A stretch of 64,000 nucleotides of DNA from the NCBI GenBank assembly GCA_035236585.1, contig CP141127.1:74009495-74073494 (forward strand), written 5' to 3'. Made by a program: the position numbers and the translations under genes. Origin of the DNA: Warburgia ugandensis. Lineage: Eukaryota > Streptophyta > Magnoliopsida > Canellales > Canellaceae. The notes below the pieces were generated by a model that saw nothing but the letters and a program-made list of their open reading frames with translations, ran no database searches and was not told the DNA's origin. This document shows positions 1 to 64,000 of the stretch, piece by piece; position 1 is the stretch's first letter, and each line of letters begins with the position of its first letter.

Positions 1-450
1 TATATATTAAAGGATGGTTATTGAAAAATCATCCTATATAGTTCTATATATAGGACAGTTTTTGAAAAACCATCCTATATACAGAACTATATAGGACGGT
101 TTTTGAGCAATCATCCTATATACAAATAAGTCTATAGGACAGTTTTGAATAATAGTCCTATATCCAGATAAGTATAGAGGATGGTTTTAATAACCATCCT
201 ATATAGTTCTATATATAGGACAACGGTCCTATATACAGATAAGTATATAGGACGTCTTTGAATAACCGTCCTATATAGTTCTATATATAGGACGGTTATT
301 CAAAAGCCATCCAATATACTTATAGATATAGGATGGTTTTTGAATAACCTTCCTATATACATACTAGTATATAGGACATTTTTTCAAAAACTATCCTATA
401 TTTTCTGAGAAATATGGGATGATTTTTCAATAACCATCCTATATTGCTTA
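1..450. repeat. Subterminal repeats, left (3') side of CACTA-A
   Basis: About a dozen alternating-orientation copies of a unit built on tataggacggtttttgaa and its complement follow each other. In CACTA elements such blocks bind the element's transposase near the ends. The block is cut by the window edge, and no TIR is visible here. Confidence 0.7.
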
Positions 451-744
451 TACTATCTTCATAAATCATGTGCTTATTTGTTCCTGCATCATATGAAGTT
501 TAACACTTCATTTGTGGAGACTACAAATCATTTTACACAATACATTCATGTACATCCAACATTCCACGTCGAACTTCTCCATACTTCTTAATGAAATAAA
601 GAAAACATATATAGACTTAATTTTTTTTTTTTAAAGGAACATATGCATCCAATGAGTAGAATGTAAATTATATATCAGTGATAAAATTAATACATGTTCA
701 ATAACATTAGATATCTATAAATTAAAAGTAAAAAAATATTCAGT
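451..744. other. AT-rich spacer between ORF2 and subterminal repeats
   Basis: No ORF or RNA gene is seen. By position this is the 3' untranslated and flanking part of the CACTA-A second gene. Confidence 0.5.
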
Positions 745-3395
745 CTATTCCATTTTGATGTCATCTACGTCTAATTTGGAGTAACTCTTGCTCTCCAAAT
801 CAACCTACAAGACAACAAATATCACATCAATGGGAAACATTATTATTGAAGTCATTTAAGAGATGTAGAAAACTATAAGAATGACGGTCAGTCAATTATC
901 TATACCTTTCTCAATTGGGAGATGGTAAATCCTTGTTGAATCAGAGTTCTCATATATCTGAGAACATAATACCCACACTCCCAATCAAATTGTTGTTTAG
1001 GATAGTGCATAATAAATTCAATAAATTATAAGGTTCAAATATCATATCTAATATAAGTCTATAGGTTATAGGGTTATACTAAAGAAGTAGTAAACCTTAT
1101 ACCTTGGCCCTTTTCCAAGTCAATTTTGTTGGATAGCTAATATTTTTCATCTCAACCCATTTATACCATGAACTGCACATATATAAATAAAAGCATTATA
1201 TATGAATAAAGGAGATATTTATTAGTTATCTAACTATTATAATGAATGAAATAAAAGTCAAACTACTTATTGATCAATTCCATCAATGCACCTCGAATGT
1301 GTGCTCCATAAGAATAAAAAAATGCAATTCCACCATGCACATCCAAAGCTAGCAACATCCAATGGGACCTATATACATTATATACATATTAAGTTTTATG
1401 TGGAATACTAACAAGACATGTAATAACTTACCTACTATTGTATAGAATCAGTAAGGCTTGGCCCTTGTCACAACCCAAGAACCCAGGCAAAGACCTACAT
1501 AAACTTAATGTCAAATACTTATGTTGTCCTATTAATAAGTAATATTAATCTGATTCTTAATAGAGTAATTGTAAGACATACTCAATGTAGACAATGAAGT
1601 GCATGTACTCTAGCTGAGCCATATTACATATGGCTAAGAAGTCCTCTTTCATGATTGAAACCTCCACAACATCGTGTGCAAGCACACTAGCCTTTATCCT
1701 TATAGAGCCAATTTCAATATCTTAGTTGATAAGTCTGTATAGTCCCCTTAGGAATGGAGGAGTGTTAGGTGGAACCTACACCTAATCCTTACACTGTAGA
1801 TGTAATTTTTCATAAATTAGTAAAGAATATATATATATATATATAAAGAGTTGAGGAGATTCAATTTTACACTAAAAATAGACAAATACCTAGGATGGGG
1901 CAATTGGTACATGACAATGGTATTTAAATGGCTCCTTATGCTTCTTTTACTTAACATTACAATGGTATTTAAAAATTTAGCTCATGCATTAAAATTATTA
2001 TTGAACATGATGTTGTAATACCATATACATACCTTGGAAATCATTGCTTTGATATACCTCTCTGCCAAGCTACATGATATCCAATTGTATACCCAACAGT
2101 GTGGATATCATCGGCTTCAAAAGGAAATGGTAGGCAGGCATCTGGTTGGATGGTAACAGTAATCCACACATGCTTAGCGTGTGGATGCATCAACTTGCCG
2201 TGAAGCATGATAGAAAATGCCTATACAGTGTAGCCACAGTGACATAGTTCTCAACTGTATGAAGTTGTAGCATGCATTGACCCACTTGTAAATCAGACAT
2301 CACCTATACATAAGAATAAATGAAGATTATTAATACATGAAAATGAAAAAAGGTAAGCATGACAATAAATACCTCCTTGATTGAGACATCTCCTTCAAAC
2401 TATTGCTCATCCATCTCCTCATTAGATGGAGTGCAGCTATTGTAAGATGGGGGTTGAGGAGAAACGTCTTGACCTGGACCTTTGAAAGCCCAAAGGTCCT
2501 TGTAGAAATAATTCCTTACCTTCACATATAGCTCATTCAACATACTCTCCTTCCATGCTTCCATGTCTTCTATTGGTGGATTTCTTCTAGTTTGTAAGAC
2601 TTTGGAAGGAATCACGCTGTGCCCTTAGCGCCTTACTTGGCCAGGGTGCTCCTCTTTGTTGCTCATAGCAATATACAGGATGTCCACCTTTGAAGCAGTG
2701 CTGCTTAGAGTCCCTGTAGTGCCACTTTCTTGGGTCAACTCTTCCTCCACATGTAATTAATAGAACACGATGATTTTCATATATATATATATATATATAT
2801 AATTTAAGAGATGCAAAAGATAGATAAGTAAAACCACTACAATTCTTAATGCAACGAAGACAACATTTTCATCAATAATGGTCCAAAGAATGGCATGATC
2901 GATGGAATCTGTGGTCCCAGCCTTGTTTTGTTGCCAATAGGGACATTACTTTAGAGTTAATGAAAAAATTAGGTATAGTTACATAGAGTTAAACTGTCAC
3001 AAATACTTCTTGTTCTTCTAACTGCGCGTAACCAATCCTAGAGAGGTGGTGTTACATATGATTGGTCGGACACACCATATGTCCTTTGACACGCTTTGCC
3101 TACACATCAAAGGAACAAGTAATGAAGCATAATGGACTTGAAAATTAAACAAATCAAGCTTTTAGCTACTTTGTAATTACCTCAAAATCTAAACTCAAGG
3201 ATGCTAATGATCCAACTCAGGGATACTTTGTAATTACCTTACTCTTGGTCAATGATGCTGGAATACAACTCAAGGAGTATATACAGTGTAGATATGTAAT
3301 TCCTTGCTAGATCACTCTTTCATTTCCTCCATTGTTCGCCAGCCCCATGTAGAGCATTCTTCTTATACTCATCAGAGATGTTGAAAGTAGACTAC
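745..3395 (-). pseudogene. CACTA-A second gene: Transposase_24 / DUF8039 / Ulp1-like protease
   Basis: Read on the minus strand, exon-like blocks match the CACTA-B gene at 60,781-63,672 in the same order. A GEQWRK block near 3,350 and a GYAQLEEQE block near 3,060 form a Transposase_24-like N-terminus. QPPSYNS lies near 2,440. A DUF8039-like stretch (LPFPFEADDIHTVGYTIGYH) lies near 2,110. The Ulp1/C48-type C-terminus has SHWMLLALDVHGG near 1,340 and the catalytic motif WECGYYVLRYMR near 960, with the Cys codon at 975-977. The last block, SYSKLDVDDIKME, ends at a stop at 745-747. Some blocks are interrupted by in-frame stops, and introns are likely between blocks. Known plant CACTA elements carry such Ulp1 ORFs, presumably SUMO or ubiquitin-like proteases of unproven role. 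The His and Cys of the protease are intact although the gene as a whole looks decayed. Exon borders are approximate. Confidence 0.65.
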
Positions 3396-3789
3396 AAAGT
3401 AAAAATAAATATTAGTCTATTAGAACTAAAACAAGATAAGGCACATGTCTCCATATCAGAACTAAAGCAAGCATTTGCAAACCTTTACCATCTCCCATAT
3501 TGCATCCTTTATTGATGGTGATACATATCTCCCATCAATAACTAAAAGTGGCACCATGCTTCTGACAATGCAACAAACAAAACTAGTGTAAGAATGTGCA
3601 TGACCACCTATCGTCTATCCTTTAGTGTTGAACTATACCATCTCTCTTATTCCCTTTGACTTTCTCTTAATAATATGCTCCATTCTTGTTGGCCTTCTAT
3701 ACTTTCTCTTAATGGGCATACTTATTCTACACTATTCTTCATGCTATTCACTCTCTTCATGTTCCATTTTTCCTACACAAATGAAAACA

Positions 3790-4800
3790 AGCCTAGAATC
3801 AGCATCCTATACAGTACAAAATGCATGGTAAAAACACATTAAGAAGCTACATTTTGCTTGCCTTGTTGAATGAAATATCAAAATCTAAGATATGGGTCTT
3901 CTTAAACTCAATGGAGGCTATCTAGAATGATCATAATCCAATGATTACAAGCATTACAGAAGCCCAAAATTAGCAACATATATAGTACAAAATGCATGGT
4001 AAAAATACAAATTCAAGCTACATTTTGCATGCATTGTTGAATGAAACATCAAAATCTAAGACATGGATCTTCTTATACTCAATGGAGGATATCTAGAATG
4101 ATCATAATCGAGTATTTACAAGCATTACAGAATCCCAAATCAGCATCATATACAGTACAAAATGCATGGTAAAAATGCAAATTCAAGCCATATTTTGCTT
4201 GCCTTGTTGAATGAAACATCAAAATCTAAGACAAGGGTCTTCTTAAACTCAACGGAGGCTATCTAGAATGATCATAATCTAGCATTTACAAGCATTACAG
4301 AAGCCCAAAATCAGCATCGTATACAATACAAAATGCATGGTAAAAATGCAAATTCAAGCTATATTTTGCATGGCTTGTTGAATGAAACATCAAAATTTAA
4401 GACATAGGTCTTCTTAAACTCAATGGAGGCTATCTGGAATAACCATAATCCAGCATTTACAAGCATTATAGAAGCCCAAAATCAATATCTTATATAGTAC
4501 AAAATGCATGGTAAAAATGCAAATTCAAGCTACATTTTGCATGCCTTATTGAATGAAACGTCAAAATCTAAGACATGGGTCTTCTTAAATTCAATGAAGG
4601 CTATCTAGCATGATCATAATCCAGCATTGAATGAAACGTCAAAATCTAAGACATGGGTCTTCTTAAACTCAATGGAGGCTATCTAGAATAATCATAATCC
4701 AGCATTTACGAGCATTACAGAAGCCCAAAATCAGCATGATATACAATCTTAAATGCATAGTAGAAACACATTTACAAAGATTATAATCAAGCATTTACAA
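3790..4800. repeat. Tandem array, 170-171 bp unit, about six copies
   Basis: The anchor word tacaaaatgcatggtaaaa starts at 3,815, 3,986, 4,156, 4,327 and 4,498, giving spacings of 171, 170, 171 and 171 bp. A sixth, internally deleted copy covers about 4,625-4,800. Copies differ by scattered substitutions. The array lies upstream of the CACTA-A second gene on its coding (minus) strand. The stretch 3,396-3,790 next to it shows no gene. Confidence 0.95.
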
Positions 4801-4859
4801 GGATTAGAGAAGTACAAAATCAAGAAATGAGAGAGATCCAACCTAATAAGAGAAAACTG

Positions 4860-5310
4860 ATCCTCTTTCTTCTTCCTCTCCTTGAGGGTTTTGGGGCTGA
4901 AAAATTCGAATGGGGGAAATGGGAGGGTGGGGGGGGAGGAGGGTTTTGAAAAATATTGTATGGGGGGAGGGGGTCACGATTTATCTCCTCTCCTCTCTTC
5001 TTCTTCTTCTTCTTCTTCTTCTTCTTCTTCTTCTTCTTCTTCTTCTTCTTCTTCTTCTTCTTCTTCTTCCCTTTTTCTCTCCTTCTCTCTATTTCTCCTC
5101 TCCTCTTCTGCTTCTTCTCCACACAGGGTTTTAGGGGTTTGGGTTTCAAAATTTTGAATGAGGAAAGCCAAGGGAAGGGCGGGCGTGATTTCACTCCTCC
5201 TACTCTCTTCTTCCTCTTTCTCTCCTTCTATCTCTTTCTCCTCTCCTCTTCTTCTCCTAAAAGGTTTGGGGGTTTAAAAGATTCGAATGGGGGAGAAAGG
5301 GGGTGGGATA
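4860..5310. repeat. Strand-asymmetric tract with (TTC)n at 4,997-5,069
   Basis: The core is an uninterrupted TTC microsatellite of about 24 units, flanked by pyrimidine-rich DNA on the right and G-rich segments. On the element's coding strand the core is polypurine (GAA)n. Long ORFs through it are low-complexity artefacts. It sits between the two CACTA-A genes, as does the G-rich tract in CACTA-B. Confidence 0.85.
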
Positions 5311-5317
5311 TGAGCTT

Positions 5318-5590
5318 AGAATATAGGATAATTTTTAAAAACCATCCTATATTTTGACAAAAAAATAAAATAATAAAGGACTTTTCTGTAGAAATGTCCT
5401 ATATTTAAGTGAATAAATGATAGTTCTGAAAACCACCCTATATGGACTTGAATATAGGATGCTTGTTTAAAATCATCACAATTTTAATAAACATGTCCTA
5501 TATTTTGATGAATATAGGGAGGTTATTTAAAAATTGTCTTATATTTTAATAATTATATAAGGCAGGTTTTAAGGAACCATGTTATATTAA
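5318..5590. repeat. Internal block of subterminal-type repeats in CACTA-A
   Basis: Units such as aatataggataatttttaaa with an inverted partner accatcctatatttt recur five or six times. The motif is that of the terminal block at 1-450, but degraded. The last copy (5,538-5,570) carries the cttatat/atataagg variant seen at the opposite end (15,170-15,497). The block lies between the two genes of the element. Confidence 0.7.
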
Positions 5591-5614
5591 TGATCAATTT
5601 GCACTCAAACATTT

Positions 5615-8600
5615 TATAACACACCTAACTTTTGTAATGAAATTGAATAAATAATGAAATTGAGAATTTCAAGAAAAAATCAGGTTGGAATATTAGGGCT
5701 AGTTAAAATGCACTTCTCATAGAAGTACAATCAAGTATAAGACATGTATAATTGAAAACATACTCAACGAACCCTTCAAAATATCTATAAGCACGACAAA
5801 TTTTGAATTTGGATGAAAAATCCTTATTTTTCTACATTTTTATGAACAAAAGGGTAAAATGGTAATTTTACTAATAATTGAGACCTAAGACATAAAAATT
5901 TAGAATGTAGTAAAAAATATGAATCCAATTCCACCAAGTACGATCAATTTTGAATTCATGAGAATAAACCCTATTTTTCTCTATAAAGGGCAAAATGGTC
6001 TTTTCACACCACGCAGGGCCCACAAGGGACCCACAAAGGAATCCAATAGCCAGAGCACGTGTAATTATGAGTCAAACCACTACCACCTACTAGTGGATAA
6101 GGAGGTGGTAGTAGGAATCCAATGAACATTGAATAATAAAAAGAATAAAACATAATAATTACATATAATCATGAAAAACACCCAAAATGCCAATAAATAC
6201 TTCAGAAAAAAAAATTTCCAAAAATGTTCAAAAAATTTATCACAAAATTCCCTAGCCCACTTCTAAAATCTTAGCTCAAAAATCCTCCCCTTCTCTCTCT
6301 TTTCTTTCTTCTTACACACACACACACGCACTCTCTCTCTTCTCTCTCTAATTGGAACAAGAGACCTAAATTTAATTAGGCACTCTATTCCAAGTCGAAT
6401 CTCACAAATCCCACCATCCATACAATCTTAGACTCCCTTATCTATAAACCCCCAAATCAATTTTGAGATCCAATAGTGAAATCCATGGAAAATCACAAAA
6501 CAAGGGACAATCGGGCCATATTATCATGAAAGGGTATTTTTCTCAAATTGGGCTTCAAATCTAAGTTGTTTCTCCAATTAGGTAGGTGGAACCACTTCCT
6601 AGACTTATTTAATGTTGATTTATGAAAATTTTATTTTCCTATAATTAGGCTTGGATTAAATTTTGGAAAAATAAAGTAAGAAACAGGTCCCTTCCTTATG
6701 GATGATGGAGGGCTCAGATGGAAAATCAGAGCTGTCCAATTGATCCAGAAGGGTCTAAAACCTCTCGTGTAGAAGTTTTAATAAATTTTATGGAGTATTG
6801 AGCCCTTATTCAAAAGGAATTGATTGGACGATCCAAGCGGATTGTTTGATCTTCCTCAAGAGGATCGGCTCTTTGGACGCTCTGTGGGACACTGCCCCAG
6901 GGGAACATGTCATGTGTGCTTCCCAGTGATGGGCACGCACCAACCCTTCTGCTGGACCTATCTGCTCCGCCTGATCAATCTGGGTTATTCGTTTCGCTGA
7001 GCCCAGATCAAATCTGGACCCCAGGAATGACTGTGAACTTCACAGTCCAAGTGTGGAGCTATCTGAACTCCAAATTTAGATCAGAAAGTTTCTATAGAAT
7101 CCTTGTCATGCATATTAGCCACTGAACTCATAATATTTATGTTTTCAATTGAATTTAATTGTGAAAATTATTAAAATCTGTTCCAATAGTGTTGGATTGT
7201 GATCAAGATTATTTCAAATTGGAGATCAGAACCAATTGATGGGTTTAGGAGGTCCCAAAACCTTAGGAAACATTATCACAATAAAATTTATAGGTTTCTA
7301 GATCAAGTAAATGAACAAAAACAGTAAGATTAAAATTCATCCTTAAAACAGGTCGAAATTTCAAAATCTCAATTCTGATCTCAATTTAACTCCAAATTGA
7401 GATAAAAAAGTTGGGTTGGATTCCTTATGATGAGTATAACCTACTGAACATAGAAATTTTCTATTTTGATGCATGTAAAATTTTGTTAATAAAGAAACGT
7501 GTTGCTAATTCTTATGATTAGTAAAATTTGGAATGATCAAACCATATAATTATGATCCATTGATGATCTTGTGACTTTAAAGCATGGAATCAATGGTTAT
7601 AAGTGACTGATCTATTTTTAATTAAGAGATCTAGCCTTAAAAATTAGTAAGATCCATAAAAAATGAATGATAATCTCCTTGATCAAGTTGATCAAGGATG
7701 ATTGGATAGTATGGATGTATTTTGATGATAATATGAAGTTAATATCATATGGAATTAAGGACTGGATGATGATGATGATTTGGGATTGATCAAGATCTAA
7801 ACCCTAAAAGGGATAAAAGATGAATAATGACCATTTGATCATGATGAATAGTGAAGGCATGTTAGATTTTCATTTGAATTATTAAATGCTTTTATCATTT
7901 ATTGCTTAGTAGATTTAATTGTAGATTTATTTATTTATTTATGCTTTAATATTTATGTTATGAAAATTACCTTGAAAATATAATTAAATGAAATTAGAGT
8001 TGAAAGAACATTTACATGAAATAAATGACATGGACTTAATGATAGTAAGCGATATAGTTAGTAGGACAATATAAGGGATATTATTTCCTTGGCCCAAATT
8101 AGGAGAATAATGAAACTCCATGAATGATATTTAAATGTTCATGGATTTAACTAAAATCAATTAGAAAGAGTACTTAGGGTTAAAATGCTCATAGGAACCC
8201 TATGAAAGGTTGAGTTAAGGTCACCCTAGTAGATGATGAACATGGTAGTTAAGGGGGTTATCTAATAGAGCCTTGCTCTTTCCCCACCTTCTGTTGACGT
8301 TTGTGAGGTCTAAATACCTCCTTACATGAGGATTGAAGTAACCACTTTGTGTTCAACCATTCATCTAGTAAGCCTTAGCCAATTTGACATAAGAGGAGCT
8401 ATCTATAGACTTAGGATGGAATAAGCTATCCTTAACCAGTAAAACATTAACTGGTTGAGTAATAATAATAAGAGCAGAAAAGGTTAGTAAATCATCTCAT
8501 CCTGATAAAAATTGTAAATAAGATAAAGAAGATCAAACAAGATCCAAGAGAGATCTTGAAGGATCACAGACAAAAAGATAAGAAATATAATATAGATTTT

Positions 8601-10207
8601 AGTATTATTCTATGATTTTACTTATAGTGTAGATTGTGAACTTAGAAGGTTTGAAACCTTGATCATATATGATTCAAGAAAAATTAGAGCATCGCTTATA
8701 GGAATACATACATGTATGGAGGAATAACTTGATATGTATGGTTTGACCTATGTATGAATCAAGATCATGATGGACAATAGGGAGTGAACACCACTCGAGA
8801 TCTGTGAATAAAGACCTTGACTCCACTTGGAGGTAGGTGGATGTACAAGAATATATTAAGGATTCATGTGTATACATACATAATCTTTTGTCTAGAATTA
8901 TAGACCTTCATAATATAAGTATGCTTAGTACCTTAGCATAATCATGATCCAATCACATGATCTAATTAAGTAAACTAACCCTATGATCTAATTCAACTAT
9001 CTAATGACCTAATTAAATGAGATGAAAGTAAGGAGATATGTGGACTAAGGAAACCCTAAGAATAAGGCATAGAAAATATTCCAGCTTTAGTTAAATAGAC
9101 ACATCGTCTGATATGTACAATGTATTTTACATACAAGCATGGTGGCTTGTGATTTTTTTTTACACAACCTTAAGATTGGGGATGCTATGCTAAGGAAGTT
9201 ATGAGCGTTTGGCCACCCGCTTTGTGAAACTTATATGATTGATACCATTCCCCAAGAGAGGCTAAATGTCAAGTGGGCAATAATAGGAAGGTCGCCACTG
9301 TGATAGCCATGGTCCTCCCCATGTGGACATGGATTTGTTATTTCCACAGTTGGTATCAGTGGATTATTATAAAGTTATCCGAGCGCGCTGTACAGATTGT
9401 GGCTGTGGCATAATAGTCCTTGAGTATTTTGCATTATGATGCACATATGATAAGTATAGAGTAATGCCATGGCATAATGAGATGCCACTACTTGAGTTCT
9501 TAGAAAGAAAAACCCCGTATGAGAATTGGATGAATATTAAGTCCCTAAGTGGGAGCCAAGGGAAGGAACAAGTTTTGAGCAATTTTCATTATTTTAACAA
9601 ATTTTTCCTATACTACAAAAATAACATATATACCCTTTGTTGAGAATACTCATGAGTAGATAACAATGATGGAATAATGACTGAGGTATGTATTCTTATA
9701 TTAGTGAAGTAGTATATTTTTGTATCCCCTACCAAGCATAGCTTGCTGAGATATTGTAAATGTTTGAATGTTTACAATATCTCAGATACAGGGAAGGAGA
9801 CTTAAGAAAGTAAAGCTTGAAGACTGAGGAGCTCAAGACAGTAGAAGACTTGAAGAAAATAATCAATTAGGGTATGTCCCTTGAAGACATGTATTTTCAT
9901 TTGAGAGCATTGTATTGTATTGAGAGTTTTTAATGTAAGGTGAGGTCTGAACTTTGGATTATGTAATTTGGACAATGGTTGTAATGATAATATAGGGGTT
10001 GTGTAAGAGTGAACTACTGGATGATTCCTAGAATTCAATAAAATTTTATTTAATACAAAATATCTATGTGTATTATGTATCTTAAGGTGAGACTTGGGTT
10101 TTGCTACAAACGAATTTAGAAGAAAAGAATTTTTGCTACATTGTTTGCGAAATTTTTTTACAATTAAGGTCCCTGCCTTTGAAAAATGTTTTACAAAATG
10201 TGTTACA
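5615..10207. mobile_element. Possible long LTR-derived insertion, noncoding
   Basis: No credible gene lies in these 4.6 kb. The left edge reads tataacacacctaac and the right edge ends gtgttaca, which would fit degenerate TGTAACAC...GTGTTACA LTR ends. The region 9,180-9,360 resembles in style the LTR at 53,059-55,675. No 5-bp target duplication is visible at these edges, so both limits and the identification are tentative. It separates the CACTA-A transposase gene from the central repeat block. Small features inside are a TC-rich tract near 6,290-6,350 and a perfect hairpin at 9,746-9,785. Confidence 0.35.
9746..9785. repeat. Perfect 15-bp inverted repeat, 10-nt loop
   Basis: CTGAGATATTGTAAA at 9,746-9,760 is exactly complementary to 9,771-9,785, separated by tgtttgaatg. 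It lies in the noncoding LTR-like insertion. There is no T-run, so it is not an evident terminator. Its role is unknown. Confidence 0.9.
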
Positions 10208-10389
10208 AAAACTCTTATATGAATTAAAGTAGTTTTAAAAATTACTTGAACCCTTAAAATCTTAAAATGCTTTGAGGTGCATAGGTTACCCCATGATTTA
10301 TTTCATTCATGTTTAACCAACAATTGATTAATTAAATCATTTTTTCATATATCACATTATACAAATACATGCATATTAATTTATTCTCT

Positions 10390-13300
10390 TATATACAATC
10401 AGATTCCACCCATGCACCCTCCTCACCAGCATCATGCACATAATCCATCTCACTCCATCCTATAAGATTGATTAATGGTATTGCTGTAGTGATTGAAGGG
10501 TAATCAATTACCATGTCACTTAAGTCGTCTTCATCATAGAAGTCCCTTGGAGAGGCTGATAAAATAGTTGACCATCTCATATCATGTCCATCTTGCACAT
10601 AAGATACTTATTTTGCTTGACATGTTAAAATAAACTGGTCATTTTGATAGCCAATTTTATTGAGGTCAACTAATGCCAAGCCAAGGGCATTGGTTCTTAT
10701 GCTATCTTTGTTGCATTCCACCCAATTGCACTTAAACACAGCCACAATTATACATGTATAATCCAGCTCCCATATCTCGCATATAACCCGTTAATAAGTA
10801 TTGTTAGCTATAATTAGGTTATTGTCCTTTGAACATGATAAGAAAGTGGCTTTCACAACTAAGCTAACACCACTACCTTGTTATGCTCTTAACTTATCAT
10901 GGCCTTTTGTGTGAATGTTGATATATTTAGTCGCAAGTGCACGGGCTATTGTAGTGTAGCTAATTAAAGTACGGGTCAATCCCACGGGGACCCAACCTAA
11001 AAAGTGGGAGTTTAAATAAATACTAATAATAAATAAATAAATAAATTACTAAAATTATTGGAATTAGAATCAAATTTCATATCTACTCAACTACTAAAAA
11101 TTATAGACTTATCAGTTCAAAAAGAAAGAGAATAAACCAAATAATATGAAAAAAACTACTTCCCTAGCTTAATCACTATCAATTTCTTCCAATCTAATCA
11201 TCTTGGAGTTTATCAACCTTCTTAAACATCTTCAACATGTCCTTGATTATAGATCTGACTGTTGGAATTGTTAGATTCCTCAAAATCTTAAAGATCTAGA
11301 GTAAATGGTAATTTTGGGATTTGAACGGTCTAGATCACTTTATAGATTTTAGATTAAAGATCAAAGATGTTAATTAAGTTCACGGATGTTCTAAGAATGA
11401 AATCTAGAAGTTAATTAAAAATCAGCTAAGAAACAGAGGAGAAATTGGAAGTTTTTGGTTGTTAAGACTAACCTGCTGATTGGGTTAAGCCTTAATCAAT
11501 CTGGCTTGGATTGGATTGTTCCTGGATAAGCAAAACACAAAAAAAAAATAAAACTGGAATAGAATGGGACACAGATGTAATTAAAGAGTACAGAAATGAG
11601 ATTTGAATTATTGTCTGATGTTCAATTCTGGAATTTAAGGAAAACTAGTTTAAAATGAAAATGAAAACAAAAACCTGATGAGGAAGCTGGAGGAGGGGAT
11701 GGAGGAAAGGAAGAAGAAGGGAGAAGAGGAATAGAGAAAAACTCAGTCTAGGTTTTCTTACTCTGAGCCATCCGAGCCATGAAGGAAAGAATCTGTTGAT
11801 CAGATTGCTCGTGTTGGGCTGGTGACTGGAAAATCTGGACTTGCCAGATGGGTTTTGTCTACCTCTAGAAAACCTGAAGATGACATTGGTGAAAGTTGAA
11901 TGGAGCAAGGATAGTAGAGAAAAGGAAGAGAGGGAGATTTGAGAAGCGCAACAGAGTTTGTGATGCAACGGTGAGTAGAGATGAGTAGTCCGATGCATCT
12001 TGGGTAGAGGGGGGAAGAGGCGTGGTGGAGGCTTAGTGCGATGCAACCTCTGGTGCATTGGATAGAGAGGGGGACAATGATTCAGAGAGAGGTGATTGAT
12101 GGAGAGAATTGGATGAGGAACAGAGAGAGACCAAGCTAAATATTGCAAATTTGAACATTAGATGATCTAATTGAAAGCTAAATTAGGGGTAGTTTGACCA
12201 AAATTGAACACTTAACAGTGTAAGCAAAATTGAAAGCTAAATATTGCATATACAGAATATTTATTACTTCTGGTCGAGGTCCCATTGCCATCCAACCCAA
12301 GCATTCAGAAATATTATGACTTGGAACATCTCTCTCATCTAAAACTTGTATTATTATATATTAATTAAAATGATATATGTGCATATATATACTATATATA
12401 TTATATTTATTAATTAATTCATTCATTCATCATATAACACTATTTAATTTAATTTAATACCTTCTCATGAAGCCAAGTCATGAAGGAATGACAATGCTCA
12501 TCTTGCAACCACTTCTCTTTCCATGCATCTTTTTTATACCTATCTTTTAGGAAATCCATATGCATACTACATAATGATCAAGGATGAAAATTATATAATC
12601 AACATGCCTGATGTTAAAATTCAATAATCTCAATGATTCAATTAATTAATGTCAAAGAAACCACCAAAGAGAGAAAATTAATTACATACTCAATGTATAG
12701 TTGAACTTCATCATTATTAATATTCCACAAGACATAAAGGTGTTCTTGCCCACGTTCCTTACTATTAATGGCCAATGCACGACCACTGGATAGAGGTTCA
12801 CTAACTCTTAGATCAATTAATGAACCTAAATGTTTCTTTCTTAGTATTTCAATAGCATCCACTCCTAATAAATACTCAGTGCAAAACTCAACCGCTTCTT
12901 CTGCAATGTAGCATTTGGTAATACACCCCTTTGGCTTATTATGATTTTATACATACCTTTTTAACACCTTCATGTACCTTTCAAATGGGTACATCCATCG
13001 CAAATAAACATGTCCACATAACCTAACCTCGTCAATGAGGTGCACTATTAAGGGTACCATGACATTAAAGAAGGATGGTAGAAAGATTGTCTCAAGCTCA
13101 CGTAAAGTTGTCACTAAATGCTCTTGGATTTCTTATAATTTAGAAGTATCCACCACCTTCTTACACAAAGTATTAAAGAAGTAATAGAATTTAGTAATAG
13201 ATCCTCTAACTTTACCTGGCAGCAGTGAACGCATTGCTACAGACAGAAGTTGTTGCATCAATGCATGACAATCATGAAACTTCATCCCCAATAGTTTTAG

Positions 13301-14696
13301 CTCTTCCATGGAGACAATGTTTCTAAAGCTTAAAGAGTACCCATCTGGAACTTTGATATCTAATAGGGTTTTACACACTATTCTTCTCTCCTCTCTGTTA
13401 AGTGTATAATTTGCTTTAGGCAAGTATGTTCCACAGTTGCCCCTATCCTGTGGATGTAATCTTCTCTTCAAACCCATTGTCATGAGATCCATTCAAGAGG
13501 CAAGTCCATCTTTTGTTTTTCTGAGGATGTCAAGTAAGGTGTCAGTCAAGCTTTCACAGACATTCTTCTCAATGTGCATGACATCAAGCATGACTTCCAA
13601 CAACTTCTAGAATTGCTTTCATTTGTACTCAAAGTTTCCTTCTTCTTCTTCCCCAATGATACATTATGGTTCTCAACTTGTTCCAATACTTGTCATCTAG
13701 TCAACCTCTTTGGAGGTCTCCTAGTCTCCTCACTACCATCAAATTCTCCCTTTTTAAAATGGTATGGATAGTTTCTATGCAACCATCTTCTGTGGCTTAG
13801 GAATGCCATCTTCTTACCATGTTGAAGTCATGCTACACAAGTTTGGTCACTAGAAATAGGACAGGCATTGTATCCCTTCGTTATGCATCCAGCCAAATTA
13901 CCATATGCAGGAAGGTCGCTTCTTGTCCATAGTAGTACAACCTTAAGGGTGACTCTTTCTTATATGCGTCATAACCTTCAAACCCTACTTCCCACAATGT
14001 CTTAAGGTCATCAATCAACAGACCCAAGTACACATCGATGTCATTCCCAAGTTGCTTGGGATCCAATATTAACATAGTTAACATCATGAACTTCTCTTTA
14101 TTCACAACAACAATGAAAAGTTATGACAAACTATGATAATAGGCCAACAACTATACGTACTACTCAATGAACCATAAGGATTAATCCCATCTATAGATAT
14201 TACAAGCTACAAGTTCCTGGGTTCATCTCCAAAATTAGGCCACATGAAGTGTGCAAGCTTCCATGCAGGGCTATTTGTACACCCAACTTACAATGGCTCA
14301 TTGGCTTCCTCCAATGTAGTCTAAAAATTGTACTAGGTCATCTTAAAAGTCATTGTATACATCTCAAAACATAAGTGCAGTTGTCCTACTATCTTCACTC
14401 CCACTTCATACAATGCCTTCTTTTTCATATACACATTCAACCCTTATCAAGGGCTTATGAGCTATTTGCTCTCTATGCCACATCCAAGGGCAATAGCTTT
14501 CATCAGCTCCATTGAAGCACAAATGTTCTCTTAATTCACCAACAGTAACCTTTTTTAGGTTTCCACAAACTGAGCAAGGACATCAAATTAGATTACAATC
14601 ACCACTTACCCCAAGTGCAAACTCAATAAACTCTTCTTTTCCCTCCTCATATTCCCTTGATGATCTTTCCACATGCATCCAAGCATATTTGTCCAT
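10390..14696 (-). pseudogene. CACTA-A TNP2-type transposase gene (interrupted)
   Basis: The product would bind element ends and catalyse cut-and-paste transposition. On the minus strand the start MDKYAWM is at 14,696. A Transpos_assoc domain follows down to about 14,460, with the LREHLCFNGADESY block near 14,500. Tnp2 core fragments follow (SIDGINPYG near 14,190; LGLLIDDLKTLWEVGFEGYD near 13,990). Next is ESLTDTLLDILRKTKDG near 13,540, continuing into a 119-codon ORF at 13,133-13,492 with the DUF4218-like SMEELKLLGMKFHDCHALMQ. LGSLIDLRVSEPLSSGRAL is near 12,800. A DUF4216-like end (RWSTILSASPRDFYDEDD) is near 10,540. Every block has a counterpart in CACTA-B. Stops and frameshifts occur between blocks, much of the tnp2 core is missing or eroded, and the gene is split by an insertion at 10,923-12,244. 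It is not functional as read. Confidence 0.8.
10923..12244 (-). mobile_element. 1.3-kb insertion inside the CACTA-A transposase gene
   Basis: Comparison with CACTA-B (56,930-56,960) shows the transposase homology breaking off at both edges. The insert has 8-bp inverted ends, ATATTTAG at the left and CTAAATAT at the right. Near the left edge the segment gcaagtgcacggg ... caatcccacgggg looks, on the minus strand, like the 3' end of a Tat/Ogre-type LTR. No clear target duplication is seen, so it may be a solo LTR with eroded ends or another element. The 167-codon minus ORF inside (11,645-12,148) is low-complexity and unsupported. Confidence 0.5.
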
Positions 14697-14782
14697 TTTT
14701 TCCAAAAGTGTGAAGACTTTCTACACATGAAAAGATTATAATAACAATAGGTTAGGCATTTAAACAAATACATGATGTGTAC

Positions 14783-14813
<31 letters not shown>

Positions 14814-15169
14814 ATGTACATAGGTTTAGCTAGGATTAGAGATAGTAAGAATGAAGCAAAAACATGACTAATCCATTCAAATAAATGTTCACACTGATCC
14901 ACACACACGCACGCACGCACGCACACACACACACACATATGTATATGTATCACATAAAATGCAAGAAGAAAAAGAAAAGGAATTTTATAGCCATAAAAAT
15001 CAAATACAGTAAACATAGTGAAGAAGTACAAGAATGAATACTACTCAAATGATATCAACTAAGGAAATATAAGTTTAGGACAAAGTGCATGTAAATCCAA
15101 CCCAATGTTTGAGTTTTTGTCGATGAAGCTAAGAGTCAATTCAACTTTAACTTATAAGATATCAAAAAT
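14697..15169 (-). other. Leader between CACTA-A subterminal repeats and transposase start
   Basis: This is AT-rich DNA with CA-type microsatellites at about 14,779-14,800 and 14,903-14,938. It corresponds in position to 50,233-51,458 of CACTA-B, which also carries a CA microsatellite. The promoter or first intron of the transposase gene would lie here; I see no decisive motif. Confidence 0.45.
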
Positions 15170-15497
15170 ATAAGAATTTTATTAAAAATCGTCTTATATA
15201 ATTTTATATAAGACAGTTTTGGATAACCATCTTATATTATTAGAATAATATAAGACAGTTCTGAGAAATCATCTTATATTCCTTTAATAATATAAGATGG
15301 TTCTTGAACAATCTTATATTAATCTAATAATATAAGATAGTTTTCCATAACCATCTTATATATAATTATATAAGACGGCTATGCAAAACCTACCTTATAT
15401 GTTTATTGTATATAAGATGGGTAACCATAACCATCTTATATAAATTTTATATAAGACGGTTGTATTAAAATTGTCTTATATTTTTTGTCCTATAAAT
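15170..15497. repeat. Subterminal repeats, right (5') side of CACTA-A
   Basis: About ten alternating-orientation copies of a unit like tataagacggttnnnnataa and its complement run up to the TIR. Typical spacing is 25-40 bp. They are the probable transposase-binding region of this end. Confidence 0.85.
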
Positions 15498-15514
15498 TCC
15501 CAATTTTAGTAGTG
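15498..15514 (-). repeat. CACTA-A terminal inverted repeat
   Basis: The complement reads CACTACTAAAATTGGGA. The first eight bases, CACTACTA, are shared with the CACTA-B end at 49,803. It abuts the copia sequence exactly where the copia reading frame stops. Confidence 0.85.
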
Positions 15515-16530
15515 AAATGTTAGTATGTATGATTTATAATATGTTAGAACCCCTCTTAGCACCCATTTTAGACTTGCTGGTCTACTTTTCTTTAATTCAA
15601 TCCACACATAAATCGAAATCTATAAAATCAAGAGTATCAAGAACTCCATCATTTACTAACCTTTTGATTCTCGTAATGGAGATATGCCTCAATCTTCAGT
15701 ACCACAACATAAAGGATTTCTCATCTATAACATTACACTTAATACCATCATTACCATGCATAGCCATCACTTCATTGGAGATATTATGTTTTAAATAAAT
15801 TTTGAACAAACCATCATCTAGTTACCATGTCCAACAACTACTGAATTTTTATATAAATTGAAAAAAGATTCATGAAAACAAAAGGAAAATCCTAGTGGTA
15901 GAAGTCTTGATATTAAAATTAAATTTCTAGAAAAAATATGAATATATAAGGTTCGTTCCAAATCTAGTATAAAACCAATTTGTAAAACTATTCTATATAT
16001 TCTCATAGCTTCAACATGTGAACACATATGATTTTCAAAATAGATGCTTCATCCTCTTTCCATCGATTTCCTTTAGTTTATAAGACCTTGCATAGTATTA
16101 TAAATATGGATTGTGAACAAAGAGAGTTCAAGATAAAATGAACTAAAAAGGATTGAGAAATCTTAATTTGTAATGACTTCAACTGAGTAGCTATGTCTCT
16201 CTTTTTTAGGATGTGCTCACAAATACCCTTAGTGCCAGTGAGTCTTATCAATGACAACTTATTCATTAGGGTGCTGACCAAAGCTTTATCAAATGACTCA
16301 AATTTCTCATCAATTGCTATCATAAGATCCTTGACATTTTTGCCTTCAAGTATTGACCCACTGATGCTAGTACTAATTCGAGATTCAATGAACATCATAC
16401 TCAAGCAATTTGGTTGCTTCAGGCATTCATATAAAGTGATGTTAGTGTTCGTACTAGTTTTCATAAGCATGAGTAGCTATTACTTTCGAAGAGCATAGTC
16501 AGGATCATACACCCTAAATGAAGAAGCATT
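15515..16530 (-). pseudogene. Ty1/copia gag-pol remnant cut by CACTA-A
   Basis: On the minus strand, about 16,470-16,080 encodes a gag domain of the Retrotran_gag_2/UBN2 type, with signatures CEHILKKRDIATQLKSLQI and FLVHFILNSL. It passes directly into a pol stretch (15,818-16,027; ERTLYIHIFSRNLILISRL), then a GAG-pre-integrase block near 15,690-15,560 (LRHISITRIKRLVNDGVL and GAKRGSNIL). The frame stops at IIHTNI, where an integrase core normally continues, exactly at the CACTA-A border. The zinc knuckle and the protease active site expected between gag and pol are missing, and there are stops. This is a dead internal fragment. Its upstream LTR may lie in 16,531-17,300 but I could not delimit it. 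Confidence 0.75.
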
Positions 16531-17304
16531 TTCTCCTTTCAGACTTTATAGTTGTCAACACTTAAATAAGGAACTTATAATTTTTTGTCTGATAATGTCA
16601 AAGATTGAATAAATAAATAAGCATGCTTACTAACAATTATGAGGCATAAATCATCAACTATAATGATATGCTTATCAATGCAAGTCAAATCAAATAAATA
16701 TAAATTAGTATGTCATTAAAGTCTACCTGTGGGTGGGGATTTTAGTACAAAAAATTGATTCACCAAAGTTTATGATGAAACTAGTAAATTATAAATATTT
16801 CTTCATACCTGTGGAAAAATTATGAAATAAAAATAAGTTTACTATTTTATCCTAATTAATTATAATAATATAATAATTTTTTATGAGGTAAAATTACTAT
16901 ATTAACATGTTTAATTAGAATTTTATGTGATTTAAAACTTTATGTGATCAAGATTTGTATTAAATGTTTAATATATGTGTCATCATAATTAAGGATACTA
17001 TGCCTATTCCTTAAATATTAAATGCATACCGATCACATGACACGAGAAGTCATAAATTAAATCAAGATATTTTCATATAAGCATAGCATAAATTCAAAAT
17101 ATAATTAATTTATTATGCTAATAATGTCTTAATTAAAATGAACTTCAATTATGGAATTTTTAGAGAATTGTTATAAATTAAGGCCAATTGATTCGAATAT
17201 TTAATTTTTCACATGAAAAATTGAAATTAATTGGGCCAATTGTCATATATCTAAAAGGTTAAGAAAACCTGATAAGGTGTGTACCATGTCTTGCCACAAG
17301 GTCT
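16531..17304. other. AT-rich sequence without recognisable gene
   Basis: It lies between the copia remnant and the homopolymer/AT tract at the viral array. It could be copia leader or LTR or other intergenic DNA; no terminal motifs were identified. Confidence 0.4.
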
Positions 17305-17370
17305 CCCCCCCCCCCCCCCCCCCCATTTTTTTTTCAAAATAATATATATATATATATATATATATATTAT
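17305..17370. repeat. C20 tract, T9 tract and (AT)n at the left border of the viral array
   Basis: Twenty consecutive C residues (17,305-17,324) are followed by a T run and then an (AT) microsatellite at about 17,341-17,369. Viral sequence starts at once at 17,371. A second (TA)n tract closes the array at 44,598. Confidence 0.9.
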
Positions 17371-17499
17371 GGTCCATTCATAGATTGAATTAGCCATGTA
17401 TTCATTCTAGATGTGAACATCATTTTCCTCAATTAAAACATCCGCTAGAGTTAGTCTTTTGTAATAAAACCTATTTAGTATCCTAGGGTCTCTTTCGAT
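17371..17499 (-). pseudogene. Inverted coat-protein fragment at the array's left edge
   Basis: The complement matches the coat-protein segment of copy 1 at about 19,720-19,815, including the words ttaattgaggaaaatgatgt and gctaattcaatctatgaatgg. It is joined directly to plus-strand leader at about 17,500. It marks the outermost viral sequence next to the (AT)n tract. Confidence 0.85.
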
Positions 17500-17984
17500 G
17501 CACTATATGTATTTCTGCCTTCTTACAAATGGTATCAGAGCCAATTTTTGACTAAAAGCATGGGTTAGTAGTTTAGAACTGCAATGAATAGGGGTTGATT
17601 TATTTTTATTTCCATCAGTCATGGCATGTTTTTATGTTTTCCACTTTTATGCTTCTTGTTTGGCTCATCACAATGGCACTTGATCAATCTGTTCCACTAT
17701 ACTTGTTGTCTTATGGATCGACACCCAAGTCATGTTGGCCTGTTCCTGTTGCAGTGAGTGCGTAGGGGTTTTGCTGTAAGTCATTGACAGTCGAGTAAGA
17801 TAGTTAATTTTGGTGGAACAGAAAGGTCTTGATCCCTTTTGTATATCCGTATGCCATTAACAGTCATGTAAAGTGCTTAGAAATAAAATTGCTTAATTTC
17901 ATGCTAGTACTGATAGAAATAAATCTAGATAAACTATTTTTGTTGCCTGTTCTAAGCTATTAACTCTGCTATTCTAGTCATATC
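17500..17984 (+). promoter_or_regulatory. Viral leader of copy 1 with tRNA-Met primer-binding site
   Basis: TGGTATCAGAGCC at 17,530-17,542 is the canonical minus-strand primer site complementary to the 3' end of initiator tRNA-Met, used by all Caulimoviridae. It is followed by about 440 nt of leader before the MP ATG at 17,985. The core promoter that should precede it is missing here, because the join to the inverted coat-protein piece removed it. Confidence 0.85.
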
Positions 17985-19000
17985 ATGAATATGAATGACA
18001 ATATGCATGTTAAAAATACAAGTATGATAGAAAATCCTACTGATATTGAATCTCTATACAGATGGAAAATTCCTAATTTGAAACCTAAGGAGGTTTATAA
18101 TATAGGAAAAATTGACTTTTCATCAACAAAGATCATAAAAAACATGGAACAAACAATTAGTCTTGATAATACTGAAAAAATTGTCAACTTATTTTCAGAA
18201 AAGGACTTAAAACCTTATCTTAATTCTGATAAGTACAAGTTTATTCATGTTGGACTAATTGAAATTGGATTCAAACCATTGACATTAAATTGTCTTAATG
18301 CTTCAATCTTAGTGGTTCTTAGGGATGCCAGATGCCTAGACTAGGCACTCTCTTTGATGGGAGTGTTACAAAATAGTCTCCATCATGGACTAGTATATGT
18401 TAATGTCTTCCCTAATTTAATCTATCCTTGTCAGATCCTAATATCTTTGATGCATTAAGTCTTTATATCAAGACTCATGGCTATAATTTCAAATCTAGAT
18501 CTAAGACAATAGCTCTACATATAAGATTCAATTCAAAGTCCTCCCTACTCTAGTTACTAAAGCCAGACAAAAATCTCCAAAAGACAAGACTGTTTTAATA
18601 GAAACTAACATTTTGTCCTCTGACATTGTGGTTAATAGAACTCAGAAATGGGATGAAATCAACTTCCCATAGTCTTGATAGTTAATATAAGTTGTTTCTC
18701 TAAGACAAATTATCGATCAGAATCCTTATCAAATAATCCAAACAAAAGATGGTGATGTAGAGATCAGGTTTAATACTAGAAGATCTTTTAGATTACCTAA
18801 GCTTACTTCCTGTCCTTCCAGATCATCCAGATTCTCTATTGACAATAATAAACTAGAGTCAAGTTCAATAGAGGAACATAGAATTTTAGAAAATAATGTT
18901 GTTCATCTGGTCTACAAAAGATCGTAGGGTAATAATCCTACTCTGTCATAAATGGACATCAATATCTGATTTTATGGATTTTAGCCCTAGAAGTAAGGTC
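17985..19000 (+). pseudogene. Copy 1 movement protein (N-terminal part of ORF1)
   Basis: An open stretch of 119 codons from MNMNDN contains YRWKIPNLKPKEVYNIGKID and later KPLTLNCLNASILVVLRDAR, typical of caulimovirid 30K-type MPs that form tubules at plasmodesmata. After a stop at 18,342-18,344 the homology continues in shifted frames to about 19,000, with a small deletion relative to copy 4. This copy differs from copies 2-4 at many positions (for example MNMNDNMHVKN here, MAMNDNVKN in copy 3), so it comes from a distinct viral variant. The right limit is approximate, as MP and coat are parts of one polyprotein. Confidence 0.8.
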
Positions 19001-20058
19001 AAGGAAAGTAATAAGTGATTAATTTGAATTAGAAAAACACATGGAGTTTAAAAATTGGTACTTCACAAACTGTAAAGAAGACTTACAGTTTTATAAGGAA
19101 GAATTTTATAAATATCTTAATAAAACTCAAACTCCTAGATATTTTATGCCCTAGTTCCTCGAAACATACTTAAGTAATGAACTTAACACAATCAGACAAT
19201 GGGAGTCTATTGAAAGAGATAAGATTTCTTCTATTTTCCCTCCTACAAATACTCTGAAGATGACTATAGATGATAGAATCCTTGAATTCGCAACAAATTC
19301 TAAAATTATTAATTCTCAAGCAATATCATTCTTGAAAATATTAATAAAACAAAATAACTATATTAATCTATTTCTCCATGTTGTAGGAGAAAAAATGATC
19401 AAAATTGAAGAAGGGATAAATAAATCCTAGATCATATTAATGAAGTAAGAAGGAGAACAGAACAGAAAGAAGTTTTAACTTCTGATAAGATCAAACCATC
19501 GATTAAACCTCCTCCTGAAATTAAAAACTTCAAAATGGAAAATGACACCAAAGAAATTATCCAAACAATTAAGGATAAATTAGGGAATCTAAACCTTAAT
19601 ACTCTTTCAGGAAATGCATTAGTGATAGAAATAGAAGAAGAAAACATTAGTAGTGAAGATATCTCTAAAGGAGAAATTCTCCAAATTCAAAACCAATTCT
19701 CTTAGATTAATAAAATTGAAAGAGACTCCAGGAGACTAGATACATTTTATTACAAAAAACCAACTCGAACAGATGTGTTAATTGAGGAAAATGATGTTCA
19801 TATCCAGAATGAATATAGGGCTAATTCAATCTATGAATGGAACATAGATGGAATGACAGATAATCAATTTTTTTAAATGCTGCACAAACTTTTGATGTTT
19901 CCAGCTATCTGTAAGCAAAAAGGAAATATAGACAAAAATATTTCCCTAATGATCATCACTGGGTTTACCGAAAACCTTAAAGGATGGTGGATAATTGAAT
20001 CTCTCCTACTCAACAAGATGAAATTCTTAATACAGTGAAAATGGAACCTCATACAAAT
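19001..20058 (+). pseudogene. Copy 1 coat-protein region, C-terminal part deleted
   Basis: The homology to the copy 2 coat region includes acidic and lysine-rich helical stretches, and NEYRANSIYEWNIDGMTDNQ is recognisable at about 19,808-19,867. Near 20,058 the sequence jumps from the equivalent of about 30,280 in copy 2 to the equivalent of about 31,503. This loses some 1.2 kb, including the zinc knuckle. Multiple stops are present. Confidence 0.75.
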
Positions 20059-21978
20059 CACTTCCCAAAAATGGTACATTAATATAACCATTATGGTTGG
20101 AACAAAATGGTACACTCAGACCTTCTAGCCCTTATTGATAGTGGTGCAAATATTAGCTGTATCTAGGTAGTTTTGGTTCCAACAAAATATTTTGAGAAAA
20201 CATCTCAAAGCTTGACTTCAACAAGTAATAATAGACTAAAGATAAATTACAAGTTAAATAATTGTATGGTATGCAATAATGGAATATGTAATCCTACTCC
20301 TTTCCTTTTAGTTAAGGATTTGCATCGCCATGTTATTCTTGGAACACCTTTCCTACATAATATTATGCCCATTGATAAAATTGATCAAACTAGAATATAT
20401 TTTTCCAAAGAAGGAAAACAATTCTCTTTTAAATTTCTAACAGATCCAAAATCACATTTGTTAAATGAAGCTACCAGAATTCTTCTTAAAGAACAATAGA
20501 TAAATTTTATAAAAGAAGAAATTGCTTATAAAGATGTGTCTAATAATCTCTAAGATAAAACCTGTCAGTCTAAGGTTAAGAATTTGCTTATCATTTTTCT
20601 TGAAAATTTTTGTAATGATCTTCCTAATGCCTTCTAGGATAGGAAAGTCCATATGGTTAGCCTTCCATACATTGAATCATTCAATGAAGAATAGATTTTG
20701 ACCAAGGCTAGACCAACTCAAATGAGTTCCCAATGCATTGAATTATGTAAAAATGAAATTAGTGATCTGGTTAATAAAAGATTAATTAAGACCACTTCAT
20801 CTCCGTGGAGTTGCACAGCCTTTTATGTTATCAAGAGGCAAAGAAAGAAAGAGAAAAGCTTAAGCTAGTAATAAACTACAAAACACTCATTAGAGTCCTC
20901 AAATGGATAAGGTATCCAATCCCTAATAAAAGGGATCTTCTAAACAGATTGTGAGGGGCAGTAATCTTCTCAAAATTTACCTCAAATCAGGTTATTGGCA
21001 TATTCAAATACGAGAAAGTGATAGATACAAAACTACTTTCACAGTTCCATTTGGACAATATGAATAGAATGTTATGCCATTTGGAATAAAAGGTCCTCCC
21101 TCAGAATTCTAGAAAATTTTGAATGATATTTTCTATCCTTATGGACAATTCATCATCACTTATATTGATGATGTTTTGATTTTCTCTAGGTCGATTAATC
21201 AGTATTTCAAACACTTATAAATATTTAAGTGGTCGGTCAAGAAAAATGGTATTGTTCTTTCAGCTCTAAAAATGAAGCTTTTTAATAAGAAAGTTAGATT
21301 TTTAGGACATAATATCTTTCAGGGAAGAATAGTTCTAATCCAAAGAAGTATCAAATTCACCTTGAAATTCCCTGATGAAATTCTTGACAATAAACAGCTT
21401 CAAAGATTTTTGAAATCTCTTAATTATATTGTTGATTATTACCATGGTCTTACTAATGACACTGCAATCCTATTTATAGACTCAGAAAAAATGGTAAGCC
21501 ATGGACTAAAGAACATACCAACATGGTAAGAAGAATAAAATCTAAAGTCAAGACTTTACCATGCTTAAACCTTGCTAATAATGAATGTTTTAAGATTGTT
21601 GAAACTGATGCCTTAGTTATTGGTTATGGAGGCATTTTAAAATAGAAAAATCCCTCTTCTAATAAAGAATAACTTGTTAGATTTACTTTTGGTAAGTGGA
21701 ATGATACTCAGAAGAAATATTCAACAATTAAAAAGGAAATGCTTTCTATTGTTAAACGTATTTCAAAATTTCAAGATAATTTATTAAATAAAAATTTCCT
21801 TTTAAGAATTGATTGTAGTGCAGCCAAACAAATAATAGAAAATGATGTCAAGAATATTTTTTCTCTACAAATTTTTGCAGGATGGCAAGCTCAATTATCT
21901 GGTTTTTATTTTGATATTCAATACATCAAGGGAGAATATAACTATCTTCCTGATTATTTTACACGTGAGTTTTTATAG
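20059..21978 (+). pseudogene. Copy 1 protease, RT and RNase H
   Basis: The retropepsin-type active site reads ALIDSGANISCI near 20,130, so the catalytic DSG is kept. ILGTPFLHNI follows near 20,340. The RT shows YIDDVLIF near 21,165, with the catalytic Asp pair intact. RNase H shows the ETDA (21,601), KKEML (21,735) and PDYFT (21,950) blocks carrying its acidic residues. ORF1 ends at the stop 21,976-21,978. There are numerous stops and frameshifts between blocks, so no functional polyprotein is possible. Confidence 0.85.
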
Positions 21979-21983
21979 GGATC

Positions 21984-24900
21984 ATGAGTAGCTCTGGATG
22001 AAGAGAATGGACTACCCCAGGTAATACCTGAGGTAGAGGTAGAGGTAGGGGTCATGGTAATATCCGACTTGCAAAGGCAAGCAGACAATATTTGTTGATG
22101 AATATCCAGAATTAACATAAAAAAATCTTTCAAAAGCACTTCTTTGCTTGGGTAATATCCCTCTCACTAATAATGAGGAAATTCCTTGACAATAATTTAC
22201 TCCTCAAAAAACAAATAAGGAGACTATGCTAATGACAGTAGAAAATTATATGTTGAAAAATCATACAGACTGCATCTTTTATCTCAATATTAGAGATCCC
22301 AAATGGGATGACACTTCTGACCTGTGAGAAATTGTAGAAAGATGTATGCAAAAGAATAATATGTACCCACTCTAAGCTGGCAGAAGTCAATATCTTTTGA
22401 AGAAATTACTCGAAGAAATCAATCAATGGAAATTAGCCATGTTTATAATACCTTTCAATCTATTATAAATTTTAGCAAGATCATGATTAATAAGGTCCTA
22501 TCTCCCCAAGAATGGGATATCAATCCAAATCAATATAAATGGATTGAGGGGAAACAAGGTAAAAAATATCCCTACAATTAGGGGGATTATATTGATTCCA
22601 TGACTCTAGTAATGTATCTAGAGAATAATATAAAGAAATACTCATGGTTTCTTAAAATTAATCCCAAAATAATACAATGAGATATTCCTTCATGGTTTTA
22701 CCACTACTGGCAAAAATTTAGCCCCACTCTGAAAATATTGCCAGAGAAGATCAAGGAGCTATATAATATTTAGGTGAAATGTGCACCTAAAATTAATAAT
22801 ATTCCAGGAAAAGGCCTAACTATAAGTCATTGTAAATTAACATAGTTCACAAATTTGAAATTCCCTGGATTTGGAAATGGTCCATTGTTATGTCAAAGCA
22901 TGAATTAAACATCCAAGACTTGAAAAAAATTTACTTTGTCAAATGGTGGACAAAGTTTGATAATGAGGGCAAGACCCATGAAAATGAAAATATCATCGGA
23001 CACAATAAAGCTCTCAGGAATAATATGCCAATTGCTTGATAAGTGTATAATTTTTGCAAAAGAACCACCCAATTAGTACATGTGTTACAACTTATAGCAT
23101 TAGATTAGGACTTTTAGACCAAAATTCATAACACATGCATTTTTTACTCACTGAAGCAAAAGTTGGTTATTTTGTAGGTTTAGAAGTTAATCCAAGGTAA
23201 GTGTGTGATTAATCAAGTTTTTCTCATATTTAAGAAGGAATTTTTACTTTTTGTAGGAAGTAAGATGTTGATCCAGCGACTGAGATCGATCAGGATGAAA
23301 TTGAAGATCAAGATCGAAAGATTGAGTCAAAACCTTAAATTTATCACTTCAATGTAAACCAAACACCAAGATCATCTTATGGACCAGCAATGGATGAGAT
23401 TCAAGTAGCTAAAGATGGCCAACATGGGCCCATGAAGTAAGCCATGTATTTTCACCACCTTTGCATGGAAACCACTTAAGCCACATTAGCCAAATAAGCC
23501 ATGAAAGAAAGTGGTAAGCTAAGGAATTCAAGCCAAACCATACAAGCCATTCAAGCCAAGGGTTGAAGCTAAGAAAAGAAGGCAAGGAAGCCTCCTAAGC
23601 CAGCCATGAAGCTTTCAAAGTAAGTCATCTAAGCCATCAAGCTAAGCTAAATGGAAGACTAGGATTAGAAGAGATTTAAGAGAATTAACCATGAGATTTT
23701 AAGGGATATTTTGAAGATGATTAAGGGAAATCTTATTAGGATAATTAACATATGAACCAATAGGATGAGAGCCTTAAAATTTTGATGTTTTTCCCACTTT
23801 TTGCCACGTTTTTATCACTTTTCACCTCATCATTAAGACCACCACGAGTTTGACATTTTATTCAAGAGTCCTACCATTCCATAACACTTCCACCTTCCTA
23901 AGCTCCCTTCCTAGCCATCCAACCAATCTCCACTTCCTAGCAAACCACTTAGCCAATCAATTTTTCCCATGTCACCCCAGTTTCTCTCTAAAAGAAAAGA
24001 CACATATATCCTTTTCAAAATTAGAAATCAGCCAGCCCATACTTCTTATCTCTCTATTATGTCATGTTTATGACATCATCTTGCTAATTTATCTTTCACC
24101 CAACCTTTCTTGTTCAATACCTTATCCCTAGGGACACTTTCCTTATGTTTTCTTCCCTTCCTAAGTTAAGAAACCACTCATCTATATATAGCCTAATAGT
24201 CCATACGAATTTTCTGAGTAGAGGTGTGTGACACACCTTGAAATCAAGCTTTCCTTTGGTTTTATTTGCTGCTGGACTTTGGAATATTTTTGGTGCTTTT
24301 CTTCCTTTGGTCTTCTTTTTATTCTCTTGCTTATTTGTTCTCCAATTCAGGTTAGTAACTTAGATGTTTTACTTTTGTTCCATTGCTTTAAGTTTTCATT
24401 GTTTTGCTCCTTAGAATTCATGCTACTTTCCAGCCCTTAATCTCTTTCTTCTCCACTCCATTCCATAAGTTTTTCTTTGTTATTACATCAAGATTCAAGT
24501 TATTTATTCTCTTTTAGTGACAACCATGATAAAAGCGAGCTTAAATCCTTGATTTTCCCACTTGAATTCCATGTTTTTTACCCTCTTTTTCTCTTAGTTT
24601 AAGGCTATTTTTCCTTAGTTAGTTCACCCACTTAGCCTCTATTTTTCTCAAATTCCTTGCTGAATTTTCTTTGCATATCATTATACTTTAGAGTTTCCGA
24701 ATTAGATTCGAATGTTCTTGTTGTTTAGATAGGATTTGAGGCTTTAGAAAAGTACTCAAATTCTAAAAAATTTGAATAGTTTTATGCTGATAATTTGATG
24801 TAAATTGATATGATTTGGTAAAGTTCTTTGGGAATTCTTGTCATGGATTATTTATTTCATCAATGTACTTGAGATCTGGGCTATTTTCTTGCGTAAAATT

Positions 24901-26155
24901 TGTGGTTTCATTAGCTTTCTAATGCAAGACTTATTGATTGTTTTTAAGTACCAAAATCTGGAAATTAGTTTTTCCTTAATTTTGTGCTTTAATTCTAGCC
25001 ATCAAAACATGTTATTTTCTTGAATACTTAGATACCCATTTATATTTTCATGTTGCTTATTAGATGCCATAGTTAGTTTGCATAGTAACTCTCAGTAGTT
25101 GCATTAAATTTTACCATCATTAAGGCTCCAGAATCATGCACAAAGTCCATAAACTATGTGTAACTCTCTAAATCCCGTTCCTTTTAGATTCTTGGTTAAT
25201 TTGATTACTTAATTTAGTTTTATTAGTAGTTAATTATTTTAATTTTATTTTAGGTGTAGAAAGTTTCCTTTTTGAATTTTAGAAAGTTCCATCATTAGGA
25301 AGTTTTAGGATGTAAGAGGTCAAAATCTCTTTAATTGTAGTTTTCATTCACATGCATGTTTCTAATTTTTTCTTAAAGTTAGTTAGATCTCATTATTTAA
25401 TTATTTTTTAGTTTAGTGTTACAAATTTTTCTAAATTAATTTTAGAAATTTCTAACTTTAGAGAGTTTCTTATTCTAGTTTAGGAAAGTTTTAATTTTAG
25501 AAAGTGCATGTTTTAGGAAAAAAATTCATTTTGCATGTTTCTTGTTTTTTCTTAGTTTCCATTTCTTATTTTTACTTTAATTTTATGTTTTAATTTTCAT
25601 TCTTAATTTAGGTAAAAAAAAAATCACTTAAACTTTGGCTAGGTTAGATAGTTTAAAGTAGAAACCACTAACATCACAATAGTTCACTCCTCGTGGGATG
25701 GACCTCGCTTGTGTAAGAATACTATATTGATTCATGCACTTGGGAGTTTTAATTAAAACAAAAACATTGTCAAATCATCCTCCTCCATATGAGAAGTTAA
25801 GAAGATGCTTTAGTAGAAATTTTTTACAGATTTAGAAGATCAAATTTTGGTCAAATCTGTGGACCACATGAAAAACCAAATAATAGCATCTTTCAATTTC
25901 TCGTCAGTAGAATCTTCATTAGAAAAATAGAAAGACGATAAGTCACAGACAAGATTCCAAGATAATATGTCCGAAGACAATATTCTCCAAGACAGCCATG
26001 ATCCTGATGAGAATACATCATTTGAAGACTGTTGGGATGCATCTATAGTGGTCCTTTCTCAATTCATTCAGTCCAAGAATGATCGCAAAAATCTACAAGA
26101 AGAAGAAGACAAGAAGAATCTTCCACCAAGCAAATTCAAGCCAAAGTTTGCATAA
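21984..26155 (+). pseudogene. Copy 1 viral ORF2, split by a 2.7-kb insertion
   Basis: The start ATG at 21,984 lies 5 nt after the ORF1 stop, the same arrangement as in copy 2. The N-terminus has a GRGRGRGHGN box. Homology to copy 2 ORF2 runs to about 23,036 and resumes at 25,773, ending FKPKFA at 26,155 after an open stretch of 62 codons. Its function is unknown; florendovirus ORF2 has no established role. The position and the glycine/arginine box suggest a nucleic-acid-binding N-terminus, which is only inference. Stops are present throughout. Confidence 0.65.
23037..25772 (+). mobile_element. Probable solo LTR inserted into viral ORF2
   Basis: This stretch interrupts ORF2 homology. It starts TGATAAGTGTATAATTTTTG and ends AAAACATTGTCA, with short inverted ends TGA/TCA. 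Near the end, ctcctcgtgggatggacctc and catgcacttgggagttttaa resemble 3' ends of Tat/Ogre-lineage gypsy LTRs. A TATATATA box lies at 24,183-24,190. No coding region is seen. The expected 5-bp target duplication is not evident, so the edges may be a few bases off. It postdates the viral integration. Confidence 0.5.
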
Positions 26156-26182
26156 CCATGGCCCACCTTCATTGACAGAGTG

Positions 26183-26438
26183 TCACGCAAGCCTCGTCCC
26201 CATTTGCAGATGCGGGTTGGGGTTTGTCAGAAGTAGTTGACAGTCATGTAAGATAATCAGTATGGATTGGAAGGATGATCTCCTTCCTTTATGGGATAGC
26301 TGTAATTCATTGAAAATCATATTTTAGGATGTTAGATATAGAATAGTATAAATCCATGCTAGTTAAGATAGGGATAAATCTAGATTAATGTTGATTATTG
26401 CATGTTCTAAACTACTAGCTCTGGTTCTTCTAGCATTT
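26183..26438 (+). other. Viral leader remnant of copy 2
   Basis: It matches the copy 3 leader from about 35,883 (gcctcgtccc against gccttgtccc, followed by ttgacagtcat). The promoter and primer site are absent. ORF2 of copy 1 is joined almost directly to it, so the intergenic region was lost at this junction. Confidence 0.75.
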
Positions 26439-29290
26439 ATGGCTATGAATGATAATGTTTAAAATACTAATATGGTAGAATATCCTAGATATACTAAATC
26501 ATTGCATAATTGGACAATTCCGTTAGTTAAACCTAGAGAGGTTTACAATATAGGTCAATTTGACTTCTCGTCAACTAAGATAATAAAATAAAATGAACAA
26601 ACAATTAATTTAGATAATACAAAGAAAATTGTTAACCTGTTCTCTGAGAAGGATCTCATACCATATCTTAATGCAGATAAATAAAAGTTTATACATGTTG
26701 GTTTAATCCAAATAGGGTCTCAACAAGGCAGAGAATTTCCTTTATGTCAATAACGACAACAATCATGCAAGGAATCTCCTTTATGTCACTGTTCAAGGGA
26801 ATCTCCTTTTCTTTTCCTTTTCTTTTTGTCATTTTCATATCAGCTTTAGTCTTTATGTCAATTAGTCTCTGTAATTATTGAGTCCAATAATGTAATGGAT
26901 TCCAGACCAATATTGTCGTATTCTTCCACAATATTCTAGAATTGCTTTGCCGAAGGGGGAATTTCCCTCATAACACAGTTCCTTTCATTTTATTTTTATC
27001 TTGGATATTCTGAGATAAAATGGTCATGGAGGCATCCTAGTAATCCTCACAATTGCCTTCGTCATTGGGATCTTGACTATCTTGGAAGATATTATCTTCA
27101 AATATTGCTTCTGTGGATTTTGCAAATGATGATTCCACCGAAGTGATTTTAAAAGAATGCATGACCTAGTTCTTCATGTAGTCTATGAACTTGACAATAA
27201 TTTCTCCTTTTGAATCTGCTGGATATTTCCTTTAAAGCATTTTCTTGATTTCTTCAATTGATGCAAAAGATTGTTTGACAAGAGCATTCTCCCAAACAGC
27301 TTTATTATGCTGCATAACTATTCTGATTTCTATGACCTTGTTATCAATATCAAACTTTGTCCACCATTTGACAATGTAAATTCCTTTGAGCATTTGAATA
27401 TTAAGCTCATCTAGTTCAATAATATGGACCATTTCCAGATCCAAGGAATATCAAATTTGACAAAGAATATTAATTCACATTGAACAGTTATTAATTAGTC
27501 ATTAGGAATATTATTAATTTTAGGTGCATATTCCACCCATTTATTATAAAGCACCTTGAGCTTATTTGGTAATATTGCCAAATTTGGACCAAATTTCTTC
27601 CACCAATAGTAAAACCATGGATGGATATCCCCTAATATTACTGCGGGGTTAATTCTTATGAACCATGAATGTTTCCTCAAATCATTTTCGAGGTACATTA
27701 CATATTCCATTGAACTGATAAAATCCAACCAATTATAGGGATATCTTGAGCCCTTAGCTTCAATCCGTTTATATTGACGTGGATTAATATCCCATTCCTA
27801 AGGACACAAGACCTTATTAATAAGGATTTTCTAAAATTGATAACTAATTTGTCATGATTATGAAAGTGGCTTATTTCCACTACTTTCATTTCTTTGAGGA
27901 ATTTCTCCATAAGAAATTGGCTTCTCCCAACATGAGGAGGATATCTATGACTTTGCATTTGTCAAAAGGCAATGTCCTATGGATTGTTAGGATTATATCC
28001 TATTAAGATATCCTTCTTTTCAAGATGTATTATTACATCTCTATATTCACTTTAGAGATATTGCTATGCTGTCATTGTTAACACCTCTTTTGTAGATTTC
28101 TGCACTATAAATTGTTGTCTTGGTAATTCCTCATTATTTGAGGATTGTGATTAGCTATTACCTGCCTGATGGATATTACCCAATGTAATTAATTGTGGTT
28201 TTGGCTTTTCCCATGGCCATTGGCCAACTTGTTTTCCTTACCAACCTTGGATATTACCATGACCACGGCTTCTTCCTCTCCCATGGGTATTACTCGGGGT
28301 GATCCATCCATCTGATTTACTCATGAACCCTACAAAATTCCAAGTTAAATAATCTAGAAGGGAATTATATTCTCCCTTGATGTATTCAATATCAAAATCA
28401 AATATAGATAATTCTGCTTGCCATCCTACAAAGATTTGTCATGAAACAATATTTTTCACATCTTTCTCAATACAAATAAATAGAAGTTTATACATGTTGG
28501 TTTAATCCAAATATGGTTTAAACCTCTGACCTTAAATTGTCTTAATGCTTCAATTTTAGTAGACCTGAGGGATGCCAGTTGTTTAGGTTGGGCACCTTCA
28601 TTAATGGGAGTTCTCTAGACTAGCCTCTATCATGGTCCAGTCCACATTAATGTCTTTCCTAATTTCTGTTTATCACTGTTAGATCCTAATATTCTTGATG
28701 CTCTTAGTCTTATATTAAGACTCACGAATATAATTTTAAGACTGGATCTGAAATAATAACTCTCACTTATAGAATCTAATTCAAGGTTCTTCTAACACTG
28801 GTTACTAAAGCTAGACAAAAATCTCCAAAGAATATGATAGTTCCACTAGAAACCAACCTTCTATCTTCCAATATTGTGGTAAATAGAACCCTAAAATGGG
28901 ATGAGATAAATTTCCCTCAGTCTTGGCAGTTAATTGAGGCTGTTCTACTTAGATAAACAATAGATCAGAATCTTAATCAGATAATACAAACTAAGGATGG
29001 AGATGTTGAGATTACATTTGATAATAGAAGATCTTTTAGATTATCGTGGATCACTTCTTGTTCCTCCAGATCATTTAGACTTTCTGTTGATAATAAACCC
29101 AACTCAAGTTCAATAGAAGAACTTAGAATTTCATACAACAATGTTGTTCATCCAGTCTACAAGAAACCACAGGATAATAATCCTACTCTATCAAAGATGG
29201 ATTTCAATATTTGATGCTTATGAATTTTAGCCCCTGAAGTAAGCTTAGAAAAATAAAAAGCAATGAATTAGAATTAGAAAAACATAAAAA
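26439..29290 (+). pseudogene. Copy 2 movement protein, split by an inverted viral insert
   Basis: The ATG at 26,439 (MAMNDNV) is followed by an in-frame stop six codons later, then recognisable MP homology to 26,719. The MP resumes at about 28,475 after a 1.75-kb insert and continues to roughly 29,290, with the KPLTLNCLNASILV block near 28,525. A direct duplication of about 43 bp flanks the insert. Other stops and shifts are present. The MP/coat border is approximate. Confidence 0.8.
26722..28470 (-). pseudogene. Foldback insert: intergenic piece plus inverted ORF2 and RNase H end
   Basis: 26,722-26,922 is intergenic viral DNA in plus orientation, matching about 34,985-35,180. It turns at once into minus-strand ORF2 sequence that reads from the RNase H end (near 28,460) through the ORF2 start (GRGRSRGHGN near 28,260) to about 26,923. 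Open pieces lie at 27,232-27,444, 27,495-27,728 and 27,698-27,958. The plus piece and the inverted piece come from adjacent parts of the viral circle, so the turn is a foldback. Confidence 0.8.
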
Positions 29291-31250
29291 GTTCCATGAA
29301 TATCTTAATAAAACTCAAACAATAGAATTCTTTGCTCCTTAATTCCTAAAGACCCATCTAAGTAATGGAATTAATACACTTAGACAATGGAGAACACCTC
29401 AAGGAGAAGAAATATTTTCAGATTTTCCACCTACACAATCAATGGAAATAGTTGGAAAAGTGGATGCTTTAGAAACAGCCGCATTCTAAAAAATTGGGCA
29501 TATTCAATTATTAAATGATCTCATTACAATTATAAAATAGAATAATTATACAAATTTGCATCTTCAAATTCTTGGAGAAATAGTAATATAAATTAAAGAC
29601 GGAATTAATAAAATTCTGGATCATATAAGAACAGTTAAAAAATGAAAACAATAGCAAGAGGAAATTACTTCAAAAAAAATTGAGCACTTAATTAAACCAA
29701 CACCTGAAATAACAGGATTCAAAATGGAAAATGATATAGATGAAATCCTGAGAATAATCAAAGACAAAATGTCAAATCTCAAGCTTTCAACATTGTCAGG
29801 ACAAGAATTTGAAATGTAGATTGATCCTAATATGATTAGTCAATAAGCTAATATTCCTGAAGACATTAATGAAGGCGAGGTTCTCCAAATCCAAAACCAA
29901 TTTTCTCAAATCAATAAAACAAAAGGAGATCCAAAAAGAATTGATAGGTACTATTATAAAAAGGTACTATTATAAAAGACCTATACCTACAGATGTACTA
30001 ATAGAAGAAAATGATGTTCTAATTTAGAACGAATACAAGGCCAATTCAATTTATGAATGGAATATAGATGGCACGATAGACAATCAGATTTACCAAATGG
30101 GACATAGGTTTATAATGTATTCAACTATCTATAAACAAAGAGGAAATATAGACAAAAACATTGCACTAATGGTAATAGCTGGATTTATAGGAAAACTGAA
30201 AGGATGGTGGGATAATGTAATGACCCCTTCTCAAAGAGGCAAAATTCTTAATAAGGTCAAAGTTGAACCTAATACAAGTCAACACCAAGAAAATGCAGTT
30301 TAAACTTTAGTCTATTCAATAATAAAACATTTTACGAGTAGCATATAAACTCAATTTGAAAATTCTAGGGCACTTCTTCAAAATCTTAAGTGTCCTTCCC
30401 TCACTCATTTTTGCTGGCATAAGGATGTATTCCTTGCTAGCATCCTTCACTTGCATGACGTAGGACAAACATACTGGAAACAAAAATTTATTGAAGGACT
30501 TCCTTATTTGTTTGCTACTAGGGTAAAAAATTACTTGAAATCAAAATTTAATGGGGAAATTCCCTATGACCAATTGTCTTACAGTCAATTAGTTCATTCT
30601 TGTGTCAATGAAGGCATATCTCTGTGTAATGAAATTAAGTTGAGAAACCAACTTAAAAGAGAAAGAATCACAGAGAAGAAACAGTTATGTGAATTTTGCC
30701 AACAATTTGGTATAGATGTTCCTAAGATAAAAAATCCTAATAAGGGAAAAATGAAACATTATAAGAACAATAGGAAAAACTCTTACAAGAAAAATAAACA
30801 TTCTGAGAAATATAAGGGTAAGAGAAAATCTTATAAGAAGAAAGACAAATCAAAGATAAAATGTTATAAATGTAGAAAGCTTGGTCATTTTGCTAATAAA
30901 TGCTGGACCAAGAAGAAAATTCAAGAACTTCAAATAGATGAAGAATTAAAGAAATCTCTTTGCAAGATAATATTGAATTCATCTAAATCAAAACTATCTG
31001 ATAACACAGACTTTGAATCCTCCTCTTCTAACTCTGATAAAGAACAATGTTATACACAATGTAATACACTAGAAAAAGATTCAGACTACTACAAATCTTT
31101 TGTTGAGATGAATAACCTCTCAATAAATGTCTTATCTCAATCTCAACAAGACCTTATTGAAATAATAGGTAAAATAGAAGATCCAAAACTTAGAAAAACA
31201 ATCTTTGAGAAAATAATATCTTCTTCAGACAAAGAAAAACCAGCTAATAC
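29291..31250 (+). pseudogene. Copy 2 coat protein with CCHC zinc knuckle
   Basis: Coat homology runs from about 29,291. The best-preserved part is the left half of a 512-codon ORF starting at 30,451, in the same frame as the preceding 30,097-30,303 segment but separated by two stops. A strongly basic Lys-rich stretch (about 30,740-30,860) precedes the zinc knuckle CYKCRKLGHFANKC at 30,862-30,903 (CX2CX4HX4C), an RNA-packaging signature of reverse-transcribing viruses. Ser/Asp-rich and coiled-coil-like segments follow. This is the only plus-strand copy here with an intact knuckle. Confidence 0.85.
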
Positions 31251-33426
31251 TGATAATGTTTACAGAATGTCTAAAGTCACTAAGCAACTAGGTAATAAAC
31301 CTATTCTCTCATCCAATGTTTTAGTCCATGACTTAAAGAGAGAAATCAATAATCTTAAAATAGAAATTGTTCTGTTAAAAAATGAAAATAGTTTGTTCGA
31401 TAAAAGAGCCACAAATGTTAAACAAAATAACAAGACAACTCAAGTAGGAGAGTCATCTAATACAGATGCTTTTGAACCTCAATATCTTTATTTAATTAGA
31501 CATGTCACTTCACATAAATGGTATATTAATATCATAGTTGCCATTGGAATTGAATGGTATAGATCAAACCTTATAGCTCTTGTTGGTAGTGGTGCAGATA
31601 TAAGCTGTATCCAGGAAGGTCTGGTTCCGCTGAAATATTTTGAAAAAACTTCACAAAGTTTGACTTCAATTAGTAATAATAGGCTGAAAATAAATTTTAA
31701 ACTTAATAATGCTATAAGATGCAATGATAATATCTACATTCCTACACCTTTCTTGTTGGCAAAGGATTTACACCATCATGTAATACTTGGAACACCATTC
31801 TTGCATAATATTATGCTAATAGATAAGATTGACACCACTGGAATCTATTTCACCAAAGAAGAAAGACAATTTTCTTTTAAATTTCTAATAGATCCTAAGA
31901 CACATTTGTTAAATGAAAGCAGAAGAATTCTTCTCAAAGAACAACAAATAAACTTGATTATGGAAGAAATAGCCTATATAGATGTTTAGAATAATATTCA
32001 AGATAAAAATTTTCAACATAAAGTTAAAAATGTTCTTAATACATTTTTAGAAAATCTCTGTAATGATCTTTCAAATGTTTTCTGGAATAGAAAAATTCAT
32101 TATTTCTCTTCCATATATTGAAGGCTTCATAGAAGATGATATTCCTACTAAAGCTAGGCTAGCTCAAATGAGTTATGCATATATTGAACTATGTAAAAAT
32201 GAAATTAATGACCTTAGTAATAAAAACTTAATTAGAAACTCTTCATCACCATGGAGTTGTACTACTTTTTATGTTAATAAAGCTGCGGAACAAGAAAGAG
32301 GTAAAGCAAGATTATTAATAAACTATAAGCCTCTCAATCAAGTGCTTAAATGGATTAGATGCTTGATTCCTAGTATGAGAGATCTTTTGAACAGACTGCA
32401 AGGAGCAATTATATTCTCAAATTTTGATTTGAAATTAGGCCACTGGCAAATTCAAATCCATGAATTAGATAGATACAAAATAGCATTCACAGTTCCTTTT
32501 GAAAAGTATGAATGGAATGTCATGCCATTTGGTTTAAAAAATGCACCCTCTTAATTCCAGAGGATTATGAATGAAATCTTTAATCCATATGGATAGTTTA
32601 TTATATCATACATTGATGATGTGCTAATATTCTCCAGATCAATAGATCAAAATTTTAAGCATCTTGAAATATTCAAGTGCTTAATTCAGAAGAATGGGCT
32701 GGTTTTGTCTGCTCCAAAAATGAAACTCTTCCAGCAAGAAGTAAGATTTTTAGGTCAGAATATATTTCAGGGAAGAATAGTTCCAATTTGGAAAAGTATA
32801 GAATTTGCTTCTAAATTTTCTGATGAAATTACTGATAACAAACAACTCCAAAGATTTCTTGGATCACTAAATTATATTTTTGATTATTATCATGACTTGG
32901 CCAAGGATACTACAATTCTGTTTAATAAGCTTAGGAAGAATGTTAAACCTTGGACCGAAGAACATACCAGAATGGTTATGAAAATCAAAGCTAGAGTAAA
33001 ATCTCTGCCATATTTAAACTTAGCTAATTTTGAATGGTTTAAAATAGTTGAAACAGATGCCTTTGATATTGGATATGGAGGTATTCTTAAACAGAGAAAT
33101 CCTTCTTCTAACAAGGAAGAATTAGTCAAATTTACTTTGGGTAAATGGAATGACACTCAGAAGAAATACTTTACCATTAAAAAGGAAATGCTTTCAATAG
33201 TTAAATGCATCTCCAAATTCCAAGATGATTTGTTAAATTAAAATTTTTGCTTAGAATAGATTGTAGTGTTGCTAAACAGATTATTGAGAAAGATGGGAAA
33301 AATATTGTTTCACAACAAATCTTTGCAGGATGGCAAGCACTTTTGTCTATATTTGATTTTGATATTGAATACATCAAGGGAGAATATAATTCCCTTCCAG
33401 ATTATTTAACTCATGAATTTTTGTAG
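31251..33426 (+). pseudogene. Copy 2 protease, RT and RNase H
   Basis: The protease lies at the end of the open stretch that stops at 31,989. Its active site reads VGSGADISCI: the catalytic Asp codon at 31,585-31,587 is GGT (Gly), whereas copies 1 and 4 keep Asp. RT follows in two open stretches (32,063-32,554 and 32,621-33,241), with INYKPLNQVL, FDLKLGHWQI, MPFGLKNAPS and YIDDVLIFS. Stops occur at 32,552-32,554 and 32,594-32,596. RNase H shows VETDAFDIGYGG, KKEMLSIVK and PDYLTHEF. ORF1 ends with TAG at 33,424-33,426. Domain order and length are normal for the family, but it is inactive. Confidence 0.88.
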
Positions 33427-33431
33427 AGTTC

Positions 33432-34912
33432 ATGAGTGAATCAGGTGGATGGATCACTTGGGGTAATATGCGTCAAAGTGGAAGGGGCCGCAATCGTGGT
33501 AATATCCAAGACCTGAAAGGAAAACAAGTTCGCCAATGACCATGGGAAAAGCCAGAACCACAATTAATTACATTGGGTAATATCCCTCAGGTAGGTAATA
33601 GTTAGCCACAATCCTCAAATAATGAGAAATTACCAAGACAATAATTTACACTGCAGAAATCTGCAAATGAGGTGTTAACAATGATAGTGGAGCAATATCA
33701 CCAAAGTGAATATAGAGATGTAATAGTACTTCTTGATAGGAAGGATATTCTAATAGGATATGATCTCAAGAATCCATGGGACATTGCCTTCCAACAAATG
33801 CAAAGTCATACATATCCTCCTCATGTTGGGAGAAGCCAATTTCTTATGGAGAAATTGCTCCAAGAAATGAAAGTAGGGGAAATAAGCCACTTTTATAATC
33901 GTGACAAATTAGTCATCAATTTTAGCAAAATCTTTATTAATAAGGTCCTGTGTCCTTGGGAATGAGATATTAATCCAAGTCAATATAAATGAATTGAAGC
34001 CAAGGGCTCAAGATATCCCTATAATTGGTGGGATTTTATCAGTTCAATGGAATATGTAATGTACCTTAAAAACGATTTGAGCAAACATTCATGGTTCATA
34101 AGAATTAACCATGCAATAATATCAAGCGATATCCATCTGTGGTTTTACCATTGGTGGAAGAAATTAAGTCAAATCTAGCAATATTACCATATAAGCTCAA
34201 GGATCTTTATAATAAATGGGTGGAATATGCACCTGAAATTAATAATATTCCTTTTGACCAATTAATAACTGGTCAATGTGGATTAATATTCTTTGTTAAA
34301 TTTGATATTCCTTTATTCTGAAAATGGTCCATGATTATTGAACCAGATGAGCTTAATATTCAAATGCTCAAAATAATTTACTTTGTCAAATGGTGGACAA
34401 TTTTTTATACTGATGGCAAGGCCAAAGAAATCGAAACAGTTATGCAGCATAATAAAGCTATTTGGGAGAATGCTTCTGTCAAACAATATTTTGCATCAAT
34501 CTAAGAAATCAAGAAAATGCTCCAAAGGAAATATCTAGTAGATTCAGAAGTATAATTTTTTGTCAAGTGCATGGACTACATGAAGAACCAAGTCATATAG
34601 TCTTTTAATATCTCTCCGACAAAATCATCATCTTCAAAATCCACAAACGCAATGTCTGAAGATAATATCTTCCAAGATAGTCAAGATCCCAATGATGAAG
34701 GCAATTTTGAGGATTACTAGGATGCCTCCTTGACCGTTTTATCTCAAAATATCCAAGATAAAAATACTAGAAGAAATGAAAAGAACTATGTTCTGAGAGA
34801 AATTCCTTCCCTAGCAAAGCAATTCCATAATATTGTGGAAGAATACGACAAGAAAATTGAAGAAACAATGAATGCTCTACAAGACAAAGAAGTTGATGAA
34901 GATCTCCAATAA
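33432..34912 (+). pseudogene. Copy 2 viral ORF2, function unknown
   Basis: The ATG at 33,432 is 5 nt past the ORF1 stop, suggesting translation by reinitiation or a similar polycistronic mechanism. N-terminal SGRGRNRGN box; open pieces at 33,672-33,965, 34,139-34,321 and 34,730-34,912. The middle has tryptophan-rich blocks such as WFYHWW (near 34,138) and YFVKWW (near 34,380), and the end is acidic and coiled-coil-like. About 490 codons in all, with several stops. I recognise no known domain. Confidence 0.7.
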
Positions 34913-35421
34913 TGCATGAAGAATCTACTTTAAGTCAACATCGACCAGCAATAATTTAGAGAATTCTCTTTATATCAATCTCAGCAAGGCAGATAATCTC
35001 CTTTATGCCAATAACCACAGCAATCATGCATGGAATCCCCTTTATATCACTATTCAAGGGAGTCTCCTTTTCTTTTCCTTTTCTTTTAGTCATTTTTCAT
35101 ATCATCTTTAGTCTTTATGTCAATTTGTGTCTGTAATTATTGAGGCAAATAATGTAACGGATTCCAGACCAATTCAAGTCCAGATCCGAAGTCTATATAT
35201 AGGTTGTAAGTCAATCAATTTGGGCATCACTTGGTTGGTTCTCTTCTTGAATTACTTGCTTGACCCACCTTGTGTCAGTCTTTCCTTTCTATAATCCTTT
35301 CCAATTCTAGTAATAAAATTTCAAGTTCCTTGATAGCATTTCATCATATCTACACATGAGAGTCCCATAAGCTCTGTAAGTATATTTCATTTTAATATTG
35401 CTTATGCTTTCAAATGATAAG
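34913..35421 (+). promoter_or_regulatory. Viral intergenic region: promoter, TATA box, leader start
   Basis: A noncoding stretch after ORF2 contains a pyrimidine-rich ttttcttttccttttctttt-like tract near 35,070 and a TATATATA box at 35,194-35,201. The leader follows, with aataaaa near 35,313 as a possible polyadenylation signal, as expected for a pararetrovirus pregenomic RNA with terminal redundancy. A degenerate copy of the primer-site area ends the stretch near 35,421. Confidence 0.7.
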
Positions 35422-35610
35422 TGAGATCTATTGTTTTAGACCCAGTCTTGAAATTATATTTGTGAGTCTTAATATAAAGACTAAGAGCATCAAATTGTTA
35501 GGATCTAGCAGTGATAACCTAAAATCAAGAAAGACATTAATGTAGACCGGATTGTGATAGGGGAGAGTTTGTAGAACTCCCATTAAGGAAGGTGCCCAGT
35601 CTAAACATCT
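35422..35610 (-). pseudogene. Inverted movement-protein fragment inside the leader
   Basis: The minus strand encodes an MP piece with CLDWAPSLMGVLQT and VYINVFLDF, matching copy 4 at about 43,135-43,320. It sits at the primer-site position and is flanked by a direct duplication of about 82 bp (35,343-35,423 and 35,611-35,693). Confidence 0.85.
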
Positions 35611-35682
35611 ATCATATCTATGCATGAGAGTTCCATAAGCTCCGTAAGTATATTTCATTTTAAAATTGCTTCTGCTTCTGAA

Positions 35683-35695
35683 TGGTATTAGAGCC
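35683..35695 (+). promoter_or_regulatory. tRNA-Met primer-binding site of copy 3
   Basis: TGGTATTAGAGCC differs by one base from the canonical site at 17,530. It starts the copy 3 unit. Confidence 0.8.
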
Positions 35696-36139
35696 AATGA
35701 TTGGCTAAGAAGTTTACGTTAGTAGTTTAGAATTGCATGATTATGGATTAATCTATTTTTATGTCCATCTACTAGCATGCTTTTATATTATTCTATGTTT
35801 ATCTGCATTATGATCTGATAAGTCACATTGGCATTTGGTTATTTTGTTTATTCTATGGTTGTCTTATGGAACAACACCAAAGTCGCACAAGCCTTGTCCC
35901 CGTTTGCGAGATGCACATTGGGGTTTGCCAGAAGTCATTAACAATGGTGTAAGATAATAGATAGGGATTGACAGGATGATTTTGTTCCTTTATGGGAAAG
36001 CTGTAATAAGTTGACAGTCATATTTTAGGATGTTAGATATAGAATAGTATAAATCCATGCTGGTTAAGATCGGGATAAATCTAGATTAATGTTGATTGTT
36101 GCATGTTCTAGACTACTAGCTCTGGTTCTTTTAGCATTT

Positions 36140-37050
36140 ATGGCTATGAATGATAATGTTAAAAATACCAATATGGTAGAATATCCTATATATACTGAAT
36201 CATTGTATAATTGGACAATTCCATTAGTTAAACCTAAAGAGGTTTACAATATAGGTAAATTTGACTTCTCATCAACTAAGATAATAAAACAAACTGAACA
36301 AACAATCAATTTAGATAATACAAAGAAAATTGTTAAGGGTCTCAGACCATATCTTAATACAGATAAATACAAGTTTATGCATGTTGGTTTAATCCAAATA
36401 GGGTCTAAACCTCTGACCTTAAATTGTCTTAATGCTTCAATTTTAGCAATCCTTAGGGATGCTACATGTTTATACTGGGCACCTTCCTTAATGGAAGTTC
36501 TACAGACTAGCCTCTAACCTTAAACTGTCAGATCCTAATATTCTTGATGCTCTTAGTCTTTATATTAAGACTCATTGATATAATTTCAAGACTAGGTCTA
36601 AAACAATAGCTCTCACTTATAGAATCCAATTCAAGGTTCTTCCAACTCTGGTTACTAAATCCAAACAAAAATCTCCAAAGAATAAGATAGTTCTAATAGA
36701 GACCAACCTTTTGGTATTCCGATATTGTAATTAATAGAACCCTAAAATGGGATGAGATAAATTTCCCTCAATCTTGGCAGTTAACCGAGGCTATTCCACC
36801 TAAACAAATAAAAATCAGAATATTGATCAGATAATACAAATAGAGGATGGAGATGTCAAGATTAGATTTGATAATAGGAGATCTTTTAGATCACTGAGGA
36901 TCACTTCTTGTTCCTCTAGATCATCTAGATTTTATGTTAATAATAACCCCGAGTCAAGTTCAATAGAAGAACTTAGAATTTTAGACAACAATGTTGTTCT
37001 AACCTGTATGAAACCACAAGATAATAATCTTACTCCATCAGAGATGGATT
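36140..37050 (+). pseudogene. Copy 3 movement protein
   Basis: The ATG at 36,140 (MAMNDNVKN) is preferred over the upstream in-frame ATG at 36,089, because copies 2 and 4 share this start context. The open stretch reaches 36,517 with NWTIPLVKPKEVYNIGKFDF and KPLTLNCLNASILAILRDAT. A short deletion removes residues after KKIV compared with copy 1, and a second removes sequence after 36,515. The rest is broken by stops. Confidence 0.8.
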
Positions 37051-38391
37051 TCAATATTTGATTTTTATGGATTTTAGCCCCAAAAGTAAGCTTAGAAAAA
37101 TAATAATCGATGAATTTGAATTAGAAAAGCATAAAGAGTTCAAAAGCTGGTACTTCAATAATTTAAAAAAGAAAAGAAAAGAAGTACAACAATATAAAAA
37201 CCAATTCTATGAATATCTTAATAAAACTGAAACAATAGAATTCTTTGATCCCTAGTTGCTAAAGACCTATCTAAGTAATGAAATTAATACACTTAGACAA
37301 TGGAGAACACCTTAAGGAGAAGAAATATTTTTGGAATTTCCACCTACCCAACCAATGGAAATAGTTGGAAAAGAGGATGGTTTAGAAATGGCGGCATTCA
37401 CTAAAATTGGGCATATTCACTCATTAAATGATCTGGCTAGAATTATAAAACAAAATAATTATACAAAATTTGATTCTTCAAATTCTTGGAGAAATAGTAA
37501 TAAAAATTGAAGATGGAATTAATAAAATTTTGGATCATACAAGAACAGTTAAAAAACAAAAACAAGAAGAAGAAGAAGAAGAAGAAGAAGAAGAAATTAC
37601 TTCAAACAAAATTGAACCCTCAATTAAACTAGCACCTAAAATAAGAAGATTCAAAATGGAAAATGATATAGATGAAATCCTAAGAATAATCAAAGACAAA
37701 ATGTTAGATCTCAAGCTTTCAACTTTGTCAAGATAGGAATCTAAAATGTAAATGGATCCTAATATGATTAGTCAACAAGATAATATTCCTGAAGATATTA
37801 GTGAAGGAGAGGTTCTCCAAATCCAAAACCAATTTTCTCAAATCAATAAAACTAAAAGAGATTTGAAAAGAATTGGCAGGTACTATTATAAAAGACCTAC
37901 ACCTACAGATGTACTAATAGAAGAAAATGATGTTCTAATTCAGAACTAATATAGGGCCAATTCAATTTACAAATGGAATATAGATGGCATGACAGACAAT
38001 CAGATTTACCAAATGGGACATAGGTTTATAATGTATTCAATTATCTATAAATAAAGAGGAAATACAGACAAAAACATTGCACTGATGGTAATAGCTGGAT
38101 TTATAGGAAAACTAAAAGGATGGTGGGATAATGTAATGACCCCTTCTCAAAGAGGTGAAATTCTTAATAAGGTCAAAGTTGAACCTAATACAAGTCAACA
38201 CTAAGAAAATGCAGTTTAAACTTTAGTCTGTACAATAATAGAACATTTTATAGGTAGCATACAAACCCAATTTGAAAATTCTAGAGCACTTCTTCAAAAT
38301 CTTAAGTGTCCTTTCCTCACTCATTTTTGCTAGTATAAGGGTATGTTCCTTGCCAGAGTCCTTCACATGCATGATGTAGGACTTCCTTATC
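37051..38391 (+). pseudogene. Copy 3 coat protein, N-terminal two-thirds
   Basis: Open pieces lie at 37,058-37,255, 37,470-37,736 and 37,752-37,949, separated by stops. Content is acidic and lysine-rich, and MDPNMISQQDNIPEDISEGE is shared with copy 4. A GAA microsatellite at 37,566-37,595 expands a glutamate run (about ten Glu) that is short or absent in copies 2 and 4. The copy ends abruptly at 38,391, before the zinc knuckle. Confidence 0.8.
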
Positions 38392-38416
38392 TGAATTTGA
38401 ATTAGAAAAGCATAAA
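38392..38416 (+). other. 25-bp templated filler at a deletion junction
   Basis: This block is identical over 25 bp to 37,111-37,135 in the same copy's coat gene. It sits between coat-protein and RNase H sequences that are about 2.4 kb apart in the viral genome. Confidence 0.85.
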
Positions 38417-38795
38417 CAACTCTAAAAATTTCTTGGATCACTAAATTATATTTCTAATTATTATCATGACTTAGCCAAGAATACTGCAATTATGTTTAAT
38501 AGGCTTAGGAAGAATGCTAAACCTTGGACCGAAGAACATACCAAAATGGTTGGGAAAATCAAAGCTAGAGTAAAATCTCTGCCATGTTTAAACTTAGCTA
38601 ATGTTGAATGGTTCAAAATAGTTGAAACATATGCCTCTGATATCGGATATGGAGGTATTCTTAAATAGAGAAATCCTTCTTCTAATAAGGAAGAATTAGT
38701 CAGATTTACTCCTAGTAAATGGAATGATACTCAGAAAAAATACTCTACTATTAAAAAGGAAATGCTTTCAATTGTAAAATGCATCTCCAAATTCC
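38417..38795 (+). pseudogene. Copy 3 RNase H fragment
   Basis: It matches copy 2 at about 32,845-33,222, including the KKEMLSIVKCISKF block. It ends at aattcc, where the orientation of the array flips. Confidence 0.8.
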
Positions 38796-38928
38796 TCATT
38801 ATTTGAGGATTGTGGCTAGCTATTACCTATCTAAGGGATATTACCCAATGTAATTAATTGTGGTTTTGGCTTTTCCCATTGCCATTGGCCAACTTGTTTT
38901 CCTTTCCAATCTTGGGTTTAGCATTCTT
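38790..38928 (-). pseudogene. Inverted ORF2 N-terminal fragment at the array centre
   Basis: The complement matches copy 2 ORF2 near 33,497-33,630. It shares aattcc (38,790-38,795) with the plus-strand RNase H fragment, a 6-bp microhomology at the inversion point. On its other side it joins RNase H sequence of copy 4 by a deletion of roughly 0.55 kb. Confidence 0.8.
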
Positions 38929-40330
38929 CCTGGGCCTATTAAACAGAATTGCAGTATCCTTGGCTAAGTCATGATAATAATCAAAAATATAATTTAGTGA
39001 TCCAAGAAATCATTGGAGTTGTTTATTATCAGTAATTTCATCAGAAAATTTAGAAGCAAATTATATACTTCTCTGAATTGGAACTATTCTTCCCTAAAAT
39101 ATATTATGACCTAAAAATCTTCCTTCTTCCAAGAAGAGTTTCATTTGTGGAGCAAACAGAACCAACCCATTCTTCTAATTTAACCACTTGAATATTTCAA
39201 GATGCTTAAAATGCTAATCTATTGATCTAGAGAATTTTAGCATAACATCAATGTATGATATAATAAACTGTCCATATGGATTAAAGATTTCATTCATAAT
39301 CCTCTAGAATTTAGAGGGGGCATTTTTTAAGCCAAATGGCATGACATTCCATTCATACTGTCCAAAAGGAATTGAAAATTTCATTTTGTATCTATCTGAT
39401 TCATGGATTTGAATATGTCAGTAGCCTAATTTCAAATCAAATTTTGAGAATATATCTGCTCCTTGCAATCTATTCAAAAGATCCCTCTTATTAGGAATCG
39501 GATATCTAATCCATCTAAGGACTCTATTGAGAGGTTTATAGTTTATTACTAATCTTGGCTTGTCTCTTTCTTGTTCCACAACTTTATTAACATAAAAGCC
39601 AGTACAACTCCACGATGGTGAAGAGTTTCTGATTAATTTTTTATTACTAAGGTCATTAATTTCATTTTTACATAGTTCAATATATGCATAGCTCATTTGA
39701 GCTGGCCGAGCTTCAGTAAGAATATCATCTTCTATGACTCCTTCAATATATGGAAGAGAAACACAATGAATTTTTCCATTCTAGAAAGCATTGGGAAGAT
39801 CAATACAAAGATTTTCTAAAAATGTATTAAGAACATTTTTAACTTTATTTTGAAAATTTTTATCCTCAATATTATTTGGAACATCTCTATAGGCTATTTC
39901 TTCCTTAATAAAGTTTATTTGTTGGTCTTTGAGAAGAATTCTTCTATCTTCATTTAATAGATGCATCTTAGGATCTGTTAGAAATTTAAAAGAAAATTGC
40001 CTTTCTTCTTTGGTGAAATAGATTCGAGTGGTATCAATCTTATCTATTGGTATAATATTATGCAAGAATGGTGTTTCGAGTATTACATGATGGTGTGGAT
40101 CCTTTTACCAACAAGGAGGGTGTAGGAATTGCATACCATAGCATTATTAAGTTTAAAATTTATTTTCAGTCCATTATTACTTGCTGAAGTCAAACTTTGT
40201 GAAGTTTTTTCAAAATATTTCTTTGGAACCAGACCTTCTTGAATACAGCTCATATCTGCACCACTATCGACAAGAGCTATAAGGTCTTATCTGTACCATT
40301 CAATTCCAACAGCAACTGTAATATTAATAT
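38929..40330 (-). pseudogene. Copy 4 protease and RT (minus strand)
   Basis: Read on the minus strand, the protease keeps VDSGADMSC near 40,260. An ORF at 39,781-40,065 covers its C-terminal part and an ORF at 39,418-39,696 the RT fingers (INYKPLNRVLRWIRYPI). The RT active site near 39,250 reads YIDVML instead of YIDDVL, so the second catalytic Asp is lost. RNase H is present only as its first part before the deletion at 38,928. Confidence 0.85.
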
Positions 40331-42700
40331 ACCATTTTTGTGAAGTGACTTGTCTAATTAAATCAAGATATTATGGTTCAAATGCATCAGTATTAGATGA
40401 CTCTCCTAATTGAGTTGGCTTATTATTTTGTTCAAGATTTGTGACTCTTTTGTCGAGCAAACTATTTTCATTTTTTAACAAAACAATTTCTATTTGAAGA
40501 TTATTGATTTCTCTCTTTAAGTCATAGACTGAAACATTGGCAGATAGAATAGGTTTATTACCTAGTCGCTTAGTGACTTTAGACATTATGTAAACATTAT
40601 CAGTATCAACTAGTTTTTCTATGTCTGAAGAAAATATTATTTTCTAAAAGATTGTTTTTCTAAGTTCTGGGTCTTCTATTTTACCTATTATTTCAAGAAG
40701 TTCTTGTTGAGATTGAGATAAGACATTTATCGAGAGGTTATTTATCTTAACAATAGATTTTTGATAATCTGAATCTTTTTCTAGTGTACTACACTATGTA
40801 CAACATTGTTCTTTATTAGAATCAGAAGAGGAGGATTCAAAGTCTATGTTATCAGACAATTCTAATTCAGATGAATTCAATCTTATCGTGGAAAGAGATT
40901 TCTTTAATTCTTCATCTATTTTAAGTTCTTCAATTTTCTTCTTGGTCCAACATTTATTAGCAAAATGACCAAGCTTTCCACATTTATAACATTTTATCTT
41001 TTAGTTGTCTTTCTTATTATAAGATTTTCTCTTACCCTTATATTTCTCAAAAGGTTTATTTTTCCTATAAGAGTTTTTCCTATTGTTCTTATAATGTTTC
41101 ATTTTTCCCTTATTAGGAATTTTTATCTTAGGAAAATCTATAGTAAATTATTGGCAAAATTTGCCTAACTATTTCTTCTCTTTGATTCTTTCTCTTTTAA
41201 GTTGGTTTCTCAACTTAATTTCATTACACAGAGATATGCCTTCATTGACACAAGAATAAACTAATTGATCGTAAGATAATTGGTCATAGGGAATTTTCCC
41301 ATTAAATTTAGATTTCAAGTAATTTTTTACCCTAGTAGCAAACAAATAAGGAAGTCCTTTAATAAATTTCTATTTTCAATATGTTTGTCCTACATCATGC
41401 AAGTGAAGGACTCTGGCAAGGAATGCATCCTTATACCAGTGAAAATGAGTGAGGGACGGACACTTAAGATTTTGAAGAAGTGCCATAGAATGTTAAAATT
41501 GGGTTTGTAGGCTACCCGTAAAATGTTCTATTATTGTACAAACTAAAGTATAAAGTGCATCTTCTTAGTGTTGACTTATATTAGGTTCAACTTTGACCTT
41601 ATTAACAATTTCGTCTCTCTAAGAAGGGGTCATTACATTATCCCACCATCCTTTCAAATTTCCTGTGAATCTAGCTATTATCATCAGTGCAATGTTTTTT
41701 TCTGTGTTTCCTCTTTGTTTACATATAGTTGAATACATTATAAACCTATGTACCATTTGGTAAATCTAATTTTCTATTATGCCATCTATATTCCATTGGC
41801 AAATTGAATTGGCCGTATATTTGTTCTAAGTTAGAACATCATTTTCTTCTATTAGTACATCTGTAGGTGTAGGTCTTTTATAATAGTACCTGTCAATTCT
41901 TGTTGGATCTCTTTCAATTTTATTGATTTGAGAAAATTGGTTTTGGATTTGGAGAACCTCTCCTTCACTAATATCTTCAAGAATATTATCTTGTTGACTG
42001 ATCATATTAGGATCCATTTCAGTTTCATATTCCTATCCTGACAATGTTGAAAGCTTGAGTTCTGACACTTTGTCTTTGATTATTCTCAGGATTTCATCTG
42101 TATCGTTTTTCAATTTGAATCCTGTTATTTCAGGTGGTGGTTTAATTGAGGGTTCAATTTTGTTTGAAGTAATTTATTCATGTTGTTGTTTTCGTTTTTG
42201 AACTGTTCTTATATGATCCAGAATTTTATGAATTCCATCTTCAATTTTTATTACTCTTTCTCCAAGAGTTTGAAGATGCAAATTTGTATAATTATTCTCT
42301 TTTATAATTGTAGCTAGATCATTTAATAAGTGAATATGCCCAATTTTAGATAATGTGGTTGTTTTTAAAACATCCTCTTGTCCAACTATTTCCATTGGTT
42401 GTGTAGGTGGAAAATCCAAAAATATTTCTTCTCCTTCAGGTGTTCTCCATTGTCTAAGTGTATTAATTTCATTACTTAGATAGGTCTTTAGGAACCAAGG
42501 AACAAATAATTCTATTGTTTGAGTTTTATTAAGATATTCATAGAATTGGTTTTTATATTGTTGTACTTCTTCTTTTTTTTAAATTATTGAAGTACCAGCT
42601 TATGAACTCTTTATGTTTTTCTAATTCAAATTCAAATTTTATTATTTTTCTAAGCTTACTTCTGGCGATAAAATTGATAAACATCAAATATTGAAATCCA
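40331..42700 (-). pseudogene. Copy 4 coat protein (minus strand)
   Basis: Pieces at 42,174-42,419, 41,826-42,017 and 40,371-40,586 give the coat region with its coiled-coil-like end (VYDLKREINNLQIEIVLLKN). The zinc knuckle CYKCGKLGHFANKC lies at 40,950-40,991 on the complement, intact. Stops separate the pieces. Confidence 0.82.
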
Positions 42701-43646
42701 TCTTTGATGGAGTAAGATTATTATCCTGTGGTTTCTTATAGACTGGATGAACAACATTGTTGTCTAAAATTCTAAGTTCTTCTATTGAACTTGACTCTAG
42801 TTTTATCAACAAAAAATCTTGATGATCTAGAGGAACAAGAAGTGATCCTTGGTAATCTAAAAGATCTCCTTGTTATCAAATCTAATCTCAACATCTCCAT
42901 CCTCAGTTTTTATTACCTGATCAAGATTCTGATTTGTTATTTGTGTCAGTGGAACAGCCTCAATTAACTGCCAAGACTGATGGAAATTTATCTCATCCCA
43001 TTTTAGGATTCTATTAACTACAATATCAGAAGACAGAAGGTTGGCTTCTATTAGAACTATCTTATTCTTTGGAGGTTTTTGTCTGGCTTTAGTAACCAGA
43101 GTTGGAAAAACCTTGAATTGGATTCTATGGGTGAGAGCTATTGTTTCAGACCCAGTCTTGAAATTATATCCGTGAGTCTTAATATAATGACTAAGAGCAT
43201 CAAGAATATTAGGATCTAACAATGATAAACTAAATTCAAGAAAGACATTAATGTAGACCGGACTGTGATAGAGGCTAGTATGTAGAACTCCCATTAAGGA
43301 AGGTACCCAGTCTAAAATCTAATATCCCTAAGGACTGCTAAAATTGAAGCATTAAGACAATTTAAGGTCAAAGGTTTAAACCCTATTTGGATTAAATCGA
43401 CATGTATAAACTTGTATTTATCTATATTAAGATATGGTCTAAGATCCTTCTTAGATAACAAATTATATTATCTAAACTAATTACTTGTTCAATTTGTTTT
43501 ATTATCTTAGTTGACAAGAAGTCAAATTTACCTATATTGTAAACCTCTTTAGGTTTAACTAATGGAATTGTCCAATTATACAATGATTCAGTATTTGTAG
43601 GATATTGTACCATATCAGTATTTTTAACATCATCATTCATAGCCAT
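42701..43646 (-). pseudogene. Copy 4 movement protein (minus strand)
   Basis: The start MAMNDDVKN is at 43,646 within an open frame that begins at 43,694. NWTIPLVKPKEVYNIGKFDF follows. The long open piece 42,857-43,294 holds the MP core (VYINVFLEF, HGYNFKTGSETIALTHRIQF). A deletion or frameshift lies near 43,430. This is the best-preserved MP core in the window. Confidence 0.85.
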
Positions 43647-44593
43647 AAATGCTAGAGGAACCAAAGTTAGTAGTCTAGAACATGCAACAATCAACGTTAA
43701 TCTAGATTTATCCCTATCTTAACCAGCATGGATTTATACTATTCTATATCCAGCATCCTAAAATATGACTGTCAATGAATTATAGCTATCCCATAAAGGA
43801 ATAAGATCATCCTACCAATCCATACTGATTATCTTACACGACTATCAACAACTTCCGGCAAACCCCAACACGCATCTCCCAAATGGGGACAAGGCCTGCG
43901 TGACTTTGGTGTTGTTCCATGAGACAACTAGTAGAATAAACAAAATAACCAAATGCCGATGCGACTTATTAGATCATAAGATAGATAAACATAGAATAAT
44001 ATAAAAGCATAACAAAAATATATTAATCCATAATCATTGCAATTCTAAACTACTAACCCAAACTTCTTAACCGATCATTGGCTCTAATTGCAGAAGCAAT
44101 ATTAAAATGAAATATACTTATAGAGCTTATGGGACTCTCATGCGTAAATATGATAAAAGGCTATAGAGGAAGTTGAAATTTTATTACTAGAATTGGAAAG
44201 GATTGTAGAAAGGAAAGATTACAAAGGACTGACACAAGGGGGCTCAAGCAGACGATTCAAGAAAAGAACCAACCAAGTGATGTCCAAACAAACTGACTTA
44301 CAACCTATATATAAACTTCGGATCTGAACTTGAATTGGTCTAGAATCCGTTACATTAATGAAAGACACAAATTGATATAAAGACTAAAGCTAATATGAAA
44401 ATAACAAAAAGAAAAAGAAAATTTCCTTAAATAGTGATATTAAAGGAGATTTCCTGCATGATTGATGTCGTTATTGACATAAACGAGATTCTCTGCCTTG
44501 TTGAGATTGATATAAAGAGAATTTTCTGAATTATTGCTGGTCGATGTCGACTTAAAGTAGATTCTTCTTACATTATTGGAGATCTTTATCATC

Positions 44594-44597
<4 letters not shown>
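43647..44597 (-). promoter_or_regulatory. Copy 4 ORF2 tail, promoter and leader (minus strand)
   Basis: From 44,597 inward the complement shows the last codons of ORF2 (gatctccaataatg), then the intergenic region. A TTTATATATA box lies at 44,298-44,307 and a leader follows. A degenerate primer site lies at 44,080-44,092 (complement TGCAATTAGAGCC against TGGTATTAGAGCC). The outer viral end is therefore within the 3' end of ORF2. Confidence 0.75.

Positions 44598-44642
<45 letters not shown>
44598..44642. repeat. (TA)n microsatellite at the right border of the viral array
   Basis: About 22 TA units start immediately where viral sequence ends. With the (AT)n at 17,341-17,369 it brackets the array. 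Confidence 0.9.
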
Positions 44643-44645
<3 letters not shown>

Positions 44646-45479
44646 CTACTAATCCCCTATATGTAAAAACCCAAATTACAGAAGTCTTACTTCCTTTGTT
44701 TCCGCAAAACCCTTATCCTCTGTTTTTTTATTTCACACAAACCGACGACAAAAAATCTATCGGTGATCAGATCATCAGATCTGACATTGTAATCCGACGA
44801 ACAAATACCAGTACGGAACATGTTGCGACATGTGTCGGTGCGTCGGACCCGCTATACCAAGGAAGCAAGAGCTAGGAGAGAGAAGATGGTGCGTGGCCGG
44901 CCAAATCAGGCAACTGTGATCGTTGGCTGCACTTGTGGGCAAGAAACAGGGGAGCGAAAAATGGGCGAATGGTTTCTGGTTTTCCGACTAGGCTCGTCCA
45001 AGGGGAAAAGAAGGGGGAAAATAGGGACCCGATACAACCGTCCTGCTGTGCGGGAGGGCGAAGAAAGACGGGTAGAGAGGCGGTGCAGCCAACCTGTCTG
45101 TTGGTTGCGTCAATCGGACAAAACGAAACAGGGGAAGAGGAGGCGGTGCGATAGCTGCTCGGGCTAGCATGCCAAATCGACAGATCCAGAGCGAGAGGAA
45201 AGCACGAAGGAGATTGGACTTCTAGGACAAAGATCCTACAGAGTTCTGGCTCCAGAGATCAGACATCACAGAGCAGTGAAAAAACTTCCCACTCTCGACA
45301 GTGAAAGGACAATGAGTCGGTGAGTCTCCTTCCTTACAGGCTCACAGACTTGTGACCCAAATTTCATTTTGAACGCCCTTCTGCGATAAAGATTGGGCTT
45401 TCACAACATAGATGTGCTATATCTAAAAGAGATCAACCTTCCCTCACGAAGATCAGACAGACATCTGGCACCAGAATCT
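44643..45479. other. GC-richer unassigned segment
   Basis: Base composition rises clearly compared with the viral array. Overlapping ORFs on both strands (for example 44,820-45,167) show no recognisable domain and look like chance frames in GC-rich DNA. No RNA gene is seen. Confidence 0.4.
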
Positions 45480-45693
45480 CCATCAGTTGTGTTTCATAGG
45501 CTATTCTATAGATGGCTCTCTACTGGAACTTATGCTGTTTGTTCGAAGACTAGTGGTGTCTTTTTCATTTGGATGATGAAGTACCCTGCAGAGTTGGGTC
45601 ATGGAGCAAACATTGGTCTTGATATTATTGTTCGGTTTGTGGAACCCATCAAGGAGCAATTCCCCATGTAGTCTTATATTGATTGCTATCAGG
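45480..45693 (+). pseudogene. Ascorbate peroxidase exon fragment
   Basis: The translated segment contains GTYAVCSKTSGVFF, MKYPAELGHGANIGLD and FVEPIKEQFPM. This matches the cytosolic L-ascorbate peroxidase exon around the distal haem pocket (family pattern AWHSAGTY ... KTGGPFGTM ... AEL.HGAN.GLDIA.R.LEPIKEQFP.LSYADFYQ). The catalytic distal His is replaced (RWLSTGTY), and a TAG stop interrupts FPM/SYIDCYQ at 45,669-45,671. A splice-donor-like GTAAAT follows CAG at 45,693, where an intron is expected. Only this exon is recognisable. The intron border suggests a DNA-level duplication or capture rather than a processed copy. Confidence 0.75.
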
Positions 45694-45904
45694 TAAATCT
45701 CAATAAGAAAATATGTTTAATTAATCTGGATTTTTTTTATATGTTTTGCTCATAAAGCTTATAGAATAGTTATGCTTCTCTAAGGATACAATGAAAAGCA
45801 AGAATTGTGAGATCTCTAATTTTTCAATTTATCTTTCATGATTTGGTTTCTGTTTTATATACAGAAATGTAAGTAACAGAGAACTGCCAGTTAGAGGAAT
45901 GAAA

Positions 45905-45916
45905 GCTCTGATACCA
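45905..45916 (-). promoter_or_regulatory. Copia-type primer-binding site
   Basis: The complement reads TGGTATCAGAGC, the tRNA-Met site common in Ty1/copia retrotransposons. It is preceded, after two bases, by GTTTACA, a plausible LTR end. The matching LTR would extend to the right from 45,919, but I could not find its other end. Confidence 0.5.
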
Positions 45917-45918
45917 CA

Positions 45919-47208
45919 TGTAAACTTTTTAATCTTAGAATGTTTACACAAAATCAGAACTGACAAAAATGGATACTTACCTCTAGCCACAGCAGATTAT
46001 CCAACAGTGTTTAAGAGTTCTTCCATTTCTAAGCAATACATGGTGATGGAAAACAACAACAGAGTTCAAATTGCTAGGATTAGAAACCCCTTAAATAACC
46101 TTTTAATTCCAGTTATCCTTACATCAAGAATATCTAAACTGTCCAAAACAGTTATTCTCATGTAATGCCAAAACAAAAATTGTCATCACCAATAGCATAT
46201 AGACTAGTAATTATTTTGAATTTAAATGTTAAGGACCACAAAAAAAATTTAAAAAAAAAATCTAACATTTAAAGCACGGGATGAATTTCACTCTCTTTTC
46301 CAAGTTAAGAAGATGGAACAAATTTTCAATCTCTTCTGCCATTCCATGTGCTTCTGCACCTAAAGAATGGCAGTGTTCAACAATATCAAGTTCTGCCAAG
46401 GCTTTCATGTCTGCTACTTCCACTCCACTAGTCTCTGGTTCTTCTTCAAGGTCAATTTCGTTCGAGCCCCAGACCGACACTGAGGCCTGACTTAGAGTAA
46501 AGAGATTCTCCTGGTTGGTTGTTGAACATTGAAGCTGAAAATAGGTTGCCTCATCCTCCGTGGACGAAAGCAAAAGAGGGGAAATATCCTGCGAATACAA
46601 TCTTGCAACGCGCGGGACCGAACCTGAAAATTACTCCGCAGATAGCAAAATAAAGAAAAAATCTTCGGAGGGTTTTAAGAAAAAGTTAAAGTCGCAGATC
46701 TAAGTGCTTTAGAATCCAAAGTAGCTGAAAAGAACCTCAGTCGTACCTTTAAATAGCGAAACGGCCGAAGGTAGTAGTTGATCAAGGGACAGGTATTATT
46801 CTGGACGACGGTGGTTGCGAAGAGTCGGTTCAATTTTAAGTTCTTTTTAGCCATTCGTCTCTTGCAATTGCACCAATTTCAGTCCTGGAAATCACGATCT
46901 TTGCTGCTGGGTTCAGTTGAGAGCGAAAATGACAACTTGTCCTCAGAGAGGAGAAGAAACCCAAAAGATGTTGACCCCTGATGAGCTCACCTGGCTCTTT
47001 AACTGCAACGTCATTCGTCACAAGCTAAACATTATCGTGATGCTTCAAGCAGGAAGAAATAAATGCCTCTTATTTTTTGGTTGGGAAAAAAATTAGATGA
47101 GCCAGGTCTCTGTACAGGAAATATGGCATGATATTTTCCTTTGTATCTTTTCCTTACGTCAGAGTACTTCCCTGCAGATTGTCTGTAATCATTTTTTACC
47201 CCAAAAGA
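45919..47208. other. Unassigned region with weak ORFs
   Basis: A 112-codon minus ORF (46,262-46,600) has an acidic, Leu-rich end but no family I recognise, and a plus ORF (45,899-46,165) is also unrecognised. Part may be the LTR that goes with the primer site at 45,905. Confidence 0.35.
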
Positions 47209-47433
47209 TTGTTTGACTCCCAAGTTTTCCGGCAGAATCTCCGGTGGCAATGAAAATCCTGGTGTCTGCAGCTTCAGGCCGTTCTTCGGCACTGCGAGCA
47301 TGACCTCTTCCATTCGAACCATTGTTTGACCCCTGGTTTCCCGATAGAGTCTCCAGTGGCGATGAAAATCCCGGTGTCTGCAACTTTAGGCCATTCTCTG
47401 GCATGGCAAGCATGATCTCTTTCATCGACGGTC
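47209..47433. repeat. Tandem duplication, 112-113 bp unit, two copies
   Basis: Both units begin ttgtttgac (47,209 and 47,322) and share tgaaaatcc(t/c)ggtgtctgca. On the minus strand they encode similar peptides (NGLKLQTPGFSSP and NGLKLQTPGFSLP), so the duplication may have been within a reading frame. Confidence 0.9.
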
Positions 47434-47990
47434 TTCTCTCAAGTGAATCATCACCCCTACTCGTGCTAACATGTAGGAAAAAGAAGCAAAGTAAGGTTCA
47501 GGAAAGAACCCAAAGAAAAAGATCATGGCCCTCGCTTCACAAAGAGCTTGTCTGAATGCACAAGATTGGTCAAGAACAACAACTCCTAAATTTCCAGCGA
47601 CCATAAGGTCTTCCCACGTATGTGTTGGAGCTCCTACCGTCAAGATCCAAACGTATGTGTTGATTAATGGGCAAGTCTTTTCAGCGGCTCAGTTGATCGA
47701 AATACCCTCTAGAGAAAAACTCTTTCCTTTCAAGATGAGATCAGCATCACAGAAGCTTGAGAGTTCAATGCACACTTGCACTCCAATCTTGGTATTTTGG
47801 ATGTTTCAATGATCTTTCATCCATAAAGCAAAGTTTCCTCAGCGAAAAACGTATTAAGCACTTCACCCACCAAGCATTTATCAAGATTGTCCACAGGAGG
47901 AGAAGAATATTGACGCTCCTCTTGCAGTACATCTTTCCTATTCGGCATGGGCACATGGGTTTCATTCAGAATCTTCTTCCCATTTGAGAG
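47434..47990 (-). pseudogene. Possible DUF4283-type retroelement ORF fragment
   Basis: On the minus strand, NLDKCLVGEVLNTFF near 47,870 is followed by ILTVGAPTHTWEDLMVAGNL near 47,600 and VVVLDQSCAFRQALCEARA. The pattern of a conserved Gly-x-Pro-x-His-x-Trp, about 25 residues before an Asp and ending in an ARA-like stretch, resembles the DUF4283 domain of plant LINE-type ORF1 proteins. There are stops and frame changes. The call rests on pattern memory only. Confidence 0.35.
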
Positions 47991-48155
47991 GAGGCATTCT
48001 GTACTGACGTTGGATTCTCAACTGACATGCAGGCGTTTCTAGTGCTGATTTACACGATTCAAAGTCCCCAGATTCGTGAATATTAGGACGTTTCGTGTCC
48101 CGAGCTTCCTCCTGTCCATGAGAATCTTACTGGGGCGACCGATTCTATGGGGGTA

Positions 48156-48268
48156 TCGTGTGGCGTCGAGATCTTTTATGACCTTGTACAATGCGCCCTA
48201 GAAGCGTATGTGTCGTGTAGCGCCCAGATCTTTGGCACCTTCTGCATTGTGCCCTAGAAGTATAGTTG
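48156..48268. repeat. Tandem duplication, 57-bp unit, two copies
   Basis: Units starting tcgtgtggcg (48,156) and tcgtgtagcg (48,213) share the agatcttt core and the end gccctagaag. They have diverged by about a quarter. Confidence 0.85.
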
Positions 48269-49802
48269 ACAAAACTAGAGTCCCTGTAGATCCAAGGACC
48301 CCATTTCATCTCCATTCTCTTTCGACGTGCAACACGGATCCCGATCTTTTATTTCTTTACTTCTCCAGATTTCGTTATGTGAGAATAGAAAGTATGCCAA
48401 ATGCATTGTTTAGTTGACTCGAATGACTCCCTCTTTGACCATGTTGACTTTCTTTGGAATCCGTTGCTTTGTCTTCCGATTTTGCTCGTCTGCTTTTTTT
48501 TCTTTTCCCTTTCATTACGCCACTTCTCATAAAAATTCGAAATGCCTTCCGCTTCTTTCGTAAGTTGCTTCTTGTTGACGCTCCCCTCGTAGGAAACCGA
48601 ACATCAGCCATGAACACCAATGGGAAATGAAATATACGAGAACAATCAGAAACTCCAGGAAGAGAGGTGGTTTGTTAAACATTTTAATTGAATGGTAGTC
48701 CAACAAACATGATACCGACACTAATGGAGTAGAATGTGGTATGCTGATTAATTAGAAACAACATTGGTGCTTGCTTGCAATAGCATATTGTTATAACTCT
48801 AGTAATATAAATTTGCTAATTTAATGATCACTTATCTAAGATTTTCTTGAGGTAAGGATGGGCTCCAGTTGCACACTGGAGCTGTACGAAACTACCAAAA
48901 CTGTAGGAAAGCACCAGAAATCTGGTCGGGGTGATCTGGGTTGTTCCTAGACTGATTTTTGCTTAGGTTCTAGTAACTTCTTGTGGACCTCTTCCTACCT
49001 CCAAGCTGAGGCTTTATTAGTTGAGGTTCTTGCCTTAAATGTCTAATACACCCTCCCATGTGGAAGGCTCCTTTTTGGGCTCTTGAAGGTAGACCCAAAT
49101 GCAAGCGTCTACCAAGAATTGGAAACTAATATGGGGTTCTCATGATGCAAACTTGTGACATCTCTATTAATAAGGCACCATTACCATGTTGGATTGTCAT
49201 TTGACCTAAAAGCTTAAGCTAATAAGAATTAGGCCAACAAATATTTATATGTCTAATAATATTGTTAGAATCTAATTAGCTTTAGCACCCCTTTATTGAT
49301 CTTCAATGCTTAAGGATCTTCTAATCAATGATACATTAAGATTTGTATCAAAGACTAGTTATTGAGAATACATACTTGCAATTCTATTTCATAGGATCTA
49401 TTTGGGCCTTCTCATATTTTTAAGCCTTGTACCTAACCACCCCTTCCTTGCCAATGCCAAGTACTTACATTTTTGAGAAGGTAACAACTTAATCCAACAA
49501 TGTGGCTTTATATATTTTTATTTGTGTTTTGAATATGCTTAAAGCTTTCAAGTGACAAAGAGATACAATTAGAAAGATATCCTAAGGAAGCCAATATGAT
49601 AATCACAAAAGATTAGATAAGATGAATCTATCTAACCAATAATCATTTTTCCTAAATTTAGATTTGTTGAACTTGTTAGTCATTTAATTGTAACTTTTAT
49701 GACATGTGGTAGAGAGGGGGGATGTAAAAAGTGGATAGGAAATGGGTCATATAAATAGGAGAAGAAATAAATCAAATCGATGGAAAATAGAGAGGAAGAT
49801 TA
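48269..49802. other. Intergenic sequence up to CACTA-B
   Basis: No ORF with recognisable similarity, no RNA gene and no clear repeat is seen over this 1.5 kb. The last three bases (TTA, 49,800-49,802) would be the CACTA-B target duplication. Confidence 0.5.
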
Positions 49803-49820
49803 CACTACTACGCAAGAGGG
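49803..49820 (+). repeat. CACTA-B left terminal inverted repeat
   Basis: CACTACTACGCAAGAGGG shares CACTACTA with CACTA-A but differs afterwards. Confidence 0.85.
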
Positions 49821-49824
49821 TTTT

Positions 49825-50232
49825 AAAGTTGGCATAAAGAAGTCGCTTATACGACTGCTTACTTTATAAATATTTTAGAAGTCATTTTAAAATAAACAAC
49901 TTTAAATATATATACTTAAAGAAGTCATTTAAGCATAAGCAACTTTTAAAAACTAGAACGATGAGTGAATTTTTCGCAAGAAGAACTTTTAAAGTCATTT
50001 TTATGAAAATGACTTCAAAAGTTGATAACTTGTGAAGTCGTTTTCATAAAAACGACTTTAAAATTTCATAACTTTTGAAGTTGTTTTAAGGAAGAGACTT
50101 CAAAAGTATCACAATAAATTTGGTAGGAATATTTTATTTAGCGGGAATGAACTTTTAAAGTCGTTTAGTGCTATGCAACTTCAAAAGTTATATATTTTCA
50201 AAGTCATTTAGCACTAAACGACTTCTAAGTCT
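49825..50232. repeat. CACTA-B left subterminal repeats
   Basis: Alternating copies of acttttaaagtcattttt and its complement aaaatgacttcaaaagt form imperfect palindromes, for example around 49,985-50,110. At least eight half-units are seen. Confidence 0.85.
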
Positions 50233-50702
50233 TCGATGATTTATAAATAGCTGTCAAAGTACATTTTTTCTTTATCTTCTTCTTCTCACAGTTTTGGCAT
50301 GACGGCTTTGTCTCTAGGCCTTACGCTACTCTCTTTTTCCCTTCTTACTTTCCATTTTTATATATTGACTGTTTGTATCATGGAAAAAACTATAAGTAAA
50401 TCACAACTTCTTTTAAATCACATGAATGTTTCTTTTCTTGTTACTCTTTTCTGTGTTTTTATTTTGATGAAGAGTGGTGGTTATAACATCAACTTTTGGC
50501 CTATTTAGATGAAAAAGAGTGGTGTCAGCTAAACACTAGGCTAGATTTTGATGAAAAATAGTAGATTCGCTCTTTGATCTTGGCTAACAAGATCTAATAA
50601 CATGTAACATTTTGATATATATATATATATATATATGTAACATTGGATGTAAGAAAAAAATAATTTGATTTTTTTATTGATGTGTTTATATATATATATA
50701 TA

Positions 50703-50746
<44 letters not shown>

Positions 50747-51458
50747 TATGATTGTGTTGTAAAATTAGTTTCATTATTTATTTATATAAATTTGTAAGGT
50801 AGAAAGGTAAATAAATATATATTTCATGTGAAATTTTTTAAATTATTAAAGTCATTTGCACAAAATGACTTTAAAAGTCTATACTTTTAAAGTCATTTCC
50901 ACAAAAATGACTTAAAAACTGCATACATTTAAAGTTGTTTTTTTTTAAATGACTTTAAAAGTGCAAACATTTATAGCCATTTTTCTGAAAAACAACTTCA
51001 ATTGTATTTCTGTTTTAAGAATTATTTTGCCGACTTCCGCCATGCCTTTTTGCTCTATGTTTATTATCTGTGCGCAAAAACTAAACTAGACTTCTGTTTC
51101 TCTACTCTAAACCAAATCCTACCTGTGTGAATTAGAATTACATTTAACAAATTTGAGGTAAATAATAATTTTTGAGTGTTGGTTAGTGTCTTTATGTTTG
51201 TCTCATATGTACTATTATGCATATTTGAAGAATTTTTACAAGGTTGTGGGTTAGAAATTGTTCTTTTGAAAGTTGATTTCAATCGTGAATGTGTCTGCCA
51301 TAATTTGCTTTTTTTCCTTGTTAATTGAAAATTTTCATGAAATGTAGTTATTTCGAATACTTATAATTCAGGTATATTTAATGTTTAGTAAAATGCCTAA
51401 CCTAATCTTCTCATGTCTTACAAGTCTTCACGCAAATTTGCTTCTATTTCTTGTGATT
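50233..51458 (+). other. CACTA-B leader with microsatellites and a second subterminal block
   Basis: It contains (TA)n near 50,617-50,637 and 50,690-50,701, (AC)n at 50,704-50,741, and a further block of the subterminal motif at about 50,845-51,003. The 69-codon ORF at 50,299-50,508 is unsupported. The transposase promoter should lie here, but no clear core motif was picked out. Confidence 0.6.
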
Positions 51459-53058
51459 ATGGACAAATATGCTTGGATGTCTGCGACAAGGGCATTGAAA
51501 GAATATGAGAAGGGTATAGAAAATTTCATAGAGTTTGCACTTAGGGTAGGTGTTGATCGTAATAGCATTCATTGTCCATGCTCAAATGTAAAAACTTGAA
51601 AAAAGCAACTGTAAGGGTGTTGAGAGAACACTTGTGCTTTAATGGAATCGATGATACCTACCACCCATGGATTTGGCATGGAGAAGAACTTTCGCATAGG
51701 CCCTTGAGAAGGCCTGGAATATATGATCAAGACACTATAGGAAGTATTGGAGACAGTAGTGTACATGATGACTTCCAAGATGACCCTAAACAATTTCATG
51801 CTACATTAAAGAAAGCCAAGCAACCATTGTCCCTTAAGTGTAAAGATTATGTCAAGTTGTTCACAATTGTAGAACTTTATAATGTGAAATCATGATTTGG
51901 CTTTTCAGATCAAGGTTTTACAAAAGTCCTAAAAGTAGTGGGTAAGATGCTACCAAAGGATGATAAATTGGCAAGGTCCACATGAGAGGCAAAAAAAACT
52001 ATGGCTGCACTAAGGTTGAAGTATGAGAAGATACTTGCATGTCCCAATGATTGCATCATGTATAAGAAGGAGCACAACGATAAAACTACATGCCCAACTT
52101 GTAGACAGCCAAGATAGAAGTTAAAGAATAATTTAACTAAGACAGTTATAGGAGTTCCTGTAAAGGTTCTATGGTACTTCCCCCATATTCCAAGGTTCAA
52201 AAGAATGCTTCATATAATAGAAATAACAAAGAAATTAGTGTGGCATGCCAATAACAGAGTAGTTGATAGCTTTTCATGCCATCCAATAGATAGCCCAACA
52301 TGGAAACTCATGGACTTCATGTGGCCTAATTTTGGTGAAGAACCTAGAAACCTACATCTAGCATTATCTATAGATGGGATTATTCCTCATGGTCCTATGA
52401 GTAACAAGTATAATTATTGGCCCATTATATTAGTTTGTTACAACCTTCCACCATCTTTTTGTATGAAGAGGAAGTTCATGATGCCAACTATGTTGATATC
52501 GGGTCCAAAGGAGCCAAGGAATGGCATTGACATGTACTTGTCTCCCTTGATAGATGATCTTGAGACATTATGGGACATAGGAAAGAGTCATTCACCCTAA
52601 AAGTTATATTGTTGTGGACAATAAGTGGCTTCCCTGCATACGGTAATTTGTCTGGATGCAATATGAAGGGATACAATGCTTGTCCTATATAGTGATCAAA
52701 CCTGTGTTGTACAACTTAAACATGGTAGAAAAATAGCATTCCTTGGGCATATAAGATGTTTATGCAATGATCATCCATATCATTTTAAGAAGTGAGAATT
52801 TAATGGGTGTGTAGAGACGAGGACACCTCCAAAGATGTTGACAAGACATCAGGTATTGGAGAAGGTTGAAAATATTAATGTCTTGTAGGGAAAGAATATG
52901 AAGAAAATTAGTTAACGTGCAGATGAAAGTAAGTGTAGGAGTTGTTAGAAGAAGAAATCAATATTTTTTCATCTACCATACTAAAAATTATCGCATATGC
53001 ACCATGTGCTTGATGTGATGCACATTGAGAATAATATGTGTGAAAGCTTGACTGATAC

Positions 53059-55675
53059 TGTAATGACCCCAATTTTTGTAATATTAAAATCCCATGAAAA
53101 GTTCAGTTTTAAAGATAAGGGCATTTTGGTCATTTCACTAGTCACCTTGACTAACCCCATGAATTTGGTCCTAAAAATAGTTTCATTAGATGCGTCTCGG
53201 AAAAAGGAATCCAACGAGACAAAAATCACCAAAAACGGAGTTAAAATGAGCAAGCTATGGCCCTTTGAAGTTCAGGGGCAAAACTGTAATTTTTACAAAA
53301 TCGGGTTTAGCTACAAAACATAGGGGCCCGTTTTGATACAGTCACCCTTCATCTTCCACTTCCTAGAGAGTTCTAGAACGGCAGTGATTGGAGGGGAAAT
53401 CACTGCCATTCTGGAGGTTTCTCCACCGCCATTCAAAGGCGGTGAGAGCTCCCTCCAGAACCCTCTCTTAGCTCTATAAATAGAGCTCTTGGACGCCTCT
53501 AATGGCAGCCCAAAACGTTGAGGAAAAACCATTGAGGAGCAGTGCCCTAGAAGAGAAAACAAGGAGAAAAACCCAGCAACGAGCCAGGTACGCCCAAAAT
53601 CCCTCAAAACCCATCTCTACCATAGTTCCAGGAATGATTTCCCTAGGTTTTTGCATGAAAAACCATGCAAAACGGAGCCCAGGAGAGCCACCAAGGACCC
53701 AGGGACGTCCCCTAGGTCACACTGGTTCGGCAGGGGTCGAACCAGGGTGTCCTGAGGACGCCCCGGTTCCCCAACAAGCGAGACGTTCCAATCGGAACGT
53801 CCCACGTCGACTCCCGTTCGAAAAACCAAACAGGTGCGTCCAAGGACGCGCCCGCAAAAGAGAGAAAGAGGCGGGAAGTTCTGCTCGTCTGCAAATGTGC
53901 CCGCTAAGGCGAACGTCACAGGCTCGTAGTACGCTAGCGTCGCAGTTTGTTTTGGTTCCTTAAGGAAGCCGGGGCACACGTCGCAGACGCGCAGCGCCCT
54001 GGCATTCCGTCTTTTTATTTTAAAATTTTTAAGACTTCTATGTACGTACGACACTAAAATGCTTATAACTTGAGATCTAGAGCTCTGATTGAGGCGTTGC
54101 AAAGGGCGTTGTGTCCGTGTTGACAACGCGGACACATCCAAACTATAAAATCCCTGATCAAGGCCCAATCAAAGGTAGGCATGACCCTTAGAATAGGATG
54201 GTGGCACGTGGCCACTAGAACGTTGGGAAACTGAGGATACCAAGGCCCAATTAGGACCTTAGGACACCCATAGGCATAGGGATAGACCCCTAATGCCTAT
54301 GTAAAAATATCAATTACTTTAAAACCTATAAAAGATAGGTCAAACTAACCTTGATTCCCCAAACCATGATCAGGAGCGTCCGAGGGCAAAAGGGTTAGCG
54401 CGACCTAGCCAGGTAGGTGCTCTATCACTATTAGATTCTTTTAAAAGAACTATTATTATTTTGAGAACATATGTTTTAAATATATGACTTGATTTGCATG
54501 ACTTAATTCAGCATGCATGATAAATGCTTTGTACATAGCCATGTTTTGAAATGATTGCATACACATTATGCACATATATGTTTTGCAAACAAGTGCATAC
54601 ATTGCATGATTTAAGTACTTGCAAAGATTGCATGTCCTTGAGGGTTGCCAAAAGACGCTGGAGTGCCGAGGGCCAGGCAGTTGTGAGGGACCCAAAGAGG
54701 ACAAGTTTTAAAAAAGAGGTTTTTGCTTATTTAATCTTATGTGATTTAGGCAAGTAAGCCTATGGGTGCTATGCCAAGGGGTCTGGGTTGGCCACCTGGC
54801 CTCTACCACTATTAGGTGGATGGGTACCATGCCCAAAAAGAGGCAAGTCCCTACGTCGACTACATGTGGTACAGGGGGCTATCACTGGTGTCACGGCACT
54901 AGGTCGACGTGTCATAGGCCCCGTGGAGGCTATGACCGAGTGTCCTCAGGTACCCGGGGACCACACGGCAAGGAGGTCGTGGGCATAGTGGACCCTATGG
55001 ATTGATGATTTATGTGCATTTCATATAGCATGATATGAGGTTGGTCGACCATACCATACTAGAGATCCATGAGTTGGACTCCATGAAGCATCTATTGCAT
55101 ATCATGATGTCATCATATATATATATATATATAATACTTTCAATTTTTAGATTATGTGATCTTTTAAGTCATGAGTATTTCAGTTTGATTATGGATTCTT
55201 ATACTGATATTGAACTCAAGTATTCAAACATACGCATATTTTGAATGAGCATATGATTTTAAAACATCTCATGCATTTATAAAACTAGTAGTGATAGGCT
55301 CCTACTGAGTATATTATATACTCACCCAATCCTCAACATTTTTTAGATACAAAGTAAATACTTAAGGGCAAGGAACGTTTGTACTGGGAGACATAGACTA
55401 AGTACAAGTAAGTAAACCCCTATCTTATCGTTCAATGTTACTTGATTGTAGTTACTCTCTAATAGCTAGGGCTGTGACTAACACTTTCTTGGGAATAATA
55501 TTGATTTAAACTTTGCCATGGCTAAATAAATTGAGAATGTGTTTGAACACTCGGGGTTTTTATGAAAAGTTGTTTTCCAAATGAGAAAAATTTTCATGCA
55601 TTTCATATTTATAAAACAAGAGATCTCGCCTTTTTATAAAAAAAAATTGCATCATACAAAACCCGGGTCATGACA
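53059..55675 (+). mobile_element. Solo LTR, 2,617 bp, with perfect target duplication
   Basis: It begins TGTAATGACCCC and ends GGGTCATGACA, so the termini are TG...CA with about 11 bp of near-perfect inverted repeat. GATAC lies on both sides (53,054-53,058 and 55,676-55,680), a 5-bp target duplication typical of LTR retrotransposon integration. No gag-pol is inside; unequal recombination between two LTRs leaves such a structure. A TATAAATA box is at 53,475-53,482, and the following 700 bp are GC-rich. The long termini and sequence style suggest Ty3/gypsy, but that is inference. Confidence 0.92.
53475..53482 (+). promoter_or_regulatory. TATA box of the solo LTR
   Basis: TATAAATA in a GC-rich context, about 417 bp into the LTR; the U3/R border would follow some 30 bp downstream. 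Confidence 0.6.
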
Positions 55676-57628
55676 GATACCTTGCTTAATATCATAAGAA
55701 AAACAAAGGATGGACTTACAGCTCAAATGGATCTTATGAACATGGGTTTGAAGAGGAGGTTGCACCCTGAGGATAGGGGCAGTCAAGGAACACACCTACA
55801 TAAGGCAAATTATACTCTTGATAGAGACGAGAGGAGAATAATGTGTAAAACCTTATTCGAGCTCAGGTCCCAAATGGCTACTCTTCGAACTTTAAAAACA
55901 TTATTTCCACGAAAGAGCTAAAATTGTAGGGGATGAAGTCCTACGATTTCCATGCATTAATGCAATAACTACTGCCAGTAGTAATATGTTCTATGTTACT
56001 AGACAAAGTTAGGAGAGCTATTACAAAATATGCCACTTCTTTAATGCTTTGTGCAAGAAGGTGGTTGATGTTTCAAAATTATAAGAAATTCAAGGTTACC
56101 TAGTGACAACTTTATGTGATCTTGAGACAATCTTCCCACCATTCTTCTTTGACGTCATAGTACACTTAACAGTGCAGCTCATTGATGAGATCAGACTTTA
56201 TGGGCAAGTTTACTTGCTATGAATGTATCCGTTTGAGAGGTACATGAAAATTTTAAAAGGGTATGTATGTAATTACGACTGACTAGAGGGGTGTATAGCC
56301 AAATGTTATATTACAGAGGAAGCAGTGGAGTTTTGCACAGAGTACTTAGCAGGAGTGGATGCCATTGGAATCCCAAGAAAGAAACAATCAGTTGCATTTC
56401 ATGATCCAAAGGTTGGCAAACCTCTATCGAGTGGTCGTGTATTGAACATTGACTAGAAAGAACAAAACCAAGTGCATCATTATGTGTTGGAAAATGTTGA
56501 TGAAGTCCAACCTTACATTGAGTAAGTTGAGTAGGCATGCATGCACTTATATAAAATTTAATTACTGATGATTAATTACATTTTCCATCATTACTATATT
56601 AATATGTGTGTGTATGTAGTGAACACATGGATGTACTTAAGGAAAAGAATCCAAGTTATGCAAAGAAACAGAAGTGACTATAATTTGAGCAATGTTGCAC
56701 TTTCAATAATTGGCTGCGTAAGGATATAAAATGAAAGAAATCTTAGTTAAGTTAAAAAAAACTACATTCTGTATATATATATATATGTATGTATGTATAT
56801 GTATATATTAATCTTACTTAAGCCTACTTAATATACACAGATTCAAGATCAATAAGAAGTAGCAGGCAATGGTATATCATAAACCTTAGGCTGGATGGCA
56901 ATGGGACCATGATCAGAAGTAATAAATATGCCGAATATGCCATCAATGGTTATCGCTTTTACATGAAAGACCGTGATAGCTCAAGAGTGCAACAGGATGT
57001 GGAGTTAACTTAGTTGCCAATGCGACATTCTTTTCAAGTTTAAAGGATAACAGTCCAATGGTGGTAGATGATATTTATTACAAGGTTATAAGAGAGATTT
57101 GGGCCTTGGATTATACTTTCAGAACTATGGTTGTGTTTAAGTGCAATTGGGCGTAACACAATAGCATCAAAACTAATGCCCTTGGATTGACATTGGTTGA
57201 CCTCAACAGGATCAGCTATAAAAATGATCAATTTATTTTAGAATCTCAAGCAAAACTAGTATTTTACGTACAAGATGAATGTAATATGAGATGGTCAACT
57301 GTTTTATTATCTTATCCAAGGGATTTTTATGATGAGGATGATCTAGGAGATGTTGAAATCAATTACCCTTTTATCACCAAAACAATCCCATCAATCGAAG
57401 CATTACTTGGTGAGAATGATGATTATGTGGTGATAATGGTGAGGAAGGTGCTTGAGGTTGAAAATAATATATATTTTGGGGTACATGGAATATGTATATA
57501 AGTTATTGTAATATATATAATATAATGTCATGTTTATAATTTTTAGCTATGCATTTGTCATGAGATATATGGAATATTGATAGTGATACATACATATATA
57601 TATATATATATATATGAATGCATGAATT

Positions 57629-57744
57629 TGAGCCCTGAGCCCTGAACCCTGTGCCCTAAACCCCAAACCCTAAACCATGAACCCCGAACCATGAACCCTG
57701 AACCTTGAATCTTGAACCTAAACCCTTACCCTAAACCCTAATTC
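57629..57744. repeat. Telomere-like degenerate (CCCTAAA) tract
   Basis: Irregular units ccctaaacc, accctgaacc and accatgaacc run for over 100 bp. A second, shorter tract of the same kind lies at 58,299-58,370. Both sit downstream of the CACTA-B transposase gene. Confidence 0.8.
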
Positions 57745-57806
57745 CATATTTATATATAAATTTTAGCTCTTTTATCATGAGTTATATGCATGGATTGATA
57801 AGTGAG

Positions 57807-57809
<3 letters not shown>

Positions 57810-57877
<68 letters not shown>
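57810..57877. repeat. (GT)n microsatellite
   Basis: 34 uninterrupted GT units. Confidence 0.98.
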
Positions 57878-57879
<2 letters not shown>

Positions 57880-58002
57880 ACAAAGAATGCATGAATCGAT
57901 GTTGAGTATAAAAAAAAAAAAGTTTCATTGTGTATTAATTGTTAGATATCGTAAGGTACTAACATAAAAGGTGTTCACAATTTGAATAAAAAATTAATTT
58001 AA

Positions 58003-58097
58003 TACTTTTAAAGTCATTAAAAAAAAAAACAACTTCAAAATGACTTTAAAAGTTAAGATGTTTAAAGTCATTTTGTTGAAAATGACTTTAAAAGTGT
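58003..58097. repeat. Internal subterminal-type repeats in CACTA-B
   Basis: Copies of acttttaaagtcatt and tgactttaaaagt in both orientations are the same motif as at 49,825-50,232, but located between the two genes. CACTA-A has the equivalent at 5,318-5,590. Confidence 0.85.
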
Positions 58098-58131
58098 AGC
58101 ACACATCATAATTAATTATTCATATTTTTTT

Positions 58132-58400
58132 GCTTAATGTCTTTTATTACTATAGTTTTTGTACTTCTTTGGTTATCACATATTTTTATTTCTTTAGGAG
58201 TGTTTCTAAAATATTTTATGACGCAAGTAAACATTGGAAGCTTAGTGTCAATCAAATATATACATATATATATATATTCATTTAAAATTAAGTATGTAAA
58301 ACCCTAACAATATGCCCTAAACCTTAACCCCAAACCCTAAACCTTGAACCTTGAATCCTAATTCGATATTTATAATTTTAATTAGTCCTTTTGTCATGAG

Positions 58401-58435
<35 letters not shown>

Positions 58436-58866
58436 TTAAAATGGATAGGGAAATTTAAGCTAACACACCCACATTCCCACCTCATAATTAATTTATCATC
58501 TTATTTTGCTTAGTGTTATTGTATTTGTATAGTTTTTGTAATTCTTTGCTTATAACATATTTTTTAGTTCTTAATTAAGGAGTGTTTCTATAGTATGTTG
58601 TGGCACAAGTAAACTTTGGAAGCTTATAGCTAGTGTCAATCACATATATATATGTATGTATTCATTTAAAATTAATTAATTGTTATATGTGAAGTACTAA
58701 CATAAAAGGTGTATATATTTTGAATAAAAATATAATTTGCTTAATGTTCTTTTATTAGTATAGTTTTTGTAATTCTTTGGTTATCACATATTTTTAGTTC
58801 TTAATTTAGGAGTGTTTCTAAAGTATTTTGTGATGCATGTAAACTTTGGAAGCTTATAGTGTCAAT

Positions 58867-58907
<41 letters not shown>

Positions 58908-59114
58908 TAAAATTATTTAATTATTTTTTATATATGAAGTATAACATAAAAGGTGTATATATTTTGAATAAAAAAAGTTATAAATAAAAAATGATAAAAA
59001 AGTGTATGCATGAACCTATGTTGACTTAAAAAGTGTACATTTTTAAAATATGTACATCAAATAACAATTTACAAAAGTTTGACTTATGTAAATTTAGTGT
59101 CAAGAAAATATAAG

Positions 59115-59178
<64 letters not shown>

Positions 59179-59400
59179 GAAATGGACAGGGAAATCTAAG
59201 CTAACACGCGCACATTCCCACCTCATAATTAATTCACCATCTTATTTTGCTTAATGTTCCTTTATTAGTACATTTTTTGTAATTCTTTGGTTATCACATA
59301 TTTTTAGTTCTAATTTTGGTTATCATAGTATTTTGTGGTGCAAGTAAACTTTGGAAGCTTATAGTGTCAATCAAATATATATATATATATATTTCATTTT
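58132..59400 (+). repeat. Four diverged copies of a noncoding module, each ending in a microsatellite
   Basis: The core agtttttgtaattctttggt ... aggagtgtttcta ... aaactttggaagcttatagtgtcaatca recurs near 58,155, 58,525, 58,755 and 59,270, each followed by an (AT), (AC) or mixed repeat. Copies two and four are preceded by a further shared part (aatggacagggaaatctaagc type, 58,439 and 59,179). Confidence 0.85.
59118..59176. repeat. (CT)n microsatellite
   Basis: About 29 uninterrupted CT units. Confidence 0.98.
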
Positions 59401-59465
59401 TACATATAAACAACTTCTTTATGCACCCTTATTTAAACCACAAAATAGACTTCCTATGGCATGCC

Positions 59466-60260
59466 TGATAACACAGAGAAAAAATGAGGGAGAAGAAAGA
59501 AGAGAAGAAGAGGAACAAGGAAGGAGAGGAGAAGAGGAGAAGAGGGAGAACTTCAGTGGCTAGAGGATAAAAGTGCGGTATGTAGGGGGAACTGGCATCC
59601 AATGAGGGGGGTGGGTGCAAACCGGATTTCCAAGGAGGAGGGGGTGGTACGGGGAGGGGGTTTGGGCAAGGTACCGAGAGGGGGGTGCAGGAGGGGTTTG
59701 GACGGGGTAGTGAAGAGGGGGAGGTGGGGGGTAGGATACCGGGAGAAGGGGGAGGTGGGGGCGGTGTGGGGATTCAAGCGGGGTATCCGAGAGAGGGGAG
59801 GTGGGTTGCAAGGAGGGTGTTCAGGTGGGGACCAAAGAGAGGGGAGGTGGGAGCCAAGGTGGGGTACCGGAGAAGGGGGAGGTGGGAGGCATGGAGGGGG
59901 TTCGAGTGGGGACCGAAGAGGAGGGACGTAGGGGCGGGGAGGTCGTTCGGGAGTGGATCGGATAGAGGGGAGGTGGGGGCAGGGAGTGGGTTCGGGTGGA
60001 GAGCGGAGAGCGGAGAGCGGAGAGGGGGAGGTGGGAGGCAAGGAGGGGTTTTAGGTGGGGACCGGAGAGGAGGAAAGCGGGGATCGAGAGAGGGGGAGGT
60101 GGGGGTAGGGAGGGGGTTTGGGTGGGGCCCGGAGAGGGGGTTCGGATGGGGACTTGAGAGAGGGGAGGTGGGGGGTAGAGGGTGAGGGAGAAAATGGGTT
60201 CTGGGGAGGTGGGGGAGAGGTGCGACTAAGGTGAGGGGGGATCTAAGCAAAGGGTGGGGG
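59466..60260 (+). repeat. Purine- and G-rich minisatellite between the CACTA-B genes
   Basis: It begins as a GA-rich tract and continues as degenerate units of roughly 40-70 bp of the type gagaggggaggtggg ... ttcgggtggggaccg. Long ORFs on both strands are low-complexity artefacts. The many G runs on the plus (coding) strand could form G-quadruplexes. Confidence 0.85.
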
Positions 60261-60780
60261 GGCAGGGTGCATGTGATCCAAGACATGAAACATGATCATA
60301 AAACCAAAATTTTAATGAACTTCAAGCATGCAAATAACCAAGAGAAACTTACATGAATCATAAACTTTATTGGATGGAATTTGGTACATGAATTTTGCAC
60401 ACATACATATATAGATTAGCATCTAGCATAAGTTAAGCTCACTACTTGTGAATAACAACACACATTAAGAGGTGTGAACTCGAACCAGTGGAGTTAAAGA
60501 CTATTGAAAGGTATATGGGATTTGCAGCCCCTTTACAAATATCTATACTAAGTAGGCAAATACTTTTCATGCATCCTTTATTTGTTTTCCTTTAGGTTAG
60601 TTAGTCATGTATGTTAGATACTGTATATTTATGTGAATGGATGGAGACAGAGTCTCCTTTAATTATTTTTTTACTTAAACTATGTTTAACAAGGACATCG
60701 GTTTGGTTTCTTTAAATGCATTACATAGCCTTTTTTTATGTCATTGCTCTAATATCATTGAGTGTTTCTTTGTAGTAACG
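60261..60780 (+). other. Spacer upstream of the CACTA-B second gene
   Basis: No ORF or repeat is recognised; it probably contains the promoter or leader of the second gene. Confidence 0.4.
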
Positions 60781-63672
60781 ATGGAATGAGAAGAACATCA
60801 TACTAAAGAAGACACGAAGACATGTACTTTAAAGTAGTAGGCGAGCAATGGAGAAAATTGAAAAACTACCTTGTTTGCAATTACATAGCTCCAAATGTCA
60901 ATGATCCGTTAAGGTTGTAAACGGTGCCTTCCATTTACTCCGATGTCATTGACCAGGAGGCTTGGAATGCATTTGTACAGAACTGCACCTCTACTGAGTT
61001 TGAGGTATCTGCAGAAATGATGCTTCATTCTCTTAATTACATGTAACTTTTAATTAGTGCACTTGATCAAGCATGTAAAAATGTGCAGGGGAAGAGTGCA
61101 AGGGGAAGAAAGGTACATGAAACAAATATGCAGCACCACCTATACAGGATGGGCTACGCTTGTTTAGAAGAGCACTAAGTAAGCATCTACGATAATTTAT
61201 CCCATTCAACTTAATGTTACGATAGTTATATACATGTTCTCTAACTAGTGCCTTTGCTTGACAGCAAAAAAAAGCTGGGATTACGAAACCCACTAATCGC
61301 TCCATCCTCTGGAAGATGGTGCATTCAATGGGTTGTACTGACAACAAGTTTGCAAATGAAGCTATTGGGAAAATTTCTTTGCTCATAGAAAGTGGTTCCA
61401 CCTGTCTATAAATTTTTTATAATTAATTAGATGAAATGATCATGTCTTTCTAATTAAATTTTGCAGGACATTCGTACCCAAGAAAGTGCTACTAGAGAAA
61501 CTTTAAGCAACACTGCTACTAAGGATGACATCTTGTGTAGGGCTATGGGCAATAAGTAGGGCCACCCTAGACGAGTTAGGGGCATGGGTCGAGGTGTTGT
61601 TCCTTTTAAACTCTTTGGTAGAGGATGTATACCTAGAGTTCAAGATGATGAGCAAGCCAAGCTCATTGAGAAAATAAAGGGTGATTTATTTAGACAGCTA
61701 CGTGAGGGAGGTATGATGATTGTTCCTCAACCCCCTTCTCAACATATGTGCCATACTATATGTCCATCACATGCGAGCTACAATTCCCCATCTGAAAAAG
61801 ATAATGAAGGACATCTACCTTCCCTCAAAAAGGAAATTCCTGCCCATGAGGTATATACATTGAAAAAACTATAAATTTTCATTGTCCCTTTGTAATAATT
61901 CTATATCTTAACCTTTCTATTGCATATTTGATTTGCAGGTGGGTCAATGCCTATTGGCCTTAAATTCCCATCAAAATATTGTGGCATTTGGTCCATGCTA
62001 TTAGCATGAATCAAACGTTTTGCACGGAATTGGTATGCCACTACATACTAAGCGAGTGTCCATTAACATAGCTTTGACTGTTACTGCCTACCTACCATTC
62101 CCATTAGAAATAGAAAATATTATAACAGTTGGGGAGGCAGTTGCATATCACGTAATTTAGCTAAAGGCATTAGTCATTCCCATAGAGTCCACAATATGAA
62201 TCTTATCATATTACCTTCCTCATTAATATTTTTTAGCTAAAGACCTCACTTAATTTTTTAATAACTCTATACGGTTAATCTGCAATAAAAAAAATGAGGC
62301 ATCGAGATTGGCCACCATTCTAGTGTCACATTTACCTGCTGCACCAATGGAATAGGTACTTGTATATATCTTTGGTTTTTCTTTCATCATAAATTAGGCC
62401 CTCATCATAGATTAATATTATATTATTTAGCTAAAGATTTTTACATCTTTTACAACAGCCAACCTAGGAGCGTGTGGAAGTCCCACCTAACATGCCTCAA
62501 TCCCTTAGGTTAATCTATGGTCTCATCAACGACAATATGGCAATCAATCTTATACAAATCAAGTGGGGAGTGCTTATCGAAGACATTGTTGAGGTGTCAC
62601 TTATAGTGGAGGACCTATTACGAGTTTGTCTATGGGATCAACTCAAGCACCTTCACATTGTCACCTACATGGGGTATATGCATATACTTGCTTGTAAATC
62701 ATTTTGTATTTAATTACATATTATATTTTAATGGTATATATAATAATTATTTCATTTATGTAGTTTCTTGAATGATGCAGCTAGCCTTTTTAAGGGTGAG
62801 GGTACACTTTACCAATTCCTTAACCCTAGCATCATTTTTAGAGCGGCAAAGCAATGGCCAATCAAGAGGCGTATTAAGGATATTTTGCCAGGTTTCTTTC
62901 GCTACTCTTAGGGACAAGGCTTAATGATTCCTTACAATAGCAAATAAGTTTTAATTTTCTTATTTTCTAGCCAATTTATTCTTTACTTAGGGATTGTCAA
63001 CTTTCATTATAATCCATATGACTATCTATGTAGGTCTCATTGGATGCTGTGCGTCTTGGATGTGCATGGTGGTCATGCTTTGTTTTTTTATTCTTGTGAA
63101 GTGCACATCCACCCCATCCTCACCAATATTATAAATAAGCATTTATTGTTTTCATGTAATATGTGTAGATAAGTAATATTTTATTCATCTATTATGCTTT
63201 TGAATTTAAATTTGTAGGACTTGGTGGGAATGGGCTACAATGACAAGGACTTTGCAACCACCAAAACTCACGTGGAAGAATGTCAAGGTATATGAAATAG
63301 TTAATTGCTCTAAGTTATCACTAATTAAACTTACATTATTAAAAATGATATTTATGAGTTCTTTTTTGTTGTCCTTGTTGCCCAATGCCCTAAACAATAG
63401 TCTAATTGGGAGTGTAAAGTGTAGGTATTATGTCCTAAAGTACATGAGGACCCTAATATTTGATTGTACCCTTGTCTCCCATTTATAAAAGGCAGAACAC
63501 TTTTTATTTTACATAATCTTATATTTTTCTATAGTTTTAATGGATCTAGCTAAAAAGTTTTACCTTAATTACATATATTTTATTTCAGGTTGTTGTGCTT
63601 TTTGAGTGGGCAAACAAGAAGATTTACTCTAGAGTAAATCTCAATGAAATACGAAATGGAACAATATATTGA
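60781..63672 (+). pseudogene. CACTA-B second gene: Transposase_24 / DUF8039 / Ulp1-like protease
   Basis: Exon-like blocks in order are VVGEQWRKLKNYLVCNYIAP (60,840); KVHETNMQHHLYRMGYACLEE (61,115; Transposase_24-like); KAGITKPTNRSILWKMVHSM (61,270); DDILCRAMGNK (61,530); RVRGMGRGVVPFKLFGRG (61,570); a DUF8039-like stretch (VSINIALTVTAYLPFP, 62,050-62,150); LRLIYGLINDN (62,500); the protease part with SHWMLCVLDVHGGHALFFYS (63,035); LTWKNVKV (63,265); and the region of the catalytic Cys at 63,413-63,415. The end is NKKIYSRVNLNEIRNGTIY with a stop at 63,670-63,672. Compared with CACTA-A, eight extra bases follow the Cys codon, and there are stops (for example at 62,909), so it is inactive. Splice borders are inferred from homology. 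Confidence 0.72.
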
Positions 63673-64000
63673 AGTTGAAATTCTGCAATTACATGACATG
63701 TATTATCACAATTTTCTTTCTATGCTGTAATGTTTATGCACATCTTTTGGATGATAAGCAATTCAATAAAGTTTGAGTTTTGTCTTTACTTTTCCATGCT
63801 AGTTTCCAGTGCTTAAAGTCTTGATTGTTATACCATGCTTTCTAAGTTTAATGCATTTACATCTTAGATTTATGTGCATCATTATAAGCTAAATTACATT
63901 TAGTTTACATACTCATTACATTCAAAACCATGTGCACAACTCTAAGGGTCATGCACATGATTTTTGTTGGTTGTTCCTTAGTTAATTTGTTCAATTCTTG
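63673..64000. other. Downstream AT-rich sequence of CACTA-B
   Basis: An aataaa (63,764) could serve as a polyadenylation signal for the preceding gene. No subterminal repeat is seen before the window ends. Confidence 0.4.

Follow-up and report, generated by a model that had tools for sequence, protein, structure and literature searches.

A 27-kb array from two caulimovirid-like lineages in Warburgia ugandensis, bordered by AT tracts and probably captured at a microsatellite of an older retrotransposon

A 27-kb array on contig CP141127.1 of Warburgia ugandensis is a patchwork of broken copies from two related Caulimoviridae-like viruses, here called lineages L and R. It lies inside the window, the whole 64,000-nt stretch of DNA that was analysed, and an AT tract adjoins it on either side. 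Taken alone, an AT microsatellite as the capture target is very probable on the sequence evidence. The whole scenario, in which that microsatellite broke, viral DNA served as filler and L and R entered together, is given a probability of about 0.6. The features are as follows, with V for positions on the virus map.

15515..17341, minus strand: left part of a copia-like LTR retrotransposon whose 5' leader is the putative target; paralogues continue into the right flank
16078-16476, minus strand: gag piece of this left part (Retrotran_gag_2, E=3e-7)
17,342-17,367, no strand: left AT tract, a perfect (AT)13, putative remnant of the target microsatellite
17368..17499, minus strand: inverted L fragment, ~V2268-2164, 86% to 19715-19846
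17500..20060, plus strand: L, tRNA-Met primer-site motif at 17530, then V1-2488, movement-protein region
20058..21989, plus strand: L, V3712-5644, protease/RT/RNase H region, past an internal deletion
22378..23012, plus strand: L, V6034-6666
~23037..25768, no strand: nested high-copy host repeat, 2.7 kb, a later interruption of L
25769..26102, plus strand: L, V6700-6992, then ~80 bp unplaced up to the start of R
26182..28472, no single strand: R fragments V202-730 (+), V7186-7380 (+) and V7058-5489 (-)
28465..35407, plus strand: R copy R2, V672-7614, ending at the primer site
30028-30300, plus strand: R2 broken ORF, DUF7746
30349-31986, plus strand: R2 broken ORF, coat/zinc-knuckle/protease
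32051-32551, plus strand: R2 broken ORF, RT
32597-33238, plus strand: R2 broken ORF, RT/RNase H
35417..35675, no single strand: scrambled R pieces V977-784 (-) and V7550-7614 (+)
35681..38795, plus strand: R copy R3, V1-2672, then V5047-5428 past a deletion
38790..44593, minus strand: R copy R4, inverted, V5838-5713, V5156-1 and V7614-7094
44,598-44,642, no strand: right TA tract, (TA)22.5, putative other part of the target microsatellite
44643..46210, minus strand: right part, leader of the same retrotransposon (match to paralogue L072)

Viral content of the array

Between the tracts the array is viral, save the nested host repeat and two unplaced stretches (~22,066-22,377 and ~26,103-26,181). 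It adds up to ~0.7 genome equivalents of L and ~2.4 of R. The original prediction counted at least four viral copies, which holds: copy depth is at least 4 along ~2.4 kb of the 7.6-kb virus map, with a maximum of 5 apart from a single base at which overlapping blocks make it 6. Several internal joins overlap by a few bases. The nested repeat has at least 66 matches, its own counted (40 of 15158 candidates scored), with long relatives up to ~89%.

The viral unit measures ~7.6 kb on a circular map, inside the range of 7-8.5 kb, and R3 and R4 read through the map origin. At the origin, at 17530, lies TGGTATCAGAG, which we take to be a tRNA-Met primer-site motif. The same motif is quoted in the available part of PMC1899175. 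Elsewhere in the genome, at least three same-strand RT pairs among 150 listed RT places are spaced 7.5-7.8 kb apart.

The domains follow the order of Caulimoviridae (movement protein, coat, zinc knuckle, aspartic protease, RT, RNase H), as assembled from Pfam scans of separate array pieces. PF01107 was found in R4 and, below the cut-off, in L; R2 has PF22909, PF00098 (just below the cut-off), PF00077, PF00078 and PF17919/PF17917. The ~1.5 kb past RNase H (V5489-7000) has broken frames and fits in size the second of the two florendovirus ORFs, which is peculiar to that genus (45-58 kDa); three pieces taken from it gave no Pfam match. No named caulimovirid reference was among the matches listed (120 of 332 in one search), and a viral-contig search returned one weak locus and no genus. 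An LTR retrotransposon identity for the array was rejected, since copies cross the origin without LTRs, movement and coat domains are present, and no integrase domain turned up in the portion of the array that was scanned.

Borders and the retrotransposon around them

Viral homology had been claimed to border both AT tracts directly, and its edges at 17,368 and ~44,593 do adjoin (AT)13 and (TA)22. On the left, where the outermost viral piece is the 132-bp inverted fragment, similarity starts at 17,368 if lineage L is the reference and at 17,373 if lineage R is. On the right, BLAST similarity extends to 44,598, and TTTTTA stands between the last clear match by eye and the TA run. The window holds 14 AT runs of at least 12 bp, both border tracts counted and none of them within the array. 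By chance, two borders would both come to lie 5 bp or less from such a run with a probability of ~1.4e-4, or 1.1e-5 if only runs of at least 26 bp are counted. No continuation of the virus past the tracts was seen: the window self-comparison gave no viral match beyond them, and in a subset of 22 of the flank ORFs Pfam recognised either transposon-type domains or no domain. No target-site duplication was seen by eye around the array.

The region 16480-17300 matches at least 39 other genome places at 76-82% (40 of 420 candidates scored), and in the right flank the minus strand has a tRNA-Met primer-site motif at 45906. In the best paralogue, on C8 (L072/L003), left-flank homology runs to 17306 and right-flank homology resumes from 44666 (72% over 44666-44764, 80% over 45129-46210), with 26 bases between. 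The join holds only TTTTTTATAAT, which is not an AT run. Among 11 paralogues, none matches the viral pieces, eight have an AT run of at least 9 bp (9-25 bp) at the join, and one has (AC)53. Right-flank homology of >40 bp follows the left flank in seven of the 11 and is lacking in four. These empty sites are paralogues, ~80% identical, rather than the orthologous locus of a related species.

Because the paralogue flanks lie close together, carry no viral match and mostly bear AT, the target microsatellite probably belonged to the older copia-like retrotransposon, in its 5' leader. The proposal of an AT target is thereby strengthened. Its suggested check, for an AT repeat at the empty site of a related genome or allele, was applied here to paralogues and came out well for most of them but not for the best one: (TA)n stands at both borders, and an AT run stands at eight of the 11 paralogous empty sites, L072 not among them. 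The present tracts need not equal the original halves, as tract lengths change fast.

Two tnp2 transposase arms (10-15 kb and 51-57 kb), presumably CACTA-type, lie around the array in opposite orientation and are 72-74% alike over long stretches. A palindrome of these arms was rejected as the cause of a break, as they lie outside the target retrotransposon.

Two lineages and the order of events

L and R2 differ by codon position in the ratio 93:77:219 (p=5e-21), R2 and R4 in the ratio 88:71:84 (p=0.38), and R2 and R3 in the ratio 11:11:10 (one piece). Because their differences fall mostly at third positions, L and R are two virus lineages which diverged as living viruses. The differences among R copies are even across positions, which implies that these copies were almost the same when captured and that their decay since then has gone on without coding constraint; flat codon positions are also expected from early duplication of one R copy in place. 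R-R distances are 0.098-0.115, or ~5-6% decay per copy. Assuming 0.7-1.3e-8 changes per site per year, this decay is roughly 4-9 million years old.

Long matches above 80% to an R piece were confined to the array's three R copies (40 of 363 candidates scored); in the same scoring the next-best relatives reach 79% on C4, and one 63-bp piece reaches 92% on C10. L matches at least 11 other genome places at 80-84%, and R4 at 75% (40 of 420 scored). Conserved RT/RNase H sites are altered at 5 of 30 in R4, 5 of 27 in R3 and 5 of 45 in L, a similarity read from five altered sites each.

A capture in one step is likely, not proven: it fits because the L/R join has no AT run, L and R are similarly decayed, and no long R match above 80% was found elsewhere among the candidates scored. 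The AT microsatellite in the retrotransposon's 5' leader would have broken, and viral DNA would have served as filler in the repair. At least two related caulimovirids, L and R, would have supplied this filler as several molecules or fragments; presumed end joining with short microhomologies would have linked these in both orientations, and the outer ends would have been joined to the AT stubs on either side. After capture the near-identical R copies would have decayed neutrally, and the 2.7-kb host repeat would have inserted into L later. We infer that L and R entered jointly. Confidence in the whole scenario is lowered by the unplaced ~80 bp between L and R, which may include host DNA.

Stepwise accretion is rather unlikely, and it is the best of the alternatives. 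In this reading L would have entered the AT tract first, and R would have come later at the L/AT edge or multiplied in place. It would suit the separateness of the lineages, the unplaced ~80 bp, and the indel density (5.7-24.9 per kb in L-R alignments, 2.0-10.0 in R-R alignments), which may make L older. Clustered RT copies are also common in this genome: 15 neighbour pairs closer than 15 kb among 150 listed places, 12 of them on opposite strands, where ~0.3 were expected. Accretion is countered by the join near 26,180, which lacks an AT run, and by the conserved sites, a similar proportion of which is altered in each lineage. A single capture fits, as the earlier claim has it; that the block was pre-assembled is a hypothesis, since accretion of R at the L edge or early duplication in place would look much alike.

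Borders were also called at 27 of the 29 RT loci outside the window (L031 and L035 omitted), as similarity cover, which may extend across shared AT runs. Four loci showed no border, and the others gave 23. Seven of the 23 have an AT run no more than 20 bp away (0.5% at random), nine are at most 30 bases from the tRNA-Met primer site, and 12 have no AT run of at least 12 bp inside 100 bp. The virus directly abuts an AT run at L018, L021, L027, L036 and L038, and by eye at L023 and L032. Exact joins of primer site to AT occur at least three times in the genome, against 0 in the reversed control.

This repeated border pattern, and the ~10% distance between R copies, which makes collapse of identical repeats unlikely, leave little probability for an assembly artefact fusing unrelated viral copies at a collapsed microsatellite, even though long AT tracts are difficult to assemble and the array was read from assembled sequence. 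Slighter still is the chance that two AT loci, each with its own virus end, were united by deletion or rearrangement: the tracts are unequal in length with no sequence link between them, but the flanks are one retrotransposon leader in paralogue order and orientation, 26 bases apart in L072. Equally improbable is a viral or post-insertion origin of the tracts, as an expanded TATA region or otherwise; many viral borders in the genome carry AT runs, yet the array has none inside, paralogues without viral match have the microsatellite, and at the corresponding map place (34,887 region) R2 lacks such a run, for which reason the right TA run was rejected as an expanded viral TATA box.

For the preferred capture at the microsatellite, the meeting of viral ends with AT tracts could be explained by the virus's DNA discontinuity together with AT fragility. 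This joint reading is tentative, at somewhat less than even odds: a linear reverse-transcription product would often be captured, its free end at the tRNA-Met primer site, with TAT of TGGTAT microhomologous to (TA)n, and here two co-infecting lineages would have met in one repair.

Relation to known endogenous pararetroviruses

The association of pararetroviruses with AT repeats had been cited as known, correctly (PMC526188, PMC4241990). Florendoviruses, in the available part of Geering et al. 2014 (PMC4241990), have units of 7.2-8.5 kb, (TA)n at borders and TE-rich surroundings; (TA)n predates insertion at orthologous empty Oryza sites, and compound two-component insertions occur, with a 42-kb peach locus of 5.36 copies. 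The array resembles them in unit size, MP-CP-zinc finger-AP-RT-RH order (in the array ~1.5 kb without recognised domain comes next), TE-rich setting, (TA)n borders and compound structure. It differs in that its empty sites are paralogous copies of one retrotransposon, and its compound joins two RT-bearing lineages rather than components A and B.

For RTBV-like sequences in rice, the available part of Kunii et al. 2004 (PMC526188) reports AT repeats at 93% of ends, clustering of ends in the intergenic region and at the discontinuity, and rearranged segments, all with likenesses here, and leaves undecided whether the AT repeat preceded or accompanied the virus. Virus and host differ, and the paralogues here help to tell the timing of the AT repeat. 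LycEPRV of tomato has truncated, inverted and duplicated pieces and junctions adjoining transposable elements; the array shares these features and the intergenic tRNA-Met motif, whereas the available part of PMC1899175 describes neither an AT microsatellite target nor an empty site.

Published work already describes association with AT, arrays that are rearranged, and ends in this viral region; the array is a well-resolved compound example in which both edges and virus-free sister repeats can be read. For an ancient capture into a member of a repeat family, the empty sites are readable in one genome, with no related species needed. The same genome, with at least 150 RT places listed, could test how AT fragility and the viral DNA discontinuity act jointly in capture. 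A joint entry of L and R would mean that a single germ-line cell contained both virus lineages.

Borders and content of the array

The array lies between a perfect (AT)13 at 17,342-17,367 and a perfect (TA)22.5 at 44,598-44,642, and comparison of the window with itself found the DNA between these tracts to be for the most part a patchwork of its own repeats. The original prediction of a viral block bracketed by AT tracts was borne out by this comparison, in which similarity ends at both. On the left, viral similarity starts from 17,368-17,373, beginning with a 132-bp inverted fragment, and on the right the last clear viral match is at about 44,593. None of the window's 14 AT runs of at least 12 bp falls within the array, and the chance of both borders lying within 5 bp of such a run is about 1.4e-4.

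Individual open pieces have matches in the families of viral movement protein, caulimovirid coat, DUF7588, DUF7746, retroviral protease, RT and RNase H, and a zinc knuckle match falls just below the cut-off. Pieces of two related virus lineages, L and R (with copies R2, R3 and R4), were placed on V, a virus map used for coordinates only, with a unit of about 7.6 kb and its origin at the tRNA-Met primer-site motif.

Pieces of lineages L and R in the array, in V coordinates
V2268-2164, inverted: lineage L
V1-2488: lineage L
V3712-5644: lineage L
V6034-6666: lineage L, then a 2.7-kb host repeat
V6700-6992: lineage L, after the host repeat
V202-730, plus: lineage R
V7186-7380, plus: lineage R
V7058-5489, minus: lineage R
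V672-7614, plus: lineage R, copy R2
V977-784, minus: lineage R
V7550-7614, plus: lineage R
V1-2672 and V5047-5428, plus: lineage R, copy R3
V5838-5713, minus: lineage R
V5156-1 and V7614-7094, minus: lineage R, copy R4

Together these make about 0.7 genome equivalents of L and 2.4 of R, with a depth of up to 5; about 310 bp (22,066-22,377) and about 80 bp at the L/R join (26,103-26,181) found no place on V. At several joins the two parents overlap by a few bases that agree with either. The repeat nested in lineage L (23,037-25,768) belongs to the host and has a very high copy number (40 of 15158 candidates scored). In the viral leader, sequence of some 80 bp at about V40-116 is an inverted repeat (73-76%) of another at about V359-438, which looks like a leader hairpin.

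Viral-leader inverted-repeat stretches
35720-36118
26338-26417
43666-43747

Divergence and decay of the two lineages

Differences between R copies are spread evenly over codon positions, at 88:71:84 for R2 and R4 (p=0.38, three open pieces of R2) and 11:11:10 for R2 and R3 (one piece), as would be expected of DNA without coding constraint. For R2 and L the counts are 93:77:219 (p=5e-21), a skew of the kind expected if viruses diverged while replicating. Distances are 0.098-0.115 within R, 0.24-0.26 between L and R, and 0.136 over 132 bp between the inverted L fragment and the L body. With about 0.10 taken off as decay, the distance between L and R at capture was perhaps 14%, so by the 80% rule quoted in PMC4241990 the two may have been strains and not separate species.

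Conservation was judged at sites at least 95% conserved in an alignment of 120 listed homologues, with R2 as the query. Altered conserved codons number 5/30 in R4, 5/27 in R3, 5/45 in L and 0/45 in the query itself, and codons read as stops 5/117, 2/127 and 3/213 in R4, R3 and L. Because the altered-site shares are similar, L is not clearly older than R, but the numbers are small, and indels are denser in L-R alignments, at 5.7-24.9 per kb, than in R-R alignments, at 2.0-10.0 per kb.

Relatives and empty sites in the host genome

The genome is 1.12 Gb in 14 contigs, with the window at C2:74,009,495-74,073,494. The RT/RNase H piece has at least 150 places, the window's own among them (150 of 10,311 candidates scored), and these 150 include 15 neighbouring RT pairs less than 15 kb apart, 12 of them opposite-strand, where about 0.3 pairs would be expected. 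An R piece matches the two other R copies of the array at 87-88%; outside it, the best long match is 79% (contig C4) and one 63-bp piece reaches 92% (C10), among 40 of 363 candidates scored. For an L piece, at least 11 further places match at 80-84%, while its match to R4 is 75% (40 of 420 scored). Three other RT loci with extensions (L016, L025, L026) run from the late part of the virus map straight into an inverted second copy, like the surroundings of R3 and R4. Two RT places 41 kb apart, C13:49972840 and 50013817, have identical scores and stops, and are probably a segmental duplication of a single viral locus. Plant-type pararetrovirus-like RT and protease also occur in protein records named Corynebacterium and Chryseobacterium (P0082, P0138), perhaps plant contamination in bacterial assemblies.

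The left flank belongs to a repeat: 16,480-17,300 recurs at 76-82% in at least 39 further places (with 40 of 420 candidates scored), and the right flank is likewise repeated (28 of 28 scored). The array sits in the leader of this repeat, since it lies between two of its minus-strand features.

Features of the flanking repeat
16,078-16,476, minus: copia-type gag piece
45,906, minus: tRNA-Met motif

At the C8 paralogue (L072 and L003), left-flank homology runs to 17,306 and right-flank homology from 44,666, with a gap of 26 bases. Eleven of the 39 paralogues were compared at the target site, and none of the 11 matched the window's viral pieces. Eight of the 11 have an AT run of 9-25 bp no more than about 60 bp from where the left flank ends; L072 has only TTTTTTATAAT at the microsatellite place, L074 has its sole AT run about 190 bp further on, and in L082 (AC)53 stands where the leader microsatellite would be. 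Right-flank homology (>40 bp) further on was found in six of the 11 (L073, L075, L077, L079, L080, L081) plus L072, and not in L074, L076, L078 or L082. The AT target had been proposed together with an empty-site check, which was run here on paralogues rather than an orthologue; its outcome favours an AT-rich target.

Around the array region, tnp2 transposase elements lie in opposite orientation at 1-15485 and 49985-58100, 72-74% alike over long stretches; they also carry Transpos_assoc, DUF4216 and DUF4218 pieces and short subterminal repeats.

Borders at other viral loci and earlier work

Borders were looked for in the 4.5 kb or so that follow RT/RNase H at 27 of 29 other RT loci that were fetched, and detected at 23. 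An AT run of at least 12 bp lies within 5 bp of 6/23 borders, 20 bp of 7/23 and 100 bp of 11/23, against 0.34%, 0.53% and 1.6% of 52,383 non-viral control positions beyond the borders. As 12/23 have no such run within 100 bp, AT is frequent at borders but not required. Nine of the 23 (L018, L020, L021, L027, L028, L033, L036, L038, L042) are no more than 30 bases from the start of the primer site, where a uniform spread would give 0.8% over the whole map or about 1.4% over the part reachable by the survey. In five of these nine (L018, L021, L027, L036, L038) the virus ends at or beside the primer site and passes straight into (TA)n; the AT run at L021 is 11 bp. Within the array, the R2 end and the L start are at or near the primer site; the two outer ends are away from it, so the array's own borders give no support to the primer-site idea.

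Geering et al. 2014 (PMC4241990) report florendovirus borders at TA(n), which empty Oryza sites show to have been there before the virus inserted, and place 14-51% of loci no further than 1 kb from TA(n). They also describe compound insertions and, in peach, a 42-kb array, and name end joining as a possible route. Kunii et al. 2004 (PMC526188) give AT repeats at 93% of ends, with ends clustered at the intergenic region and at a discontinuity, and a 2023 review (PMC10377300) sums up the AT-repeat association and related findings. Among the papers listed by the literature search, nothing plainly links primer-site ends to TA microhomology, and novelty is not claimed. The array is a genuine case of an already known event, unusually well resolved, at a new locus and with paralogous empty sites and two lineages.
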